Shown here piece after piece: positions 1 to 64,000 of a stretch of 64,000 nt of DNA; position 1 is the stretch's first letter, and each line of letters starts with the position of its first letter. The notes under the pieces are model-generated. The model had not been told where the DNA came from and ran no database searches. It was given only the letters and a program-made list of their open reading frames with translations. Source of the DNA: a virus; IMG/VR virus record IMGVR_UViG_3300021962_006171, positions 1-64,000 of that record; one strand, written 5' to 3'. A program made the position numbers and the translations under genes.

Positions 1-33
1 ATATACTATAGGCACTGAGAAAAGGAATACCAA

Positions 34-1341
34 ATGCACAATCTAATTCACAGCGTAGCTGGTAAAAAACACTGGCAACCAAATCCAGATGTTACTGAAG
101 ATCAATTGGAATCAATGCGTGTAGAAGTAATTGATCGCATTATTACTGCTCGTGTTGGATTACTGCTTCGGCATCCGTTTTTTGGTAACATGGCAACACG
201 GTTGCGTATACAAGCTGCTGACGATTGGTTGCCTACTGCGGCTGTAGATGGGCGCAATTTGTATTTCAATACTCAATTTTTCCATGCAATGTCAAACAAA
301 GAAATTGAGTTTGTTATTGCACACGAAATCTTGCATTGTGTGTTTGATCATCTTACCCGTCGAGAAGATCGTATTCCAATTCTCCATAACATTGCCGCAG
401 ACTATATTGTTAATAATTTGCTAGTGCGAGACCGCATTGGTGAGAAACCCAAAATTGTTGACTGCTATCAGGATTTCAAATATGACAAATGGACTTCAGA
501 AGAAGTGTACGATGATCTGTTTGAACAAGCCAAAAAACAAGGCGAAGAGGCTGTTAAACAATTGGGCGAACTACTTGACGAACATCTTGACTGGGACGGT
601 GAAGACGGTGAAGAAAGTTCTAGTGATGCTTCTGACTCCAAGAATGGAAAAAGTAAACGTCCAAAGTATTCTAAAGAAGAAATAGCTAAGATTAAAGATG
701 AGATCAAAGAAGCAATGATTTCATCTTCTCAATCTGCAGGTGCTGGCAATGTCCCTGGTGAAATTGCTCGTATGGTAAAAGAACTTACTGAACCTAAAAT
801 GAACTGGCGACAAATTATTCGTCAGCAAATACAATCTACTGTTAAAAATGACTATACATTTAGTCGTCCTAGCCGTAAAGGTTGGCATACTGGTGCTATT
901 CTTCCTGGTATGAACTTTATGGACACTATCGATGTTGCTATTGGATTGGACATGTCAGGTTCTATTGGTGACGATCAAGCAAAAGACTTCTTAGGTGAAA
1001 TCAAAGGCATCATGGAAGAGTTTAAAGACTACAATATTAAACTTTGGTGTTTTGATACCAAAGTTTATAATGAACAAGACTACGGTACAAACGGTAATGA
1101 CGACCTGTTAGATTACAATTTAATGGGCGGTGGTGGCACAGACTTTATGTGCAATTGGAACTATATGAAAGAAAATGATATCCAGCCCAAAAAATTTATT
1201 ATGTTTACAGATGGATATCCCTGGGACAGCTGGGGTGATGAAAACTATTGTGAAACTGTTTTCATTATTCACGGTCATCCTGACAAAAACTTGCAAGCAC
1301 CATTTGGTGTAACAGCACATTACGAAGAAGCGGATGCATAA
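34..1341 (+). CDS. VWA-like zinc metallopeptidase-fold protein (DUF2201 type)
   Basis: A 435-residue protein with two recognisable parts. The N-terminal half carries HEILH at residues 97-101, a zinc-metallopeptidase HExxH motif. The C-terminal part (about 298-430) is a von Willebrand factor A fold with an intact MIDAS: DMSGS at 306-310, GGGGTD at 365-370 and FTDG at 391-394. An acidic, serine-rich, probably disordered linker (about 185-235) joins them. This architecture is that of the putative metallopeptidase plus VWA-like family (DUF2201/DUF2202), which usually works beside a MoxR-type AAA+ ATPase in metal-dependent remodelling of a partner. No such ATPase lies downstream here; upstream is outside the window. 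An AAAGGA site sits before the ATG. The fold is clear, the substrate unknown. Confidence 0.85.
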   Translation: MHNLIHSVAGKKHWQPNPDVTEDQLESMRVEVIDRIITARVGLLLRHPFFGNMATRLRIQAADDWLPTAAVDGRNLYFNTQFFHAMSNKEIEFVIAHEILHCVFDHLTRREDRIPILHNIAADYIVNNLLVRDRIGEKPKIVDCYQDFKYDKWTSEEVYDDLFEQAKKQGEEAVKQLGELLDEHLDWDGEDGEESSSDASDSKNGKSKRPKYSKEEIAKIKDEIKEAMISSSQSAGAGNVPGEIARMVKELTEPKMNWRQIIRQQIQSTVKNDYTFSRPSRKGWHTGAILPGMNFMDTIDVAIGLDMSGSIGDDQAKDFLGEIKGIMEEFKDYNIKLWCFDTKVYNEQDYGTNGNDDLLDYNLMGGGGTDFMCNWNYMKENDIQPKKFIMFTDGYPWDSWGDENYCETVFIIHGHPDKNLQAPFGVTAHYEEADA

Positions 1342-1615
1342 AGAAATTGTAGCAAGGCCTTTAGAATTACTAGGAATTAGGAAGGTAGAATTCCTACCTT
1401 CCCATTTTGAAAAACTGGTTATTAGCTTACCATATAACCTAGTAGGTGCTGTAGAAAAATGGATTATTTGCAATTTAAAAGGTAGATATTCTATTGGAAA
1501 GCATGTTATATTAAACGGATCTAATAAGCTAGAAACTGCTTTACAAATTGGATTTGAAGATCCAAAAGAAGCATCATATTTCATGTTAGCTTGTCCACTT
1601 TTAAAGTACAACTAA
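1334..1615 (+). CDS. Conserved hypothetical small phage protein
   Basis: A 93-residue protein whose ATG overlaps the stop of the VWA/peptidase gene by eight bases, so the two are probably translationally coupled. It has no transmembrane segment, signal peptide or catalytic motif that I recognise. The C-terminal half (KLETALQIGF, EDPKEASYFML) resembles small unannotated proteins next to the same VWA gene in marine T4-like phages, though I cannot confirm this by search. A role tied to its neighbour is inference only. Confidence 0.6.
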   Translation: MHKEIVARPLELLGIRKVEFLPSHFEKLVISLPYNLVGAVEKWIICNLKGRYSIGKHVILNGSNKLETALQIGFEDPKEASYFMLACPLLKYN

Positions 1616-1653
1616 ATAAAGTGCGCATATATATTACTATAGGAGTTTAAATT

Positions 1654-1890
1654 ATGAGCGATACCAAAGTAGAAAAAGAAACCAAAGCAGCAGCCAACAC
1701 AACAACTCATGTTGGTGAAGAACAGTCTGCTGGTCCGGACCTAACTGTACAAGACCTACAAGCTCTAAAAAGCATTATTGATGTAGCTAGTACTAGAGGT
1801 GCGTTTAGACCAAACGAAATGACTGCCGTAGGAACAGTATATACAAAATTAGAAGTGTTCTTAAATGCAGTTGCATCTCAAAATAAATAA
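1654..1890 (+). CDS. Conserved hypothetical small phage protein
   Basis: A 78-residue protein with a polar, low-complexity N-terminus (residues 1-30, rich in K, T, A and E) and a compact, probably helical C-terminus (about 31-78: LTVQDLQALKSIIDVASTRG and onward). A good Shine-Dalgarno sequence (ATAGGAG) lies upstream. It is the first gene of a run of three small genes before the fibre gene. Small proteins of this shape occur in marine T4-like phages without assigned function. No domain is recognised. Confidence 0.65.
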   Translation: MSDTKVEKETKAAANTTTHVGEEQSAGPDLTVQDLQALKSIIDVASTRGAFRPNEMTAVGTVYTKLEVFLNAVASQNK

Positions 1891-1907
1891 AACATAAGGA
1901 AAAAACT

Positions 1908-2507
1908 ATGGCTGATTTAAAGCATGTTGGAAGAATAGTTAGAAATAAAAGAAAGGTAATAGTAGCATACAGGGTAGTTCCAAACGAGCCTGAAAATTGT
2001 ATTGTTATTACTACTGAAAATTTGCAAGCTGACGAACACGATACTCTTATGAAATTAATCGAGTCTGATGCAGGACAAAATGCAAATGAACTAGCTGAAG
2101 TAATGGCAAGAACTAGATTACCCGATGGGCGTATTATGCTGTCAGCATTTCACGCAACAGGAAAGATGGTTAAATTATCAACTTCTGAAGTAGAAATGAC
2201 GCCTAATATGAGAACTTCTGTTCTTCTAAAAGACTTAAACGAAGCAATTGCACAACAAAAAGGTGTATCTGTATCTGATCTAGCACTACAGGGTCCTACT
2301 GTAAAAAAAGCACCAGAAAATACCGTTGTAAATACTGCCGAAGAAACTGTGACTATTGCATCTGTAGATAGTCCGCTTAGTGACGAAGCACTTGCTGCAC
2401 AGTATAGATCACAAGCAGATGCTATGTTTAAAGAAGCAAAAAGACTTCGCGAACAAGCAGAGGAACTTGCTCCTACTAAGAAGCTAAAAACAAGTGCCCA
2501 AAACTAA
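1908..2507 (+). CDS. Conserved marine T4-like phage protein of unknown function
   Basis: A 199-residue protein. The N-terminal 125 residues (MADLKHVGRIVRNKRKVIVAYRVVPNEP..., then RLPDGRIMLSAFHATGKMVKL) match my recollection of a protein conserved in cyanophages and pelagiphages near the late genes. The C-terminus (about 165-199) is a likely coiled coil rich in A, Q, E and K. It has an AAGGAA ribosome site. A structural or assembly role is plausible from position but is not shown. The next gene overlaps its 3' end by 14 bases. Confidence 0.65.
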   Translation: MADLKHVGRIVRNKRKVIVAYRVVPNEPENCIVITTENLQADEHDTLMKLIESDAGQNANELAEVMARTRLPDGRIMLSAFHATGKMVKLSTSEVEMTPNMRTSVLLKDLNEAIAQQKGVSVSDLALQGPTVKKAPENTVVNTAEETVTIASVDSPLSDEALAAQYRSQADAMFKEAKRLREQAEELAPTKKLKTSAQN

Positions 2508-2805
2508 TAAGTTTCCAAGAAGCATTATAGATCACTGGCCCGAAATTTTTAACGATGTAGAAATACGTGCTATTCCTATAAAATATTTACATGCAATAAA
2601 TGTAAATTTTAAAGATGGAAATAAGTGGTGTATTGAAATGAACAAAAATAAAGGTTCTACTGTTGAAGAATTAGAAGAATCTTTGGAAGAATTCTTCAAC
2701 GAGCACGATGATCTTATAGAAAGTGTGGAGTTTAACTTAAACACTGCCAAAGTTAAGAAAGATGTACAGATACATACCAAGCGTTTTATGAAACGTAGGT
2801 TGTAA
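2494..2805 (+). CDS. Conserved small phage protein (GTG start)
   Basis: A 103-residue protein starting at GTG, inside the end of the previous gene; there is no in-frame ATG near the N-terminus and the homologous-looking segment begins at once (KFPRSIIDHWPEIF). The rest is alternating acidic helix (EELEESLEEFF) and a basic C-terminus (KKDVQIHTKRFMKRR). Proteins with this FPRSIIDHWPEIF opening are, as I recall, common near late genes of marine T4-like phages and unassigned. Overlap and GTG start suggest coupling to the 1908 gene. Function unknown. Confidence 0.65.
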   Translation: MPKTNKFPRSIIDHWPEIFNDVEIRAIPIKYLHAINVNFKDGNKWCIEMNKNKGSTVEELEESLEEFFNEHDDLIESVEFNLNTAKVKKDVQIHTKRFMKRRL

Positions 2806-2819
2806 TTCTTTTTAAAAGA

Positions 2820-2827
2820 CATAAATA
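2820..2827 (+). promoter_or_regulatory. Putative T4-like late promoter (CATAAATA)
   Basis: CATAAATA matches the NATAAATA late-promoter element of marine T4-like phages. It lies in the 52-base gap before the fibre gene at 2858 and is followed by a CAGGAG ribosome site. Predicted transcription start is about 2833. Confidence 0.5.
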
Positions 2828-2857
2828 CATATATAAAGTACATCAGGAGTTATACGA

Positions 2858-4084
2858 ATGGCATTACGACTAAGACGTGGAACAGACGCACAACGTCAGC
2901 TAATTACACCGCAAGACGGTGAGCTAATCTATGCTACCGACACCAAACGCTTATATGTTGGTGACGGATTTACATTGGGCGGTAATTTGGTAAACACTGG
3001 CGCAGTTTACGGTATGGATGATCTAACAGATGTTGATTTAACATCTGCTCCAATATTGGGAGACGTGCTAAAGTATGATGGGTCAAAATGGGTAGCCCAA
3101 GCTGAAGCAAGTCTAGTTCATGGTATTGGAGATTTAGTTGATGTAAGTACTACTGGTGCTGTTTTTGGAAGTGTTTTAAAATATGATGGCGCAAGTTGGG
3201 TTGTTGGAGTTGACGATAGCAGCGGATCTGGAATTGTTCCAGGCAACAGTTATCACCTCCAAATTGAAGACAACGCCGGAGATCCTGTTTTAAGTGCTGA
3301 TTTCCATCGTTTTTACGGAAGCGTTCGTAACACAGCCGGTGACACTGTTATAGTTGACAGCGACAATGCAAGAGTTTACGCTAGCCTTAATGGCGATGTT
3401 ACAGGTAATGTTACAGGTAATGTAACGGGTAATGTTGTTGGTGACGTTGTAGGCAGTGTATTTGCTGACGACAGCACATTAATGGTAGACGGTGTAAACA
3501 GTATACTATCTAATGGTTCAATTAATATAGCTAGTAATACTATTGAAGTACCTGCAGGAATTCTTTCAATAGGTAACCCATCTAGCTTATTAGATACTGT
3601 TACCGTAAACGGTGATGTGCTTAGTGTTCTTAGAAGTGAAAACGATGGAGGGGTTAGCAACCTACCAACAATAACAGTTATGAGTTCTAGAGGTACTAGA
3701 CTTACTCCTACATCTCTTCAAGCAGGCGATTACATAGGCAACTACGTAATGTCAGCACATGACGGGGTTGATTATACTCCTAAAATAGCTTTATTAGGAC
3801 AAATTGATACTCCAACAGTTAACAATGATCTACCAGCAAAATTTATATTTGGCGTTTCTTCTGCCAACGGTGGATTTAACACTGATACCTATATTAACTC
3901 ATATGGACATCTTGGCACAACTGTAACAAAATATGCAGCATTCGCTGATACATCTGAACGAGACACTGCGCTACCACCAGGTGTTGTTGAAGCAGGAATG
4001 GTTTGTTTTGTAACAAACGGTGACGGTGCAGGTACTCCACAATTCCAAGGTTACACTGGATCAGCTTGGGTATCATTAAATTAA
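2858..4084 (+). CDS. Virion fibre-like structural protein
   Basis: A 408-residue protein opening with MALRLRRGTDAQRQLITPQDGELIYATDTKRLYVGDG, the RRGT...GELxYxTDTxxLYxGDG module that starts many phage fibre, baseplate and major-tropism-determinant-type proteins. Two related segments follow (MDDLTDVDLTSAPILGDVLKYDG and IGDLVDVSTTGAVFGSVLKYDG). After these come a short Gly-Asn-Val repeat (nt 3392-3459), a beta-rich middle and a C-terminal module ending FQGYTGSAWVSLN. Preceded by a late promoter and strong ribosome site. Probably a tail-fibre or baseplate-appended protein; it is the last structural gene before the enzyme island. Confidence 0.8.
   Translation: MALRLRRGTDAQRQLITPQDGELIYATDTKRLYVGDGFTLGGNLVNTGAVYGMDDLTDVDLTSAPILGDVLKYDGSKWVAQAEASLVHGIGDLVDVSTTGAVFGSVLKYDGASWVVGVDDSSGSGIVPGNSYHLQIEDNAGDPVLSADFHRFYGSVRNTAGDTVIVDSDNARVYASLNGDVTGNVTGNVTGNVVGDVVGSVFADDSTLMVDGVNSILSNGSINIASNTIEVPAGILSIGNPSSLLDTVTVNGDVLSVLRSENDGGVSNLPTITVMSSRGTRLTPTSLQAGDYIGNYVMSAHDGVDYTPKIALLGQIDTPTVNNDLPAKFIFGVSSANGGFNTDTYINSYGHLGTTVTKYAAFADTSERDTALPPGVVEAGMVCFVTNGDGAGTPQFQGYTGSAWVSLN
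3392..3459 (+). repeat. In-frame 12-base coding repeat (G-N/D-V-T/V)
   Basis: Tandem, slightly diverged 12-base units (GGTAATGTTACA type) encode repeated GDVTGNV-like residues in the fibre protein. Such repeats are usual in trimeric fibre shafts and can expand or contract. It is coding sequence, not a separate element. Confidence 0.7.
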
Positions 4085-4087
4085 TAT

Positions 4088-4108
4088 CTCGCTATATAAT
4101 ATAGCGGG
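4088..4108 (+). terminator. Hairpin between fibre gene and island
   Basis: CGCTATAT-A-ATATAGCG (4090-4106) is a perfect 8+1+8 palindrome, extended by a T-G and a C-G pair. It lies 3 bases after the fibre stop and just before the ATG at 4116. No T-run follows, so it is not a textbook rho-independent terminator; an RNA-processing or attenuation role is possible. TATAAT (4095-4100) lies inside it, but I see no -35 box. Confidence 0.4.
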
Positions 4109-4115
4109 GTATTGA

Positions 4116-5063
4116 ATGCGTATATTATTAACAGGTTCATCTGGATTCATTGGTCAACATCTAACTCCACGTTTAGAAAAAGATCATGAATTATTTCATT
4201 TAAAAAGCAATCTATTAGAGTTTGACGCTGTTCAGCAAGAAGTTAACAGCGTTAAACCTGACATTATTATTCACTTAGCAGCTCGAACAGAAGTTGAAAA
4301 TAGCTTCTATGAGCAAATCACATTTAGTCAAATTAACTATGTAGGAACTGTAAATCTAATAGAGGCTGCAAGCAAAGTTAAAAATTTAAAGAACTTTGTA
4401 TTTGCAAGTACTATGGAAGTGTATGGATGGCAACCTATAAGTGACGAAGTTAAAGAAAACATAATCCCCAAACGATTTATTGCATTTGACGAAAATACAA
4501 CTCCTAATCCTAATGCACCTTATGCTGTTGCAAAATACGGATGTGAAAAATATTTAGAATACGCACACAGAAGTTTAGGTCTTCCTTTTACAGCTATACG
4601 TCAAACTAATAGTTACGGTCGAAAGGACAACGACTTCTTTGTTACTGAGCAAATCATAACACAGATGTTAAAAAATCCAGAACGTATAGGATTAGGATAC
4701 GGTGAACCTTATCGCAACTTTATTTTTATTGACGATTTGCTAGATGCATGGTGTACAGTTATTAATAACCCTGCTAAAGTAAATAACGGATATATCTTTA
4801 CAATTGGTCCTGACAATCCTATCAAGATTAAAGATTATGTTAATATGATTGCAGATAAGATTGATTGGAGGGGAGAAGTAGTCTGGGATACTAAACCAGT
4901 GCGCCCAGGTGAAATATATTGGTTAAACAGCAATCATAGATTAATTACTAGTATTACAGGTTGGGGACCTAAAGTTAGTCTAAGTGATGGTGTTGACTAT
5001 ACTATTGATATTTGGAAAAGCGTATTAGATCAATCTAGCAAAAAGGTCCGTAGTATTCGGTAA
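4116..5063 (+). CDS. NAD-dependent epimerase/dehydratase (extended SDR)
   Basis: A 315-residue extended short-chain dehydrogenase/reductase. GSSGFIG (residues 7-13) is the nucleotide-binding loop, LAART (55-59) the usual strand-4 motif and YAVAK (136-140) the catalytic YxxxK, with the upstream Ser in FASTMEVYG (97-104). Length and motifs fit sugar-nucleotide epimerases and dehydratases (UDP-glucose 4-epimerase/GDP-mannose dehydratase-like), which act on NDP-sugars in the cytoplasm. It is the first island gene, after the hairpin at 4088-4108. Its last 39 bases overlap the convergent SGNH gene. Exact substrate is not readable. Confidence 0.85.
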   Translation: MRILLTGSSGFIGQHLTPRLEKDHELFHLKSNLLEFDAVQQEVNSVKPDIIIHLAARTEVENSFYEQITFSQINYVGTVNLIEAASKVKNLKNFVFASTMEVYGWQPISDEVKENIIPKRFIAFDENTTPNPNAPYAVAKYGCEKYLEYAHRSLGLPFTAIRQTNSYGRKDNDFFVTEQIITQMLKNPERIGLGYGEPYRNFIFIDDLLDAWCTVINNPAKVNNGYIFTIGPDNPIKIKDYVNMIADKIDWRGEVVWDTKPVRPGEIYWLNSNHRLITSITGWGPKVSLSDGVDYTIDIWKSVLDQSSKKVRSIR

Positions 5064-5810
5064 GTAATAAGATCTATCTTCCATACTAGGTACTTTCCAC
5101 TGTATGCTAGATAAATCTAATACTCCACTTTTATCTAAATTATCCAAAACAAACTTAGCAAGTATTCTATTATTGTCGTTTGTCATATGACATTGTCTTA
5201 AATCAAAATATTTGTTATAATCTTGACTTTCATCGTGTGTTAAATTCCACGCTTTTAATTCTAACTCATATACATTTTTTAAATCAGGAAATGCGTTAAT
5301 AAAAATTGTATCAGGTCGTTTAAACGTAATACTATCAATCATTGCTTGATTTATTAATTCAATCCTATCAATATCTTTATAATAAATGTTTTTAAAAAAA
5401 TCTGCAAGAGATGTGTAGTACTGCTTAAAAGAATTTCCCTTAGAAAATTTTATCCCTTCTAGTGCATCTTCTATAGAAGCACCGTGTAGCCATCCGTGTA
5501 TATTTGAACTATATCTTAAAGGACTTGTTATAACAAAAATACATTTATTATATTTTTTGTGATTGTTAATAAACTGGTTATAACTGTAATATAAATCACT
5601 TCCGCTTGCGCCAAAAACATCGGCGTCTAACAAGTCTACCCAAGGATGGTATCTTTTACCCCAATTACGCTTTAGAGTATCTATTTCTTTTTTATTATAG
5701 ACTTTATTACACAGTGCATATATCTCTTTTAAAAATCCTTCAGCGGTTGGTGATTCTTCAGTATATGTCCTAGTAGCAAAACTATCTCCAAATATTGCTA
5801 TTTTATTCAT
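5025..5810 (-). CDS. SGNH-hydrolase-like protein
   Basis: A 261-residue protein when started at the ATG at 5810, which shares its A with the upstream TAA (TAATG, coupled); an in-frame TTG 12 bases earlier is less likely. IAIFGDSFA (4-12) is the block-I motif of SGNH/GDSL esterases, with candidate nucleophile Ser10, and FGASGSDLYYSY resembles block III. The C-terminal D-x-x-H block is not clear, so activity is uncertain. SGNH proteins often remove or add acetyl groups on glycans. Last gene of the operon reading leftward from 11562; two more SGNH-like proteins lie at 17936 and 39700. Confidence 0.6.
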   Translation of the reverse strand: MNKIAIFGDSFATRTYTEESPTAEGFLKEIYALCNKVYNKKEIDTLKRNWGKRYHPWVDLLDADVFGASGSDLYYSYNQFINNHKKYNKCIFVITSPLRYSSNIHGWLHGASIEDALEGIKFSKGNSFKQYYTSLADFFKNIYYKDIDRIELINQAMIDSITFKRPDTIFINAFPDLKNVYELELKAWNLTHDESQDYNKYFDLRQCHMTNDNNRILAKFVLDNLDKSGVLDLSSIQWKVPSMEDRSYYLPNTTDLFARLI

Positions 5811-7294
5811 TAAGGTTTCCAATTTAGTTTACTCTGAATATATTGCCTTGTAAAAGCATCTGTATTCACTCTTCCGTCCGGCCCGTCATATTCGTAAGTA
5901 GGAGTCTTTAATCTTTCTTCAACTTCTTTTCCGTGCATTGCATTTGTTGCAAGCATCCAAATATCAGTCATAGAATTATTATTAAGAAATCCTGCTGATA
6001 TTGACTTTGCAATTTCCAAAGCTTCATCCATTGTCATATAATCATTTTCCCAGTAGACTGCATTTCTAGACGGGTCTCTAAAAATAGCTTCTTGATAAGT
6101 ATCGCTGTTTACTACAGTCCTTTCTCTATATCCATATTTTTTCCAATCTAGTGTAAAAGCAGAAGCGGCACCATAAACGTTTTTAGGAATTATTAATGGA
6201 TGTATAGTTATAGATACTTCAGGCGGCAAGTTTCTAATCCATTCTGCTGTATACATCATAGTTTCCCTTGTTTCATAAGGAAGACCAACTATAAAAGAAA
6301 GAGTTGATGCAAATAACTTACGACCGTTATTATTAAAATAGTTATAGATATCATAAAAGCCTTGCTTAGTTTTTTCAGGGTCCATTCCTTTACCTATTGA
6401 CTTACCGCTTTCATGATTAAGAGTTTCAATTCCATAAGCGTGACCAAGAAATCCCATGTTTAATAAAAGTTCTTTATCTTGTGGCCTGCTTATGAGAAGA
6501 TCAGCACGTATAAATCCTGCAAAAAATGGATCAAAGTCTAACTCTTGGACACCTTCTGCATAAGTTCTTATTTTTTCAGTAGTATCATTAAAAGTGTTAT
6601 CTGCAACAATATAATTTTTTACACCAAATCTATCATAGTTTTCTTTCATTTGAGTTACAAAACTTTCCTTTGCAGAAATATAATTGCCTTTAGCACTTAG
6701 GTAAGGAAAATCGCAAAATTTACATGCAAATTTGCAACCTCTTGAAAACTCCATAGTGAGCCATTCGCCTTCTCTTATAAAGTCTCTGTCTTCATATTGT
6801 ACTTCTAAGTTTGTCATTAACCCTGAAGAATATGGACTGTGTACACTATTAGCCAAGATAACTTTTTTGTTGGACCAAGGAAACTTGTGAATTTGCACAA
6901 CTTCACCGTTACTAAACAACTGGGATAATAAAGATATTAGTGCCTTCTCGCCATGTCCTATAATGTAATAATCGATATAGTTAGCATCATATGTAGGAAA
7001 TCCTTGCATTCCTGCCAATAGATAAACATTAGGATATGTTTCTTTAATCCATTTAGTAAATGCTTCCAATGTTGGCGTCCAGTATGCAAAAATATGCCCA
7101 AAACCTATAAATTTAGTATTAGCATTTATTCGAGATTTTACAAATTCTTTTAATTCTTCAAGTTTCCAACTTATAGTATAATCAACAGTTTCTGCATCCC
7201 AGTTATGCTGTCTAAGATAGTGTGCTATTCTATAAGTTCCGAATCCTCTTATAATATCGTCACACGATACATTAAAAATTAAACAGTGATGCAT
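5810..7294 (-). CDS. Radical SAM protein with B12-binding-like N-terminal domain
   Basis: A 494-residue protein. Residues 1-130 look like a cobalamin-binding-type Rossmann domain (FGTYRIAHYLRQHNWDAETVDY, then FIGFGHIF, YLLAGMQGFPT and GHGEKAL), but I find no DxHxxG, so B12 binding is uncertain. C187-x3-C191-x2-C194 (SRGCKFACKFCDFP) is the radical SAM cluster motif, followed by a TIM-barrel region with GIETLNHESGKSIGKGM and FIVGLPYETRE. Family knowledge: this class B-like layout performs methyl transfers or C-C/C-S chemistry. GGAA lies before the ATG. It sits between an amidinotransferase and an SGNH gene. Reaction unknown. Confidence 0.85.
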   Translation of the reverse strand: MHHCLIFNVSCDDIIRGFGTYRIAHYLRQHNWDAETVDYTISWKLEELKEFVKSRINANTKFIGFGHIFAYWTPTLEAFTKWIKETYPNVYLLAGMQGFPTYDANYIDYYIIGHGEKALISLLSQLFSNGEVVQIHKFPWSNKKVILANSVHSPYSSGLMTNLEVQYEDRDFIREGEWLTMEFSRGCKFACKFCDFPYLSAKGNYISAKESFVTQMKENYDRFGVKNYIVADNTFNDTTEKIRTYAEGVQELDFDPFFAGFIRADLLISRPQDKELLLNMGFLGHAYGIETLNHESGKSIGKGMDPEKTKQGFYDIYNYFNNNGRKLFASTLSFIVGLPYETRETMMYTAEWIRNLPPEVSITIHPLIIPKNVYGAASAFTLDWKKYGYRERTVVNSDTYQEAIFRDPSRNAVYWENDYMTMDEALEIAKSISAGFLNNNSMTDIWMLATNAMHGKEVEERLKTPTYEYDGPDGRVNTDAFTRQYIQSKLNWKP

Positions 7295-7306
7295 ACGAAT
7301 TATTCC

Positions 7307-8365
7307 TTAGCCAAAATAGTCTTGTAAGCCGCCTTTGCGCTTAACGTCTAGGGTATTACAATGGAAGCCACCGCTCATACTACGAGCTTGTCTTGCAGGA
7401 CACGGCACACTTTCAATACCGTGCTTGTCTAGTATACGCATTAATGGTTCTTGATCTTTGTCAATTACTACACAATTTTCATTAATACTTAGCAAATTCA
7501 TTCCAATCCATGGAGAGCAAGGGCTTACACCGTTTGGCAAGTTACAGCTAGGTGCAACTAAGTCATCCATACCTACAAATATCTTATCCCAGTTTTTAAA
7601 TATCTTTGGATAGTGATCTGGTCTGCAACGTTCAGCATTGAACATAACTAGTCCAGGGCGCAACGGAATAACAGTACTATCAAAGTGTGCAAAAAAATAA
7701 AAATCTTCTGCAAGATGCACTCGGTAGCCTCTAGGTTCAAGTATAGTTTTCAACCATTCAAATCCCAATATGCTTCCGGTATTGCTATGTTGATATAACA
7801 AGTCTCTGCCTAAGCGGACTACATTTGGTGCTTCCCAAACTATTTCGTTATTTTTAACCGTAGGCACACTTAAATCTTCAAATTGATATAAGTCATCTTT
7901 TAGTATAGGTGACGGACTTTTAATCCATTGAGTGCCTTCTTTCATTTGTTGATACAAGTAATCATAATACACTCTAGTTTCATATTGTCTTGCCCTCATT
8001 GGACTACTACACTCTAAAATAATATTATCTAAAGGCAATAATAAATCTCGTGGACAAAAACTATACCAACCAGTTGTAGTCCAGTCTGGACTACTAAACT
8101 CTACACTATGATCCATAGGAGTAGGGCGATGTACTTTGATACCTAATTTAGTTAGTGTATTGGCAAGAATATCTAAATCTTCTTCAGCTTCTTCCATAAT
8201 TTGTTTATCGTGGGGTCCTTCTAGATCTTTTAATTCTTCCTCACTATAAGTAGCATAAGAAAAACTTCTTACACTTGCGTTCATAGTAGGAAGTACAGCA
8301 CCTTTTGCTGTACCTACAAAGATCTCTTCTAATGGATCCCAATCGTTATTACTTTGTACTGCCAT
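7307..8365 (-). CDS. Glycine/arginine amidinotransferase family protein
   Basis: A 352-residue member of the arginine:glycine amidinotransferase family in the guanidino-group-modifying superfamily. The catalytic elements are visible: RLGRD (184-188), HFD (227-229) and the nucleophile region SGGFHC (331-336) with Cys336, followed by NTLDVKRKG. Length is close to the family's 350-420. The family moves an amidino group from arginine to an amine through a Cys-amidino intermediate; bacterial members serve natural-product and osmolyte pathways. It overlaps the aminotransferase gene by 17 bases, so one operon could make an amine and then guanidinylate it (inference). The acceptor is unknown. Confidence 0.85.
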   Translation of the reverse strand: MAVQSNNDWDPLEEIFVGTAKGAVLPTMNASVRSFSYATYSEEELKDLEGPHDKQIMEEAEEDLDILANTLTKLGIKVHRPTPMDHSVEFSSPDWTTTGWYSFCPRDLLLPLDNIILECSSPMRARQYETRVYYDYLYQQMKEGTQWIKSPSPILKDDLYQFEDLSVPTVKNNEIVWEAPNVVRLGRDLLYQHSNTGSILGFEWLKTILEPRGYRVHLAEDFYFFAHFDSTVIPLRPGLVMFNAERCRPDHYPKIFKNWDKIFVGMDDLVAPSCNLPNGVSPCSPWIGMNLLSINENCVVIDKDQEPLMRILDKHGIESVPCPARQARSMSGGFHCNTLDVKRKGGLQDYFG

Positions 8366-9275
8366 TTACGGCTCCTTCTAAAAATTTTATATCTTTGTTT
8401 AAAAAGTTATGCAATCCTAATCTATTAGTATTGCATCCTCGATTATATTCTGTATATTTTTCTTTTGGTGCTAGCCCAAAAAGTACTGTGTCACTAGGAA
8501 ATACTTTTAAGTGTTCACAGTATTTTTCTTGTATTGTTTTATATTTGTTTACAATGTAATCTGCTGGAAATTTACGTATAAGCTCTAATCCAATAGCTGC
8601 GCTAATCCTATTTGTATATTCTGCTTTGTCATATACAAATAACAAGTCATCGCAATCTTCTCTAGTTAATCTCAAGCCTATTCTAGCATGTGCTACCGGA
8701 AACATTTTGCTAAGACTAAATGTAACATCTGTTATACACGGGTGTGTTAAATCAACTCTTACATTACTACTAATCGAATAGTAAGCACAATCAATTAATA
8801 CTGGTATTCCTAACTGTGTGCATTTACAAAGTATCGATTCTGTTTCTAAGTGTTTAGACCCGGTATCTGCAAATGGAATACTAATAATTACAGCATCATT
8901 ACTGTCTAAAAAATCATCTTCAATGTATGCCCAATCATAACTGTCTCTCCATGCTAATTTATGATACAAGTACTCGCCTTTAAAGCAGCGAAAACGACGT
9001 TTGCTATTTTTTAAATAAAATTTATCAAATGCTTCCGACGTGCCTTGCGAAAAAACTGCATAGCTATAATCATCTAGTCCGTAAATTAAATTTAAATTGC
9101 TAGATTTTATCCAATTTAAATATTCAGAACAAAATTGTTTGTTTATGTTAGAGTTAGACAATACATCAGTAAATTTAAAATTGATGTTGTTTAACAACGT
9201 TTGTACTTCTAAATCTTCTATTGCTTTAGAGTGTCCAAATGGCAAATGTTTATTATCGTATTGATACTTACTCAT
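8349..9275 (-). CDS. PLP-dependent aminotransferase-like protein (fold type I)
   Basis: A 308-residue protein, short for the class I/II family (350-420). FSQGTSEAF (75-83) resembles the cofactor phosphate loop, PVLIDCAYYS (159-168) supplies the pyridine-N Asp162 and Tyr165, and SLSKMFPVAHARIGLRLT carries the candidate Schiff-base Lys190 and the phosphate-binding Arg198. The small C-terminal domain looks abbreviated. The expected reaction is transamination of a small keto-acid or keto-sugar. Overlaps both neighbours by 8 and 17 bases in the amidinotransferase operon. Confidence 0.7.
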   Translation of the reverse strand: MSKYQYDNKHLPFGHSKAIEDLEVQTLLNNINFKFTDVLSNSNINKQFCSEYLNWIKSSNLNLIYGLDDYSYAVFSQGTSEAFDKFYLKNSKRRFRCFKGEYLYHKLAWRDSYDWAYIEDDFLDSNDAVIISIPFADTGSKHLETESILCKCTQLGIPVLIDCAYYSISSNVRVDLTHPCITDVTFSLSKMFPVAHARIGLRLTREDCDDLLFVYDKAEYTNRISAAIGLELIRKFPADYIVNKYKTIQEKYCEHLKVFPSDTVLFGLAPKEKYTEYNRGCNTNRLGLHNFLNKDIKFLEGAVNGSTK

Positions 9276-9792
9276 TGTCTATCCAAGTAATTTGCATTAC
9301 TACAAAATCAGTAAAACTAAAGTTTCCAACACCATGCCAAGTATATGCATTCCAGGTATATGTATCTCCAACTGTCCAATTAATATGTGCATTGTCACCT
9401 ATTTGTAATATTTGACCGTGTGTCCAAGGAGTAAGCATTACGATAGTTCTGTTAATATTTTCTGCTTGCAACTCTGTTATATTGTTGTAACGAATAAATG
9501 TAGAATAACTATCATAATGCCACCATAAATTATAACCCGGCGTAAGCTTTAAAAAGTTAAAGTGATGCATTTTGTCACTAAACGGTTCTAAATACTTTTT
9601 TAAGTCTTGGCTTAGTTCAGGTTGTAATGCCATATAGTGCTTAGAACACTCTTTTGGCATATTGAGGTTGCGATACTGTTCCTCTAACTTTAACTTGTTA
9701 CTCGTGGCAAAGTTTTCCCAAACATCATTATGTGGGACCTCGTCAATCATATATGTCTCTAGCCAATTAAAAGTATCAAACTTAGCCGTCAT
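9268..9792 (-). CDS. 2OG-Fe(II)-type oxygenase / Asp-hydroxylase-like cupin
   Basis: A 174-residue double-stranded beta-helix protein. His92-x-Asp94 (WWHYDSYS) and distal His153 (TWHGVGN) form the expected facial triad, with PWTHGQILQIGDNAHINWTVGDTYTW between them, as in small aspartyl/asparaginyl-beta-hydroxylase-like proteins. No clear 2-oxoglutarate-binding Arg follows the last His, so the co-substrate is uncertain. ATGA overlap with the upstream glycosyltransferase-like gene. One of six such proteins in the island; probably hydroxylates a small molecule, peptide or sugar (inference). Confidence 0.65.
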   Translation of the reverse strand: MTAKFDTFNWLETYMIDEVPHNDVWENFATSNKLKLEEQYRNLNMPKECSKHYMALQPELSQDLKKYLEPFSDKMHHFNFLKLTPGYNLWWHYDSYSTFIRYNNITELQAENINRTIVMLTPWTHGQILQIGDNAHINWTVGDTYTWNAYTWHGVGNFSFTDFVVMQITWIDNE

Positions 9793-11078
9793 AGGGTTAT
9801 ATCTTTGTGTAAATTTTGTAGGCGCTGCTTATTATATAGCAGCGTTTCGTTCATTTCTTTGGTAACACTGGCTTGAACATCCTTAGGCAAGGACGCAATA
9901 TAATCTATAAGCTTAAATATTTTAATTATACGTTCAGCATGATCTTTTTCATTATCGTAACCTTCGTCCCACCATTTATCAAATGTTTTAAATCCTAAAT
10001 CTTTTAACGCAGCTAATGCCCCGGGTGGTCCTACAATAACAAAAGGCATTAAATTAAAAATGCTCCACATTGTTTTTTCAGTAACATACGCTGTTTCGTC
10101 AAAGAACCCAGACTCTGAAACTATGCTACAAAATACACCTTCATATATGTTACTGTTAATCGAATTTGGAAAAAAATCGGTAGTTGGCAACTTAGAAAAC
10201 CTATCAATCAATGATCCTGTTACAGGTGTTGCTGTTGTAATATGTTTATCGAGATTAATAGGGGTACGCTGATTTAGTTTTTCAAATCCGTTTATTAAAC
10301 TCTGAGGCGGATTAAACCATAATAAATTTTTAAAATCTTCTTGTGTACTAGTGTAATACCAACTTAACTTAGAATTATAATTAGAAAGATATGCTGCTAT
10401 AACATGTCTAAATGTGTCATAACGCCAATTAGAATTCACAAACGTATATTTGATATCTTTCTTAGGTATATCATCGGTGCTATTAAATTTTTCTAAATCT
10501 TGTAATAGATAAAAATCTTTCCATACAAACTTCATTGTTGTGTACATATTGTACTTGTGAAAAAATGTATCAACATCCTTTTCACACACATATACAGTTA
10601 CATTAGTTAGACGATTGTTATCTATAAGATCCTGTACACTATCTAACTGCATTGCTTTTGGATTTTGAAACTTTCCTATTACAGCACCGTTATTTTCTAA
10701 AGTAGGAAGAACTTCTTCAAGTGTATATCTATCCAAGTTAATTTTAGGACCGTCATACTTTAAAAGATTCTCTAATAGTATAATATGTAATCCGTTTTTA
10801 TTTAAATGTTCAACAGTCTTATCATCATAAAAAATTGTTGACAACTGTGGTAATTCCAAAGCGTGATTGGCAAGAATCCAGGATAACTGAGACTGTTTAA
10901 GTTTTATTTTTTCTACGTACCATAGCAAGTCATCAGGATAGCAACGCCAAACTTCAGCTGTTGGAAATATAAATTTAGTTTCGTCAAACTTGCTGTCTAT
11001 ATCTGCTCTAACACCGTTAGGAAATATATAACTTATCGAATCGTATATTTTTTCAAGGATTAAAGGTTCTACTAACAT
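9789..11078 (-). CDS. Fucosyltransferase-like glycosyltransferase
   Basis: A 429-residue protein. Its C-terminal domain (about 315-375) has SESGFFDETAYVTEKT, PFVIVGPPGALAALKDLGF and KTFDKWWDEGYD. This E...TEK...PFVxxG...LGFKTF...DExYD signature is shared with the proteins at 28268, 38475 and 40334 and resembles the donor-binding half of GT10-type fucosyltransferases. YTFVNSNWRYDTFRH (211-225) takes the place of the LNRxxxxxR element of the paralogs. Likely a cytoplasmic transferase using a nucleotide sugar; donor and acceptor unknown. Overlaps the next upstream oxygenase by 26 bases. Confidence 0.55.
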   Translation of the reverse strand: MLVEPLILEKIYDSISYIFPNGVRADIDSKFDETKFIFPTAEVWRCYPDDLLWYVEKIKLKQSQLSWILANHALELPQLSTIFYDDKTVEHLNKNGLHIILLENLLKYDGPKINLDRYTLEEVLPTLENNGAVIGKFQNPKAMQLDSVQDLIDNNRLTNVTVYVCEKDVDTFFHKYNMYTTMKFVWKDFYLLQDLEKFNSTDDIPKKDIKYTFVNSNWRYDTFRHVIAAYLSNYNSKLSWYYTSTQEDFKNLLWFNPPQSLINGFEKLNQRTPINLDKHITTATPVTGSLIDRFSKLPTTDFFPNSINSNIYEGVFCSIVSESGFFDETAYVTEKTMWSIFNLMPFVIVGPPGALAALKDLGFKTFDKWWDEGYDNEKDHAERIIKIFKLIDYIASLPKDVQASVTKEMNETLLYNKQRLQNLHKDITL

Positions 11079-11562
11079 CTATTCCGGTAACTTGTAAAGT
11101 ATATCTATCTTCCATACCCACATTAATTGCGCTATGTGGTGTTTCTCCGTTCCAGCCTTGAACATCACCAGCTTTCCATTTTGAATATACTGTGTCATTG
11201 ACAACTAGCATATGCCCTAGTTTACTATCCTCAAGGAATACAACGTACCTTTTAATTTGATTTAGATCTGTAATGTTATGCCTTGAAGCATAAAATTTAT
11301 ACCTATCAACATGCATGGGTAAAAAATGTCCTGGACGTAATCTATGGAAAGAAATGCCAATATCTCTTAAGTCTGGAAAGTGTTCTTTAATTTTTAATGT
11401 TATGCTATTATCTGTTGCGTTTTGGTATAAATCAATAGTCAAGTTATTTAAGTTATGTCCCGACTGCTTCCAGCGAGAAACTTGCTCCGAATCTCTAAAA
11501 GATTCTACAGTGTAATCTAAATTTAAATAGTAGTCGTCCCAAAAAGGAGTAATGTGTTTCAT
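11053..11562 (-). CDS. 2OG-Fe(II)-type oxygenase
   Basis: 169 residues from the ATG at 11562; the open frame continues upstream to 11637, but that part would run through the promoter and over the divergent gene, so I place the start at MKHITPFWDD. His84-x-Asp86 (PMHVDRY), His143 (TPHSAINVG) and Arg153 (MEDRYTL) make a full 2OG/Fe(II) metal triad plus 2OG-anchoring Arg, as in aspartyl/asparaginyl beta-hydroxylase-like proteins. First gene of the minus operon; its TATAAATA element is only four bases from the ATG. Confidence 0.75.
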   Translation of the reverse strand: MKHITPFWDDYYLNLDYTVESFRDSEQVSRWKQSGHNLNNLTIDLYQNATDNSITLKIKEHFPDLRDIGISFHRLRPGHFLPMHVDRYKFYASRHNITDLNQIKRYVVFLEDSKLGHMLVVNDTVYSKWKAGDVQGWNGETPHSAINVGMEDRYTLQVTGIDVSRTFNP

Positions 11563-11566
11563 ATTG

Positions 11567-11574
11567 TATTTATA
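11567..11574 (-). promoter_or_regulatory. T4-like late promoter, minus strand (TATAAATA)
   Basis: Exact TATAAATA read on the minus strand, ending four bases before the ATG at 11562. With the usual T4 geometry (start about six bases after the element) the transcript would begin at or beside the ATG and be almost leaderless. Confidence 0.6.
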
Positions 11575-11588
11575 GGTGTATAGGTAAC

Positions 11589-11596
11589 AATAAATA
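11589..11596 (+). promoter_or_regulatory. T4-like late promoter, plus strand (AATAAATA)
   Basis: AATAAATA followed five bases later by the ATG at 11602. It is back to back with the minus-strand element at 11567-11574, giving a compact divergent pair. Confidence 0.5.
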
Positions 11597-11601
11597 AAGT
11601 T

Positions 11602-12285
11602 ATGATAGTACCTACCAACATTCATGTCTCCTCTCATCTACTTGCTAAAGCAACAGCATCATTGTCAGATGATATTGGAAAACTTTCACTTAACATGCCG
11701 ACTGGTAGATTTTTCTATGACAAGTGGGTTTTAAAGGACGAATTCAAAGATACTATTTGGGAAGAAATTTTAAATACACTTCCGTATGATAATGTAGGCG
11801 AAGCAAGAATTATAAATCTTGATATTAAAACCTGTTACACTATGCACGCCGATATTGATGATAGATGGCACTTGTCGTTTAGTACAGGCAACAGTTTCTT
11901 AATAGATTTAGAAAATCAGAAAATGTTTCAAACTGCACCTGGCATATGGCATAGTATGGATGCTGGAATTTTACATAGTGCTGTAAACTTTGGTGAAAGT
12001 TCTAGATATCAACTAGTTGTTCGAAAATTACTGTCTGATGTTGCGCTCAACAATCCAATTAATGTTAAGATGTACATTGATAATCCGCCTACTAATTATA
12101 GATATATATTTGATCAATACATAAGTCCTAAATTAAACAGATGGTGTAAGAGCAGAGAAATAACAAACTTCTGTCAACACAATACTCATGTAGAGTTTGA
12201 TATTGAACAAACAATGTTTACAGAACTTAAAGCAGCATGTAATAAAACAAATATGGAGATCAGATTAGAGCATGTCTCCATTTAA
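11602..12285 (+). CDS. 2OG-Fe(II)-type oxygenase (Asp-hydroxylase-like) with C-terminal extension
   Basis: A 227-residue protein. His82-x-Asp84 (TMHADIDD), His125 (ILHSAVNFG) and Arg135 (SSRYQLVVR) give a complete metal and 2OG site within about 66-142. The remaining 80 residues (about 145-227) are an added domain without a motif I recognise. The start at 11602 leaves almost no leader; an alternative is Met32 (nt 11695). First of six genes in a plus operon rich in oxygenases. Confidence 0.7.
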   Translation: MIVPTNIHVSSHLLAKATASLSDDIGKLSLNMPTGRFFYDKWVLKDEFKDTIWEEILNTLPYDNVGEARIINLDIKTCYTMHADIDDRWHLSFSTGNSFLIDLENQKMFQTAPGIWHSMDAGILHSAVNFGESSRYQLVVRKLLSDVALNNPINVKMYIDNPPTNYRYIFDQYISPKLNRWCKSREITNFCQHNTHVEFDIEQTMFTELKAACNKTNMEIRLEHVSI

Positions 12286-12958
12286 AGAATGCATTAACGG
12301 AGAGCTGTGTAAAGGACGTGAATACTTACTGAGCGATCTAAAATATCTTAAACTAGATATTAAATTTCCTTACAAGGAAGTATTTTCAGAAGTTATTGCT
12401 TTAAAAGAAAACTTTGTAGACTACAGAGCATCTTATAAGACTAAAGGATGGGCTAGTTTACCTATTGTAGGTAAATCAAGTAAAGACCCATACGCTTGGG
12501 ATGCTTACGGTTATAAAAATGCTAGAGAAGCAGTATCAGATATGCAATGGACAGAAATTTCAAAGATGTGTCCTATAACAACTAAATGGTTAAAAGAAGT
12601 ATATCCAAGTAACAGCTATGGTCGTACTAGATTTATGCTACTAGAAGCCGGTGGTGTAATTGAACCGCACATAGATACCAAACATAGTATATTAGGTGCT
12701 ATTAATATTGCTATTACAAATCCAAAAGGATGTGTGTGGAAATGGAATGATGGCGAAACTTTAGAGATTCAACCTGGTGATGTATATGCTATGAATTTAA
12801 GCTATGAACATAGTGTAGTTAATCCTAGTCAAGAAGACAGGTATCATTTAATTATACACCATTATGATAGTACGTCAAAATATTTAGATCTAATACAACG
12901 ATCATTGGAGATACAAAATGCAAAAGGTAGCTTTCATTTTAGTACCGAGCTTTTCTAA
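12272..12958 (+). CDS. Aspartyl/asparaginyl beta-hydroxylase family oxygenase
   Basis: A 228-residue protein with the clearest Asp/Asn-hydroxylase (PF05118) pattern here: FMLLEAGGVIEPHID with His133 and Asp135, GAINIAITNPKGCVWKWNDGE in the core strands, IQPGDVYAMN, YEHSVVN with His180, and EDRYHLIIHH with Arg190. Members are 2-oxoglutarate/Fe(II) dioxygenases that hydroxylate Asp/Asn side chains or free amino acids. Overlaps the previous gene by 14 bases and the next by 41. Confidence 0.85.
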   Translation: MSPFKECINGELCKGREYLLSDLKYLKLDIKFPYKEVFSEVIALKENFVDYRASYKTKGWASLPIVGKSSKDPYAWDAYGYKNAREAVSDMQWTEISKMCPITTKWLKEVYPSNSYGRTRFMLLEAGGVIEPHIDTKHSILGAINIAITNPKGCVWKWNDGETLEIQPGDVYAMNLSYEHSVVNPSQEDRYHLIIHHYDSTSKYLDLIQRSLEIQNAKGSFHFSTELF

Positions 12959-14150
12959 AAGCAACTGGTTAAATGAAAAAATGATGCAAATAACCGAAGC
13001 GTTTATTAGTATCTTAAATATAGAAAAATATCCTGTTATCTATATAAACAACTACAACGATATAAACAAACACCTAAATGCTGCCGAATTGCTAGTAGTT
13101 GCAACTGCCGGAACTGTTATCATTGATAGAGACCATATATGGGATAAGATACATAACATTCCAAATAATATAGGGTTAATGGGCAATCTATTACAACACG
13201 GAGACGAAACTCCGTGGATGCACGAACAATTTTTTATTATTAATACAAAAGCGTTTAATACATTAGACTTTTCGCAAGGTAATATAATTGGTAATGAATT
13301 AATACGTAGTGAAGAAGATATGCATGGGGGATGGGCTCCGTTGAGTATTTCTTTGGGGGAAAGTAAAATAGCTCGTCAAGATAAATTTGGGACAAAACTT
13401 ATTGACCACTGTTTGTCAAACGGATATAAAATATCAAATTGGGATCACGAATGGAGATACAACGATCATCAATATCTTTTAGGAGAACGATTGCCTGCTA
13501 GAGGGTTTTGTTATCCTACAAGAAATACTAGTAATTTCGAATATGCTCTTAAAAATCTTGTTCTAATTCCAGATTTAGACGAAGCACAAACAATGCTAAT
13601 ATCAGCAATAATTAAAGTTCAAGAGTTCAATGTTCTAAATGCATATCATTATGAAGAAGTAAAAGTTCTTGGCAACGCCGACACTGTCATTGCTCCAGCT
13701 ACAGGATTTTTAGCTGAAGATTTGGCTATTAAATCTAACGCAAAAAGAATAATATTTTACGATAAGAATCCAAACAACATCGAGTTTAAACGGAAATTGT
13801 ATAACGAATGGGACGGAAATAATTATAATCAGCTTGTTTTAGATTATGCAAAAGCAAAAAATCTTAGTATAGAGCCTACTTCAGAATATGATCTAATTCA
13901 ATCTAAAAAATACTTGCTAGAATTCAAAGACTGGAATAATTTTAAACAGTCTAAAGAAGTAGATTTTTTAGTATGCGATTGTGTTACTAACACTGACAGT
14001 TTATTAAGTTTTATTGACGGAAAAACTATTATACATACTAGTACTATATTGACAATCTATCCATTTAGTGCTATAATGTATAGTAAAGAACAAATATATT
14101 CTGCTAGAGAAAAAATTAAAAATGCAGATATAAGTTGGTTAGAAGTATAA
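12918..14150 (+). CDS. Unknown two-domain protein with Rossmann/methyltransferase-like C-terminus
   Basis: A 410-residue protein I do not recognise. The N-terminal half has a nucleotide-hexose-enzyme feel (VVATAGTVIIDRDHIWDKI, NIGLMGNLLQHGDETPWMHEQFFIINTKAF). The C-terminal half (about 240-380) reads VIAPATGFLAEDLAIKSNAKRIIFYDKNPNN and VDFLVCDCVTN, the strand-loop-helix and acidic strand-2 pattern of class I SAM-binding folds, though the glycine loop is irregular. Start chosen at the ATG with GGAG 11 bases upstream. Found in an oxygenase operon. Function unknown. Confidence 0.5.
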   Translation: MQKVAFILVPSFSKSNWLNEKMMQITEAFISILNIEKYPVIYINNYNDINKHLNAAELLVVATAGTVIIDRDHIWDKIHNIPNNIGLMGNLLQHGDETPWMHEQFFIINTKAFNTLDFSQGNIIGNELIRSEEDMHGGWAPLSISLGESKIARQDKFGTKLIDHCLSNGYKISNWDHEWRYNDHQYLLGERLPARGFCYPTRNTSNFEYALKNLVLIPDLDEAQTMLISAIIKVQEFNVLNAYHYEEVKVLGNADTVIAPATGFLAEDLAIKSNAKRIIFYDKNPNNIEFKRKLYNEWDGNNYNQLVLDYAKAKNLSIEPTSEYDLIQSKKYLLEFKDWNNFKQSKEVDFLVCDCVTNTDSLLSFIDGKTIIHTSTILTIYPFSAIMYSKEQIYSAREKIKNADISWLEV

Positions 14151-14167
14151 TGACACAAGAGTAGCTT

Positions 14168-14722
14168 ATGATCCAATTTAAGAAATATATAGATGGCAAC
14201 CTATGTCAAGCAACACCTATATACGACGGGTTTTATGATGATAACATATTTGTGATGAAATTTAAAAATGCTTTTTGGTTTAATCAAGAAGTAAAAGGAA
14301 TTGGATTAACCTGTTATAAACCGTATGCTCCTGAAATTATTTCAATTAATGCGCTTGATAAAGAAATAAAATTTAAATGGTACAACAGCAGTTTAAATCA
14401 TCTGTTGCATTTTAATACAGACTTACCGAACAACTGGCAACAACAAATTAAAGATATTTTGATAGACTTAGAAAGTTTAGGATTATATAAACTTAACATA
14501 TACCCTCACACATTTTATATAAAAGAGTCTAAAATACATATAATGGACTTACATGCATGTGTATGCTACGATGACGAAATTAAACAAGATATGATTGGTA
14601 ATATCATAAATGACAAAAATAGATTTCAGTTTGAAAATAATATATTAAATATAAAAGATACTTATGATTACACAATAAAACAAAATATAGGAAATTGGCC
14701 TGGGGATTTTTTAAATGGTTAA
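14168..14722 (+). CDS. Protein-kinase-like-fold protein, possibly degenerate
   Basis: A 184-residue protein related to the 16582 product. Residues 104-129 (LGLYKLNIYPHTFYI then KIHIMDLH) resemble the catalytic and metal-binding segment of kinase-like phosphotransferases (LG-H-D-HP-N...DF). The HxD catalytic Asp is not in its place (YKL), while an IMD Asp (127) is kept. The N-terminal lobe is short. It may be a small-molecule or lipid-sugar kinase relative, or a pseudokinase; inference from motif shape only. Its 3' end overlaps the next oxygenase gene by eight bases. Confidence 0.4.
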   Translation: MIQFKKYIDGNLCQATPIYDGFYDDNIFVMKFKNAFWFNQEVKGIGLTCYKPYAPEIISINALDKEIKFKWYNSSLNHLLHFNTDLPNNWQQQIKDILIDLESLGLYKLNIYPHTFYIKESKIHIMDLHACVCYDDEIKQDMIGNIINDKNRFQFENNILNIKDTYDYTIKQNIGNWPGDFLNG

Positions 14723-15263
14723 ATTTATTGGAAATTGTAATGATATAATTGATTGGAATCACGTTATCCAATGTGTTAATAATTCAGCACCAGCATATAT
14801 TGGTCCTAAACATGATGTAGGGCATCCAGTAGAAGGAGTTAACGAAGTTGCTGCGCCTCTACGTAATGCAGGTTACAAATTTAAAGCAGAAGGTGGCAAT
14901 GCTAGTTGGGAAATGCATTTTCCTGGAAAACAATTTCCTGAAGAAGTAGTTACAACATTTATGAATTTTATTGGAATGACGTCTTACATAAATTGTTGGA
15001 TTAGTAAAGTTTTGCCGGGTGATGTTGCGCCTTGGCACTGGGACATAACTGACGACGAAAGGACACTAGATGCCAAAGGCAATCTCAGACGATTTCATTG
15101 TCATATAGATATCCCAAGGCCTGGGCATTTTTTCCAAGTTGACGACACTGTCTTTTTTAACGAGGCTCAAGGCAATGTATATCAATGGCCTGGTCGTAAA
15201 AGTTGGCATGCTGGTGCCAACGCAGGAACGGAGCCTAAATATTTGTTTAACATTTGGGGATGA
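14715..15263 (+). CDS. 2OG-Fe(II)-type oxygenase / cupin-like protein
   Basis: A 182-residue protein with His108-x-Asp110 (APWHWDITDDE) and His165 (SWHAGANAG) in a double-stranded beta-helix context (PRPGHFFQVDDTVFFNEAQGNVYQWPG). Lys175 stands where an Arg usually binds 2-oxoglutarate. Close in layout to the 9268 and 11053 proteins. ATG sits in the end of the kinase-like gene. Likely a non-haem iron hydroxylase; substrate unknown. Confidence 0.65.
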   Translation: MVKFIGNCNDIIDWNHVIQCVNNSAPAYIGPKHDVGHPVEGVNEVAAPLRNAGYKFKAEGGNASWEMHFPGKQFPEEVVTTFMNFIGMTSYINCWISKVLPGDVAPWHWDITDDERTLDAKGNLRRFHCHIDIPRPGHFFQVDDTVFFNEAQGNVYQWPGRKSWHAGANAGTEPKYLFNIWG

Positions 15264-15264
15264 T

Positions 15265-15771
15265 ATGAAAATTATTTTAACTGGTTCTACAAGTCCTATT
15301 GGAAAAGTACTATTTTCTCATTTAAATAAAAGTCACGACGTTACTACTGCATCGAGAAAACAAGGTTGGAATTTAGAAAACAGAGAACATCAGGACCGTC
15401 TAATAACACTAACAGATGACTGTGATGTTTTTATTAATTTAGCACACATAAACTTTATACAAGGTTTACTACTAGAAAAAAGCAATGCAAAAATTAACAT
15501 AAGTTTTACAAGCCTAATAACACAATTTGCTTGGTCTGCTATGAAACGGTTTAACAATCCAGAGTACATATCACAAAAACTATTTCTAGAATATGTACAT
15601 AAAGAACTCAAAAATAGTGCATTAATTAGTATTTCAAACTATGGTGAAGGTGTTGTGCCCAGCGTTACTAACGAACAGATATGTTCAACTGTTGATAGTG
15701 TAATTAATGGTAAAAGTATTTTACCTGTAAGAATAGAAGTTAGTAATGGTCTAGGTGACCTATCCCTATAG
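15265..15771 (+). CDS. Short NAD(P)-binding SDR-like protein
   Basis: 168 residues from the ATG at 15265, one base after the upstream TGA; a longer open frame starting at 15139 is an out-of-frame shadow of the oxygenase gene. ILTGSTSPIGKVL (4-16) is a Rossmann dinucleotide loop and DCDVFINLAHINF fits strand 4. The region expected to carry YxxxK has YISQKLFLEYV, so a Tyr and Lys four apart are present. At half the length of an extended SDR, it lacks the sugar-binding domain. Last 32 bases overlap the convergent oxygenase gene. Confidence 0.6.
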   Translation: MKIILTGSTSPIGKVLFSHLNKSHDVTTASRKQGWNLENREHQDRLITLTDDCDVFINLAHINFIQGLLLEKSNAKINISFTSLITQFAWSAMKRFNNPEYISQKLFLEYVHKELKNSALISISNYGEGVVPSVTNEQICSTVDSVINGKSILPVRIEVSNGLGDLSL

Positions 15772-16555
15772 CGTTTCTAAACTCCGGTGTAAACTTACAA
15801 TCAATACGTAGACCGTACTCTACTTCTTTAGATTCTTCTCCACCATGCCAATCTTGATCATTCCAAAATGCTGCATGACAATTTAAGTAATACTTGTTTT
15901 CACTTTCAGGATCCCATATATAAAATCCACGCTTAGTACGATAACGTATATGAATGAATTCGTTGTTATGTGGACTATATTGCTTGTCATCGTGTACACC
16001 ATTATTAGCATCTAAGTCTCTATGTTCAAATGCTTTACCATTATGATCACAATGAAAGAAAATAACTCTACCTATTCTGTTAATAATACCTTTAGTCTGT
16101 AAACTCTCAACCCATTCAACTACTTTAGGAAAAAACTTTGATTCTTCAGTTTTTTGACGCTCTGCATTACGCTCGTTCCAGTCACCCTCATTCCATAAAA
16201 AATAATAAATGTAAGGATCGTTTGCACCTAATGTTGTTTTAAGATAGCGTGTAAATGTATTACGTTGTTTGTAATCTTTGAAGTCTGTAGGAAATATCTC
16301 GCGGCCTTGTACTTTAATAGGATGATCATCTGGAAGTGATTGGTACTCAGCAAATGCTTTGTATATTGGCTTCCAATCGATGATATAACTCATATCATCA
16401 AATTTAAAACCTGGTGCCATCCAAGTTCCTTCTTTTGCATAGTCACGTGCAAGTGCAAATCCCTTGCATATTTCAGGATGCAGGTTTTTAAATCCTTCCA
16501 CGTCTAGGTAAGGATCTAAATTGATATATGGTTTATTGCCAATTCCTCGTATCAT
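15740..16555 (-). CDS. 2OG-Fe(II)-type oxygenase (larger type)
   Basis: 271 residues from the ATG at 16555; the frame is open to 16657, but that would run through the promoter palindrome and over the divergent gene. His178-x-Asp180 (FEHRDLDANNG), His237 (DQDWHGGEE) and Arg250 (YGLRIDC) complete a 2OG/Fe(II) site in the C-terminal half, with IRYRTKRGFYIWDPESENKYYLNC between. The N-terminal 160 residues are specific to this family, which I recall from marine phages. A lone minus-strand gene flanked by two plus operons. Confidence 0.75.
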   Translation of the reverse strand: MIRGIGNKPYINLDPYLDVEGFKNLHPEICKGFALARDYAKEGTWMAPGFKFDDMSYIIDWKPIYKAFAEYQSLPDDHPIKVQGREIFPTDFKDYKQRNTFTRYLKTTLGANDPYIYYFLWNEGDWNERNAERQKTEESKFFPKVVEWVESLQTKGIINRIGRVIFFHCDHNGKAFEHRDLDANNGVHDDKQYSPHNNEFIHIRYRTKRGFYIWDPESENKYYLNCHAAFWNDQDWHGGEESKEVEYGLRIDCKFTPEFRNAIGIGHLDHY

Positions 16556-16582
16556 ATAAGTACTTATCAATAAGTATTTATA
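16555..16582. promoter_or_regulatory. 28-bp near-palindrome holding two divergent late promoters
   Basis: Left arm TATAAGTACTTAT, two-base centre CA, right arm ATAAGTATTTATA: the arms match as an inverted repeat at 12 of 13 positions. The minus strand reads TATAAATA (16582-16575) and the plus strand TATAAGTA (16555-16562). Each points at a start codon about 20 bases away, and the palindrome spans exactly from the first base of one ATG to the first base of the other. Confidence 0.6.
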
Positions 16583-17274
16583 TGGAAAACAATTATGATT
16601 ATTACTGGAATAACGTACCCGGAGTAGGGTTATGCCGTAACAACTTAATTTACACAAGCCTAGTTAACAAAGATAAAACAGAATTTGTCCAATGGTATTA
16701 TAACGACGGAGAGTATCATAAAGGACAAAATCAAGTAGTTGATCCTACTAAGATGAACGAGAAGTGGCTACGTGAAATTAACTACATTACACAAATGCGT
16801 AATGCATACCCGGACTTAATTCCAAAAATTATTAAAATTGATCTAGAAAATAAAAAACTACATTTGGAAATAGACGGACTTGACTTTTGGAATCGTGCAG
16901 GTTGTTTAACAGAAAATTATGATAGTGTATTACCAGACTGGCAAGATCAAATGCTTGAAATAATTAAAGCACATAAAAGTTTAGGTCTTCACAAGTACAG
17001 TATGCATCCATCAAGTTATTTTATTGTCGATGGAAAATTAAAAAGTATCAATTATTTTTTTACATATCATAAAGACGAACCTAATTTTAGTATTGCAGAT
17101 GTAGAAAGTCACATATACAGTACACGTCAAGACGAAATGAAAAAATATTTAGAAACTTTAGGAATAGATTGGAACACCCCGCAAACATTTGAAACTATGA
17201 ATAAGTTATGTTGGAATAGTTTTAGAACAAATTATCCTACCGAATTTATTGAGAAAGTTCTAAAAGAATTATGA
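16582..17274 (+). CDS. Protein-kinase-like-fold protein, probably degenerate
   Basis: 230 residues from ATG 16582, chosen over the upstream frame (16528) because the latter would run back over the divergent gene. LGLHKYSMHPSSYFIVDG (134-151) followed by KSINYF aligns by shape with the kinase-like HxDxxxxN...DF segment, but the catalytic Asp is Tyr139, the Asn is Ser and the DFG-type Asp is Asn157. A paralog of 14168. Could be a pseudokinase, or a binding protein with a kinase-like fold. Stop overlaps the QueC-like gene (ATGA). Confidence 0.4.
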   Translation: MENNYDYYWNNVPGVGLCRNNLIYTSLVNKDKTEFVQWYYNDGEYHKGQNQVVDPTKMNEKWLREINYITQMRNAYPDLIPKIIKIDLENKKLHLEIDGLDFWNRAGCLTENYDSVLPDWQDQMLEIIKAHKSLGLHKYSMHPSSYFIVDGKLKSINYFFTYHKDEPNFSIADVESHIYSTRQDEMKKYLETLGIDWNTPQTFETMNKLCWNSFRTNYPTEFIEKVLKEL

Positions 17275-17948
17275 TACACATAGATAAAGAATGGAAAAGA
17301 ATTGGTATTAGTTTAAGCGGTGGTGCAGACAGTGCGCTTTTAGCATATCTTATAGTAAAAGAATCTAATGCAGATATCTATTTTACTACACAAATACGTA
17401 TGTGGAAAACTCGTCCTTGGCAACGTTACATTGCTCAACAAGTTGTTAGATGGTTTAAATATAATTTTCCAAATCGTTTTGAACACATAGAAGGATTTAT
17501 TCCTCCTGAATTAGAAGAACCTATTAGTCCTCTTATAACAGATGAATACGGAGCAAAGAAACCTGGAAACAGGATTATACTTCGTGCGCATAACGAGTGG
17601 GTTGCACATGCATACAAATTAGATGCATGGTTTGCTGCTGTAAATAAAAATCCAGACATAGAAATACCAGGAGCATTACCTGAAAGAGATGAAGGGGTAT
17701 TACCTATACATATGGAACATATGGGTATTGACGTTTATCATCCCTTTGTGTATACTACTAAAGACTGGATTATCAAACAATATTACAAATACGATATCCT
17801 AGACTTATTAGAAATTACAAGAAGTTGCGAAGGTGAGTTTGAAGGTTTAGATTATACAACATATGATCCTGGACAAGACGTACCGATATGCGGAGAATGT
17901 TTTTGGTGTAAAGAGAGAGAATGGGCTATAAGTAAATGTCAAGATTAA
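17271..17948 (+). CDS. QueC-like PP-loop ATPase (7-cyano-7-deazaguanine synthase family-like)
   Basis: A 225-residue protein. SGGADS (16-21) is the PP-loop of N-type ATP pyrophosphatases. C-terminal Cys186 (TRSCEG) and CGECFWCKERE (Cys207, 210, 213) reproduce the zinc tetrad of QueC, which turns 7-carboxy-7-deazaguanine into preQ0 with ATP and ammonia. The gap between the first and second Cys is 20 residues, longer than the eight or so expected from QueC. Phages use QueC for deazaguanine DNA modification, but I see no QueD, QueE or FolE here, so a different substrate is possible. ATGA-coupled to its upstream gene. Confidence 0.65.
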   Translation: MIHIDKEWKRIGISLSGGADSALLAYLIVKESNADIYFTTQIRMWKTRPWQRYIAQQVVRWFKYNFPNRFEHIEGFIPPELEEPISPLITDEYGAKKPGNRIILRAHNEWVAHAYKLDAWFAAVNKNPDIEIPGALPERDEGVLPIHMEHMGIDVYHPFVYTTKDWIIKQYYKYDILDLLEITRSCEGEFEGLDYTTYDPGQDVPICGECFWCKEREWAISKCQD

Positions 17949-18523
17949 TTGCTTTTGGATGTTCTTATACTTGGGGAGTAGGGTTGCCCGGAGATGGTCT
18001 TTTTCCAAGTAAAATATCTTGGCCGTCTTTAGTAGCTAAAGAATTAAGTTTAGAATTAATAAACAAAGGCGAACCTGCTGCTAGTAATACAGAAATTCTT
18101 TACGAAGTATTAAACTTTGATTATAAAACAACAGATACTATTGTAATTATGTGGACACATACGCATCGAGATTTAATTTTTAGTAAATGGGGAGCTAGAT
18201 TTAAGTCGTTAAGAAAAAGATTTAGTGCTTCAACAAAAGATATGTCTTGGCAAAAATTAATGAATGCAACAGATTACAATACAAAAAGTTGGATGTGCAT
18301 ACACCATGCAGATCTTTTTTTAAAATCAAAAAATTTAAAATACTTGCATTATCCATTTACTATACACGAGTTATCTAAGTATACAAATGAAAAATTAGAA
18401 ATTTCAAATTTTTGTAGAGACGGTATGTTTTTATTAGATAAAGGAACAGATAATTTACATCCCGGTATACAATCTCATAAAACCACTAGTGAAAATATAG
18501 TTAAGGTATTAAATGAAAAATAA
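17936..18523 (+). CDS. SGNH-hydrolase-like protein
   Basis: A 195-residue protein with the SGNH blocks in order: IAFGCSYTWGVG with candidate nucleophile Ser10, NKGEPAASNTEI with Asn51, and TDNLHPG with Asp172 and His175. The catalytic Ser, Asn, Asp and His are therefore all present. Family members are esterases or O-acetyl transfer enzymes of glycans. ATG lies inside the end of the QueC-like gene; the 39700 product is the closest paralog. Confidence 0.7.
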   Translation: MSRLIAFGCSYTWGVGLPGDGLFPSKISWPSLVAKELSLELINKGEPAASNTEILYEVLNFDYKTTDTIVIMWTHTHRDLIFSKWGARFKSLRKRFSASTKDMSWQKLMNATDYNTKSWMCIHHADLFLKSKNLKYLHYPFTIHELSKYTNEKLEISNFCRDGMFLLDKGTDNLHPGIQSHKTTSENIVKVLNEK

Positions 18524-19784
18524 ATCATGTACATTTTGTATGCACCCTTTTACAGGACTTGCTACACGAGAAGACGGAGCAATTAAAGTTTGCTGCCGCA
18601 GTGCTCCTATTGGCTACATACAAAACGAAACTCTAGAAGAAGCATGGAATAACGACACTATGCGAGAAGTACGTAGACAAGTACTTAACAGTGAACGTCC
18701 AGAAGTATGCAAACCTTGCTTTGACCTCGAAGATCAGGGTGTACAGAGCTTACGACAGCGTCATATAGCAGGGGTTATACCAGAAGCTAGGGTCAACTTA
18801 TACCCTAACGCACTAAACGCTTTAAACGACGATTACAGCATGCCGTTTGAGCTTCCTACGATGGAAATTAAGCTCAATAACCTCTGTAATCTCAAATGTC
18901 GCATGTGTAATCCTTTAGATAGTACACAATGGAAAGACTGGAACGAGGTAAAGCCTTTTTACGAAAAAGAAAATAATATTCTCATTCCAATTATAGACAA
19001 ACTTACAGACACACCCGGAAAATATATTGGACCGTTTGACGACAGTGAAAACTGGTGGGCATCCTTTACTAAACTACTGCCGCATTTCCGCAGAGTAGAA
19101 TTTGCGGGAGGGGAACCTTTAATGGATCCTTATCATTACAAGATACTTGACATGTTAGCACCTTACGGCAAAAACATAGAACTAAAGTATGCTACAAACG
19201 GTACTACACTAGGTATAAAAGGCGGACGCACTATACACGACTATTGGCCTAAGTTTAAAAGCATTGCTGTAAACGTAAGCATAGACGGCATACACGATGT
19301 TTACGAATACATTAGAGGCAACGGTAAGTTTAGCGAAATAGAAGAAAACATTAAAGTATTTCAAAGTTTTCCAAATGTATCTAGAGTAGTTGGTGCATTT
19401 ACAGTGCAAGCAAACAACATTATGCAGATTGATAAAGTGATTGATTATTTTATTAACAAACTAGGTATTGTTTTTTATTCGCATCGTGTCACTTATCCTA
19501 TGCCGTTATCTGCACAAGTACTACCTCCTGAGTTAAAATCAAAAGTAGTAGCAAGACTAGAACAAATGAAAACAGAAATTTTAAAATACCCGTTAGTACG
19601 TGAACACAAATTACTAGAACAAGTTACTCTACAACAAATACAAGACAACATTAACTTTTTACAAGCACGGTGTATGTATAAATCACATTGGCAAGATTGT
19701 ATAGAATTTAATCATAGATTAGACCATAGTCGTAATCAAATAAGTTTTACTGCCGTTAATCCAGAGTTTGCTCCGTATGTATAA
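18513..19784 (+). CDS. Twitch-domain radical SAM protein
   Basis: A 423-residue protein of the twitch-type radical SAM group. N-terminal CTFCMHPFTGLATREDGAIKVCC (Cys6, 9, 27, 28) and CKPCFDLEDQG (Cys66, 69) suggest an auxiliary iron-sulfur site placed before the core, unlike C-terminal SPASM. The core cluster motif is CNLKCRMC (Cys125, 129, 132), followed by FAGGEPLM and SIDG. Such enzymes abstract hydrogen from peptide or small-molecule substrates. Overlaps the SGNH gene and the next radical SAM gene; a second member is at 21657 and a related one at 36120. Confidence 0.85.
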   Translation: MKNKSCTFCMHPFTGLATREDGAIKVCCRSAPIGYIQNETLEEAWNNDTMREVRRQVLNSERPEVCKPCFDLEDQGVQSLRQRHIAGVIPEARVNLYPNALNALNDDYSMPFELPTMEIKLNNLCNLKCRMCNPLDSTQWKDWNEVKPFYEKENNILIPIIDKLTDTPGKYIGPFDDSENWWASFTKLLPHFRRVEFAGGEPLMDPYHYKILDMLAPYGKNIELKYATNGTTLGIKGGRTIHDYWPKFKSIAVNVSIDGIHDVYEYIRGNGKFSEIEENIKVFQSFPNVSRVVGAFTVQANNIMQIDKVIDYFINKLGIVFYSHRVTYPMPLSAQVLPPELKSKVVARLEQMKTEILKYPLVREHKLLEQVTLQQIQDNINFLQARCMYKSHWQDCIEFNHRLDHSRNQISFTAVNPEFAPYV

Positions 19785-20691
19785 GATTACAAGTAAATGG
19801 CCGCACCAGGATAGTATTCATGTTGAATGGAACTTAGGCAAGAGGTGTAATTTAGATTGCAGTTATTGTCCTGCAGAAATACACGACAATCATAGTCCTC
19901 ATACTAATCTAGATTTGTTGATGTCAGTTGTAGACAAACTAGCAATGTTAAATAAGCCCGTAAGACTTAGTTTTACAGGAGGGGAACCATGTGTTAACCC
20001 TAACCTTCCTACGTTGTTAAAACATGCTAAAGATAAAATTAGTTGGATGAACATTACAACTAATGGTACAATGCCTGAAACATTTTATACAAAATTACCA
20101 GTTAACCATTATGTGTTTAGCTTGCATGTAGAAGACGATGCTAACTGGTATAGGTGTATGATGAATATTTTATTGTTTGCGCAAGGAAACGAGCCGTCAA
20201 CTCCTGGTAGAATTCCATTCCAAATTAATTTAATGGCTCATCACAACTATATGGACAGAGTTCGAGAAGCAGCCGATCTATTTGATTCTCATTTTATTCC
20301 CTATGTTGTTAGACGTATAAGATGGACAAACGCAGCAGATAGAGATTGGTTTGACGATATGAGATACCAAGCTAATGATTTAGATTGGATACTAGGAAAG
20401 ACTGCTACTGCTAAACCTAACTGCATTATAGATGATTCAGAAGAAATACATGCTAATGATGTAATTAAACTACATAGAAATAATTTTGAAGGATGGACTT
20501 GCAATGCAGGAATAGAAAGCCTTATGATAAATTGGGATGGTCAAGTGTATCGAGCAACTTGCCGTGTAGGTGAAAGCTTAGGTAATATATACACAGGAAC
20601 ATTTAAGCAACCTAGCGACCCGGTTGTATGTACACGTAGATGGTGTACTTGTGCAGCAGATATTCCTCTTACAAAGATATCTATTTTATAA
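19777..20691 (+). CDS. Radical SAM protein with SPASM-like C-terminus
   Basis: 304 residues from the ATG at 19777 (a TTG three codons earlier also exists). CNLDCSYC (Cys24, 28, 31) is the core motif, with LSFTGGEP and TTNGT following as in canonical cores. The C-terminal GWTCNAGIESLMINWDGQVYRATC...CTRRWCTC is a SPASM-type cysteine set. Its closest look-alikes are at 20686 and 24951, which share the GW(T/Q)CN(A/I)G segment. Ends the plus operon and overlaps the convergent 20686 gene by six bases. Confidence 0.85.
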   Translation: MYKITSKWPHQDSIHVEWNLGKRCNLDCSYCPAEIHDNHSPHTNLDLLMSVVDKLAMLNKPVRLSFTGGEPCVNPNLPTLLKHAKDKISWMNITTNGTMPETFYTKLPVNHYVFSLHVEDDANWYRCMMNILLFAQGNEPSTPGRIPFQINLMAHHNYMDRVREAADLFDSHFIPYVVRRIRWTNAADRDWFDDMRYQANDLDWILGKTATAKPNCIIDDSEEIHANDVIKLHRNNFEGWTCNAGIESLMINWDGQVYRATCRVGESLGNIYTGTFKQPSDPVVCTRRWCTCAADIPLTKISIL

Positions 20692-21660
20692 AAATTGTTT
20701 CCTTGCGTTAGTTTCAGGTTGACAATCACAAGCACTTGTCTTTTTACAGATTGTAGGAATTAAATTAGGCGTAAACTTGTTAATAAAATCTTCATCATAT
20801 ATATTATAAAAAGAATCCATATTATATAACGGTTGTCCGCAGCCGCCCCTTATATCTCCATTTTTATCTATAAAAAATGTATCTATTCCAATATTACATT
20901 GCCATCCAGTAAAAATATTTTTGTTATTTAATGATAACCAATTGCGTGGAACTTCTTGCTCTGTTGTATCAGAAAAAATTATTGTAGGATTATTTCTAGG
21001 TAACTTTTCAGCACTAAGCCAATATTCTTTGTTAGGCCAACGTTTTAAAGAATCGCTAAGATAGTCTTTTTGTTCCTGTGTATATTTTTGTTTATCATTG
21101 TGTACTTCAAGTGCAGTAATTGGCCATTCGTACTTACTTTTCTTTAGTGCTTCAACTATAGAAACACATTTATCCCAAACAGTTGGATCCATTAACACCA
21201 TTCCATTTACAGTTTTATTTTTAGTGTATAAAATATCACCAACTTCTGCAATATGTGCAGGATCAGCTCTTTCGTGATGGCAACTTAGCATAGTATGATC
21301 AACATAGTCGCCATATTCGTTCCACCATCGTATGGTTCTACTTCCATTAGAACTCATACTAATAACACACTTATGTTCTTCACTAAAATATTTTACAAAC
21401 GTACCAAACTCTTTCCATAGAGTAGGCTCACCGCCAATTATATGCAAATGTATTTCACGTTTATTTCCGTTACGCTTATAGTAATCAATAATATGGCTAA
21501 GATTATCTTTTATTCTTTCAAACTTGGGCCACGGTGTATCGCCTTCATGATATCCAGGAAAGCAATACCAACACTTGTAATTACACATATTACTTAAGAA
21601 CAACTCTATTCTTAAAATATCTTTTGGTATATTTGATTCTATTCTAATTATGTTGTTCAT
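20686..21660 (-). CDS. Radical SAM protein with SPASM-like C-terminus
   Basis: 324 residues from the ATG at 21660, which overlaps the upstream TGA (ATGA); an upstream in-frame start at 21699 is unneeded. CNYKCWYC (Cys26, 30, 33) is the cluster motif, HIIGGEPT and SSNGS follow, and GWQCNIGIDTFFIDKNGDIRGGCG...CKKTSACDC is the C-terminal auxiliary-cluster set. Pairs tail to tail with the 19777 gene, its likely paralog on the other strand. Confidence 0.85.
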   Translation of the reverse strand: MNNIIRIESNIPKDILRIELFLSNMCNYKCWYCFPGYHEGDTPWPKFERIKDNLSHIIDYYKRNGNKREIHLHIIGGEPTLWKEFGTFVKYFSEEHKCVISMSSNGSRTIRWWNEYGDYVDHTMLSCHHERADPAHIAEVGDILYTKNKTVNGMVLMDPTVWDKCVSIVEALKKSKYEWPITALEVHNDKQKYTQEQKDYLSDSLKRWPNKEYWLSAEKLPRNNPTIIFSDTTEQEVPRNWLSLNNKNIFTGWQCNIGIDTFFIDKNGDIRGGCGQPLYNMDSFYNIYDEDFINKFTPNLIPTICKKTSACDCQPETNARKQFL

Positions 21661-23036
21661 AATAAATGTTCCAACTCTGGAAAAACTTTTGCTGCACATA
21701 ATCCTCTAATAGCATCTAGTTTGTTTACATATTCTTTAAAACCTGGCAGTAGTCGACTATTGTCGTACTTGTGCATAAAATTTAAAATACCTTCCCACTG
21801 ATTCCAACCTTTTGGATTTTTAATCCAAAAATTATCGTCTTGAGTATAATTGTCCCACAACCACTGTTTTAATTCGTCAAACTTGTCCTGTACTTCTTGT
21901 TTATCTTTTTTTGGAAGTATTGCAATATTAAGAAAGGTAGGAATGTGTACTAAGTGTGCATTAACTAAGCCGCCGCCCATAACGTGTCCGTCAATTGTTC
22001 CTATGTTCATTTTTTTAAAATTACTGTTTACTTTCCATTTAATAAAATCAGGTATGTGTTTTATATTAAAAACTTGTATAGCAGTTGCTATACTAACATG
22101 AATATTGTCAGGTGTGTTATCAAGCAAATGCAGTGTACGCTCTACGTCTTTAAAATTTGTTGGATATCTTATGTACTCGTCTCTCTCAAAACAAGCATCT
22201 ATACTTACAGCAAATTTTACTTTTTTAAATTTACTCCATAATTCAATTAATGCTTCATCAACAAGAATTCCGTTTGAATTATATCTTAATAATATATTTT
22301 TTTCATAACCCTGCCTAATAATTTCTTCTAAGAAAGTTTTATGTTCTTTAATCATTAGCGGTTCGCCGCCTGCAAAGTATACTTGTTTTAGATTGGGTAT
22401 CTGTGCATACAGTTCGTTCCAGAATTTTCCTTCTTCATACCATTTATTATTAAACTCTTTTTTATCCCAAGTCATTTGACTTTTGACTTCAGGATCTTGT
22501 AATACTGGTATAAGTTTTTGCCAATCGCTTACCCATTTACTACTGTCATGCGGTGAACACATTACACATTTAATATTACATGTATGTCCTAAACGTAAAT
22601 CTAAATATTGCAAACGACTAGGAACAGTACCATCTTCTGCTGTTTGTTGTATTAATTCTTCAACATCTAAACCTTCGTCTTGTATCCAAAACCCTGTTTC
22701 CCAAATACGCTTGCTTACAATACCCTGATCTTCTTCTTTAAAGCATCCTGTACAGCTTGCTGGTATTTTTCCTTCTAGCATAGTTTTACGTACACTACAC
22801 ATATATTCGTTATTGAACGCTTCCAACGGTGAAGTTTTTGCAAAATTTGCAGGAAGGCCGTCTTCATTTTTAACTAGTCCAATTTTATGATCAACACCTG
22901 CTCCACTAGCATTTGAAGTACAGCATAATCTCATATCGCCGTTAGGACGAGTAGCTAAGTGTATCCATGGCAAGATACAAAAAGTTGGTGACCCTGTTAT
23001 TTCTTCAAGTTGTTTTTTATATTTGTCTATTGCCAT
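21657..23036 (-). CDS. Twitch-domain radical SAM protein
   Basis: 459 residues from the ATG at 23036, inside the end of the acyltransferase-like gene; an in-frame GTG at 23087 is rejected because the family motif begins soon after 23036 (FCILPWIHLATRPNGDMRLCC). Cys20, Cys38-39, Cys95 and Cys98 precede the core motif CNIKCVMC (Cys153, 157, 160), as in the 18513 protein, then YFAGGEPLM and VSIDAC. Probably peptide or metabolite modifying. ATGA overlap with the next radical SAM gene suggests co-action. Confidence 0.85.
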   Translation of the reverse strand: MAIDKYKKQLEEITGSPTFCILPWIHLATRPNGDMRLCCTSNASGAGVDHKIGLVKNEDGLPANFAKTSPLEAFNNEYMCSVRKTMLEGKIPASCTGCFKEEDQGIVSKRIWETGFWIQDEGLDVEELIQQTAEDGTVPSRLQYLDLRLGHTCNIKCVMCSPHDSSKWVSDWQKLIPVLQDPEVKSQMTWDKKEFNNKWYEEGKFWNELYAQIPNLKQVYFAGGEPLMIKEHKTFLEEIIRQGYEKNILLRYNSNGILVDEALIELWSKFKKVKFAVSIDACFERDEYIRYPTNFKDVERTLHLLDNTPDNIHVSIATAIQVFNIKHIPDFIKWKVNSNFKKMNIGTIDGHVMGGGLVNAHLVHIPTFLNIAILPKKDKQEVQDKFDELKQWLWDNYTQDDNFWIKNPKGWNQWEGILNFMHKYDNSRLLPGFKEYVNKLDAIRGLCAAKVFPELEHLL

Positions 23037-23590
23037 TTTCCATACTTCTCTAGTACTTTGTAAAATTTTTCTACATTTAATTTCCACACGCTCTGTGTAG
23101 CTCCTCGATATTCAAGTTCACAAATATGTTCTGCCTGGCCTGTTCTAACTAATGCAGGAAAAAATATTTTATGTACTAATCTTTGTGATCCTGCTTCAAG
23201 TTCATTTGATGTAATGTAGAGATCTTTATCTCTACCGGCCCATTCAATGCAAGCTGGTATTAAAAATTGTGACGTTGGATTTTGTCCCTTTGTAATAACG
23301 TCTATATTTCTTAAACGGTTAGCATATGAACCGCCAAGTTTGTCTGTAAATACACAAGTACGAGCAGCAATACGATATGCGTTTTCCCCCATTTCTGGAA
23401 ACGAATGTGCTGCTACACTACCTACTGCTACATCGTTATAATACAATATCCATGTCTCACTTTCTGCTTCGTTTCGAAAACAATCTTTTAACCAAAAACG
23501 GCTGGTGTTATTTTTAAAGCCTTTTTCTGCTGCTGTTTTGTAAAAATCTTCTAAATCTAGATCGTCAGTAAACGGAACTATTTTGTACAT
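23027..23590 (-). CDS. GNAT-acyltransferase-like hypothetical protein
   Basis: A 187-residue protein. An N-terminal helix pair, WILYYNDVAVGSVAAHSF as paired strands and ARTCVFTDKLGG as the strand leading to the acyl-CoA loop give it the order of a GNAT fold, but the Q/RxxGxG/A motif is not clear. Overlaps the downstream radical SAM gene by 10 bases and its ATG shares a base with the upstream stop (TAATG). Function is uncertain; the fold call is an inference from strand pattern. Confidence 0.45.
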   Translation of the reverse strand: MYKIVPFTDDLDLEDFYKTAAEKGFKNNTSRFWLKDCFRNEAESETWILYYNDVAVGSVAAHSFPEMGENAYRIAARTCVFTDKLGGSYANRLRNIDVITKGQNPTSQFLIPACIEWAGRDKDLYITSNELEAGSQRLVHKIFFPALVRTGQAEHICELEYRGATQSVWKLNVEKFYKVLEKYGKWQ

Positions 23591-24216
23591 TATTTCTTTT
23601 TTCCTATAATCATAAATCTTTTATACTTAGGAGTATCAAATGTTCCTCTGTAAGACGGTTTAATTTGTGACATATGAATAAAATCATCAATGTCAACTGA
23701 ACATCGTATGTGTTCATCTAAATCAAAGTAATTATTGCTTTGTAAAACAACCCACGCATTATTAGGAACTTTATTTAACCACTGCTCGTACTGATCTTGC
23801 GTTATGTGTTCGCAACTTGTATTAATAACAACTTCTGGTTCATATTCATATTCAAAAGAACACATGTCTGCTGTTACTGCTTTAAAACGTCCTTCCATTT
23901 CTTGTCGCTTGTTTACTGTACTAGCAATTGTTTCGCATACAGGATCTATATCAACACTTGTAATATGACTTATACTCAGCATTCTACTATTAAAGAGTAA
24001 ACTTGCTAGTACTCCATTCCAGCCACCGTGTATCACTATCTTTTTAGGATAAGCATTTATAGTAACATTAAGTTTATCTATGAGCCAAAGTTTGCTTCTT
24101 ACTTGTCCCTTCCAAAAACTCTCAAGTGTACGATATCGATCTTCACTATTACGAATAGCATCCATCCAAAAAAGCACATCTTCTATGTCTATTTTTATAG
24201 GAAAATCGTTATTCAT
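23590..24216 (-). CDS. Class I SAM-dependent methyltransferase-like protein
   Basis: A 208-residue protein. IVIHGGWNGVLASLL (60-74) corresponds to the SAM glycine loop (GGWNG), HITSVDIDP (84-92) to the acidic end of strand 2, and VVINTSCEHITQDQYEQWL to motif IV. The pattern fits a small-molecule methyltransferase. Eight-base overlaps tie it to the short UDP-glucose-dehydrogenase-like gene upstream and the acyltransferase-like gene downstream. Confidence 0.65.
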   Translation of the reverse strand: MNNDFPIKIDIEDVLFWMDAIRNSEDRYRTLESFWKGQVRSKLWLIDKLNVTINAYPKKIVIHGGWNGVLASLLFNSRMLSISHITSVDIDPVCETIASTVNKRQEMEGRFKAVTADMCSFEYEYEPEVVINTSCEHITQDQYEQWLNKVPNNAWVVLQSNNYFDLDEHIRCSVDIDDFIHMSQIKPSYRGTFDTPKYKRFMIIGKKK

Positions 24217-24958
24217 TATTCTTTTCCTTCCAGGTTTTGTTTAAAAGTTTAATATATTTAAACCAATTCGAGTCTAGACCATGTTGATCTAATGTTTCTA
24301 TAAAAAAGTCTAAGTCTTTAGGCAAACATTTTCCACCAAATCCTTGATTACCGTCATGGCCTGGAACTTCTAAGTACGTTTGATTCGGCTGTACCCTAAA
24401 AAACATGTCTTTAATTGTATCATAATTTACATCAAGACTGTTTGATAAGTCATAAAACATATTTGCAAATACAATACGCACTATTGCAAAGTTATTTGAA
24501 AACATTTTTAACATTTCTGCTTCTACTGTAGAACATGTTATAATATCTTCTTCTTTTAGCCAAGTTGGTAACAATTCTATCATATCATGTCCAACAACTA
24601 ACGGTCTGTTTAAACAGTCAGTGTCCCAAAATCGTTCTCGTAAAAATTCTGGGATGTATATAATTGGTCCTACTTTTTCTTGAATTTTTTTACATGCGCC
24701 CAATGGCAAAGTGCTACGAATAATAATTTGCACATCAGGATTGAGAAACTGTAATTCTAATATTTCTTGAATCATTGTTTCAATGTCGGCATCAGTGTTT
24801 GTCGGCAAACAAACAAAAACAGTACTTGCACTTCTTAAATTGTTTTTATTAGTGTTAAGCAAAATATCATGAACAATTACACTATCAGAATTGTTAAGGA
24901 TGCCTTTATGGGTTGCTTTACCAACAAACCCGTAACCTAATATTCCAAATTTAGACAT
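24209..24958 (-). CDS. Short UDP-glucose/GDP-mannose dehydrogenase-like protein
   Basis: A 249-residue protein with the NAD loop GILGYGFVGKATHKG (5-19), FVCLPTNTD, IIRSTLPLG, and the active-site segment GFGGKCLPKDLD with Cys211. Full-length family members (390-450 residues, such as the 37195 product) add a C-terminal UDP-sugar-binding domain that is missing here. It may be a two-domain variant oxidising a different nucleotide-linked or free alcohol. Sits between radical SAM and methyltransferase genes in tight overlap. Confidence 0.75.
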   Translation of the reverse strand: MSKFGILGYGFVGKATHKGILNNSDSVIVHDILLNTNKNNLRSASTVFVCLPTNTDADIETMIQEILELQFLNPDVQIIIRSTLPLGACKKIQEKVGPIIYIPEFLRERFWDTDCLNRPLVVGHDMIELLPTWLKEEDIITCSTVEAEMLKMFSNNFAIVRIVFANMFYDLSNSLDVNYDTIKDMFFRVQPNQTYLEVPGHDGNQGFGGKCLPKDLDFFIETLDQHGLDSNWFKYIKLLNKTWKEKNNE

Positions 24959-25928
24959 TCCTTACCTTTGGTAACTTGCTGTCTGCAGAGCTAACACACG
25001 ACGGTGTTATACAAACGCTAGGTTCTTGAAATATTTTGAAGCCGCCGTTTAATGTTCCAATTGGTTTATCGTGACAACTATAACTGCGTTTAACTTCGTT
25101 GCCGCGTATTACAATACCCTGATATCCTGCATTACATGTCCATCCTTTGAACTTATTAAAACCAAAAGCATTAAATCGTTCTGCTTGATCTAATTCGTAC
25201 TCTCGTCCGTCTTTGTCGTAGAGGGCAATTTGTGCAATATACTCTCCTCCCCATTGTTGAGGAAATCCTGTTCGCATGACATTAATTTGTTCATTGCTGT
25301 ATCCAGGTACCACAAAGGAGGCAGTAGGATCGGACTGGGGCTTGAGTGTGACATTAATGCCCCTAGCGGCAAATCTCTGTAAACGTTCATATAGTTCGTC
25401 AAACATTTCTGGAACCATAACTTGATTAATTGTAACAAATACGCCATCATTAATTAACTGAAGACACTTGTCTCCAAACTCCTGTTCTTTGGCAAATTCA
25501 GCGTGATAACTTGCTGTTATACTTCTACGCTGAAGTGACTCTGTTGTTTTTAACCACTGTGTCCACCATTTGCTTCCTGGACTTAGGTTTGTGGTCATGT
25601 GTATGCTTTGATATTCGGGTACTGTATCACTACAGTAATGCTCTATGAGCTCCCCAAAGTATTTATAAGCAGTAGGTTCGCCGCCACTAAAACTAAAATG
25701 GAAATCTGTAAAACCGTTTGCTCTGGCCTGTGCCTTGATACTGTTTAGTGCATTTAAGTAAATTCCTAGTTCTTGGTGGTCAGGGGTACTAGATCTTGCG
25801 TAAGGCCAGCAATAAGAGCAGTTATAATTACAAAATCTAGCCAAGATCCATGAGACTGTAAAAAGATGGCTCTCTAAAAGTGTCTTTTGGCCAAATCGTA
25901 CTATGTCATCAAAAGGAATATTAGACAC
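24951..25928 (-). CDS. Radical SAM protein with SPASM-like C-terminus (GTG start)
   Basis: 325 residues from a GTG at 25928 that overlaps the upstream TAA and has AGGA seven bases before it; the frame is open to 25973 (GTG), but that would lie deep in the previous gene. CNYNCSYC (Cys33, 37, 40) is the core motif, FSFSGGEPTAYKYF the GGE motif, and GWTCNAGYQGIVI...SYSCHDKPIG...CITPSCVSSAD the C-terminal cysteines. Resembles 19777 and 20686. Confidence 0.8.
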   Translation of the reverse strand: MSNIPFDDIVRFGQKTLLESHLFTVSWILARFCNYNCSYCWPYARSSTPDHQELGIYLNALNSIKAQARANGFTDFHFSFSGGEPTAYKYFGELIEHYCSDTVPEYQSIHMTTNLSPGSKWWTQWLKTTESLQRRSITASYHAEFAKEQEFGDKCLQLINDGVFVTINQVMVPEMFDELYERLQRFAARGINVTLKPQSDPTASFVVPGYSNEQINVMRTGFPQQWGGEYIAQIALYDKDGREYELDQAERFNAFGFNKFKGWTCNAGYQGIVIRGNEVKRSYSCHDKPIGTLNGGFKIFQEPSVCITPSCVSSADSKLPKVRNV

Positions 25929-26979
25929 TGTTTTTCCTAATTGAAAATATTGCACTAGAACAATTTTTAACACACGTCATGCACTTATTATCTCCTTGCC
26001 AAAAGTCATTAAACCTTTCAAATAATAATAAATTAGAATTTTTTAGAATACCATCTTGGCATTTTGGTATGCCTACAACTTTTAATATTTCTTTTGTTTG
26101 GCTTAAAATTAAATTTCTTAAATGATGTATAGGTAGTGTTTCTTCAACATGTTCTTCTAAATAATCACTGCCTATCCAGCAACAAGGTAAAATATTGCCG
26201 TGCGGATCAATATAAACTTCTTTTTGATTTTCGCAAACAGGGTTAATGTTTGACGATCGTGAAATTTGTTCTTTTCCCACATTACTAGTTAATAAATCTA
26301 AGCTAAAGTTTGTTTTTCGTTTGTATTGGGGTAGTGTAGCCGGATAAATTTTATATTCAATGTTTTTGTTAGTATCATATACTTCATACTCAGTCATGTT
26401 ATAGAATCGAGTTGTACTAATAAAATTTACCTTACGAACACCTAAATTGAGTAAGTATTGTTCAAGTTTGTCTACATCATGTTCGTTATGGGCAAATACA
26501 AGACTGTCAACTATAGCATATCCTCCAGCATTAATAAATGCAGTCATGTTTTCAATAACTTTATCAAAGTTAGTATTTTTACGATAAACTTCGTGCTTTC
26601 CTTTAAATCCATCAACAGCAAACACTACTTCAATGTTATATTGAGGAAGTTTGCTCCACCATTCTGGATTTCTCATTCCTCCGTTTGTATGGATCGAGAG
26701 TCTAGTTGTAGGATTACATTCCCTTACATAAGAATAAATTTCTAAACAATCTCGTGCAAATGCAGGGTCACCGTAGTTACCACAACTATAGAATTTTGTC
26801 AACTGTGCAAGAAACTTTTTAGGAAACCATTCTTTAAACTGATCAATACTAATATCTTTGTTTTGGATGAAAGGACGTGTGGGGCCGCCATTATAATTCC
26901 TTGCGCACATAGGGCATTGTGCTTGACATTTATCTGTCAATTCAATATGAACTGATTTAATGTCAGATACCCGTTGCAT
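25921..26979 (-). CDS. Radical SAM/SPASM protein
   Basis: 352 residues from the ATG at 26979, which lies inside the end of the interrupted 27649 frame. CQAQCPMC (Cys18, 22, 25) is the cluster motif. YSCGNYGDP replaces GGEP, and the C-terminal CENQKEVYIDPHGNILPCC...CQDGI...CMTCVKNC is a SPASM cysteine set. SPASM proteins commonly modify peptides or make small cofactors. Follows directly on the amber-interrupted glycosyltransferase-like gene. Confidence 0.85.
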   Translation of the reverse strand: MQRVSDIKSVHIELTDKCQAQCPMCARNYNGGPTRPFIQNKDISIDQFKEWFPKKFLAQLTKFYSCGNYGDPAFARDCLEIYSYVRECNPTTRLSIHTNGGMRNPEWWSKLPQYNIEVVFAVDGFKGKHEVYRKNTNFDKVIENMTAFINAGGYAIVDSLVFAHNEHDVDKLEQYLLNLGVRKVNFISTTRFYNMTEYEVYDTNKNIEYKIYPATLPQYKRKTNFSLDLLTSNVGKEQISRSSNINPVCENQKEVYIDPHGNILPCCWIGSDYLEEHVEETLPIHHLRNLILSQTKEILKVVGIPKCQDGILKNSNLLLFERFNDFWQGDNKCMTCVKNCSSAIFSIRKNSV

Positions 26980-27649
26980 CAAACTGTTCCTTTAACCAAT
27001 CAAAGTCATTTATTAGCCTAAGAGCATCACTATTAGTACTATTAGCCACGCCATAAAGACGGCCAGCGCGGGCGCCAGAGATTGCATAATCTCCAAAAGG
27101 CCGATCTCTTCCGTAGTCTGAACACCATCTACTGAGTCTTGCATCTGTTTCTTCATTGTTTTGCCTATCTATAGTTTTACTTGCCAACTAACAGCACTCT
27201 CTAAATGCACTACGCCATGTGCTAAACGGATCTGTATTAAATGCAGTAATGTTTGAAACGTCTGGGACTGCTATAAATTTAGAAGATATGCTTGTGGTCA
27301 TATCTGGATTTTTTGTATTCATGTTTAGTGTAAGTGTTCTAGGCAATAGTTTTACGCCGCCATAACCATAAGTTAAATCATTAACAGGATTGATGCTACG
27401 CCAGACATGTACAGCATCTAAATCCCATTCGGGAACAACATAATCAAAATTAAAACTATCTAATATAACAGCATCTGCATCAACTACCCAAAACATTTTT
27501 GTAAAACATTTTTTTGCTGCAACTTTATGTGCTTGATGAATTCCTTTAACGCCATCTACACGTTTAGCCATTGGGAACTTTGACTTTAAAACTGCCCAAT
27601 TTTTTTCTGCATTTTCCTCATTGTAGGATATGAATACAATATCATACAT
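26963..27649 (-). pseudogene. GT-A/DxD glycosyltransferase-like gene interrupted by an in-frame TAG
   Basis: The frame from ATG 27649 encodes 153 residues (YDIVFISYNEENAEKNW, VVDADA with Asp57-x-Asp59) and stops at TAG 27190-27188. The same frame then continues without further stops for 74 residues, starting at TTG 27187. The halves match the unbroken 41546 paralog in order: FRECC-stop-LASKTID against FREGVKLSLDRG, then GDYAISGARAGRLYG against NGIWAILGAREGIYK. The amber replaces a Lys codon (AAG to TAG needs one change). Either a nonsense mutation, a sequencing error or readthrough. TAG serves as a normal stop elsewhere (23027, 34552). Confidence 0.75.
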
Positions 27650-27651
27650 AT

Positions 27652-28281
27652 TTAAAATTCATATCCATACTGTTCAATGTCTTCTTTAAATACTTGTGCA
27701 ACAATTGCCTTTGTATAGTCAGTATAATATTCTTTGTATTCAGGCAGTGTAAGATTGCTTAGTTCTAGCATTGTCTTGTTTACTAGCGGCGTATCAGAAC
27801 AAAAATACTCTTTAATTTCTTTGAAGTCTTCTTCTATAAATTCAGCTCGTAGAACATAAGTTGCTTTAAGCTCTCCTCTGTTAAACCAACTATGTTGCGA
27901 TTCTGATAAGGAAAAAGTAAACGGCTCTACAACAGCACTACTATTTAAACTTTCTACAAACTTGGTAAAAGTATCTAATTTTAGAAAATCAAAATTTATG
28001 CTATAATTGTTGAATCCAGTTTCCTTCATATAAGATAAGGTTCTATATGCATATGATATCCTATTCCACGGATTTAAAACCATGCCTATAGTTTTAATGC
28101 CAGGATAAATTTCATTTATTTGTTCTACATTATAGAAATAGTCTTCAATTTCCTTATCTCTAATATATCTAAATTTTGAGTTTTCGTTCCGAGTAAGCCA
28201 TTGCTTAATAAGCAAACCGTGGTGAATAAACGGAGGAAAAACAGTTGTAAAAAATGAATCGTCATCTTTATATGTTATCAT
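27652..28281 (-). CDS. Sulfotransferase-family-2-like protein
   Basis: A 209-residue protein. VLNPWNRISYAYRTL (68-82) resembles the 3'-phosphate-binding RxPxxRxxSxY region of carbohydrate sulfotransferases; FTKFVESL, AEFIEEDF and the ending YTDYTKAIVAQVFKEDIEQYGYEF follow the same family order. The N-terminal 5'-phosphosulfate loop (K-G-T/S-T type) is not seen, and the start lies close to the fold, so activity is uncertain. Overlaps the glycosyltransferase-like gene upstream by 14 bases. Confidence 0.6.
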   Translation of the reverse strand: MITYKDDDSFFTTVFPPFIHHGLLIKQWLTRNENSKFRYIRDKEIEDYFYNVEQINEIYPGIKTIGMVLNPWNRISYAYRTLSYMKETGFNNYSINFDFLKLDTFTKFVESLNSSAVVEPFTFSLSESQHSWFNRGELKATYVLRAEFIEEDFKEIKEYFCSDTPLVNKTMLELSNLTLPEYKEYYTDYTKAIVAQVFKEDIEQYGYEF

Positions 28282-29434
28282 GAGGTATTAACTCCAAAAA
28301 TAGATCTTTGGCTCTATTATAATAAAAATTATACATTCTTTCTTTGCAAAAGTCAACATTTTTTAAAAATCTATCTTTATTTTGAATCCATAACTGTTTA
28401 GTTTTTGTATTGTTAGTTAACAACTCGATATTGTTTTTAATTGCTGTTTCTAGCCTAAGGGCAGGATCGTCTATTTCATCATAGCTATGGTCTACAACGT
28501 CATCAAAAACATCTAAACCCATTTCTCTTAAAAATTTAACACTGCCTTTACTGCATAACAATATTGGAAAACAGCATCCATAGATACTATTCAAAGTTTT
28601 TTCAGTTAAGTTATAGCATGGTTCTGTATAGCTAGTTTCACTTACAATTTCTACAAATGTATTTTCATAATATTTTGTTAAACTATTTTTAAAATTAGAC
28701 ACGTTGTCATTATTATGATTATGATATATGTCTGGGCCATCATTTATTGGTAATGTTGACGTTTTAAAATCATTAAACCCTGTTAAGTACACATTAGAAT
28801 TTAATACCTGCCATTTTGTATACTCAAATAAGTTATCTAGATTATCTTTAAACATACAAGATATTAATCCGTTATTCTGTAGGTTAAGACCATACAACAA
28901 CGAAACTAGCATAGCTCTATGTGTTCTTTTATTTCTATTAAGACTTAAAAAAGTATTTTTGCTGTCTAAATTTTTTTCTAACACGGGGTTTAATTTTTGA
29001 TATTCATATTGATGATTGGTAATATCGCCGCCCCATGGAATAACTATAATGTTAGGTTCATCAAGATTAAGATTTTCTAAACTAGTAAACAATATAATTT
29101 TCTTATGTCTATAATATTGAGCCATTTGCTTTAACCACACCGACATATCTGTATATTTAGATGTCAATGGATTAAAATCACTTCCAGTGAGATGATCTTT
29201 TATTCCTAAAATGATTAAATCGGTATTTATTGAAGACATTATAATATTTCTATATAATATTTCGTCTTCGTAAAATTGTTGCGATCCTATAAAATAAGAA
29301 ATTTTTTTAAAGTTTGGATCAATGCATACTGACCAAAAATAAAACTTATCGTGTGGAATTTTTATTTTAGACGTTAAATTAAAAAACAATCTAAAAGTGA
29401 ATAAGTCACCGGGGGGTCTTTTTAAAATACTCAT
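28268..29434 (-). CDS. Fucosyltransferase-like glycosyltransferase
   Basis: A 388-residue protein of the same family as 9789, 38475 and 40334. LSLNRNKRTHRAMLVSLLY (163-181) is the LNRxxxxxR...LVS element; ETSYTEPCYNLTEKT and FLREMGLDVFDDVVDHSYDEIDD form the C-terminal donor-site signature. Probably transfers sugar from a nucleotide donor. ATGA overlap with the PP-loop gene upstream and overlap with the sulfotransferase-like gene downstream suggest a shared glycan (inference). Confidence 0.55.
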   Translation of the reverse strand: MSILKRPPGDLFTFRLFFNLTSKIKIPHDKFYFWSVCIDPNFKKISYFIGSQQFYEDEILYRNIIMSSINTDLIILGIKDHLTGSDFNPLTSKYTDMSVWLKQMAQYYRHKKIILFTSLENLNLDEPNIIVIPWGGDITNHQYEYQKLNPVLEKNLDSKNTFLSLNRNKRTHRAMLVSLLYGLNLQNNGLISCMFKDNLDNLFEYTKWQVLNSNVYLTGFNDFKTSTLPINDGPDIYHNHNNDNVSNFKNSLTKYYENTFVEIVSETSYTEPCYNLTEKTLNSIYGCCFPILLCSKGSVKFLREMGLDVFDDVVDHSYDEIDDPALRLETAIKNNIELLTNNTKTKQLWIQNKDRFLKNVDFCKERMYNFYYNRAKDLFLELIPHDNI

Positions 29435-30615
29435 TTAGGAGGCCATATTTTCTCATGAGTGTACCTATAATAGTAATTATACTCTGTGTCTATTCCACAC
29501 AGTATGATATGACTGTCCTTAACTTTATTCTTTGGTGTCGAGTACTCTTTTTGTTTGTATTTAAAATATTCCAAATTCTTGTCAAAATCAAATATATACT
29601 TCTTGTATGCCAATTTATTAGTTGTTATATTGTCGCCTATTCTTAAACTAGTACTAATTGATGATACCATCCAATCTTGGTAATCGTTACTGTTAAACCA
29701 TTGGAACATGTTTTCTTCTAAAAACTTTTTAATGTCTGTATTTCTATTAAAGCAAGGAGTGTATTGCCAAAGTATATTGTATAATAATTTATCATGTAAC
29801 CAGTTAAATGTCATCCACCATAAAAAATCATAAATTGTTTCAACTTCAAACTTGTTTTCACTTAATGATCTAACAATTTTCTTGTATGTATCTCTACCAT
29901 GTTCAATAGTTTCGTATTCACTAAAATGTTCTATTAAAATGTTTATGTGTTTTTTCCACGGCTTGTTATAATATCCCGGATACTTAGAATCAAAATGCTC
30001 TAACATCAAATAAGAAACAGTATCACCAACGTTACCGTCAACATAGATATTTTCATCAGAAAAATTTAATTCTCCGTTAAAAAATTTATCCGTTGATTCT
30101 GTTTTTAGTTTAGCATGTATATAATTTTCATACATGTTTTTGTTTTCGTCAATACTGTATTGATTTAGTACAACTACTAGCTTTTCAAGATTTTCATTCT
30201 TCCAGTTTTTTAGTATCGCAGCAAGTATTACTGTAGAATCAATACCGCCGCTCCAAAAAAGGTAAACATTGTCAACATTGTTTGACTTTCTTTCCAACTC
30301 TAATGCCCTAGCATCTGTAATATCAGAAAAGTCTAAAACTCTTTTATTATGTAAATTAGGTAAAAAACTATATGTAGGAATAGTTGAGACTTTATAAAAA
30401 AAGTTATTCCTGTTAAATCGAGGATATACGCTACCCGGATTCATATGTAAGCCAAACAATAAGCTTGTTTTTGTACTGCTATCTAAAGATTCTAAAATAG
30501 CTTCTCTATGTTGAGAAGTATTTAAAATCATTTGTGGGTTTATAAAATAAAAATCAGTTGCTAGTAACGGCAACTGATTTTTTGTTTGTTCAATGTGATA
30601 GAACTTTCCTGCCAT
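29431..30615 (-). CDS. PP-loop ATPase (asparagine-synthase C-domain-like)
   Basis: A 394-residue protein. LFWSGGIDSTVIL (119-131) is the PP-loop of N-type ATP pyrophosphatases; IYVDGNVGDTVSYLML is reminiscent of the later asparagine-synthase substrate loop (xGxGxDE). No glutaminase domain precedes it, so ammonia or an amine would have to be supplied otherwise. The family adenylates a carboxylate or carbonyl and forms an amide or lactam. One of three related long PP-loop proteins (with 30977 and 35003). Confidence 0.7.
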   Translation of the reverse strand: MAGKFYHIEQTKNQLPLLATDFYFINPQMILNTSQHREAILESLDSSTKTSLLFGLHMNPGSVYPRFNRNNFFYKVSTIPTYSFLPNLHNKRVLDFSDITDARALELERKSNNVDNVYLFWSGGIDSTVILAAILKNWKNENLEKLVVVLNQYSIDENKNMYENYIHAKLKTESTDKFFNGELNFSDENIYVDGNVGDTVSYLMLEHFDSKYPGYYNKPWKKHINILIEHFSEYETIEHGRDTYKKIVRSLSENKFEVETIYDFLWWMTFNWLHDKLLYNILWQYTPCFNRNTDIKKFLEENMFQWFNSNDYQDWMVSSISTSLRIGDNITTNKLAYKKYIFDFDKNLEYFKYKQKEYSTPKNKVKDSHIILCGIDTEYNYYYRYTHEKIWPPK

Positions 30616-30634
30616 ATCGCAACCTAACCCACGT

Positions 30635-30919
30635 TTATGGTGTTATTACTTTTTCTATAGTTCTAGTAATTCCTATTAAGTTAGAATATTCTTTTGATTT
30701 TGATATTTCTGAAACTACAATAGGATTTGTTTTCCATGCATCAAATACATCCTTATTAGAAAAAGTTAATGTAACTTCTACAGTAGTTGGGTCAACTGCA
30801 TTTATCGTTCTAGTAATATTTGGATTTGAACGTTGGAGATCAATATACTCTTTACTGAAAGTGTAAAAAGGTACGTTTTCTGAAGGTCTAACCTTAGACA
30901 TTTTAAGTGTAATACTCAT
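30635..30919 (-). CDS. Small hypothetical phage protein
   Basis: A 94-residue protein with a beta-rich pattern (TINAVDPTTVEVTLTFSN) and no catalytic motif, signal peptide or membrane segment that I can see. It has AAGGAA before the ATG and its own late promoter (30963-30970), about 38 bases of leader, so it is a late gene set within the enzyme island. Small proteins like this in marine T4-like phages are unassigned; a virion role is possible. Confidence 0.6.
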   Translation of the reverse strand: MSITLKMSKVRPSENVPFYTFSKEYIDLQRSNPNITRTINAVDPTTVEVTLTFSNKDVFDAWKTNPIVVSEISKSKEYSNLIGITRTIEKVITP

Positions 30920-30962
30920 GTTATTATTCCTTTATGTTAACAGTGTTAGTTAATCTTTAATA

Positions 30963-30970
30963 TATTTATG
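30963..30970 (-). promoter_or_regulatory. T4-like late promoter, minus strand (CATAAATA)
   Basis: CATAAATA on the minus strand just past the stop of the 30977 gene, 44 bases upstream of the ATG at 30919. Predicted start is about 30957. Confidence 0.5.
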
Positions 30971-30976
30971 CTAAAA

Positions 30977-32089
30977 CTATATTCTGAAACTATTATCAGG
31001 AACATAAAATTCATCAAGATTAAGATTTTCTAAAAATTCATAATTAGATGTAATCCCAGCTGGTGCATCTCGTTGTCTAAAAATCTCTACTAAACTTCCA
31101 ATTTTAATTTTATTAAGATAATCCTTATCCTTGGTAAAATCATAAATTAGGCGTTTGGCTTCCCACTTATATGTATCCCAACTGTTTACAACTTTGAGAT
31201 TATGGTTTAACATGCTCCATTTTTGAAAATTTGTTCCAGAGAAAAAACAATGATAATAATTGTCAACAAAAGATTGATTTATATCTGCAAAGTTAAGTTT
31301 ATTAGCTCTAAGTAACATTCTAAAAAATACATTTTGCCATTTGAATGAAAAATTTAGCCACCACCATAGGTGATAATTAGTAGTTACTTCACACGGTGCT
31401 TGAGTTTTAATATGATTATCAATGAGATCAAAGAAAAAATTAGCAGTTTTTTCAGTCATTTCTTGTCTTTTATATTGAGTAAGAAAACCTACAAAATGTT
31501 TTCTCGAATACGGTTTATGCATCTCAGCAAAACCAGAATAATTTGATGCGTGACATATTAGATCACTTCCAAATAATTGGTCATTGTGTTCGCCGCTTAC
31601 TATAATAGTTGAACCAGTAAACATATTAGTTAAATGATTGCTTGAAATAATGTTTCCAATTGGTCTAATATATCTATAATAAAAATTAGGATTTTCACTA
31701 ATGCTGTGTTGACTTAGTGCAATATCTATTCTATTTTTAAATTCACTTTCACCTAGTAGTTTTAAAAAAAATATTACTATTAGTGTGCTATCAATGCCTC
31801 CGGAGTACATTATAGTAATTTTTTTATCTAGTTTTTTACTTAAATCTATAAATTCTTGAGCTTGTATATTGCAACATTCTTCATATGATAAATTAAATCC
31901 TGAAAGGTCTTTAGGCATTTTAAACTTATCATATAACTTCAAACGATACGGCATTTGTATTGATTCACACCTGTCAATATACGGAGCCCAGGTCGATGCT
32001 ATCGAATGCATGTTTGACCATAGTGCTACGTCAGGCTTATTTGAATTTTCTAAAACATCAATATTACAAATATAGAGTTGTTTTGTCAT
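30977..32089 (-). CDS. PP-loop ATPase (asparagine-synthase C-domain-like)
   Basis: A 370-residue protein with MYSGGIDSTLIV (94-105) as PP-loop and TIIVSGEHNDQLFGSDLI as an asparagine-synthase-like second loop, a better match than in 29431. The N-terminal 90 residues do not form a class II glutaminase (no Cys2). Family chemistry: ATP-dependent activation of a carboxylate with release of AMP and PPi. ATGA-coupled to the 32086 gene. Confidence 0.7.
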   Translation of the reverse strand: MTKQLYICNIDVLENSNKPDVALWSNMHSIASTWAPYIDRCESIQMPYRLKLYDKFKMPKDLSGFNLSYEECCNIQAQEFIDLSKKLDKKITIMYSGGIDSTLIVIFFLKLLGESEFKNRIDIALSQHSISENPNFYYRYIRPIGNIISSNHLTNMFTGSTIIVSGEHNDQLFGSDLICHASNYSGFAEMHKPYSRKHFVGFLTQYKRQEMTEKTANFFFDLIDNHIKTQAPCEVTTNYHLWWWLNFSFKWQNVFFRMLLRANKLNFADINQSFVDNYYHCFFSGTNFQKWSMLNHNLKVVNSWDTYKWEAKRLIYDFTKDKDYLNKIKIGSLVEIFRQRDAPAGITSNYEFLENLNLDEFYVPDNSFRI

Positions 32090-32694
32090 ATTAAAATTCC
32101 AAATTTACGACTAAACTCATTAATAACTTGTTTCAAATTATCTTTCCCAACAGTTTGATTAATTTTTCTTACAAATCTAGAGTAAAGTGCGTTGTTCCTC
32201 ATGTATGTTAATGATATATCTTCATATTTAATTTTTAACTCTTTATACGCAACTTCAACAGATACATCTTGCATCAATGCCCACTCTTCTATAGCCAAAG
32301 AATACCTATTTTCATTAGGTTTACATTTTTCTAATTCAACTGCTAAAATTGCTGTAAACATTGGTGTATTGTAGTAATTATCAAGATCGCTTGTTCTACT
32401 TTTTGCTTGATTAATTAATATCTGCAAGGGTTCTATTCGATCTATTACCTGTGTTCGAAACGCCATCCAATTATTAGGAATTTGATATGGACTTAAAATC
32501 CGTATTTTACCATCACTATACTGATAGTGAATATTAATATCATTAAAATTATAAGTATTATTTTCTAACGAAACTACTCTTACACCACAATTAATTAATC
32601 CTTCAGCTAATGCTACTGCCTGATGAAGTTCTGGTGTAGAACATGCTATACGTTGAATCTCTCTATCAACAACTAATACTGTTTCTGATGTCAT
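32086..32694 (-). CDS. Unknown protein
   Basis: A 202-residue protein. The first 95 residues are mixed alpha/beta (VLVVDREIQRIACSTPELHQAVALAEGLINCGVRVVSLEN), the rest helical with an acidic/basic pattern (EVAYKELKIKYEDISLTYMRNNALYSRFVRKIN). I recognise no family. ATGA overlaps link it to the cupin gene upstream and the PP-loop gene downstream, so it probably belongs to the same pathway. Confidence 0.5.
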   Translation of the reverse strand: MTSETVLVVDREIQRIACSTPELHQAVALAEGLINCGVRVVSLENNTYNFNDINIHYQYSDGKIRILSPYQIPNNWMAFRTQVIDRIEPLQILINQAKSRTSDLDNYYNTPMFTAILAVELEKCKPNENRYSLAIEEWALMQDVSVEVAYKELKIKYEDISLTYMRNNALYSRFVRKINQTVGKDNLKQVINEFSRKFGILI

Positions 32695-33302
32695 ATTTCG
32701 TGTGTTCCGCTTCGCATTGGATGAGTTGTTTCGCCTGCTACACTACTGTAAACATGCAGAGGTAAAACTAATAAATGGCTGTCAGTTGTGACAAAATGAT
32801 GCGGCACCATTTTATCTAAAATAATAACAGTGCCTGGAGTTAAATTAATTTCAGTTGTATGACCATCTTGTCCAATGATGCTCTTACCTTCTCCTTCTGC
32901 TACATATACTATCCGTGCAGTTGAATGAATATGATGTGACTGTTCACTAGTATGCTGAGGCAGTAGTAAAAGTTGCCAAGTAGGATCACCTAACCTGTTG
33001 GGTGGTATTAACTGTTTGCTACTACAACCGTTAATGTAGGGCAAATCTGTATACCTACTGTAGGTGCTAGTTCTAGTCTCTGGTGTATATCCAAATATTT
33101 CTATACACAATATTCCACTATCAATAATACTATCGTCACCTGATTTAGAAATTACTGTGTTATCTTCAATGTACCAATAGCTATTTTTATTATTAGTACT
33201 TACACTGTTTTTCCCTATGTACACTTTGTATTGATATAAATCAAATATACTGCTTTCAGTCATGTGTGGGGCATCAATATTAAATACCTTATAATTTAGC
33301 AT
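32691..33302 (-). CDS. Cupin-domain protein
   Basis: A 203-residue protein whose C-terminal half is a cupin: His124-x-His126 (HHIHSTARIVYVAEGEG) with Glu136 in motif 1, and PGTVIILDKMVPHHF (156-170) with His168/169 in motif 2, giving a likely metal site. The N-terminal half (IEIFGYTPETRTST and onward) is not recognised. Cupins in such operons act as isomerases, epimerases or oxygenases. It has its own late promoter at 33329-33336. Confidence 0.7.
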   Translation of the reverse strand: MLNYKVFNIDAPHMTESSIFDLYQYKVYIGKNSVSTNNKNSYWYIEDNTVISKSGDDSIIDSGILCIEIFGYTPETRTSTYSRYTDLPYINGCSSKQLIPPNRLGDPTWQLLLLPQHTSEQSHHIHSTARIVYVAEGEGKSIIGQDGHTTEINLTPGTVIILDKMVPHHFVTTDSHLLVLPLHVYSSVAGETTHPMRSGTHEI

Positions 33303-33328
33303 TATACCTTTCTTTCATTATATGAATA

Positions 33329-33336
33329 TATTTATA
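33329..33336 (-). promoter_or_regulatory. T4-like late promoter, minus strand (TATAAATA)
   Basis: Exact TATAAATA on the minus strand, overlapping the end of the nitronate-monooxygenase-like gene and 27 bases before the cupin ATG; a GAAAGAAAGG ribosome site follows. Confidence 0.6.
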
Positions 33337-34204
33337 TTTTGTCTGCTAACTTCAGTATAATAGACGCAACATCATCAATTGTATTAATAAAGTTAATTCC
33401 ATGACCAGCAAATATATGCCCAGCATCTGCGTTAGAATTAATACCCAATTTTAAAGAATTGGTGTGATTAGCTGTATCATATCCAGAAAACTCCTTAAAA
33501 ACTAACCCTTGCTGCTTTAGATTTGTATCCAATATAGATAAATTAGAATTACTAGCTGCAACCATTGCTTGTTTAACTGCTTCTGTTAAACAACTTTCTT
33601 TTGATGCTGCTAATAGTGTGCCAACACTAACTGCAATTGCACCGTTATCTATATAGTATTTTACTTGACTTGCTGTACCTACTCCACCCATTGGAACTAA
33701 TTTTGCGTTTGGAGTTTGCTGTATATGGTAGTCAAATAATTCTTTTGTAGTGGCGGCGCCGGGCCTGCCCGCGCCATCATTTCCTTTAAGAAAATATATC
33801 TTATCTAAATCTTGTATGTCATTAAAATTAGGTAGTATTCCAATTAACTGACTATCTAATTTTTCTAGTAGTTTATCAATTGGTTCTCGCCATGCTAATT
33901 TAGTTTCTAAAGGAAATTTTGGATTTTCATTAAAGTATTTGAAAAGGTGAGATATGTTTAAACGTTTAATAGTAGAAATTATGTTGGGATTTAGTAGCCA
34001 GTGCTCATCTATAGCAAGAATTAAATTTGATGATCCTGTAATTTTTACAAAATCCTCTAAAGCGTTAATTAATTGATTTGCATTCTTGTAGCAGTATCCG
34101 CTAATGGAAGGAAACCCGCCTGCTTTATGCACCGCAATAGCAAGGTTTAGATCAGACACCTGATTCATAGGTGCTGCGATTATTGGATACTTACATTTAA
34201 ACAC
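33332..34204 (-). CDS. Nitronate monooxygenase-like FMN TIM-barrel protein (GTG start)
   Basis: A 290-residue protein. YPIIAAPMNQVSD (6-18), FPSISGY, LKGNDGAGRPGA, PMGGVGTASQVKYYIDNGAIAVSVGTLL and AGHGIN follow the order of nitronate monooxygenase/2-nitropropane dioxygenase family FMN-binding barrels. In the usual GxEAGGHxG loop the catalytic His is replaced (GNDGAGRPG, Arg), so activity may differ. It starts at GTG 34204, one base after the PanD stop. The nitronate family oxidises propionate 3-nitronate to malonate semialdehyde, which is chemically close to the PanD product (inference). Confidence 0.7.
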   Translation of the reverse strand: MFKCKYPIIAAPMNQVSDLNLAIAVHKAGGFPSISGYCYKNANQLINALEDFVKITGSSNLILAIDEHWLLNPNIISTIKRLNISHLFKYFNENPKFPLETKLAWREPIDKLLEKLDSQLIGILPNFNDIQDLDKIYFLKGNDGAGRPGAATTKELFDYHIQQTPNAKLVPMGGVGTASQVKYYIDNGAIAVSVGTLLAASKESCLTEAVKQAMVAASNSNLSILDTNLKQQGLVFKEFSGYDTANHTNSLKLGINSNADAGHIFAGHGINFINTIDDVASIILKLADKI

Positions 34205-34205
34205 T

Positions 34206-34550
34206 CTAACTAATTTTTTTAATTTCTGTTACGTTGTTTTTGTTATCGACAAGAACTACTGTGTGTTCCTTAAACTTATCACTGTACTCTAAGGACATTA
34301 TTGTTACTAAATCGCCCGGTTGAAATAATCTTGCTGGTGCTCCGTTAAGAATAATTTCATTGTCTTTTCCTTCAATAACATATGTTTCCCAGTGAGCAGC
34401 ATTATTAATGTTGTTAACATGCACAAATTCATAAAGGTCAATACCAGCAGCATCTAGCATATTTTTGCCAATAGTAATACTACCAGAGTAGTTTAGGCTA
34501 CCGTCAGTAACAGTAGCCCTATGAATTTTAGATTTACAATACGCTTTCAT
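34206..34550 (-). CDS. panD: Aspartate 1-decarboxylase
   Basis: 114 residues from the ATG at 34550, one base after the upstream TAG. MKAYCKSKIHRATVTDGSLNY, SGSITI, DAAGI, ETYVI, NGAPARL and PGDLVTIMS follow PanD along its length (the E. coli enzyme has 126). The self-cleavage Gly23-Ser24 that makes the pyruvoyl group is intact, as are Lys8, His10 and Tyr57 of TYVI. The substrate-binding Arg54 of E. coli is His53 here (NNAAHWETY). Converts L-aspartate to beta-alanine in the cytoplasm, normally for pantothenate. No other pantothenate gene is in the window. Confidence 0.85.
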   Translation of the reverse strand: MKAYCKSKIHRATVTDGSLNYSGSITIGKNMLDAAGIDLYEFVHVNNINNAAHWETYVIEGKDNEIILNGAPARLFQPGDLVTIMSLEYSDKFKEHTVVLVDNKNNVTEIKKIS

Positions 34551-34551
34551 T

Positions 34552-34989
34552 CTATACTGCTTCTTTCCCCCATGCAAATCTATTCCACACTCTTTCATGT
34601 GTGTAATACAGTACAATATTCATTACCGTTGCAATAGTTAAAAAGGCTGCTGCTGCCTTCCATGATCCTGTTGTAATGTACGGAATAACAAAATTGTTTA
34701 TTGTGATTACTGCTCTCCATGTTGCTGACTTGCTAACAGTTCTTGGATGTCCGTCTGAAAAGAATAGGTTATCTGCTGGTTTACGGTTCCATTGCACCCA
34801 ATTCCATACTCTTTCGTGCAACCAAAACAACAGTAGATTCACAACTGCTGCAATACCTACAATCTGCGCACCAATAACCCAAGAACCAGTAACAATGAAC
34901 CCATTTACTAAATGACTACATGTAAACATTACTCTTGCTGTAAGTGCTTTTGCTATACTTCTTTTTTGTACTTCGTTCATTTTTCCCAT
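34552..34989 (-). CDS. Membrane protein with two DUF2061-like repeats
   Basis: 145 residues from the ATG at 34989 (GAGGAACC upstream); the frame is open to 35061, but that would lie inside the PP-loop gene. Two similar halves each carry a membrane-crossing pattern: ALTARVMFTCSHLVNGFIVTGS...LLFWLHERVW and TWRAVITINNFVIPYITTGS...IVLYYTHERVW. Both end in HERVW, the mark of DUF2061, so there are probably four transmembrane helices. Function unknown; placed directly before PanD, it could anchor or transport a product (inference). Confidence 0.75.
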   Translation of the reverse strand: MGKMNEVQKRSIAKALTARVMFTCSHLVNGFIVTGSWVIGAQIVGIAAVVNLLLFWLHERVWNWVQWNRKPADNLFFSDGHPRTVSKSATWRAVITINNFVIPYITTGSWKAAAAFLTIATVMNIVLYYTHERVWNRFAWGKEAV

Positions 34990-35002
34990 ATTATGGTTCC
35001 TC

Positions 35003-36127
35003 TTATAATTTGTAAAATCCTGTTGTATGTGCAGAAAGTCCGTTTTCAATATCATTGTCAATCATGTGCTTGGTATTTGTATTTTCTCGTAAGTATTTTA
35101 TCACTGCACGATAGTTTCCTACCTGATTTGTGGTTCCCGTCTCCCAAAACCATTGGTCCATTGGTCTTACTACTTTTGAATTTGGTTTCTCAGGATCCCA
35201 TGCTATTACAAGGCTTGGTGAATATATTATTGAATGTAGCAAAGGCCTAAATGTTCCAATGTGTTTTTTCATCGACGACATAATTTTTAACTTGGCATCT
35301 TCACTTGTTTCACAATAGGCTTTAATAAGTTGTGCTTGCTTGACTACAATCTCAGGAAGGTCTGGTGTCCAGTAAAAAAATTCAGTATGATACAGATTGT
35401 TAAAAACTTCGCTTTGTGTAAAATCTACCGGGGGCGAATGCATGGCACTTACATCTGAAAAATAAGCAAAATAATTGACACCATCAGAATACACTAACGG
35501 TTTGTCAACTCCGAGTATTTGTGCAATATTTTTACCTTTACTACATAGTTCTAATATGTGAGGTTCAACTACCTGAGATATTTGCCTACCAATACCCGAC
35601 GGGCTTATGTTAGTACCCATAGGTATTTGATCAAACCAATCGTCTTTATCTAATAGTTCAAGCAATGGTTTTGCAAAATCTTGATACCGTATATGTGTTT
35701 TAGGATTTATTTTTAAATTGTTTATGGTTGGGATTGCTTGGTATTTAATTTCGCTGTAAATATTTTTATTTGACCTGTCTTGTTCATTGAATGTTTTAAC
35801 TGTTGGTTCAGGGTATTGCATGACAATTTCGTCTAAAAAGATATTGTTGTCAACAAATACCTTTAAGATATTTGTACTATCAGCACCACCACTAAAATAT
35901 AAAACAAGGTAATCGTAGTCATTGCGTAGTTGTAATGCTCTACGCAAATATAATTGTTCTAGAGTTTCATTAACAGGAACAGTCCAGTTAATTTTTCCGT
36001 AGACATCGTTGTTGAATATCCAATCAACATCATATCCTGTTTGTTTACTTTCTAGTAGTGCTAGTGTTTTGTTGTAAAATTTTTTCCAGCCAACTCTATA
36101 ATAACCTAGTCTATCAGGGTTAAACAT
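35003..36127 (-). CDS. PP-loop ATPase (N-type, asparagine-synthase-like)
   Basis: A 374-residue protein with LVLYFSGGADSTNIL (74-88) as PP-loop. Unlike 29431 and 30977 the loop reads SGGADST. The rest (IVMQYPEPTVKTFNEQDRSNKN, VYSDGVNYFAYF, TEFFYWTPDLPEIV) is not typical of one subfamily. Expected to adenylate a substrate before nucleophilic attack. Eight-base overlap with the 36120 radical SAM gene and close spacing to DUF2061 and panD. Confidence 0.7.
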   Translation of the reverse strand: MFNPDRLGYYRVGWKKFYNKTLALLESKQTGYDVDWIFNNDVYGKINWTVPVNETLEQLYLRRALQLRNDYDYLVLYFSGGADSTNILKVFVDNNIFLDEIVMQYPEPTVKTFNEQDRSNKNIYSEIKYQAIPTINNLKINPKTHIRYQDFAKPLLELLDKDDWFDQIPMGTNISPSGIGRQISQVVEPHILELCSKGKNIAQILGVDKPLVYSDGVNYFAYFSDVSAMHSPPVDFTQSEVFNNLYHTEFFYWTPDLPEIVVKQAQLIKAYCETSEDAKLKIMSSMKKHIGTFRPLLHSIIYSPSLVIAWDPEKPNSKVVRPMDQWFWETGTTNQVGNYRAVIKYLRENTNTKHMIDNDIENGLSAHTTGFYKL

Positions 36128-37220
36128 TAAAATATTCCACTATCTCTGGAAACGTTTTCTTCCAATCTAATTTTCTTACTGGATCCCATTGCCTAATATG
36201 ATTTAACATATGTTTAGAATCTAATACTGGTAATTCAGTTAGTAACTTACTAATTACATGATCATCACCTAATTTTTTTATTACTACTTCTCTCAACGGT
36301 TCTGGAGTACATGCAAGATCTAGTATACCTTCACCTCTAATATAATTACAATTAATTTTTGTTCCGTTTAAATGTCTGCTAAAGTTAATATCTAACCATT
36401 CTGAAAGTTCATTAGTATAATAAACATTTAATGGAATTGTACAACAATTAACAAAAAATTCTATATTTAAGGGAGTTTCATTTTTGAATTTTATTATGTT
36501 TTTTGAAACTTTGTCCCAACTTAATGGCCATCTTATGTAATGAAACCTATCTCCAATACCGTCTGTACTTATGCCAATTTTTACTTCTTTAAATTTTTCC
36601 CATAATTTTAAAACATCATCAGATGGGAATATACTTCCATTAGTTGTGTATCTAACAACAACATCTGATGGATCTTCAATTTCATTTAAAAATTTTAAAT
36701 GTGTGTCAGTAAGTAAAGGCTCTCCGCCCCAAAAATGAAACTCTTTAACTTTGCTAAAGTCTATACTATTTTTAATCATTTTAACTTTAGCGTCTATTTG
36801 TAATTCTGGTTGGATATGTTTGTAATTTTTGTCGCGCAAGGCAACTTCGTTCCTCCATAAACTACTTTGAAAGGTTCCGCATTGTATGCAAGCAGCATTA
36901 CATGTTGTATCAAGTACAAGTTCTAATTTGTGTATATCAGTGCCAATGCCGTCTGGTATATCTCTGTTCATTAAAAGCCTATGACTTGTATTATGTGTTT
37001 TTTCTTTTAGTTTACACTTGCTGCAACCAGGCAAAAAATCTTTATCAGAAGCAATAAACATGTCTCTAGTTTTTTTAAAGAGGGTTGGGTGAAACGGTAT
37101 GTAATCGTCGTAAAGACAACAAGGATTAAATGTTAATGTATTAGAGTCGCCAGGAATTCTAAAACTTAAGGAATTACTCATTGCTTTACAAAATTTATTT
37201 TGTTTGTCTTGTATTTCCAT
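36120..37220 (-). CDS. Radical SAM protein, twitch-like
   Basis: A 366-residue protein. Cys11, Cys34-35 (FNPCC), Cys66 and Cys69 (CSKCK) precede the core motif CNAACIQC (Cys107, 111, 114), followed by FHFWGGEPLLTD, YTTNGS and ISTDGIG. The N-terminal cysteine layout is that of the 18513 and 21657 proteins. The ATG at 37220 overlaps the dehydrogenase gene by 26 bases; Met14 (37181) is an alternative, but it would drop Cys11. Coupled to the 35003 PP-loop gene. Confidence 0.8.
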   Translation of the reverse strand: MEIQDKQNKFCKAMSNSLSFRIPGDSNTLTFNPCCLYDDYIPFHPTLFKKTRDMFIASDKDFLPGCSKCKLKEKTHNTSHRLLMNRDIPDGIGTDIHKLELVLDTTCNAACIQCGTFQSSLWRNEVALRDKNYKHIQPELQIDAKVKMIKNSIDFSKVKEFHFWGGEPLLTDTHLKFLNEIEDPSDVVVRYTTNGSIFPSDDVLKLWEKFKEVKIGISTDGIGDRFHYIRWPLSWDKVSKNIIKFKNETPLNIEFFVNCCTIPLNVYYTNELSEWLDINFSRHLNGTKINCNYIRGEGILDLACTPEPLREVVIKKLGDDHVISKLLTELPVLDSKHMLNHIRQWDPVRKLDWKKTFPEIVEYFNV

Positions 37221-38424
37221 AGTGTATTACTTCAATGCCTTCCATTTGAGGTGTGGTTCTCCAAGGATCTACAAGAACACTTCCGTTTGGTATTATAAAA
37301 TAGAAACTATCATTATTTACAACAACTCCGGTGCCTTCATAAGTGACTCTAGCATTGTGTGCTAATAGTATTACGCTAGGTTCTGTTATTGGATCTGTGT
37401 CTCCGGTTAAAGGATCTGAATACGTTAGCTGCACTCCTGCTTCTTCTACAAAATGCCCTACTAGTTCACTATAACTTCCTATAGTATAAGGAACGTAAGG
37501 CTTGTATGCACGACCGTGTATAACTACTGGTAGGCTACGTTCTTTAGCAATTTTAACTAATTTATTTGCCATACGGTTTGCTTGTATGTCTCTGCTGTGC
37601 ATAATTGCATGAAATAAATCGTAACCTAAATCAAGTCTTTCGGCAAGATAACGTAGAGCAATATTGTCTCTAGGATGACATGCTCCAGCGTCACCTAGGC
37701 CTGCTGTTAAATAGCGTGGCCCTGTAATACGTTGTGTTGCTTTTTTAAGTGCATCGGTAACTACATCAACATTAATGTTTCCATTAGCTTCGGCAACATC
37801 TTGTATCATATTTACAAGACCAATTTTTGCGCTAATAAATGTATTATAGAAAATTTTAATAGACTCAGCTTCGTCCCAAGTACCAATATTAACTGTAGGA
37901 TCGTTTTCCATAATTGGCTTGTAGAAGTCAACTAGTAATTGCGCATCACCTGTTTCAGTGCCATCTTCTGTACCAATAATTAAGCACTCTGGATTTACCA
38001 TGTCCCACTTAACAGATCCCATTGCAATTAGATAGGGATTGTAGATAAAACGTGCATTAGTAATTAATGGTTCTAAGTGTGCGCGAACTGTACCAGGTAG
38101 TACTGTGCTGATTAGCACAACTAATTGATTTTTGTTAACGTGCGGATTAATTTCTTTTAAAACTTTTTGCACAATTGAATAGTCAAAATCTTTTGGGGGC
38201 ATTTCAGCTATAGGCTTGCTTCCGCCATACTTAGGATCGTGTGGAGTTGGAACTGCTACAAAAATTAAGTCTCTATCTTTTACAGTCTCTTCAATAGAAT
38301 CTAACAGCAGAATTTGTGCGTCAGGGTCTTTTACTACATCGTACCCTACTACATCATAATGTTGGCTCATTACCTCAGCACAAGGTAGCCCGAGTTTTCC
38401 GCAACCAATCATTGCTACTTTCAT
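37195..38424 (-). CDS. UDP-glucose/GDP-mannose 6-dehydrogenase-like protein
   Basis: A 409-residue, full-length family member. AMIGCGKLGLPCAEVMS (4-20) is the NAD loop, FVAVPTPHD and LISTVLPGTVR follow, Lys200 (YNTFISAKIGLVN) is the conserved Lys and Cys249 (GDAGACHPRDNIAL) the thioester-forming nucleophile. The C-terminal UDP-sugar domain is present (VVIHGRAYKPYVPYTIGS), although the usual G-x-AFK motif reads GRAYK. Makes a uronic-acid nucleotide sugar. AAGGAG ribosome site and a possible sigma70-like promoter at 38457-38486. Confidence 0.85.
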   Translation of the reverse strand: MKVAMIGCGKLGLPCAEVMSQHYDVVGYDVVKDPDAQILLLDSIEETVKDRDLIFVAVPTPHDPKYGGSKPIAEMPPKDFDYSIVQKVLKEINPHVNKNQLVVLISTVLPGTVRAHLEPLITNARFIYNPYLIAMGSVKWDMVNPECLIIGTEDGTETGDAQLLVDFYKPIMENDPTVNIGTWDEAESIKIFYNTFISAKIGLVNMIQDVAEANGNINVDVVTDALKKATQRITGPRYLTAGLGDAGACHPRDNIALRYLAERLDLGYDLFHAIMHSRDIQANRMANKLVKIAKERSLPVVIHGRAYKPYVPYTIGSYSELVGHFVEEAGVQLTYSDPLTGDTDPITEPSVILLAHNARVTYEGTGVVVNNDSFYFIIPNGSVLVDPWRTTPQMEGIEVIHYGNTRQTK

Positions 38425-38456
38425 ATCTTCTCCTTAAATAAACTGTGTTTTAATTA

Positions 38457-38486
38457 ATTATACAAACTTTTAAGCTAGTTTTCCAA
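38457..38486 (-). promoter_or_regulatory. Possible sigma70-like promoter
   Basis: On the minus strand TTGGAA (38486-38481), an 18-base gap and an exact TATAAT (38462-38457) lie upstream of the ATG at 38424. The -35 box is weak (4 of 6), so confidence is limited. It would give an early transcript for the dehydrogenase and downstream genes. Confidence 0.35.
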
Positions 38487-39710
38487 AGATGATGCTAAAT
38501 CATTTTGCAGTGTGCTAATAATTGTTTTTGCTCTATTCATAAAGTTGACTGCATTATGCTCGAGTATTGGCAAAAGTTTACGCATCAAATCGTTATTGAC
38601 AATTTTAGTAAACTCAATTGCCGCATTCGTAGCCTTTATAAGTCGAGTTTGATTGTCCGGTTCTAGATCATAACTTTCATCTATTACATTAGAAAATGTT
38701 TTATATCCAATTTTTCTTAGATTTTCAAGACCGTGTTTTTGTCCTATTAATACAAATGGCTGGAAATAAATAGCAGGCTTAAATATCTTTTCGCTAAAAA
38801 ATCCCTCGTCAGACATTGTTGTTTCAGTTACTATATGCAAATAACTGTTGTAAAACTTTTTAGAATGCGGATCAGATGTTGGATTGTTTTTATTGTCTGT
38901 GCTATCGTACGGATCAAGGTCAGCAGGCAATGCTAAAGGCATATGATTGTCTATCCTCTGCGTTATCCAAGACTGTGCTAAAATTGGCATATTATGATAG
39001 AATTGATTTTTTTGTTCTCGAATATACTGAGTATCGTTTTGGTGGAAGCCGTGCTGCCAAAAACTAAGTAGTCCTTGATCTCTATAAGGCCATAATTGTG
39101 ACACTGTGCCAAATCTGTGTACAGTTGCTCGACGATTTAAACATATAAACTTATAAGGTCTAATACTACTAGACAAAACTGCTGTTCTACCTAGTAATCG
39201 ATCTTCGGCGAAGCGTCTATTAGATGCTGCTACTTCCCAATTGTTATAATAGACTACTTTGCATTTAGGGTGATCATTCAACTTAGCTGTCATTAAGACA
39301 ATATGCGAATGTTTTATCTTATATTTTTTTATTATACCATCTATTACTTTATCATAAAGTCTCCACGGCCATCCTTCATAAGGACATACTAATAAAATTT
39401 TACACCAATTTTCGTTAATTAATTTTACTATTTCTGGTTGTATTGTTATTTGTTTAGCATAATCCCCTAATGCAGATAAACTAAAAATTATAGGATAAAA
39501 AAATTTTTTATTTTCAGGAATACTTGTATTAACTGAAAAAATTTTTCTAAAACTACCGTCAAACATTCCAAAATAACATTCGGCTGGGCTACCTTTGGGT
39601 GTAATAATAACTTTAGATACTAGATTTTTTGGTATTCCGTTTAGAAACGGCTTTCTATTTTCAACAGTGTAACTATTTCCATCGTTTTCAAAATACAAAT
39701 CAATTTTCAA
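38475..39710 (-). CDS. Fucosyltransferase-like glycosyltransferase (TTG start)
   Basis: A 411-residue protein starting at TTG 39710 (AAGGAA upstream); its LKIDLYFENDG lines up with MQIPLYTRLDG of the 40334 paralog, which supports this start. CPYEGWPWRLYD (109-120), FICLNRRATVHRFGTVSQL (188-206), TETTMSDEGFFSEKIF (295-310) and YKTF...DESYD (336-347) are shared with 40334 in the same order. The C-terminal part resembles GT10 fucosyltransferases. Donor and acceptor unknown. Confidence 0.6.
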   Translation of the reverse strand: MKIDLYFENDGNSYTVENRKPFLNGIPKNLVSKVIITPKGSPAECYFGMFDGSFRKIFSVNTSIPENKKFFYPIIFSLSALGDYAKQITIQPEIVKLINENWCKILLVCPYEGWPWRLYDKVIDGIIKKYKIKHSHIVLMTAKLNDHPKCKVVYYNNWEVAASNRRFAEDRLLGRTAVLSSSIRPYKFICLNRRATVHRFGTVSQLWPYRDQGLLSFWQHGFHQNDTQYIREQKNQFYHNMPILAQSWITQRIDNHMPLALPADLDPYDSTDNKNNPTSDPHSKKFYNSYLHIVTETTMSDEGFFSEKIFKPAIYFQPFVLIGQKHGLENLRKIGYKTFSNVIDESYDLEPDNQTRLIKATNAAIEFTKIVNNDLMRKLLPILEHNAVNFMNRAKTIISTLQNDLASSLEN

Positions 39711-40341
39711 CTTTATTTTTCCTTAAAATATAACCGTATCTAACTAACATGTATTCTGCAAATCTTTTATGAGTTTTTTCTCCCGGATGTGCATTGTCTA
39801 ATGCACGATCAAGAGGTTCTGAATGTACATTTTCATAAGTCATAATCATATCTTTATCAACTAATTCTTTCCATTCTATATGTTCAGATGCATTGTATCC
39901 TTGTATATTAATAACCTGGACGCCTTTGTTTTTTAAATATAAATTTGCATAGTTTATGTACAATTTTGTATTCCACAAATTATCATAATGTTCATAAAAA
40001 TACTTATAATAACTTTTTGAAAGTGAGTCAGTTTGCCACGGACCTATAAAAACAATATCGTCGTCTTTAGTTATCTGAGAAGTCCTATCAACATGAGTCC
40101 ATGCTAATAAACATATATCACCTTTAACAAAATCAAATTGCATTATTTTATGCACTATTCCCTTGTTGCTAATTCCAGGTCTGCTCAAATTAACATCTTG
40201 AAAATTACAGTGTTGCGCAATTAATCCTGGAAATGCAAAATTGCTTGGTGTAGGCCCGTATCCTTTATCTTTAGAATTGTAACAGTCTTTTAACCCGTGA
40301 CCATAGGGATATGAACATCCAAAGGTAACCAGTCTAGTCAT
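39700..40341 (-). CDS. SGNH-hydrolase-like protein
   Basis: A 213-residue protein with VTFGCSYPYGHG (Ser10), RPGISNKG as the GxxN block and LDNAHPGEKTH (Asp182, His185). All four catalytic positions are present. It is the closest relative of the 17936 product and sits between two glycosyltransferase-like genes with eight- and eleven-base overlaps, which suits a glycan O-acyl esterase or transferase (inference). Confidence 0.7.
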   Translation of the reverse strand: MTRLVTFGCSYPYGHGLKDCYNSKDKGYGPTPSNFAFPGLIAQHCNFQDVNLSRPGISNKGIVHKIMQFDFVKGDICLLAWTHVDRTSQITKDDDIVFIGPWQTDSLSKSYYKYFYEHYDNLWNTKLYINYANLYLKNKGVQVINIQGYNASEHIEWKELVDKDMIMTYENVHSEPLDRALDNAHPGEKTHKRFAEYMLVRYGYILRKNKVEN

Positions 40342-41545
40342 TTAAGAATCTCCATAGTGATTCTTTTAATTCAAAATCAATCATAAGAGATCTATAAACA
40401 AGCATAGATGAATTATGACTCAACACATGAGACATATCAGAAATAATATCTTTTAATTCTTCTTCAGGCTTTGTAAAAAATTCTATAGATGCTCTTACCG
40501 CTGCACGTAATCTCATATCATTGTTTTCAATGCCGTCATAACTTTCGTCAATCCAATTACTAAAAGTTTTGTATCCCATATTTTTTAATGCACGTAATGC
40601 ATACGGTTCTCCTACAATTACAAAAGGCTGTAAGAACATGATAGGTTTAAAAATTTTCTCACTGAAAAATGTTCTGTTTTTACAAGTATATTGATAGGTT
40701 TCAGGACATATGTGTAAATAACTGTCAAAAAACTTTTCGGTAGCCCAGTCATGAACAGGATTTTCAAACTCAGGATTTCTTCCATCATTAATACGTAAAG
40801 GTATATGAGATCTTATATCTTTTTCAATATACTTGTCAAATGATGTAGGATACCCTTTCATAAACAATTCTTCTTGTTCTTCATAATATCCTTTATACAT
40901 TTGACCACTTCGTCCAAGACTCAATAGTCCTTGATCTTTATAATCAAATAGTTCTGATACTAATGCCAGTCTTCCTGCATGTGGGCGCCTATTTAAACAG
41001 ATAAACTTGTGAGGCCTCGAAACACGCGGACCAATCTTTTCTACATGTGCCTTTTCTTGGAAGAAAGATAAATTTTCATATCTAGGCTGTCTCTCCCAAA
41101 AACTATAATAGACTGTCTGTATTTCATCTATAGGATGCACGTTTGCGCAAGAAAATACAAACTTATCTAAAGTAAGCCAAGTATTATTTGCAATAATAAC
41201 ATCCGCTACTTCTATCCAGAAATCCCAACTCCATCCTTCAAATGGGTTAGTAACAAAAATTTTGCAATTATTATTTAAAATGTCTTGTTCAACATTCTTA
41301 GGTATTTGTATATTTTTTATAATTTCTAAAGAATGTTCAAAACTTACAATTATAGGAAAATAGTATTTTTTATCATTAGAGTACTCTTTAAAAACAACTT
41401 TGAAAGGATCGCCATATAAACCAAAGTACCCTGTAGGGTCATCTGTTTTTACAAAATATTGATCAGTTAAGTTTTCAAGAGGGAACCCACAACAGAATTT
41501 ATACTTTGGGTCGCCGTCTAATCTTGTATATAAAGGAATTTGCAT
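40334..41545 (-). CDS. Fucosyltransferase-like glycosyltransferase
   Basis: A 403-residue paralog of 38475. PFEGWSWDFW (101-110), FICLNRRPHAGRLALVSELF (181-200), PETYQYTCKNRTFFSEKIFKPIMFLQPFVIVGEP and MGYKTFSNWIDESYD are shared in order. The two may act in sequence on one glycan. It abuts the 41546 gene, whose stop directly precedes the ATG. Cytoplasmic; no signal peptide. Confidence 0.6.
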   Translation of the reverse strand: MQIPLYTRLDGDPKYKFCCGFPLENLTDQYFVKTDDPTGYFGLYGDPFKVVFKEYSNDKKYYFPIIVSFEHSLEIIKNIQIPKNVEQDILNNNCKIFVTNPFEGWSWDFWIEVADVIIANNTWLTLDKFVFSCANVHPIDEIQTVYYSFWERQPRYENLSFFQEKAHVEKIGPRVSRPHKFICLNRRPHAGRLALVSELFDYKDQGLLSLGRSGQMYKGYYEEQEELFMKGYPTSFDKYIEKDIRSHIPLRINDGRNPEFENPVHDWATEKFFDSYLHICPETYQYTCKNRTFFSEKIFKPIMFLQPFVIVGEPYALRALKNMGYKTFSNWIDESYDGIENNDMRLRAAVRASIEFFTKPEEELKDIISDMSHVLSHNSSMLVYRSLMIDFELKESLWRFLND

Positions 41546-42472
41546 TTATTGTCCTAACTTTTCAATAAATCGCTGATGATCAGTTCTTGCAGGTTGTTCA
41601 TATACTGTCTTAAAAAAAATACTCTGCTCAGGGGTTAGCATTTCGCCTATAGGTAATTCTAAATCTTTAACTAAAATTTTTCCTAGTTCTGATGTTCTTT
41701 CTCGAACTGTAGTGTCGTTCATGTTTTTAAATTCTTCAGCCCACATTCCGTCAAGGTAAGAAAAATCTCGTACATTAACATAGTCCCAATCAGTTAACAT
41801 TGTTTTATAAATTCCTTCTCTTGCGCCAAGGATAGCCCATATACCATTTTCTACATCAGAGCCAACCATAGTCCAAATATACAACCAATGTAAACAGCGC
41901 CAATGATTTTTTAAAAAATTTTCTTTACTAGGTTTTACTCCCCTATCTAAAGACAATTTAACACCTTCTCTAAACCCTGCTCTCCATGCTTGTGCAGGTG
42001 TCGCATTATTGTAAACATCAGACCAACAACTGTTCATCTGTATATAATGTGCGTCCCAGCAAAAATCTACCTGAGCTTGTTTATTTTTAGGATCAGCTGC
42101 CTCATGTGTTCTCATATTAAGCACATAAGATTTTGGCCAACATTTTAAGCCGCCATTGCCATACATCAAACCGTTTATTGCATTTCTTCCACACCAACTA
42201 ATAACAGCGTTATCGAGGCCTGCATGTTCGTTGAAATCAATTTCTTGATTTAAAAATTCGGCGCGGACGACATTATCTCCGTCTACAGTAATAAAACGAT
42301 CTGTTTCACTTAATCTAGCACAAGCCTTGTGCGCTTCGTCGCTACCTTTAACACCATGTACACGTTTAGCCCATGGAATTTTTTTACACAAGTCTGCGTA
42401 GTTTTTTTCAGCGTTTGGTTCATCATAGCTGAGATAGATGATATCATAATCAATAACTTTAAATTTTGTCAT
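41546..42472 (-). CDS. GT-A-type glycosyltransferase-like protein
   Basis: A 308-residue protein opening with YDIIYLSYDEPNAEKNYADL and VHGVKGSDEAHKACA, then FITVDGDN with Asp64-x-Asp66, a DxD metal motif typical of GT-A folds. YGNGGLKCWPK follows. It is the intact relative of the interrupted 26963-27649 gene. The C-terminal third (about 200-300) is extra compared with that gene. ATGA overlap with the upstream 42469 gene. Confidence 0.6.
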   Translation of the reverse strand: MTKFKVIDYDIIYLSYDEPNAEKNYADLCKKIPWAKRVHGVKGSDEAHKACARLSETDRFITVDGDNVVRAEFLNQEIDFNEHAGLDNAVISWCGRNAINGLMYGNGGLKCWPKSYVLNMRTHEAADPKNKQAQVDFCWDAHYIQMNSCWSDVYNNATPAQAWRAGFREGVKLSLDRGVKPSKENFLKNHWRCLHWLYIWTMVGSDVENGIWAILGAREGIYKTMLTDWDYVNVRDFSYLDGMWAEEFKNMNDTTVRERTSELGKILVKDLELPIGEMLTPEQSIFFKTVYEQPARTDHQRFIEKLGQ

Positions 42473-43863
42473 TCTACAATCTCATGTGCATAAGTTTCAA
42501 AATATTTTGTTGCATAAACGCTAATATCTTCTTTAGAATGTTCCCATGCATACTTGAACGGAAACACATACTCTGCACCAGCAACTAAATCATTTAATGA
42601 AAATTCAAGTGTACGATAAAGAACGTTTGGATCAAATTTAGATGTTACACTAAAATACATAGTGTCTATACCTATCCAATTAGTATTCTGTAGTGCTTTT
42701 GCTGTTTTTTTACCTAAATAAATGTTCCATGAACCTTTTGCATTATTCTGAACAAGATTTATATCGCTGTCAAAGACTTCTTTTGATCTGACCAACGATA
42801 ATGATTTTCCTATCAATACCTTAGAACCAGATTCAAGTGTTAACGGATCGTACACATCGACTTTTGTTTTTACACTAGTAAAGGTTGCTTGTGGTTCTTC
42901 ATTTATATTGTGAGAGCTAATAGCTAAGGTTGCTAACATTTTTGAAGGTTCATCAAAATAGCAAGGTGTCTGATCATCAAGGTAAAACACTATCGCAGAA
43001 TTTTCTGCCAGTAATGAAACCTCACTACTATACATAAACATTTTATTAAATTTTAAAACCTTGTTTCCGTTTTGGAGTTTTTCAGTAAATTTTAAGTACT
43101 TATTTTCATCGTCGTATAGCTGTATATTAGACACAACTAGTTCTGCATTCTCAATATTAAACGGTGTTCCTGCCTCTTGGTCTAACAGTAGTCTATATAC
43201 ACTGTTATTAATCCATACGTGTTGTCCGGATAAATGATCTAATTCATCATACCAGACATCTACATGTATTCCTTCGTAGATAGGTTTAAAATTTTTATTT
43301 ACAATCTGAATGTCTACATTTGTTTCTACATCAGATAGAAATACATCAGATATGTACAAAGTTACTTTTTCTAAATCTAATTCGTCTGCAGACTCCATAT
43401 CTGATTGCACAATATAAACATTGCCCTGATACCAAATAATGTCATCCTTCTTGTAACTACGTAAAGGAGACCAAATATAAACATTAACACCGTCATAGAT
43501 GTTTTCAAAAAGTAATGTACGTCTTTCTGACCTAGAACTACTTCTATATACAGGTAATCTATATAGTTGTGATTCAATTGATTCTAATTCATCTTCTATG
43601 CTGAGTTTTTTCAGTACTAGTTGTTTTAAAACAACATCATATGCAACTAAAAACTCATTAGTATTACTTTTACCTTCAAGAATACTAGCAACTTCGTCAT
43701 GCTTTACTTCTAGTACGTCTTGAGTATCTTCTAAAACTAATGGCTTAACATTAGATATTCTATCAACAGTTCCTAGTTCTTTATCAAAAACAACATAAGA
43801 AGTTTCAATATCAACATCAATGTTTACATTTAAACTTTTTAAAAAGTTTTGAAAATTAGACAT
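42469..43863 (-). CDS. Unknown beta-rich protein with carbohydrate-binding-like modules
   Basis: A 464-residue protein without enzyme motifs. Two related modules (about 118-160 and 205-245) read VYIWSPLRSYKKDDIIWYQGNVYIVQ and VDVWYDELDHLSGQHVWINNSVYRLL. This W...V/D...Y/W-x-G/N-x-VY pattern is that of small carbohydrate-binding modules also visible in the giant structural protein. It may be a virion-attached protein, or one that binds the glycan made by neighbouring enzymes. Overlaps glycosyltransferase-like genes on both sides. Confidence 0.5.
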   Translation of the reverse strand: MSNFQNFLKSLNVNIDVDIETSYVVFDKELGTVDRISNVKPLVLEDTQDVLEVKHDEVASILEGKSNTNEFLVAYDVVLKQLVLKKLSIEDELESIESQLYRLPVYRSSSRSERRTLLFENIYDGVNVYIWSPLRSYKKDDIIWYQGNVYIVQSDMESADELDLEKVTLYISDVFLSDVETNVDIQIVNKNFKPIYEGIHVDVWYDELDHLSGQHVWINNSVYRLLLDQEAGTPFNIENAELVVSNIQLYDDENKYLKFTEKLQNGNKVLKFNKMFMYSSEVSLLAENSAIVFYLDDQTPCYFDEPSKMLATLAISSHNINEEPQATFTSVKTKVDVYDPLTLESGSKVLIGKSLSLVRSKEVFDSDINLVQNNAKGSWNIYLGKKTAKALQNTNWIGIDTMYFSVTSKFDPNVLYRTLEFSLNDLVAGAEYVFPFKYAWEHSKEDISVYATKYFETYAHEIVE

Positions 43864-44701
43864 TTAAATAATTCCTATAACGTTCAATTATTTCAGGTGT
43901 TACAAAATCGTTTTCCGTATAATGTAATATTCCAAGCTGCTCGTAGTTTCCTATTTTGATTTTACAATCTCTAGTTATGTAAGTACCAACGCAATCTTGC
44001 CATCGGTTCCTAGGTTCAGACCAATTTTGAACATATGGTTTCATATGAGTAAATGTTGGAAAACTACTAATCTTGTTAGTAATCTTAGCATCGCAGTCTA
44101 AAAGTTTAGCTACAATTGCTGCGCTCACGTCAATACTAGGACGTTTAGGATAAAATTCCTTTGCATAAGATCCGTAAAACAATTGCCAGTTTTGCATTAC
44201 TAGTTCTAGCCATTTGTAAAATTCAATTGCAAATTTACTCTTTTCAAAGTAATGAAGACCACTGTATAAGTTAGGCAAGTTGTTTGCTGTAAATGTCTTT
44301 CGATAATAATCGCTAGATATCTCTTCGTTTCTATAGGTAAAAACTTTACTAGTGAAAAATAATTCATAATTTGATAGGAATTTCCACCAACTAGATATAT
44401 CTTGTAGCACTAGCATATCTGTATCAAGAACTAAGGTTTGATCATACGGGCTTGCATAATAGATTTTCCATCTATTTTCAATTTTCCAATTGCTATCAGC
44501 TGCATCATCTTCAAACGGTATTGGAATAATTTGGTCAAACAAATTTATGTATTCTTCGTTAACTGTGTTATTTGTTACAACGCTTATAAGCGTAGTTGGA
44601 TTTGTAACTTTTAGACTCATTGCTAGCAAACAGGCTTGTAGAACATAATCATGTTCATCGGTGTTTTGAGCAAGTACTACTACACCTCTAGTTTTATCCA
44701 T
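43856..44701 (-). CDS. GT-A glycosyltransferase-like protein (GT8-like)
   Basis: A 281-residue protein. GVVVLAQNTDEHDYVLQACLLAMSL is the nucleotide-sugar entry strand, YDQTLVLDTDMLVL (86-99) carries Asp93-x-Asp95, and LPNLYSGLHYFEKSKFAIEFY fits the acceptor-side region. Overlaps the related 44694 gene by eight bases. Probably retaining, nucleotide-sugar-dependent; substrate unknown. Confidence 0.65.
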   Translation of the reverse strand: MDKTRGVVVLAQNTDEHDYVLQACLLAMSLKVTNPTTLISVVTNNTVNEEYINLFDQIIPIPFEDDAADSNWKIENRWKIYYASPYDQTLVLDTDMLVLQDISSWWKFLSNYELFFTSKVFTYRNEEISSDYYRKTFTANNLPNLYSGLHYFEKSKFAIEFYKWLELVMQNWQLFYGSYAKEFYPKRPSIDVSAAIVAKLLDCDAKITNKISSFPTFTHMKPYVQNWSEPRNRWQDCVGTYITRDCKIKIGNYEQLGILHYTENDFVTPEIIERYRNYLNV

Positions 44702-45557
44702 TGCTTGCTCCTAACTTGTCAATTATACGCTCTAGACTAAATTTGTTCATAATATGGATATTCTGTTTATTGGCTTTTATTAGTGTGTATTCTCCGAGAT
44801 AGTCTTTTTTTTCTACTAACAAAACTATTTTATCTCCGTCAATATTTTGTAAGACATCCCTGTCAGATGAATAATAATGCTTGCCTGGTAAAGGAGCAAC
44901 AAATGTACCTTTGTTAAAGCCATTCATGATATGAACAGCAATGCTAAATGCAAAATCATTTCTAAACAATCCTGATTTAATTTGGTAAACTCGTCTATAA
45001 TGATGCCAATTTTCTTTAATATGTTTAACTAGGCTAAAAAACACTTCATTTTCAGGAGTTTTTCTAAAAAATACTACTGTAGCCCAATAAAAGTCAACAG
45101 TATAATCGCTTATATAATTAAATTCTCTAGCGTCACGCCAATCTGAAATATCGCTTGACTCTTTGTACAACATTAAATTGTGCTGAGAGTCAAAACATTT
45201 TAATAGAGTGTTGTTAGATACAATATAGTCAACATCCATTAGCAACGTTTCGTCATATGGAGACATATCGTATACTCCGTCACGCATATCGTTTTTGAAT
45301 GGGGCTGTTTTATGATATAAAGATCCGTCAAAGTATGCTCTATTATTACGTGTTTCTTGGTAGTCAACTGTAATTATTTTATCAAATAAACTAAAGTCAA
45401 AACTAGATACTAGATAGTCAGTACTGTCTGTAATTATAGATACCGGTAATCCTAGATATTCTTTTACTCGTTTAGCAAAAAACACTGCCTGCTTAACGTA
45501 ATCAAGCTGACCGTTATTGCGAGCAAAAACAATTACGCCTTTAGTTTGCTTCGTCAT
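44694..45557 (-). CDS. GT-A glycosyltransferase-like protein (GT8-like)
   Basis: A 287-residue paralog of 43856: GVIVFARNNGQLDYVKQAVFFAKRV, then YDETLLMDVDYIV (101-113) with Asp108-x-Asp110. FYWATVVFFRKTPENEVFFSLVKHIKENW matches the region after the DxD in its neighbour. A tandem duplication is likely. ATG lies within the last codons of the 45541 gene. Confidence 0.65.
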   Translation of the reverse strand: MTKQTKGVIVFARNNGQLDYVKQAVFFAKRVKEYLGLPVSIITDSTDYLVSSFDFSLFDKIITVDYQETRNNRAYFDGSLYHKTAPFKNDMRDGVYDMSPYDETLLMDVDYIVSNNTLLKCFDSQHNLMLYKESSDISDWRDAREFNYISDYTVDFYWATVVFFRKTPENEVFFSLVKHIKENWHHYRRVYQIKSGLFRNDFAFSIAVHIMNGFNKGTFVAPLPGKHYYSSDRDVLQNIDGDKIVLLVEKKDYLGEYTLIKANKQNIHIMNKFSLERIIDKLGASNG

Positions 45558-45903
45558 AATCTACCAGCGACTCTATTTTCCTACTTTGTTTTAATTTTTC
45601 GTAATTTGTAAAATACTCATTGGCTGCACTAAAGTATAAGTCTAGAATGTTATCATAAAATTTGGTTAGATCGGAAATCTTAGCAGGGATATCGTTATCG
45701 TCAGTAAGTACAATATCTGTATCGTTGCCTTTGTCAATTAACAGTCCAACAAATGTGATTAATTCCTTTGTTACAGAAAACTGACATCCATTTGAAAAAT
45801 ATAACAAGTCTTCATAATATTTTTCTTTAAGCATACGTTTTTGATTGTTTAGCGTTACCATAAAATTGCTAAACTTTAAAGCTTTTTCTAAGCGTTCGTC
45901 CAT
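45541..45903 (-). CDS. Conserved small marine-phage protein
   Basis: A 120-residue, mostly helical protein (MDERLEKALKFSNFMVTLNNQKRMLKEKYYEDLLYFSNG...). I recall this shape in marine T4-like phages as an unassigned conserved protein. First gene after the sigma70-like promoter at 45976-46003, with CAGGAG as ribosome site. A regulatory or assembly role cannot be told from sequence. Confidence 0.65.
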   Translation of the reverse strand: MDERLEKALKFSNFMVTLNNQKRMLKEKYYEDLLYFSNGCQFSVTKELITFVGLLIDKGNDTDIVLTDDNDIPAKISDLTKFYDNILDLYFSAANEYFTNYEKLKQSRKIESLVDYDEAN

Positions 45904-45940
45904 ATAAAACTCCTGTATGTTTATTTTATATATGCAAGTG

Positions 45941-45959
45941 CTTCCGTGAGAACAGGAAG
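45941..45959 (-). other. Small hairpin in the 5' leader of the 45903 gene
   Basis: CTTCC and GGAAG, five bases each with a nine-base loop, lie between the sigma70-like promoter and the ATG at 45903. Possibly an mRNA-stability or regulatory element, or the end of the upstream structural transcript. Short stem, low confidence. Confidence 0.3.
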
Positions 45960-45975
45960 ATCCGACTATGCTTAA

Positions 45976-46003
45976 ATTATAGCACCAATGACAAAGAAGT
46001 CAA
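45976..46003 (-). promoter_or_regulatory. Sigma70-like promoter
   Basis: Minus strand: TTGACT (46003-45998), a 16-base spacer, exact TATAAT (45981-45976). The -35 box starts two bases beyond the stop codon of the 46005 gene. It is the best sigma70-type match seen in the window and heads the leftward enzyme run that starts at 45903. Confidence 0.6.
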
Positions 46004-46004
46004 G

Positions 46005-46994
46005 TTAAATTTGAATGAGATTGGTTACTGCTGAACCGACAGGAGGAGTTGAAATAGTAACAGTATTAGTTGACACTCCATTTACTGTTGCTGTTCCTTC
46101 AGGGCGAAGAAGCTCAACATTAACATAAAAATCACCGTATATAGGTTCGTCTATATTTTCACTATGTACGTCCGCAAAATATACTCGAAATTGTATCTCT
46201 GTTGCTGAGTTTTCTAGCGCATATACTCTAAAATAGTTTCCAGAATAGACACTAGATGTTCCTGTATATATTGTTCTATAAGAGCTTATCAAATCGTAAT
46301 TACCATAAACTGACCCAGAACCAAAACTATTTGTGCTATATACAGAGTTTGCTGCAAACGATACTTTACCCACAGAACTGAATAGGCTAGACCAGTCCAG
46401 CGACTTAGAATTACTAGAAGTTGTAGCTACTCTATTACCCGATATTCTAATTTGGCCGCCAGCATTAAAAAAGTTTCTTCTAGATGTTGCATCAGCAAAT
46501 GTTACTGTAAAAATATAAGAAAGAGTCCTGTTCCATGTACCGCTAGAAGACTGTAGTCGAGAACCTTGTAGCGAAAAACCAGCACTATTTTTTAAAGTTT
46601 CTAATGAACCTTGCGTAGATTCATGTATTAAAAATCTATCAGTTTCTATTTGTGTCATTAAACTTTCAAGACCTAGAATATATGCTTCTTCAACTACATC
46701 AGTATTTGTAGTATTAGTTTCAAAGTCGCCTACAACAAACGGTGTTTGTGAAAAAGCCGATGATCCAACTTGATGTATTCTTGCTCTAGCTAAATCAATA
46801 TATAAATTTCGGTACTGCTGATCGTCAATTTTACTTGTACTAGATGTATTAGTATTATAGTTACCGACAACTGTAGGAGTATTAACTGTTTGACCGTAAC
46901 CAAAGGTTGGACTAACGGTCGTAGATGCGCCAAGAACAGATTGTATGCGAGTTTTTATTGCATTGAATCTACTTGCAGTAACCGTTGTTGGCAT
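46005..46994 (-). CDS. Virion fibre-like structural protein
   Basis: A 329-residue protein, Ser/Thr/Asn rich and beta-predicted, with FFNAGGQIRISG near residue 175 and an N-terminal half containing YIDLARARIHQVGSS. The next gene (47044) shares both elements in order (VKVRIHQIGTS, FFNSGGSIRISG), so the two are paralogs. Such proteins are annotated as structural in marine T4-like phages. Driven by the late promoter at 47016-47023. Confidence 0.7.
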   Translation of the reverse strand: MPTTVTASRFNAIKTRIQSVLGASTTVSPTFGYGQTVNTPTVVGNYNTNTSSTSKIDDQQYRNLYIDLARARIHQVGSSAFSQTPFVVGDFETNTTNTDVVEEAYILGLESLMTQIETDRFLIHESTQGSLETLKNSAGFSLQGSRLQSSSGTWNRTLSYIFTVTFADATSRRNFFNAGGQIRISGNRVATTSSNSKSLDWSSLFSSVGKVSFAANSVYSTNSFGSGSVYGNYDLISSYRTIYTGTSSVYSGNYFRVYALENSATEIQFRVYFADVHSENIDEPIYGDFYVNVELLRPEGTATVNGVSTNTVTISTPPVGSAVTNLIQI

Positions 46995-47015
46995 AGTTTA
47001 CTCCTCTCCTAAGAG

Positions 47016-47023
47016 TATTTATT
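47016..47023 (-). promoter_or_regulatory. T4-like late promoter, minus strand (AATAAATA)
   Basis: AATAAATA on the minus strand within a five-base inverted repeat (AGAGT/ACTCT, 47012-47029), followed by TAGGAGAGGAG and the ATG at 46994. Confidence 0.55.
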
Positions 47024-47043
47024 AACTCTAAAGACCGCATCTC

Positions 47044-47994
47044 TTAAGAAAGAGATACGTTATTTGTGTAAGTAGGAGCAAGAACGTCAACAGTAGAAGA
47101 ACCAGCTGCTCTAGTATGTTGTACTACACTATACAGTCTTCCATCAACGTTATTGTCAACACTGGGATTATAATCTGTTGAAAGATCATTGAATTTTACT
47201 TTAAACTGTATAGAACTAGTGCTTGCTGATCTAGCTTCGATAGTATAAAGGTTGTTTCCATAAAGCTGAGAATAGGTAGAGCCAATAGAAGAGCCTTGCT
47301 TCCTATAAATTTCTTGATAAGAGGAAGTTAATGCATAGTTTCCTATTTGAGAGCCAGAGCCTTCATTTCCAGGCACCGTTGAATTCCAGTTAAATGTAAC
47401 TCCGCCTGTTCTAAGTAATAGCTGATTCCAGTCTTTTCCCTTTTCTCCATTGGCGCCGCTATTAGAACCAGAAATTCTTATAGAGCCGCCTGAGTTAAAA
47501 AAGTGCCGTCTATGATCACCATTTGTAAAATTAACTGTAAATTCATGAGTTATTAGTCCGTTCCATTGAGCTGTTCGTGAACTAGTTATTCCTGACTCTA
47601 ATGTAACCTGAGAACTCGCTGCTAACATTTTATTAGCTTCAATTACTGACATCAATTCTTCGTAATCTAAAATACCTTTTAGCTCACCGTACTCGTCAGT
47701 TACGCTAATACCTTGTTCATTTATGTAAAAACTAGTTTCTTCTGCAATAATATTTAGATTTGATACTAGTTCGGCAATTTCTGTTGGACTTGTACCTATT
47801 TGGTGTATTCTAACTTTAACCATGTCAGCATAAATTGCATTAATGTCAGCCGCTCGGATAACGCTACCATCTGTCTTAGAAACAGGATAACTTTCTAAAG
47901 TTTGACCGTATCCGTTTTGACCTGCACCATTTCCGAGTATTAGTGCTAATCTACCTTGTAGATTATTAAGTCGTTCTGCACTTACGTCTGCCAT
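47044..47994 (-). CDS. Virion fibre-like structural protein
   Basis: A 316-residue paralog of 46005. N-terminal NNLQGRLALILGNGAGQNGYGQTL matches IKTRIQSVLGASTTV...FGYGQTV there, and HRRHFFNSGGSIRISG is shared with its RRNFFNAGGQIRISG. Ser/Asn-rich beta structure throughout. AAGGAACAAGC is its ribosome site. Probably a fibre-associated or baseplate-decorating protein. Confidence 0.7.
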   Translation of the reverse strand: MADVSAERLNNLQGRLALILGNGAGQNGYGQTLESYPVSKTDGSVIRAADINAIYADMVKVRIHQIGTSPTEIAELVSNLNIIAEETSFYINEQGISVTDEYGELKGILDYEELMSVIEANKMLAASSQVTLESGITSSRTAQWNGLITHEFTVNFTNGDHRRHFFNSGGSIRISGSNSGANGEKGKDWNQLLLRTGGVTFNWNSTVPGNEGSGSQIGNYALTSSYQEIYRKQGSSIGSTYSQLYGNNLYTIEARSASTSSIQFKVKFNDLSTDYNPSVDNNVDGRLYSVVQHTRAAGSSTVDVLAPTYTNNVSLS

Positions 47995-48003
47995 GCTTGT
48001 TCC

Positions 48004-49497
48004 TTAGACCTTTAATACGCATTCAACTAACTTCTCGCTTTCCTCGTTATTTGTCTCAAGTGCAATGCCAACTAAGCCGTTCGATGCTATAGTTGAAGCA
48101 ACACCGTCTTGCCAAGCATATACTGGCATTCCTTTTGAAACAGGACCAGAAATTCTTACTGGCACTCTACCTTTTAGAGCAACAGCTTGTCCGTCGGCCT
48201 CTGCATTCATTAAATATGCAGGCTTGTCACTTATAACACCAACTGCTAGGTCACTTACTTTCGCTGCTCTAACTTCTGCTTCACCGCCTACCGCGACAAC
48301 TGTACCAACTGGATAATCTTGGTCTGTGAGATACTTTTCAGCTAAGTCAGCATAACGTGCTTGTGTAGCAATACCTTGAAACAAGTTTGCTGCAATATCT
48401 CCAGATGTAGTTCTACATACTATGGTATTTGCATTTGCACTAACACTTGCAGTTCTGTAGTTAGAGTCTACTCTTAACGACTCTGCTTTATTAGATGTAC
48501 CTGTAAAAGTAACAGCATTTATAGTACCGAATCTAAGGCTTTCAGTACCTATACTAAATGTGTTATCAGCAGCAGGAACTAGCCCAGTATGGTTAACTGT
48601 TATAGAATGGACAACAGTTCCTACTTGATCTGTTGTCTTAAATTTAACCTCACTGCCAATACCAGTTTGATTTTCAATAATGCCTTCGTCACCGTTTTCA
48701 ACATAAAATTTAAAATCTAATGAATCACCTACAGAAACTCCGTTATCTGGAAACTGTACTAAAGTAGTAAACACAGTCGGAACGCCGGTTTGTGTAGTAA
48801 TATAGTTTGATGCATCAAGGCCGCCTAGTTTGTCTGCATTAGATGCAGTTCCCCAAAAACGAAAATCTTTACCTGACGATCCAGCTGAGTTAGTTATGCC
48901 GTTATCGCTGGCTCTAGTCCAAACAAGTGTAACACCTTTCTTAATTCTATCAAATCCCTGTCCATACAGTACCTCATTTGAGCTAAGGGTAAACTCTAAA
49001 GGACTAATGACGGATATAACTTCGTCTTCAATAGTTGATGCTATAATACTTCTTGTAGTTCCAGTATTGTCTAGTACCTCAAGACTTATCATTTGTGTTA
49101 CGCCTTCGCCGGCGTTTTGAGGACCAATTAGTACATAATTTGCACCATTGTATACATAAAGCTGATCATTTGCACTATCCCACCAAAAATCGCCATCAGT
49201 TAAACCAGTTGGTTCTAGTGTTTGTACTGAAGAGCCACCTGTTGTTCTCCATCGAGTACCATCATAAAACTTTAGTTTGCTATTTGCACTATCAAACCAC
49301 AACTGTCCGCTAAGTGCTCTAGGCGGAGCATTGGCTCCACTAAAGTTTTCTAGCAAAAACAGAAAGTTTTCGTTTTGAATTTCACCGTAACCAGCATAGT
49401 TTTTACCTATAAATTTAAGGTCTGTGGTTTGATCTACGGTACCATCTTCAACTATTGTTAAAGTTGTATTATTATATCTATCAATTTGATAAGCCAT
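48004..49497 (-). CDS. Long tail-fibre-like structural protein
   Basis: A 497-residue protein with the N-terminal module MAYQIDRYNNTTLTIVEDG...YGEIQNENFLFLLENFSG...GQLWFDSANSKLKFYDGTRW that also opens 49541 and 51489, probably the attachment end. A beta-rich shaft follows, then a C-terminal module with YADLAEKYLTDQDYPVGTVVAVGG and LKGRVPVRISGPVSKGMPVYAW, typical of fibre tips or chaperone-like ends. Under the late promoter at 49528-49535. Confidence 0.75.
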   Translation of the reverse strand: MAYQIDRYNNTTLTIVEDGTVDQTTDLKFIGKNYAGYGEIQNENFLFLLENFSGANAPPRALSGQLWFDSANSKLKFYDGTRWRTTGGSSVQTLEPTGLTDGDFWWDSANDQLYVYNGANYVLIGPQNAGEGVTQMISLEVLDNTGTTRSIIASTIEDEVISVISPLEFTLSSNEVLYGQGFDRIKKGVTLVWTRASDNGITNSAGSSGKDFRFWGTASNADKLGGLDASNYITTQTGVPTVFTTLVQFPDNGVSVGDSLDFKFYVENGDEGIIENQTGIGSEVKFKTTDQVGTVVHSITVNHTGLVPAADNTFSIGTESLRFGTINAVTFTGTSNKAESLRVDSNYRTASVSANANTIVCRTTSGDIAANLFQGIATQARYADLAEKYLTDQDYPVGTVVAVGGEAEVRAAKVSDLAVGVISDKPAYLMNAEADGQAVALKGRVPVRISGPVSKGMPVYAWQDGVASTIASNGLVGIALETNNEESEKLVECVLKV

Positions 49498-49527
49498 TTT
49501 TGTTTAACCCCTAATAGTGCTTTAAGT

Positions 49528-49535
49528 TATTTATC
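49528..49535 (-). promoter_or_regulatory. T4-like late promoter, minus strand (GATAAATA)
   Basis: GATAAATA on the minus strand, just before the stop of the 49541 gene, 31 bases upstream of the 48004-49497 start. An AGGGG ribosome site follows. Confidence 0.55.
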
Positions 49536-49540
49536 GCATT

Positions 49541-51487
49541 TTACGGATATACTGCAATTGAGTCTAAAGGCTGATAAACCCAGCTAGAACCGCTACTTTC
49601 ATATACCATTAATGCCCTCGAAGGCGCTAATACAGCAACACCTGATGCTGTATTAGAAAAAACTATATCTTCAACTACTGATTCATTTAGTGTGCCGTTT
49701 GCATCTACCCCAATTTTAGACTTAACCAAAACACCAGTCGTATCAGGATATTCAGATACTGATACAGTGATGCCACTTACAGTTGCTCCTGCGTATGAAG
49801 TTGTGTGTATTCTTGCAATTTTTCCACTGTTTTCAGAGGTAGCAGGGTATAAATCGTTCAAATAACCTGCTACTGCATTTTCTAATGCAGTTCCTGATCC
49901 TAGACCAGTAACATCTAAGCTGAACGTAATTGGAGTAGTAAGAATTTCTCTGTCTACATAAAATTTAGTTGCAGCGTCCTGATCATCAACCGGATCTGTA
50001 ACATTTTTAATTTGTTGTGGATTTACAAGTGTAATTGCCCCAGATGCTGTAATATTAATTTCTGCTGTTGAAATTAGATTTAAAGGTAACAAGTTATCAT
50101 TATCATCACCTAGTGCTACAGCAGTGCCTGCTTTAATTGTAGTGTCGTTGATATTAATTTGATCAACATCTAAAAATTGTAGCTGACCAACCTGAATTAA
50201 GTCAGTTGCAAACAAGACGTTCATTAACGAATCTTCTGTTAATTTAGGAACACCTTGAATGGCATAATATTTTAAATATGTATCGTCTGTTACTAGATCA
50301 ATATTTTGGTTAAATTTCCAAGACTGTGTTGCTTCTTTCCATAAAATCGTCTTATTACCGTCGCTTGATAGTAATATTACGCCGCCGTCGTCTATTGCTG
50401 AATTTCCGCCTATTGAACTATCGTTAAGTGATCCAAGCTCAATATTTTTATCTTCAACTCTTAACACGCCCACTTCTATAGTAGTTGTATCACCTTCAAC
50501 TAAAAGATTTCCGGTTACTCGTAAATCGCCTTCAACATCAAGAGTGTATTCTGGAAGCCTATTAGTTGTAAAAATACCTATCCTAGCTTCGCTTGCATCT
50601 ATATAAAGCGCATCTACAATAAGAGATTCGTAAACGGTAGATCTAACACGCAAACTTATATCATGATCTCTAAGCTGGTTTTCAATATAGAAACGAGGAC
50701 CAACAACTTTTTGTACGTTATTCTGCGAAGTTCCTATTGTTAAACCGCCGGAGTTTTGAATTGTTAATGTACCAACTGTAATACCGTTTGAGTCGGAAGG
50801 TAAAAACTGGTCAGCAGTTCTAATTTCTCCAGCATTGGTTACTAGTGCATTAGAGCTGTTAGCGATTCCGTGGAATTTAAATGTAGCAGAATTTACTATA
50901 TTAAACCCTTCATAAATAATTCCTGTTGGGTTATCGTCAGTTACTAAATCAGTAATACGAGCAGCATAGATTGGTGTAAATTGTACAGCACTAAATACTC
51001 CTACTAGTGTTCCGCCAATATTAAACTTTGCTATTGTACGAGAACGACTTTGATTATCTAATATACTAACAACTTCAAATCCGCTTTTGCCTTGAGACTG
51101 TGTATAACCTGGACCAATTAAAATAGTGTCAGCGCCGTCGTATGCATAAACTTGGTTGTTTAAGTTATCTATCCATAAATCGCCTGCAACCATTTGAGGA
51201 CGACTGTCTTGTACGTATGGACCTCCACTAGCTTTCCATATCGTACCATCATAAACTTTCAAACGTTCTTCACTAGTATCCCACCATATTTGACCCGTTA
51301 ATGGGTTGCTTGGAGCAGCGGTATTAGCAAAGTTTTCTAACAGTCTGATGAAATTTTCATTAAAGGCTTCACCGTATCCAGAGTAGTTTCTGCCTACTAG
51401 GGTAAGGTTAGTGCTTTGTATATCAATCTGACCATCAATTAGCTCTGTTAAAATTGTTCCGTTTGTTCTGTTTAATTGATACGCCAT
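49541..51487 (-). CDS. Long tail-fibre-like structural protein
   Basis: A 648-residue protein with the shared N-terminal module (MAYQLNRTNGTILTELIDG...YGEAFNENFIRLLENFAN...GQIWWDTSEERLKVYDGTIW). The middle holds fibre-type segments (YTLDVEGDLRVTGNLLVEGDTTTIEVGVLRVEDKNIELG), and PQQIKNVTDPVDDQDAATKFYVDREIL is a common tail-fibre shaft sequence. Starts two bases before the stop of the 51489 gene. Confidence 0.75.
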   Translation of the reverse strand: MAYQLNRTNGTILTELIDGQIDIQSTNLTLVGRNYSGYGEAFNENFIRLLENFANTAAPSNPLTGQIWWDTSEERLKVYDGTIWKASGGPYVQDSRPQMVAGDLWIDNLNNQVYAYDGADTILIGPGYTQSQGKSGFEVVSILDNQSRSRTIAKFNIGGTLVGVFSAVQFTPIYAARITDLVTDDNPTGIIYEGFNIVNSATFKFHGIANSSNALVTNAGEIRTADQFLPSDSNGITVGTLTIQNSGGLTIGTSQNNVQKVVGPRFYIENQLRDHDISLRVRSTVYESLIVDALYIDASEARIGIFTTNRLPEYTLDVEGDLRVTGNLLVEGDTTTIEVGVLRVEDKNIELGSLNDSSIGGNSAIDDGGVILLSSDGNKTILWKEATQSWKFNQNIDLVTDDTYLKYYAIQGVPKLTEDSLMNVLFATDLIQVGQLQFLDVDQININDTTIKAGTAVALGDDNDNLLPLNLISTAEINITASGAITLVNPQQIKNVTDPVDDQDAATKFYVDREILTTPITFSLDVTGLGSGTALENAVAGYLNDLYPATSENSGKIARIHTTSYAGATVSGITVSVSEYPDTTGVLVKSKIGVDANGTLNESVVEDIVFSNTASGVAVLAPSRALMVYESSGSSWVYQPLDSIAVYP

Positions 51488-51488
51488 C

Positions 51489-53543
51489 TTATTGTCCAGT
51501 ATAAATTATGTAATTAACTACTAAGTAAGGATTCATAACATCTAAAGGAGCACCCAACTCAGTAGCTGTTGAAATACCTCCACTTGATGCAAGACCTTGT
51601 GTCCCACCTAGTCCTGGTTCAATTGGTAGATTAATAGCCTGTTCGTCAAGCGGTTCACCGCTTCCAACTCGCATAGCATAATACTGTGTACCACTTGGAC
51701 CTTCTAAATCGTGTTCATGTTCCGGTAAATTGTCAAGACCAATCGTCTTTGTTTCTTCACCCGAACTGTTACCTACTGCATCAGCTGCTGAACTAGTTAC
51801 TCTGTTTGCACTAGGTCCTCCCATATTATCAGCACCAAGAGCAAATCTTCCTCTTAGGTCTGGTAAACAGAAAAAGTTTACGCCGCCGTCACTAATTAGT
51901 GAAGCATCTCTAAAGTTAAACCCAATTGATTCCCACAAAATTGTGTAATCAGATTTTCTAACTTCAGACCCGTCACATAATAACCATCCTGCAGGTGCTT
52001 CTATGCCGCCAAATGGCATAATTGCTCCAGCCGGAATTAGCGGAATTGATTTTAATAGGTTTCTTTTTGTAACTCTATAGAGTCCTGTTTCACCAATAAC
52101 TTTGTTAACTAATATTTCATCAGCGTTATCAACATCATATACAACGTCTTTATTTGAAATAAAACTGTTTCTAATCCTAACATCAAACGTTTTAATTGAG
52201 CCACCGGACTGTCCATCGAAAGCAAAACTATTTGCTTCAACATCACCATTAATACCAAATGTTGTAGCACTTGCTAGTTTGTCTGCACTTCCAGCACGAC
52301 CAGTTACTGTACCGCTTACATTTCCTTGTAAATTTCCATAAAACGTTGTTGCATAAACTTGATCATATTTTGTCGAAGCGTTTCCTATATTACGTACACT
52401 GTTTCCATCTGGAACAATATTCCCTGTTGTAATAATGCCGCCAACATCTACATTGCCTCCAATGTTTACATTTAAAGCAATGCCGACACCGCCTTTTACA
52501 ATTAATGAACCTGCATTAATATCATCAGACTCAATCGTGCTTTCTATTTTTAAAACACCAGTAGTTGAATCAGTTGGTTTTGAACTAATCTGCACATTAC
52601 CAACCACGTCAAGATCTTCATCTGGAGCGGTGTTGTTAATACCAACTTTTTGTGTACTGTCTATACGCATAACGGTATAGTTTGTGCTGCCCTCACGCAG
52701 CACGAAATCAAAATTAGCACCAGGGGTATTATGTTGAATAACGCCAGCCTCTCCTACTAGTTTTAGGTTTATCTGTTCACCTGTGCCTACCACTAAACCA
52801 TCATTAGCCTTTACTTTTAACGGATAACTAGTAGTCGATACTACATCACCACGTAAAAAGTTGCTAGCAGCAATTGGCTCTGTACCTATTACTAGTGCTT
52901 CAGCTTTTTCTGCTGTCCCATAGTACTTTAGGTACTGAGTACCAATAATTGGTGTTGATGATATATTAAAACCTGCCTTGATACCTGTTCTAAATCCTGG
53001 AATAGCACTTTTAGGAATAAATTCCTGTGTACTAATAATTGCAACTGGTTTATCTTCAACTTTAATAATTAATACACTATACGTGTTATCGTCGGTTCCA
53101 ACAATAGCTTCAGATTGAGCACCTGTCAGCAAACCATCCGAAAAGCTAGGACCAACTAGTAGCCACGACGTTCCTGTAAACAAATACAGTTGTTGACTAT
53201 CAGTGTTAACCCATAAATCTCCAGCTACAGAATTTGAAACTGCGGGTTGTGACGTTGCTTTTTTAAGGCCACCGGCAGCTACCCAAGTAGTTCCATCGTA
53301 AACTTTTAGCTGATCAACACCGTCTGTGTTATCGTACCATAACTGTCCTTCAACAGGTCTTAATGGAGCAGTAGTATTAGCAAAATTTTCTAATAAATGT
53401 AAGAAATTTTCTGCTATAATCTGTCCATACGCGGTACTCGATCTGCCCGGAAAGGACAACGAAGTTTCTGTGTTTATTGCACCGTCTTCAACAACAATAA
53501 CACCCTTGTTTACATTGTCAGTATAATTTACTTCGTATGCCAT
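51489..53543 (-). CDS. Long tail-fibre protein with phage tail-collar domain
   Basis: A 684-residue protein. N-terminal module MAYEVNYTDNVNKGVIVVEDG...YGQIIAENFLHLLENFAN is shared with 48004 and 49541. The C-terminal third has IPAGAIMPFGGIEAPAGWLLCDGSEV...FCLPDLRGRFALGADNMGG...LDNLPEHEHDLEG and NPYLVVNYIIYTGQ, the phage tail-collar domain (PF07484), which probably forms the receptor-proximal tip. Late, minus strand. Confidence 0.85.
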   Translation of the reverse strand: MAYEVNYTDNVNKGVIVVEDGAINTETSLSFPGRSSTAYGQIIAENFLHLLENFANTTAPLRPVEGQLWYDNTDGVDQLKVYDGTTWVAAGGLKKATSQPAVSNSVAGDLWVNTDSQQLYLFTGTSWLLVGPSFSDGLLTGAQSEAIVGTDDNTYSVLIIKVEDKPVAIISTQEFIPKSAIPGFRTGIKAGFNISSTPIIGTQYLKYYGTAEKAEALVIGTEPIAASNFLRGDVVSTTSYPLKVKANDGLVVGTGEQINLKLVGEAGVIQHNTPGANFDFVLREGSTNYTVMRIDSTQKVGINNTAPDEDLDVVGNVQISSKPTDSTTGVLKIESTIESDDINAGSLIVKGGVGIALNVNIGGNVDVGGIITTGNIVPDGNSVRNIGNASTKYDQVYATTFYGNLQGNVSGTVTGRAGSADKLASATTFGINGDVEANSFAFDGQSGGSIKTFDVRIRNSFISNKDVVYDVDNADEILVNKVIGETGLYRVTKRNLLKSIPLIPAGAIMPFGGIEAPAGWLLCDGSEVRKSDYTILWESIGFNFRDASLISDGGVNFFCLPDLRGRFALGADNMGGPSANRVTSSAADAVGNSSGEETKTIGLDNLPEHEHDLEGPSGTQYYAMRVGSGEPLDEQAINLPIEPGLGGTQGLASSGGISTATELGAPLDVMNPYLVVNYIIYTGQ

Positions 53544-53545
53544 TG

Positions 53546-54157
53546 TTATACCCCGCTACCTGATAAACTTTGTACACGAACAGTATAGTCTATTTGTATT
53601 AATCGGTTTAAGGATTTTTGTACAGGGTGGAAAATGACATGAGTAATTAATCGTCCTGTTCCCGAACTAGAAAAACTTCTCAAACCCAATTCGTCAAACA
53701 CATACGAATTATTTGTATCCGACGCTGTGTCAAACGCATCCTGTCCGTTTGGTTCTCCGTAATCTAGTAAACAGCTTACCACTACATCAGTATAGCTAGT
53801 ACCGGTTACATGACGGGTTTCAATAAAGTTACGTGCAGGATCTGTGTTGTTAACACTTCTGTCATCAACAATCTTTGTATAGGTTTGATTATACAAACTT
53901 GCATTAGTTCCCGTTGAGTTAGGTGTTAAGTAGGAAATAATGCCAGTTGGATCTACTGACGTTCCGCCATTCCCAAAACTCATTTCGTAAATAAACCCTT
54001 GCCCTGCATTACTTAAACTTTCAGCTAGTGCTATACTCATATTTTCGTAATGTATGGCGTTACGTTTATTAACGTATACTTCTTTTGATACAGGGTCAAA
54101 TATTTTAATATGCCCTTGTATTAGTACTCCGTTTTGATCTTGCATAATTCCACTCAT
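53546..54157 (-). CDS. Conserved virion structural protein
   Basis: A 203-residue protein opening MSGIMQDQNGVLIQGHIKIFDPVSKEVYVNKRNAIHYENMSIALAESL, with GFIYEMSFGNGGTSVDPTG and C-terminal HVIFHPVQKSLNRLIQIDYTVRVQ. It matches a small structural protein I recall from marine T4-like phages, next to the very large structural gene. Own late promoter at 54173-54180 and an AAGGA ribosome site. Confidence 0.7.
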   Translation of the reverse strand: MSGIMQDQNGVLIQGHIKIFDPVSKEVYVNKRNAIHYENMSIALAESLSNAGQGFIYEMSFGNGGTSVDPTGIISYLTPNSTGTNASLYNQTYTKIVDDRSVNNTDPARNFIETRHVTGTSYTDVVVSCLLDYGEPNGQDAFDTASDTNNSYVFDELGLRSFSSSGTGRLITHVIFHPVQKSLNRLIQIDYTVRVQSLSGSGV

Positions 54158-54172
54158 TCCTTTTCCATACTG

Positions 54173-54180
54173 TATTTATT
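54173..54180 (-). promoter_or_regulatory. T4-like late promoter, minus strand (AATAAATA)
   Basis: AATAAATA on the minus strand overlapping the stop of the giant gene, 16 bases upstream of the ATG at 54157, with AAAGGA in between. Confidence 0.55.
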
Positions 54181-57100
54181 CGGGTAGCTTGGTTGTTCCT
54201 GCTCTCAAGAAAAACCCTATATCTGTTTGCGTTTCAGCAAGAGGAACCCCATTTTCTGTCCAAGTTTTACCCATCTTACGGGTAATAACTATATGTTGTC
54301 CTTCTAATGGTGCCTCTAAGAGATTTACATAACTTGTTAAAATTTTACCTGTAACTTCATCTATATCTGTACTTACTGTAAACTCTGCAGGAGTAACTAC
54401 ATCGCCTTTGGGACTATCTAATGCAATAGACGGATCAAACACTGAGATTGCAGTTTTTCTTAGTCTCTTACCTGCAACAAAAATTTCAAATTCGTCTACA
54501 CTTTGAGCTTTAAAATTAAGCTCAAAAGTACTGATATTGCCAGGAGCAATAATTTTCTGCACTTGAGTCACATCTTTATATGGTACTGTTTTCTTAGCAG
54601 ACTGATCGTATACATCTGTTCCTATATCATAACGTGCTTTTGTTCCGGTACCTAATGTGCCTCGACGCAACAAACGCAATGTATTTCCTTCTTTCATAAA
54701 ATACTCAATGCGCTCACCGTCTATAAAAATTACTCCTGGTTGTCTTGCTCCTCTATTAGGTTCTGGCAACGAGTTAGCATTTTGCAATTCAATTCGTAAA
54801 TCAGTTTCCAGCAACGGAGCTGCAAGAACAGTAGCCGGAGAATCTAGTCTCTTAAAGTGAGTCCTGTTTAGAATATCTTTAAACTGTCTGTACGCAAAAC
54901 GAGGAGTTGACGAATACTTTGAAAAATGTATAATGTCAATAGTGTCGTCAGCATGTGGCTGTCTAACTAATCTAACTTTTGTTTTGTTATCAGTTAGATA
55001 GTAGTCTACGCTTGGCGATAATAGTTCTCCGTTAACACTTACCCAAACATACTGGACATCGACTGCTGGATTTCTAAGAGTAATTTCGCCAACAGTTAAA
55101 CGTTGGAATGTTACTTGTTCAACGTCGCTTGTTAAAACTGCAACTCTAGAAACAACATCATAGTTAATTCTTTCCATACCAACTATATTATGGTTACTAT
55201 ATTTAAAGATTTCAACACTTTCCCCATCTGCCGGAGCATTATTAAGAATTAAAGTTGTACCATTAATTGAATACTCACCGTCAGTAATAACGTATATGTC
55301 AACTGTGTCTCCAACATTTCCGTATGCATCAGCTAGCACAATACTACTATTAAAAATATCAAAACGCCATTGCACAGGCGGTTCTATTTTTTCTCCGTTA
55401 ATATAAACATTAACATCTTCGGTAGTTAGTGCATTTCCAGGTTGTTGGAAAGATTCCAAAGTAAATTCTCTCTGTCTATTTTCAGGTATTGTGTACTGTA
55501 TATTATAACCTGGGTAGAGTATTCTATTACCAACTTTAACAAGTACATTATACGCAGTTGGTTCAGCGTAGAATGGCACCTCAGATAGTACAAATGCAGT
55601 AGTGTTGCCGTCACCTGTAAACGCATCTTTAGTAATTTGGCTATAGTTTATTTCATTGCCGTCATATCGGAATACTGTCCAATGTACTACATCTCCAACT
55701 TCTAAATATCTATCAAAAGTTATTAAATGATGTCCTGTAGTTTCATCGGCAACAGAAGTTATTTCGTTCCTTACACCATTAACAGTTACAAATAGTGTTT
55801 CACCTGCAATATATGTTCTTGGTATAACTACCTCTTCAACACTGTTGTCAATAACTATTTTTCCGTAATCAAGAATTCCCTGGCCGCCTCTTTCAACTGC
55901 TATAATATTCAGTTCAACACCTTCAACTGGATTGTGAATAGTTACTGTAAGTTCATCCCAATCAATTGTATATTCGTCGTCAGCTAGTAAAATATTGTCG
56001 AGTTTAACAAATACTGATGCAGTTGTTCCGGGAACTACTCCTAAACTATAAGTATCAACGGCTGAATTCATTATATAATTCTGACAGGTAATTAATCCTT
56101 GGCCAATAGTATCTCTGGTGTAAACTTTAATATCTAATGAATCTAATACTTGTCCTGGAACTAATTCTTCTGGACCTTTGCTTGTTGTTGGTGTTACAAA
56201 CCCATCACCATCAACAATTATTTCTTCAGCGCGAATTCCCTTAGCAGTAGCATACGGAAGATCGCCACCAATTAGTTCAGTGTCGTAACTTTCAGGATCA
56301 GGAATAAATGAACCATCGCTAGTATGCTTCCTAACAATTAAAACATCTCCGTCGTTTGCAAAGAAGTCATAATCTCCTAAATTAATAACTGTTGTTACAC
56401 CGTCTCCCAAAATGCTTGGCATTAATGCGTTTGGGTTACCTTGATTATTGTTTCCAAAATTTGGATCGTCAATTCTTATCGGTGTAGTAGTTCCTGCACG
56501 TTTTAAATACAGGTTATAAATCATACCAGTTTCTAAAGGTGCAGACAGTTCAACAGCAAGCGTCGATTGATCAAATGTAAACACTTCATCTTCATATGTA
56601 TTATCGAACACATCCCAAGTATCAACATACCATCCTTTTGTATCCCATCCAGCCTCAGTTCCAAAGTCAAAACTTGTTACTTCAACGCCGCCGTAATCAA
56701 TGCCATCCATTAGATATGCTAAGGTTTTTCCTAGCATGTTATCTATCTCAGACAATTTAATTCTATCAGCTGCTGTCAGCATTGACAACGGCTTGTAGTA
56801 TTCAATTTTAATAACTGATCCGTTAGCTGGTGGATTGTTAAATTTTAGCTGTCCTTGCAGTCTTTGATACCCAACTGTCATATTAGATATATTTTTATAG
56901 GTATATGTACTTCTCAGTTGTTCAACATTGTTTATAAAAACTTTTATTTTAGAAGGTATAGTATCTATTGGCCATTCTAAATTAAAGGTTGTGGTCAATG
57001 CTGTTCCTGTAAAGATTTCAGTGGTCAATAACGTACTAATAAAATATGTTCCGGAAACTCTGTCAAATTTAATTTTAATTGTCGGAGTACGAACAACGCC

Positions 57101-60100
57101 ATTGCCAAGTACTGCACTGACCTTGGCCGGGCTTCCGTTAACTTGTGAACCTTCAATTGTAATTGTAGGAGATTTTATATAACCAGACCCAGTATTAGTA
57201 ACTTTAATTCTGGTTATTTTTCCATATCCTAAATATGCCTCAGCTGTTGCGCCGGATCCGCCGCCGCCAGTAATTTTAACTATAGGCTTAGTAGTAAATC
57301 CAGAGCCGCCGTCTTTAACTTGTATATCTACTACTTCATATCCATGATTATCAAGCCAATTTTTTCTTGGATATTGTTGTAAAACATTATCATCAGAAAC
57401 AATATTATTTCCAATCAATACTGCCTCAACTGGGGTAATTTCCTTCTTTAAAGTATTATAATAAGGTGGCACATCAAAGTCGCTTATAACACTATTAGTA
57501 TTATCAACTGTGTCGTATGCACTAACGAACTCCCTAATAACACTCTTGTAAGGCTTTACTTCTTCAACATATGACTTGTAGCTTGGTAATGTATCAGTAT
57601 TAAATGTAATGTCTTGTTCTAATGTTCCTACATTATGTTTGATCTTAATAAAGCTGGTTTTAAACATCCAATCAACATAATTTTGTTCATGAAGAACATA
57701 TCTTAAACTAGCAAAGAACAACTTATTATATTCTACCTTTAATTCACCAACAAACAACTTATTTTTAACTAGGTTAAGAATAATTCTTAACTCTGTTATT
57801 GGGTTATTATCATATGAACTAACGTCAAAGGTTCTATTATCAAACCCTACGTAGCTTTTTTCGTAATTATATAATGTGTCTTTAAATTCAATAGTTCCGT
57901 TTTCTCTACCAATTGTTTTAAAATTAACAGTGAAATCTTCTGTAGATTCGTTGGCTATTTTTTCTAGCAATAACCAACCACCAGAGCCAACTGAATTAAT
58001 TTTAACTATGTCTCCAACATTAATTGGCAATGCAGGTACATCACTAGTTTGCTCTACTTCAAACGTAATAGGTGTAAGACTGTTATATCCAGTAGCGTAC
58101 CAATCAAGGTAATTCCAGTAAGCAGAAACATTATAATCTTGTACGCTTGTTCTTTCCCATAATTTTGAAGTGTTATTCCAACTGTAAATTGACCATTTTC
58201 CGTTAATTGAGATATCACTAGTTACTAATGTACTATAACGTCTTACAAATATCTTAGTATTAGAACCATAGCCAGACCCAGTACTTAACACTTTAACGTC
58301 AGTAACTTGTCCAATATTATTAATAGTTAATTTAAATTCAGCGTCTGTACCAGCACCAACTAAAGTATAAGACGGTGCTATTTTATAACCTCGACCAGGA
58401 TTATCTATATCTACACGAACGATTTTTCCGTTTTGTACAATTGGTGTTAGTGCTGCTTGTTCAATTTTGTTTGTGCTTACAAATTTTAACTCGTCAAATG
58501 TATCTACAGTAACATCATATAAGCCGCTCGCCTCATATGGCAACGGTTCTTTATCATTTAGCAACGTTAAGTCATAAGAGTCAACTAAAATATTATCTTT
58601 ACATACACGGTTTACTCTTTCTACGTATTGCTTTAACGCTTCTGTACGGTTCACAAACATACTCTGTCTTGGTCTATTTTGTACTCCGTATTTTTGTTTA
58701 ACTGTTAAATGTTCTCCAGGAACTGTCCTCCCCTGTTCATCATAACCTACTAAACTATCCCACCATTTACGTTCTATGTCGGGATGTATAACACTTGATT
58801 CTAAACCTTCTGATAGTATTTGGTATGCACTGTGAGCATTTCTTTCTTTGTCATCAAACGTTGAGTACTTAATGTTTAAAACCACATCAGTATTATAAAT
58901 TAAACTTTCGCAGTTGTTAAGAAGAAATCTATCTTTTGATAAGAAACTAATAAATCTATATCCTTGTTGGCGCGGTTGCGCAATTAATCTTGCAACATCA
59001 AATGCACTCAATTTTCTATTTTCGACATTAGGTACTGTTAATTTACGCTCTACCCAAAAATAGTATTTGTTTGCAAAAGTCTTTGTTTCTTCATTGTATA
59101 AAAACTTTTGACTGTAAAGACTATCGTTGTAGACTGATGTTCCACTTATACCTCGTTGTACACCGTCCGTAGTATCTGCTAATAGATCCCACTGGCTAGG
59201 TAGAACGTCACTAGCTACCCATTCATATACATCTATACTTGCACCCGGTTGCAATTCGTTCCAATTTGCTCGTTGGTATTTTATATCACCCTGGTATGGA
59301 TATGTGAATCTTGCTGTTTTTATATTCCACCATAATTCTCCAACATGTTCATCTGCCCAAAATACATCTGTATCGACACCAGTAAATACGCCAACATTAT
59401 ATGTTGCTGGATCAAATGGAACTTTATGCGTGAGTTCTTGCTCAGCAGGTCCAGCAACTTTTCCCTGAATAGGATCAATATAATCTAGATAGGTTATTAT
59501 TTGATTGGTACGCTTGTTATAAAGGAATGCTCCTTTAATTTTAGAAAGATCAGCTGCTGGTACAAGTTCTCGAATTCGTTGCCATGCAAACGAATTTTTT
59601 GATTTTCTATATTCCAAGACAGTACCTTTAAACATGTCTGTCCCAACACGTGGCATTCCAACATATACATGATTTCCTTTAGCTAATAAAAACTCACCAA
59701 AGCTAACAACCTTATTGTCGTATCTAAAAGACTCTGCAAATACTAAGCTATCTTCAATGTCTTCAAATATATAAACAACTCCGGTATCTCTAATAATATT
59801 TCTAAACGAAGTAAACCCGTTATCAAATGTTGTTTCATTTTTATTGTTAACATCAAATGTTGTAGGTAATTTCATATCGCCATTTAGGCTAGTCACAACT
59901 AGATTGTCATTACTAAATGACATGCTAGTTCCAAATTTTTCTGACTCTTCATTTTGAGGCGGCGTTAGAGTTTGTGTTAGTGTAAATAATCCGTTTGTAA
60001 ATCTGTAAACATCTACCTTTCCTTGATCACGTTTTTTAGAATCATTTTCTGGAACTGATACTGCAATAATATTACCCAAAGGTGCTAATGACAATTTTGC

Positions 60101-63100
60101 CGCATTTTTGTCAAGGTCTATTACTTGATCTAAATTATATTTTTCACCAATTAATCTGTAAACTAAAAGTTTTACATTAACTGCACTATCGGACCCAATT
60201 TGTTTTGACATTACTGCTAGAACTGCACCATTTGAACTTACTTCAAAGTCAGTTGCAAATTGTTCAATAAAATCAGTTGACGGTTGGTATATATCTTCGC
60301 TGTAAAAAGCGTTTCCGGTTCTGTTAGGAAGAATTCCTAAGTAATCTAAATTACCAGTTACTAGTTCCCAGTTTGATAATGTAAGAGATGCGCCAGCAGC
60401 AATATTTGTTTTTGCTCTAAATAAACTACCGTTGTAGCTTACTACAGAATTTTTAGCATAAGGATATGTTGTATCTAACGCACCTCTAAAGTTTTCGTCT
60501 TTGCCTTGCCTCCAGCTGATATTATTCCATGCAGTAGTATCATATATACTGGTAGTACCGTTTGAAATATCTTTCATTGCTTTATAGTAATTGTTTCTAT
60601 AAACAACAACATTATCTCTCAAATAGTCGTTTACTTGGTTCCATGTGCCTGCAAATATTTCTGAATCTTTATAACCGTGTCTAAAAATTTCTATTGATCC
60701 ATAATTTTCTAGAGTACTATCTCCTATACTCGAGGCTAGAAGAATGTATTGGCCATTATGTTTTAAAAGTTTAACTAGCTTACCAAACCTTCTATTTTCT
60801 TCAAATAGCTCACTGTAAATTACATTATGTAATCTGTATGAGCCATTACCGTACTTTTCGTACAATGCTACTGCGCCTGCATTTGCAGGTCCCGGTTCGC
60901 CATACTCGTCAACTGGAATACGATATATCTGAGTATAGTCTTTATTCAGTTTATTAGGAGGGTTTTCGTCTCGCGCTGCGCCGCCTGTAGTGCGCTCAGT
61001 AAAGAAGTAATATTCCTCGTCATAAATGTACGGATTTTCTACTATTGGTAGCACATCAATGTTTTCAAATACTATTAGTTTACCAATTAAACTGGTTCCT
61101 AGTGCAACATCGTTATTGAAATCATTAATGGTTCCAATCACACGATCAACATCGCTTGCTCCCCTTGCTTGTGTATTTGCTTTTCTTCGTACTTCTATAC
61201 GTCCGATGTTGTTGAGTTTCGTCCAATTGCCTGTTTTATTTTTGACATACACTCTAACAAAGTTAAAGTTGCGTTGATAAAATACCACTTCCGCAGTACT
61301 TGTTGAATATGACGTTAAAGCTAATCCCCCGAACTCGTCAAACGGTGTCTGTACATCCTGAAGTATATCTCCAATAACAGGTTCAAAAACGTTACCTTGG
61401 AAATCAAAACGAGTGTATTCAAAATCAATATAGCCGTCCCACAAATCAACCACAGTTTGATTCTTATTTGTAATACTATAAGAAAGGCCTGCTGTGGCTA
61501 AATCAACTGTTCTATTATCCGAGTCGTAAACTCTGAATTCAGTTTGATAACCAAACCCGTTGTTAGGTAATGCTCCAATAATATCAGTATAGGATTTTGC
61601 TCCCCTTACTACCCACTTAGTTGAGTAATAATCACCTTCAATTCCGCCTGGATCGCCGTGGTAACTTAATGCTCCAATAAAACTAGCATTGTTCCTTTTA
61701 TAAACATATGGACCAATTTGTGCTATAGTGGTTTGTATATTATAATAGTTACTTTCATTTCTAGATTCTGATGCTAGTAGCACATCAACATATACTAGTC
61801 CTCGACCAATATCATACCATTCCATATGATTATTATAGCTAAATGGAAGGTTAAACATCCAAAAACCGCCTAAGTTATCAGCAGTAGTATATGTATTTTC
61901 TTCAGTATAAGAACCAATAAAATCAATATCATTAATGTATAGCTCACCAGTTATATCAATAATACCATTAGTTTCTTTTATATAAATTACTGCACTATCA
62001 TCTTTAATATCAACATAGTGTACTATTCCCGAACCAGTATCTGTTGTTACACGATCACCAACTACTGGCAATCCTACAAATGTATCTACAAATAATATGT
62101 GGTCAATTTTAGCATCAATTACATGTGTGTTATTAATATAATCTGTTACTTCTGAATGCATACCGTTCCACGGATAGATATTTTCTAATTCTGTCGCAGA
62201 CGGGTTTTGATTAGCTGTTGGGTATGCAAAACTTCTAACATTCCACGCTAACTTAACTCTATCTCCTGCTAAAGTGCCGAGATACATGTCTAACGGCGCC
62301 CTAACCAAAAAGTGAGAACTAATACTGTTTTCTAATCCAGGATTTCCTGAAACTAATAACTTAACTGATGTAGAATCTGCATCAGTATTATTAACTAAAT
62401 TTATGTAACTGTCAAATGTAGTAAAAGGCTGACTTAGTGTAGTTGGCAGAATCTGTCTATTAGCTTTCCACAAACTTTCTCTATATCTAATAATGTCATT
62501 TTTGTTATATGTTATAGAAGAGTCAAAGTTTCCCGTAAATTTGGTTTTAACTGAACTTGCATGGGGTATTCCTACAGCAAGATATTCTCCATCAGGGCTA
62601 ACAGATATACTATCACCAAACCTTGATTCAGTTACATCCATTAAATGATCAGGTAGAATAATATCAGGATCTTGTATTAGATTGTTTACATCTCGTGTTC
62701 TTCTATAATGGTATACAGATCCATTTCCATAATTAGGTGCAGAAACAAACAATGTATTATTATTGTCAGTGACTGTCATTGAACGACCGTAGTTGTGTTC
62801 ACTACTGTCAAACTCGGCTGGATTTAATAATGCCTGTTGTTCGTTGTATACAGGGTTGTTTTTATAAACAGCCCAGTTTCCGTCTTTATAGTTGTCTACC
62901 CATACCTTTTGATCTTTATAAACACGCTCCTGTATTAATGAATTTAATCCATTAAGGGTTTCAACACGCACAGGTCTTAATTTTACTAAAGGAAAATTTT
63001 GCGTATCAAAAATTTGAATTTCGTTATCTATTGGTGCTGAAATATTTACAGCTAGGCCACTTACAGAATCAACCGAGTATATACCTGCTAGAGAAAAATT

Positions 63101-64000
63101 AGCTGCTCCTTTAACAGCTATTAAGTCACCTGCATTTAAAATATTTTTTGACCATCTGTCTAAAGTCAATTCAAAAATGGGCTTATTTCTATCTGTAAAT
63201 GTTTCAGTGTTTGCAACAGCCACTACATGAGCAATAGTGTCATCTAGTTGATAAACATTCCATCCATCATTACTGGTTCTAGTTATCCAAATGTACTGAC
63301 CTATACTAAGTTGATTAATATCAGCTGTTTCTAAATCTTCTGTTTTTCCTGTTTTATATTCAACATCGTCTTCGTGTACATATCCGCTGCTCATTAAATA
63401 GTTAGGATCAACTGTAGCTACTGGAAACGGTGCGTGATTATACCCTTCCGGCTTATCGTAGACCTCAAACGGTCTAATACGATATATATCGTCAAACTTG
63501 TCTGTAGGTAATGTTTCAACCAACTCTATAGACTGCGGAGATTCTTTAATTTTAGTTTCGTCTAAAACATATTCAACTTGCTTTACATTATCAACTGCAC
63601 CATATCGTCCAACTTGTACTGCCCACTCTTCGTAAAACTCAAAACTGTTTTTCTGAGAAGTACTTAAAGGATTGAACAATTTTGTCAATGCATTTTTTGT
63701 ACCTTTATCTTGAATGAATCCTTGATAGAACTTGTATTGACTAATGTCATCAGTAATAATATTGCTTAGGTATTCTCTTTTTTGATATCCTATTAAATGT
63801 TGTGCAAGTCGTTGCTGTTCAGCGTCAAAGTTTCCTGAATCAAGATCATAGAAATCAGCAAATTGATTAATTTTGTAATCAAAATTTGTATAAAGTTTTG
63901 TTTCAGGTTTTTCAGCTAGCCTATACCAGAAAGAATTATTAAAATCATCACTGCCTGGAGTTGGATATAAGGCAACATAATAGAATTCTTTATATTTGAC
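54176..64000 (-). CDS. Giant multidomain virion structural protein (5'-partial at window edge)
   Basis: Frame open from the window edge to 54176: at least 3274 residues. A TTG at 63688 is internal, because coding continues upstream of it (KFYQGFIQDKGTKNALTKLF, a phrase of large phage structural proteins). Modules seen: carbohydrate-binding-like units with a W/Y...NxxVxYxxxLYxA pattern (about 62540-62450, 60655-60570, 60495-60400), propeller-like SPDGEYLAVG repeats (about 62790-62560, 60280-59880), and two GxGY repeats (58430-58240, 57340-57110). A C-terminal fibre/adhesin-like end (IFIDGERIEYF, LRRGTLGTGT) closes it. Probably a very long baseplate or fibre protein. A 5' end outside the window is certain. 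Confidence 0.85.
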   Translation of the reverse strand, partial: VKYKEFYYVALYPTPGSDDFNNSFWYRLAEKPETKLYTNFDYKINQFADFYDLDSGNFDAEQQRLAQHLIGYQKREYLSNIITDDISQYKFYQGFIQDKGTKNALTKLFNPLSTSQKNSFEFYEEWAVQVGRYGAVDNVKQVEYVLDETKIKESPQSIELVETLPTDKFDDIYRIRPFEVYDKPEGYNHAPFPVATVDPNYLMSSGYVHEDDVEYKTGKTEDLETADINQLSIGQYIWITRTSNDGWNVYQLDDTIAHVVAVANTETFTDRNKPIFELTLDRWSKNILNAGDLIAVKGAANFSLAGIYSVDSVSGLAVNISAPIDNEIQIFDTQNFPLVKLRPVRVETLNGLNSLIQERVYKDQKVWVDNYKDGNWAVYKNNPVYNEQQALLNPAEFDSSEHNYGRSMTVTDNNNTLFVSAPNYGNGSVYHYRRTRDVNNLIQDPDIILPDHLMDVTESRFGDSISVSPDGEYLAVGIPHASSVKTKFTGNFDSSITYNKNDIIRYRESLWKANRQILPTTLSQPFTTFDSYINLVNNTDADSTSVKLLVSGNPGLENSISSHFLVRAPLDMYLGTLAGDRVKLAWNVRSFAYPTANQNPSATELENIYPWNGMHSEVTDYINNTHVIDAKIDHILFVDTFVGLPVVGDRVTTDTGSGIVHYVDIKDDSAVIYIKETNGIIDITGELYINDIDFIGSYTEENTYTTADNLGGFWMFNLPFSYNNHMEWYDIGRGLVYVDVLLASESRNESNYYNIQTTIAQIGPYVYKRNNASFIGALSYHGDPGGIEGDYYSTKWVVRGAKSYTDIIGALPNNGFGYQTEFRVYDSDNRTVDLATAGLSYSITNKNQTVVDLWDGYIDFEYTRFDFQGNVFEPVIGDILQDVQTPFDEFGGLALTSYSTSTAEVVFYQRNFNFVRVYVKNKTGNWTKLNNIGRIEVRRKANTQARGASDVDRVIGTINDFNNDVALGTSLIGKLIVFENIDVLPIVENPYIYDEEYYFFTERTTGGAARDENPPNKLNKDYTQIYRIPVDEYGEPGPANAGAVALYEKYGNGSYRLHNVIYSELFEENRRFGKLVKLLKHNGQYILLASSIGDSTLENYGSIEIFRHGYKDSEIFAGTWNQVNDYLRDNVVVYRNNYYKAMKDISNGTTSIYDTTAWNNISWRQGKDENFRGALDTTYPYAKNSVVSYNGSLFRAKTNIAAGASLTLSNWELVTGNLDYLGILPNRTGNAFYSEDIYQPSTDFIEQFATDFEVSSNGAVLAVMSKQIGSDSAVNVKLLVYRLIGEKYNLDQVIDLDKNAAKLSLAPLGNIIAVSVPENDSKKRDQGKVDVYRFTNGLFTLTQTLTPPQNEESEKFGTSMSFSNDNLVVTSLNGDMKLPTTFDVNNKNETTFDNGFTSFRNIIRDTGVVYIFEDIEDSLVFAESFRYDNKVVSFGEFLLAKGNHVYVGMPRVGTDMFKGTVLEYRKSKNSFAWQRIRELVPAADLSKIKGAFLYNKRTNQIITYLDYIDPIQGKVAGPAEQELTHKVPFDPATYNVGVFTGVDTDVFWADEHVGELWWNIKTARFTYPYQGDIKYQRANWNELQPGASIDVYEWVASDVLPSQWDLLADTTDGVQRGISGTSVYNDSLYSQKFLYNEETKTFANKYYFWVERKLTVPNVENRKLSAFDVARLIAQPRQQGYRFISFLSKDRFLLNNCESLIYNTDVVLNIKYSTFDDKERNAHSAYQILSEGLESSVIHPDIERKWWDSLVGYDEQGRTVPGEHLTVKQKYGVQNRPRQSMFVNRTEALKQYVERVNRVCKDNILVDSYDLTLLNDKEPLPYEASGLYDVTVDTFDELKFVSTNKIEQAALTPIVQNGKIVRVDIDNPGRGYKIAPSYTLVGAGTDAEFKLTINNIGQVTDVKVLSTGSGYGSNTKIFVRRYSTLVTSDISINGKWSIYSWNNTSKLWERTSVQDYNVSAYWNYLDWYATGYNSLTPITFEVEQTSDVPALPINVGDIVKINSVGSGGWLLLEKIANESTEDFTVNFKTIGRENGTIEFKDTLYNYEKSYVGFDNRTFDVSSYDNNPITELRIILNLVKNKLFVGELKVEYNKLFFASLRYVLHEQNYVDWMFKTSFIKIKHNVGTLEQDITFNTDTLPSYKSYVEEVKPYKSVIREFVSAYDTVDNTNSVISDFDVPPYYNTLKKEITPVEAVLIGNNIVSDDNVLQQYPRKNWLDNHGYEVVDIQVKDGGSGFTTKPIVKITGGGGSGATAEAYLGYGKITRIKVTNTGSGYIKSPTITIEGSQVNGSPAKVSAVLGNGVVRTPTIKIKFDRVSGTYFISTLLTTEIFTGTALTTTFNLEWPIDTIPSKIKVFINNVEQLRSTYTYKNISNMTVGYQRLQGQLKFNNPPANGSVIKIEYYKPLSMLTAADRIKLSEIDNMLGKTLAYLMDGIDYGGVEVTSFDFGTEAGWDTKGWYVDTWDVFDNTYEDEVFTFDQSTLAVELSAPLETGMIYNLYLKRAGTTTPIRIDDPNFGNNNQGNPNALMPSILGDGVTTVINLGDYDFFANDGDVLIVRKHTSDGSFIPDPESYDTELIGGDLPYATAKGIRAEEIIVDGDGFVTPTTSKGPEELVPGQVLDSLDIKVYTRDTIGQGLITCQNYIMNSAVDTYSLGVVPGTTASVFVKLDNILLADDEYTIDWDELTVTIHNPVEGVELNIIAVERGGQGILDYGKIVIDNSVEEVVIPRTYIAGETLFVTVNGVRNEITSVADETTGHHLITFDRYLEVGDVVHWTVFRYDGNEINYSQITKDAFTGDGNTTAFVLSEVPFYAEPTAYNVLVKVGNRILYPGYNIQYTIPENRQREFTLESFQQPGNALTTEDVNVYINGEKIEPPVQWRFDIFNSSIVLADAYGNVGDTVDIYVITDGEYSINGTTLILNNAPADGESVEIFKYSNHNIVGMERINYDVVSRVAVLTSDVEQVTFQRLTVGEITLRNPAVDVQYVWVSVNGELLSPSVDYYLTDNKTKVRLVRQPHADDTIDIIHFSKYSSTPRFAYRQFKDILNRTHFKRLDSPATVLAAPLLETDLRIELQNANSLPEPNRGARQPGVIFIDGERIEYFMKEGNTLRLLRRGTLGTGTKARYDIGTDVYDQSAKKTVPYKDVTQVQKIIAPGNISTFELNFKAQSVDEFEIFVAGKRLRKTAISVFDPSIALDSPKGDVVTPAEFTVSTDIDEVTGKILTSYVNLLEAPLEGQHIVITRKMGKTWTENGVPLAETQTDIGFFLRAGTTKLPE

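Follow-up and report, generated by a model that had tools for sequence, protein, structure and literature searches.

A cassette of eight genes, six of them for radical SAM (rSAM) proteins, one for a methyltransferase-like and one for a GT-A-like protein, is conserved as a unit across viruses and lies at positions 18513-27649 of the window, i.e. the 64,000 nucleotides of the virus record IMGVR_UViG_3300021962_006171 that were analysed. It is complete in 40 further viral loci, spanning 7.8–13.7 kb, and among these its order and strands are mostly as in the window. In addition, a core of three of its rSAM genes recurs in chromosomes of Bdellovibrionota. A sequence-only reading of the same DNA had proposed that a whole block of 42 kb encodes one complete pathway; the comparison supports about 10 kb as the part that keeps its set and order, but not the remainder of the block. 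The best explanation of the whole, which we advance tentatively and at somewhat less than even confidence, is an undescribed biosynthetic pathway for a heavily modified sugar conjugate decorating the phage fibres.

The enzyme island and its phage lineage

The window comes from a jumbo-type phage of the T4 superfamily, and the carriers of the island form a lineage of large aquatic phages of this kind. On the left flank lies the gene for a VWA/metallopeptidase-like phage core protein (34..1341, +), which 18 of 30 related contigs and 13 of 16 cassette-drawn contigs have in a single copy, and whose nearest named phages are jumbo phages (~40% identity); it is followed by a gene for a fibre-like structural protein (2858..4084, +), whose family stands at the same place in 11 of 13 contigs. 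The right flank consists of fibre/baseplate-side structural genes (46005..54157, −), which are conserved in relatives and include a tail-collar-type match to named phages. Between the VWA-protein gene on one side and the fibre/baseplate genes on the other, the enzyme genes are not scattered in the relatives; they occupy one locus of 24–69 kb in all 24 related contigs that span both flanks. The extent first proposed for the island, 4116-45903 with about 49 genes, was right in coordinates and number, as it holds 50 ORFs, of which two belong to a single gene interrupted by an in-frame TAG. As one block it has to be divided, since the island proper is 4116-41545 and the right end, 41546-45903, is conserved together with the fibres in relatives. 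Most of the island content varies, with genes that come and go between relatives, and its GC content (0.329) is lower than that of the flanks (0.364). Moreover, in the first 13 contigs rSAM genes account for 118 of 433 genes inside the islands and 10 of 1025 outside, a density that is not due to chance (Fisher p 3e-55). Only 13 of the 433 proteins in these islands have at least two predicted spans, one of them with 11 spans (hydropathy count).

The DNA of the window has no match among named phages, tblastn against them gave no match for 36120 or the GT8 gene, and the protein of 21657 found remote matches there only. A PHROGs search with ten island proteins returned one weak match, to a family of unknown function. 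No relative emerged from a first scan of genome contigs with the 36120 profile. Two marine MAG contigs (G039 and G040), at first assigned to bacteria, turned out to be fragments of T4-like phages.

Large hypervariable islands beside tail-fibre genes, with a mean of 44.6 kb, are known from pelagimyophages and cyanomyophages as the host recognition cluster (HRC), which in pelagimyophages contains glycosyltransferases, sugar-nucleotide enzymes and rSAM cassettes (PMC7029224). The island resembles the HRC as a hypervariable island at the fibre locus of T4-superfamily phages, with a comparable size, and holds sugar dehydrogenases and an epimerase by Pfam, while glycosyltransferase support is weak here; the HRC of the cultured phage HTVC008M also has four consecutive 2OG-Fe(II) oxygenase genes. 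The differences are the jumbo-type lineage and the far border, which is the VWA gene here and gp14 there; no match to gp14 was found. On the baseplate side, homologues of gp6 and gp25 are next to a 5112-aa protein with no detectable similarity to VrlC of HTVC008M. Furthermore, rSAM genes make up about one quarter of the island genes and include a defined multi-gene cassette, whereas HTVC008M has one rSAM profile match in its whole genome. Because the VWA gene, and not gp14, is at the far border, the phage island is taken as analogous to the HRC and not as a member of it.

Two other systems can be compared as far as the available parts of their sources go. The T4-like environmental virus TARA_ERS488813_N000010, with 12 rSAM genes read as an iron-sulphur theme, is, likened by description, also a T4-like marine virus with many rSAM genes, but the available part of that paper describes no island, cassette or bacterial counterpart (PMC5332604). 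The lipopolysaccharide gene clusters of cyanophages P-SSM2, S-SSM7 and S-SM2 are likewise extensive groups of sugar genes in T4-like genomes of expanded size; they are located near hli03/phoH and tRNAs, with no rSAM set in the available part of the description (PMC3037559), whereas the island is at the fibre locus and there is no tRNA in the window. The sequence-only reading had suggested that the system could be previously undescribed. Its setting, a hypervariable host-recognition island, is in fact already known (PMC7029224), but no description was found in the literature of the conserved rSAM cassette, of its presence in predatory bacteria or of chromosomal rSAM islands of Bdellovibrionota.

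The conserved radical SAM cassette

The cassette begins with genes for an N-terminal-twitch rSAM protein (18513..19784, +) and two rSAM proteins (20686..21699 on the minus strand, preceded by 19768..20691 on the plus strand), all three in conserved order. The other members are on the minus strand: a second N-terminal-twitch rSAM gene (21657..23087), the gene for the methyltransferase-like protein, which has no Pfam match (23590..24216), two rSAM genes (24951..25973 and 25921..26982) and the gene for the GT-A-like protein (26963..27649). Genes 21657, 24951 and 25921 form the triad that is also bacterial. Two further minus-strand genes lie within the same span, for a GNAT-like acyltransferase assigned at motif level (23027..23590, no Pfam match, in 14 of 33 cassette loci) and a nucleotide-sugar dehydrogenase-like protein (24209..24958, Pfam UDPG_MGDP_dh 2e-13). 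In the window the 228-aa GT-A-like gene is broken by a TAG at 27190 into the ORFs 26963 and 27188, but it is intact in a near-identical contig (G001), and its product is 64–75% identical in cassette loci. The 74-aa ORF at 26963, tried as a precursor peptide, is the end of this broken gene and was rejected.

Co-occurrence was counted in viral loci of at least 15 kb, drawn either by 24951 alone (n=25) or by 21657 (n=33). In the former, 21657 is present in 22 and 25921, the GT-A-like and the methyltransferase-like gene in all 25; in the latter, 24951 is found in 31, 25921 in 32, the GT-A-like gene in 26 and the methyltransferase-like gene in 32, so that the last is in 57 of the 58 loci. The PP-loop gene 17271 is a frequent neighbour (15/25 and 29/33). 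In addition, 24951 co-occurs with 21657 in both phages and bacteria; nine phage contigs have orthologues of both and four of neither. The methyltransferase-like family (dN 0.052 vs dS 1.05) and the island amidinotransferase gene 7307 (dN 0.045 vs dS 1.39, dN/dS ~0.03) are under purifying selection. These results bear on the view that the island is a recombination hotspot which has captured unrelated metabolic genes from hosts, and that these genes yield no common product. The variable content and the lower GC content fit such a collection, and the accessory genes may still belong to one. Against it stand the purifying selection and the cassette, whose genes stay together in the same order and orientation at many viral loci and whose triad persists in bacteria; for the island as a whole we regard this view as very unlikely.

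All eight rSAM proteins that had been called in the block score above the Pfam gathering score (PF04055) and carry CxxxCxxC. Three of them (18513, 21657 and 36120, with 319, 387 and 180 bits) pass the curated cut-off of 170 bits of NF033640 (N_Twi_rSAM), a sequence family without known function whose definition does not include the cassette context. Peptides are frequent substrates of rSAM/SPASM-type enzymes, and for this reason a sugar substrate cannot be taken as given. The rSAM enzymes might instead act directly on fibres or further proteins of the virion by altering amino-acid side chains, in a RiPP-like way without a separate small precursor, and the glycosyltransferase-like enzymes would add to this. 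The relationship to Twitch/SPASM enzymes, weak similarity to peptide maturases such as SkfB and the constant position beside the fibres are in line with this, as is the GT-A fold, for which the peptide S-glycosyltransferases SunS and ThuS are the closest matches (TM 0.31–0.36). However, no island rSAM protein reaches the equivalog cut-off of any RiPP maturase (rSAM/SPASM), and no conserved small precursor gene was found inside the islands of the relatives compared, so that direct protein modification appears unlikely.

Accessory genes and the fibre-side module

To the left of the cassette, the island starts with a gene for an NAD-dependent sugar epimerase/dehydratase (4116..5063, +; Pfam Epimerase 1e-39; 89% identical in locus L064), followed on the minus strand by genes for an SGNH-hydrolase-like protein (5025..5822, GDS motif only, no Pfam match) and an rSAM protein of B12-binding-type architecture (5810..7294, Pfam Radical_SAM above cut-off), whose best NCBIfam matches are B12 rSAM families, all under cut-off. 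The amidinotransferase (7307..8365, −) was confirmed: it matches residues 4–346 of the inosamine-phosphate amidinotransferase StrB (1bwd, E 6e-84), has the GGFHC of the catalytic Cys region and is 93% identical in L064. With full-length similarity and the catalytic Cys it is a StrB-type amidinotransferase by sequence, with an amino-cyclitol phosphate as putative substrate. The aminotransferase call (8349..9275, −) has weak profile support, as the PLP aminotransferase-like protein matches 3if2 with E 0.004 using profile A10; it has relatives in Bdellovibrionota rSAM islands.

The HxD...H motif is present in all six proteins called oxygenases, while Pfam Asp_Arg_Hydrox (PF05118) is over cut-off in one and weak in two. 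They are two Asp/Asn-hydroxylase-like proteins (12272..12958, +, 1e-14; 11053..11637, −, E 1e-4, just under cut-off) and four oxygenase-like proteins (11602..12285, +, HAD82...H125, E 0.007, under cut-off; 9268..9792, −, HYD92...H153; 14715..15263, +, HWD108...H165; 15740..16657, −, motif, in 16 of 33 cassette loci). Gene 12272 is paired in five contigs with 12918 (12918..14150, +), and the two are fused in G011 (L262:7407-8984). The product of 12918 is a two-part protein whose C-terminal part is weakly methyltransferase-like; it has relatives in six other contigs and four more in a Bdellovibrionia island, and its poor structure model (pLDDT 64) has methyltransferases as best fold matches (E 1e-3), a hint only. 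Two proteins (14168..14722, +, no Pfam match; 16528..17274, +, in 18 of 33 cassette loci) look kinase-like by eye and group together by profile.

To the right of the cassette, all genes are on the minus strand. They encode a sulfotransferase-like protein (27652..28281, by eye, no Pfam match), a cupin (32691..33302, Pfam Cupin_2 6e-8), a nitronate-monooxygenase (NMO)-like flavoprotein (33332..34204, Pfam NMO 2e-11), the aspartate decarboxylase PanD, whose call is borne out (34206..34616, Pfam Asp_decarbox 1e-32), a DUF2061 membrane protein (34552..35061, Pfam 9e-26), which is the only clear multi-span protein in the window's island (hydropathy count), the third N-terminal-twitch rSAM protein (36120..37220), a nucleotide-sugar (UDP-glucose-type) dehydrogenase (37195..38424; Pfam; NDP-sugDHase 1e-42, under cut-off; 47% to the UDP-glucose dehydrogenase of HTVC008M) and an SGNH-hydrolase-like protein (39700..40341, GCS motif only, no Pfam match). 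The four PP-loop ATPases keep their SGGxDS motif, with weak Pfam or PDB support: 17271..17948 (+, SGGADS, QueC-like, Pfam QueC 1e-3, under cut-off), 29431..30615 (−, SGGIDS, Pfam ATP_bind_3 0.004, under cut-off), 30977..32089 (−, SGGIDS) and 35003..36127 (−, SGGADS, 77–78% identical in L164 and L165). As all four are under the cut-offs of QueC, TilS and LarE, a queuosine-type DNA modification was rejected. PanD, the NMO-like and the PP-loop genes would fit a cassette whose product is not a surface conjugate but a small molecule or a modified nucleotide, serving as an antiviral, as a weapon against competitors or as a cofactor, and several rSAM proteins have weak viperin-like matches. The best of these, 49 bits, is clearly below the NF038283 cut-off of 180, for which reason a viperin or defence function was rejected, and glycosyltransferase-like genes are found in both the cassette and the border; we consider such a product most improbable.

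The conserved module on the fibre side occupies the right end (41546-45903) and lies entirely on the minus strand. It comprises genes for a GT-A-like protein (41546..42472) and two GT8-like proteins (43856..44701 and 44694..45557), all three in 12 of 12 spanning contigs, a conserved, probably structural protein (42469..43863, family in eight contigs) and a small conserved protein (45541..45903, in 11 of 12). The AlphaFold model of 41546 (pLDDT 84) gave Foldseek matches to SunS/ThuS, TarP and RmlT with probabilities up to 1.0 and TM in the range given above. In the GT8-like proteins the DTD is conserved in profile A9, while the match of 43856 to glycogenin is weak (E 0.003). Thus, of at least eight glycosyltransferase-like proteins in the sequence-only reading, two GT8-like (weak) and two GT-A-like (fold only) proteins are retained, while the conserved families 9789..11078, 28268..29434, 38475..39710 and 40334..41545 (all −) have no match, for 9789 neither in Pfam nor in the PDB. 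Apart from these, the profile searches upheld most of its calls.

Bacterial counterparts and the proposed pathway

The protein of 21657 shares 47–51% identity with Bdellovibrionota proteins. Both triad partners are matched in 17 of the 19 bacterial loci with at least 42% identity to it (two weakly), and in none of the more distant loci. The rSAM islands of Bdellovibrionota contain the triad with relatives of the GT-A-like and methyltransferase-like genes, and one genome also has amidinotransferase, aminotransferase-like, HxD...H and 12918-like genes. They differ from the phage islands in being chromosomal, in having more rSAM copies (12–33 N_Twi matches per genome) and in that no fibre genes were evident beside the cassette in the loci examined; the last point weighs against an action on fibres. 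The tree of 24951 requires at least two changes between phage and bacterial groups and is compatible with more than one order of these groups. Bdellovibrio recognises prey with tail-fibre-like proteins (PMC10769870), and the cassette could be a modification pathway common to tailed phages and Bdellovibrionota, acting on the recognition fibres or adhesins of both, which we judge quite unlikely. Phages with the cassette may infect Bdellovibrionota, for which the common cassette is the only support; fibre protein 53546 was not found in 144 genomes of the phylum, which is a weak host test for a lytic phage.

A glycan or conjugate is plausible as the product because the neighbouring genes encode an epimerase, two sugar-nucleotide dehydrogenases, a StrB-type amidinotransferase and glycosyltransferase-like proteins. 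Few membrane proteins are encoded, so that a Wzx/Wzy polysaccharide line complete in itself is a poorer fit than soluble substrates. We assume that the island is a hypervariable host-recognition island of this phage lineage, in which the cassette, often with the PP-loop protein, would work as one pathway, considering its conserved set, order and selection. The rSAM, HxD...H and amide- or amidine-forming enzymes may remodel a short glycan or a nucleotide sugar; its attachment would fall to the soluble GT-A/GT8-like enzymes, which are assigned from weak profile or fold matches. Since the island always adjoins fibre genes, which is no proof of acting on fibres, the final acceptor would most likely be the phage's own receptor-binding fibres, and exchange of accessory enzymes could alter the decoration and thereby host recognition or shielding; this is the least certain step.

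The conjugate is probably directed to the phage fibres and less surely to the host surface. In the latter case the O-antigen or another envelope glycan of the infected cell would be altered, perhaps so as to keep other phages out, with lipid carriers and export supplied by the host, as has been suggested for the glycosyltransferases of the pelagimyophage HRC (PMC7029224). The sugar-nucleotide enzymes of the island agree with this, and so does the cassette in bacterial chromosomes, which in one locus (L292) adjoins GT2-like and UDP-galactopyranose-mutase-like genes (by eye). Nevertheless, with almost no membrane proteins the window itself lacks a flippase, a polymerase and an initiating transferase, and the constant linkage is to fibre genes, not early genes; host-surface remodelling is therefore possible but rather doubtful. 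The analysis replaces the loose notion of an enzyme island with a unit that is defined and can be tested, comprising six rSAM, one methyltransferase-like and one GT-A-like gene and having a core form in predatory bacteria. It also casts doubt on the customary treatment of such genes as dispersed auxiliary metabolic genes. If the product is indeed a surface or fibre conjugate, the cassette would give phages a new means of altering host recognition, and it would offer much rSAM chemistry that is still uncharacterised.

The phage and its variable enzyme island

The virus record holding the window has 69,902 bases, of which the window is bases 1-64000, and the related contig IMGVR_UViG_3300021961_005592 (G001; 115,209 bases) includes the window, with 16 differences between both. 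The VWA protein on the left flank (34-1341) shows ~40% identity to its nearest named relatives, which are from jumbo phages (for example PA5oct, Atu_ph07 and Sinorhizobium phage Phosso, whose genome is 469 kb). T4-type terminase, portal and capsid proteins are found in related contigs (30-37% identity to those of the cultured pelagimyophage HTVC008M), and gp6- and gp25-like baseplate proteins are encoded by G001. Thus, as judged from the contigs compared, which are fragments, the phage is a divergent member of the T4 superfamily and probably a jumbo phage. Named phages gave no DNA match to the window stretch 4000-28900. A QueE-like protein, recognised by eye left of the window (17725-18597 in oriented coordinates of G001), may point to 7-deazaguanine DNA modification in this phage.

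Thirty contigs were gathered through either of the two flanks or the radical SAM (rSAM) gene 36120. Twelve of them include the VWA gene as well as fibre gene 48004, and a gap of 24-69 kb separates the two genes in all 12. Genes were called in 13 contigs with a crude ORF caller, family counts being based on iterated profiles and an rSAM gene being counted by profile match plus CxxxCxxC. These genes make up 118 of 433 genes within the islands and 10 of 1025 outside (odds ratio 38, p 3e-55, a value that overstates independence since the contigs are akin), and their fraction is higher inside in each of the 13 contigs. The right end (41546-45903: a GT-A-like, one conserved, two GT8-like and one small protein) is kept beside the fibres in nearly all contigs, which leaves 4116-41545 as the variable island proper. 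Outside this end, most island genes are common to some relatives only: 4116-11078 is shared with phage locus L064 (48-93%), and most of 23590-38424 with L164/L165 at 54-83%, several less similar genes being interspersed.

The enzyme families named in the sequence-only reading largely held. All eight rSAM proteins score above the Pfam gathering score and carry CxxxCxxC, three of them (18513, 21657 and 36120) belonging to the twitch-domain family NF033640; the HxD...H motif is present in six proteins and SGGxDS in four PP-loop proteins, PanD is supported by profile search, and the amidinotransferase has a close match in StrB (inosamine-phosphate amidinotransferase; 1bwd, E 6e-84). Among the at least eight glycosyltransferase-like proteins proposed, two GT8-like (weak profile match) and two GT-A-like proteins (fold of one member, low TM) could be retained, and four had no match. 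NMO-like, cupin, DUF2061, epimerase and two sugar-nucleotide dehydrogenase-like proteins are also supported, while several functional names were assigned by eye. At 12272-14150, an Asp/Asn-hydroxylase-like gene adjoins a 12918-like gene, as in five phages, and both are fused in a sixth (L262:7407-8984); the pair is a putative second small functional unit.

A conserved eight-gene cassette

Single-protein searches of IMG/VR with cassette (18513-27649) proteins 24951 and 21657 gave at least 597 relatives in one case and at least 595 in the other, so cassette genes are common among viral contigs. Co-occurrence was scored in loci of at least 15 kb, as counts of loci rather than independent events. 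Among the matches listed, loci drawn by 24951 alone contain 21657 in 22 of 25, and rSAM 25921, GT-A-like 27188 and methyltransferase-like 23590 each in 25 of 25; those drawn by 21657 alone contain 24951 in 31, 25921 in 32, 27188 in 26 and 23590 in 32 of 33. A 17271-like PP-loop protein accompanies them (15/25 and 29/33, respectively, among the matches listed). The full set occurs in at least 40 viral loci, spanning 7.8-13.7 kb, and the commonest order among the loci listed, 27188-25921-24951-23590-21657-20686 followed by 19768-18513 on the opposite strand, is identical to that of the window. Orthologues of 21657 and 24951 co-occur in phages, nine having both and four neither.

Sixteen long contigs were also collected by way of the cassette. 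The VWA gene is present in 13 and fibre gene 51489 likewise in 13; where both occur (12 contigs), the NF033640 rSAM genes above the cut-off sit between them (three contig pairs look like duplicates). Since this check started without the flanks, it supports the locus independently. Where divergence permits a rough estimate, dS being near saturation, island gene 7307 (dN 0.045, dS 1.39) and the 23590 family (dN 0.052, dS 1.05) are under purifying selection. An in-frame TAG at 27190 breaks the GT-A-like cassette gene (26963-27649); the near-identical G001 has an intact 228-aa gene, and the TAG therefore reflects either a recent nonsense mutation or an error in the sequence.

Relatives of the cassette in Bdellovibrionota

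When 84,980 species genomes were scanned with the 21657 profile, its closest relatives (44-51% identity, full length) proved to be almost exclusively from Bdellovibrionota, with 24951-like (45-57%) and 25921-like (30-36%) genes within ~10 kb, GT-A-like genes being usual and the methyltransferase frequent. Both partners were matched in 17 of 19 bacterial loci with at least 42% identity to 21657 (two weakly) and in none of the more distant loci. SerS, UvrD-like, DnaG and pilus genes, recognised by eye on the flanks, indicate a chromosomal setting. NF033640 matches number 12-33 per genome in nine Bdellovibrionota genomes searched, and none passed the cut-off in 14 control genomes. One Bdellovibrionia chromosome (L337-L338, MAG contig C1, ~745-775 kb) carries a 27-kb island among ordinary housekeeping genes with ~14 rSAM genes, two HxD...H proteins, a StrB-type amidinotransferase, one 8349-like and four 12918-like proteins, which is nearly the phage inventory. 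The tree of 24951 relatives requires a minimum of two switches between phages and bacteria as hosts.

Contigs of two marine MAGs labelled Chloroflexi (PAAV01000055.1, L329-L333) and Acidimicrobiaceae (PBYV01000081.1, L334-L336) are phage DNA, namely T4-like fragments (terminase, sheath, portal, polymerase, primase-helicase), each with its own rSAM islands, and these bins are contaminated. The Planctomycetota MAG of locus L294 also includes a contig carrying the phage VWA marker. In Halobacteriovorax marinus (L345, 17473-19141), a 97-aa PqqD-like protein, assigned by eye, adjoins an rSAM gene, perhaps as a separate RiPP-type locus.

Known systems and a possible pathway

In pelagimyophages, work from 2020 defined a hypervariable 'host recognition cluster' (HRC), 44.6 kb long on average and carrying rSAM cassettes as well as glycosyltransferases, for which host O-chain alteration was suggested as a possible role (PMC7029224). 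In a 2017 survey, 12 rSAM genes were recorded in one T4-like virus (PMC5332604), and group II Campylobacter phages have several rSAM genes (PMC12398825). In HTVC008M, the HRC place contains a run of four 2OG oxygenase genes, but the whole genome gives only one rSAM profile match. The window ORF 54176-63688 belongs to a larger protein, which is 5112 aa long in G001 and lies on the baseplate side. By analogy, the window island would work like an HRC; however, the gp14 border did not hold for it, and the 5112-aa protein, which occupies the place of VrlC in pelagimyophages, has no detectable similarity to VrlC. Because the gp14 border failed and the VrlC border agrees in place but not in sequence, we do not class the island as an HRC member. 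Searches of the open-access literature turned up no account of the eight-gene cassette, nor of its being shared with Bdellovibrionota.

The single locus, the conserved cassette, the selection and the enzyme families are directly supported by the observations. Judging from these families, activated sugars would be supplied by the sugar-nucleotide dehydrogenases and the epimerase, reworked by the rSAM, HxD...H, amidinotransferase and PP-loop enzymes, and transferred by soluble GT-A/GT8-like enzymes. There is precedent for amidinotransferases and for PP-loop amidotransferases in unusual bacterial sugars. Only 13 of 433 island proteins have at least two membrane spans. This speaks against a polysaccharide route that is self-contained and uses a lipid carrier, and favours either the use of host machinery or an acceptor in the cytosol, most obviously the fibres. 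We consider it likely that the product of the pathway is a sugar conjugate, and the fibres may be its acceptor, a tentative assignment to which we give slightly less than an even chance.
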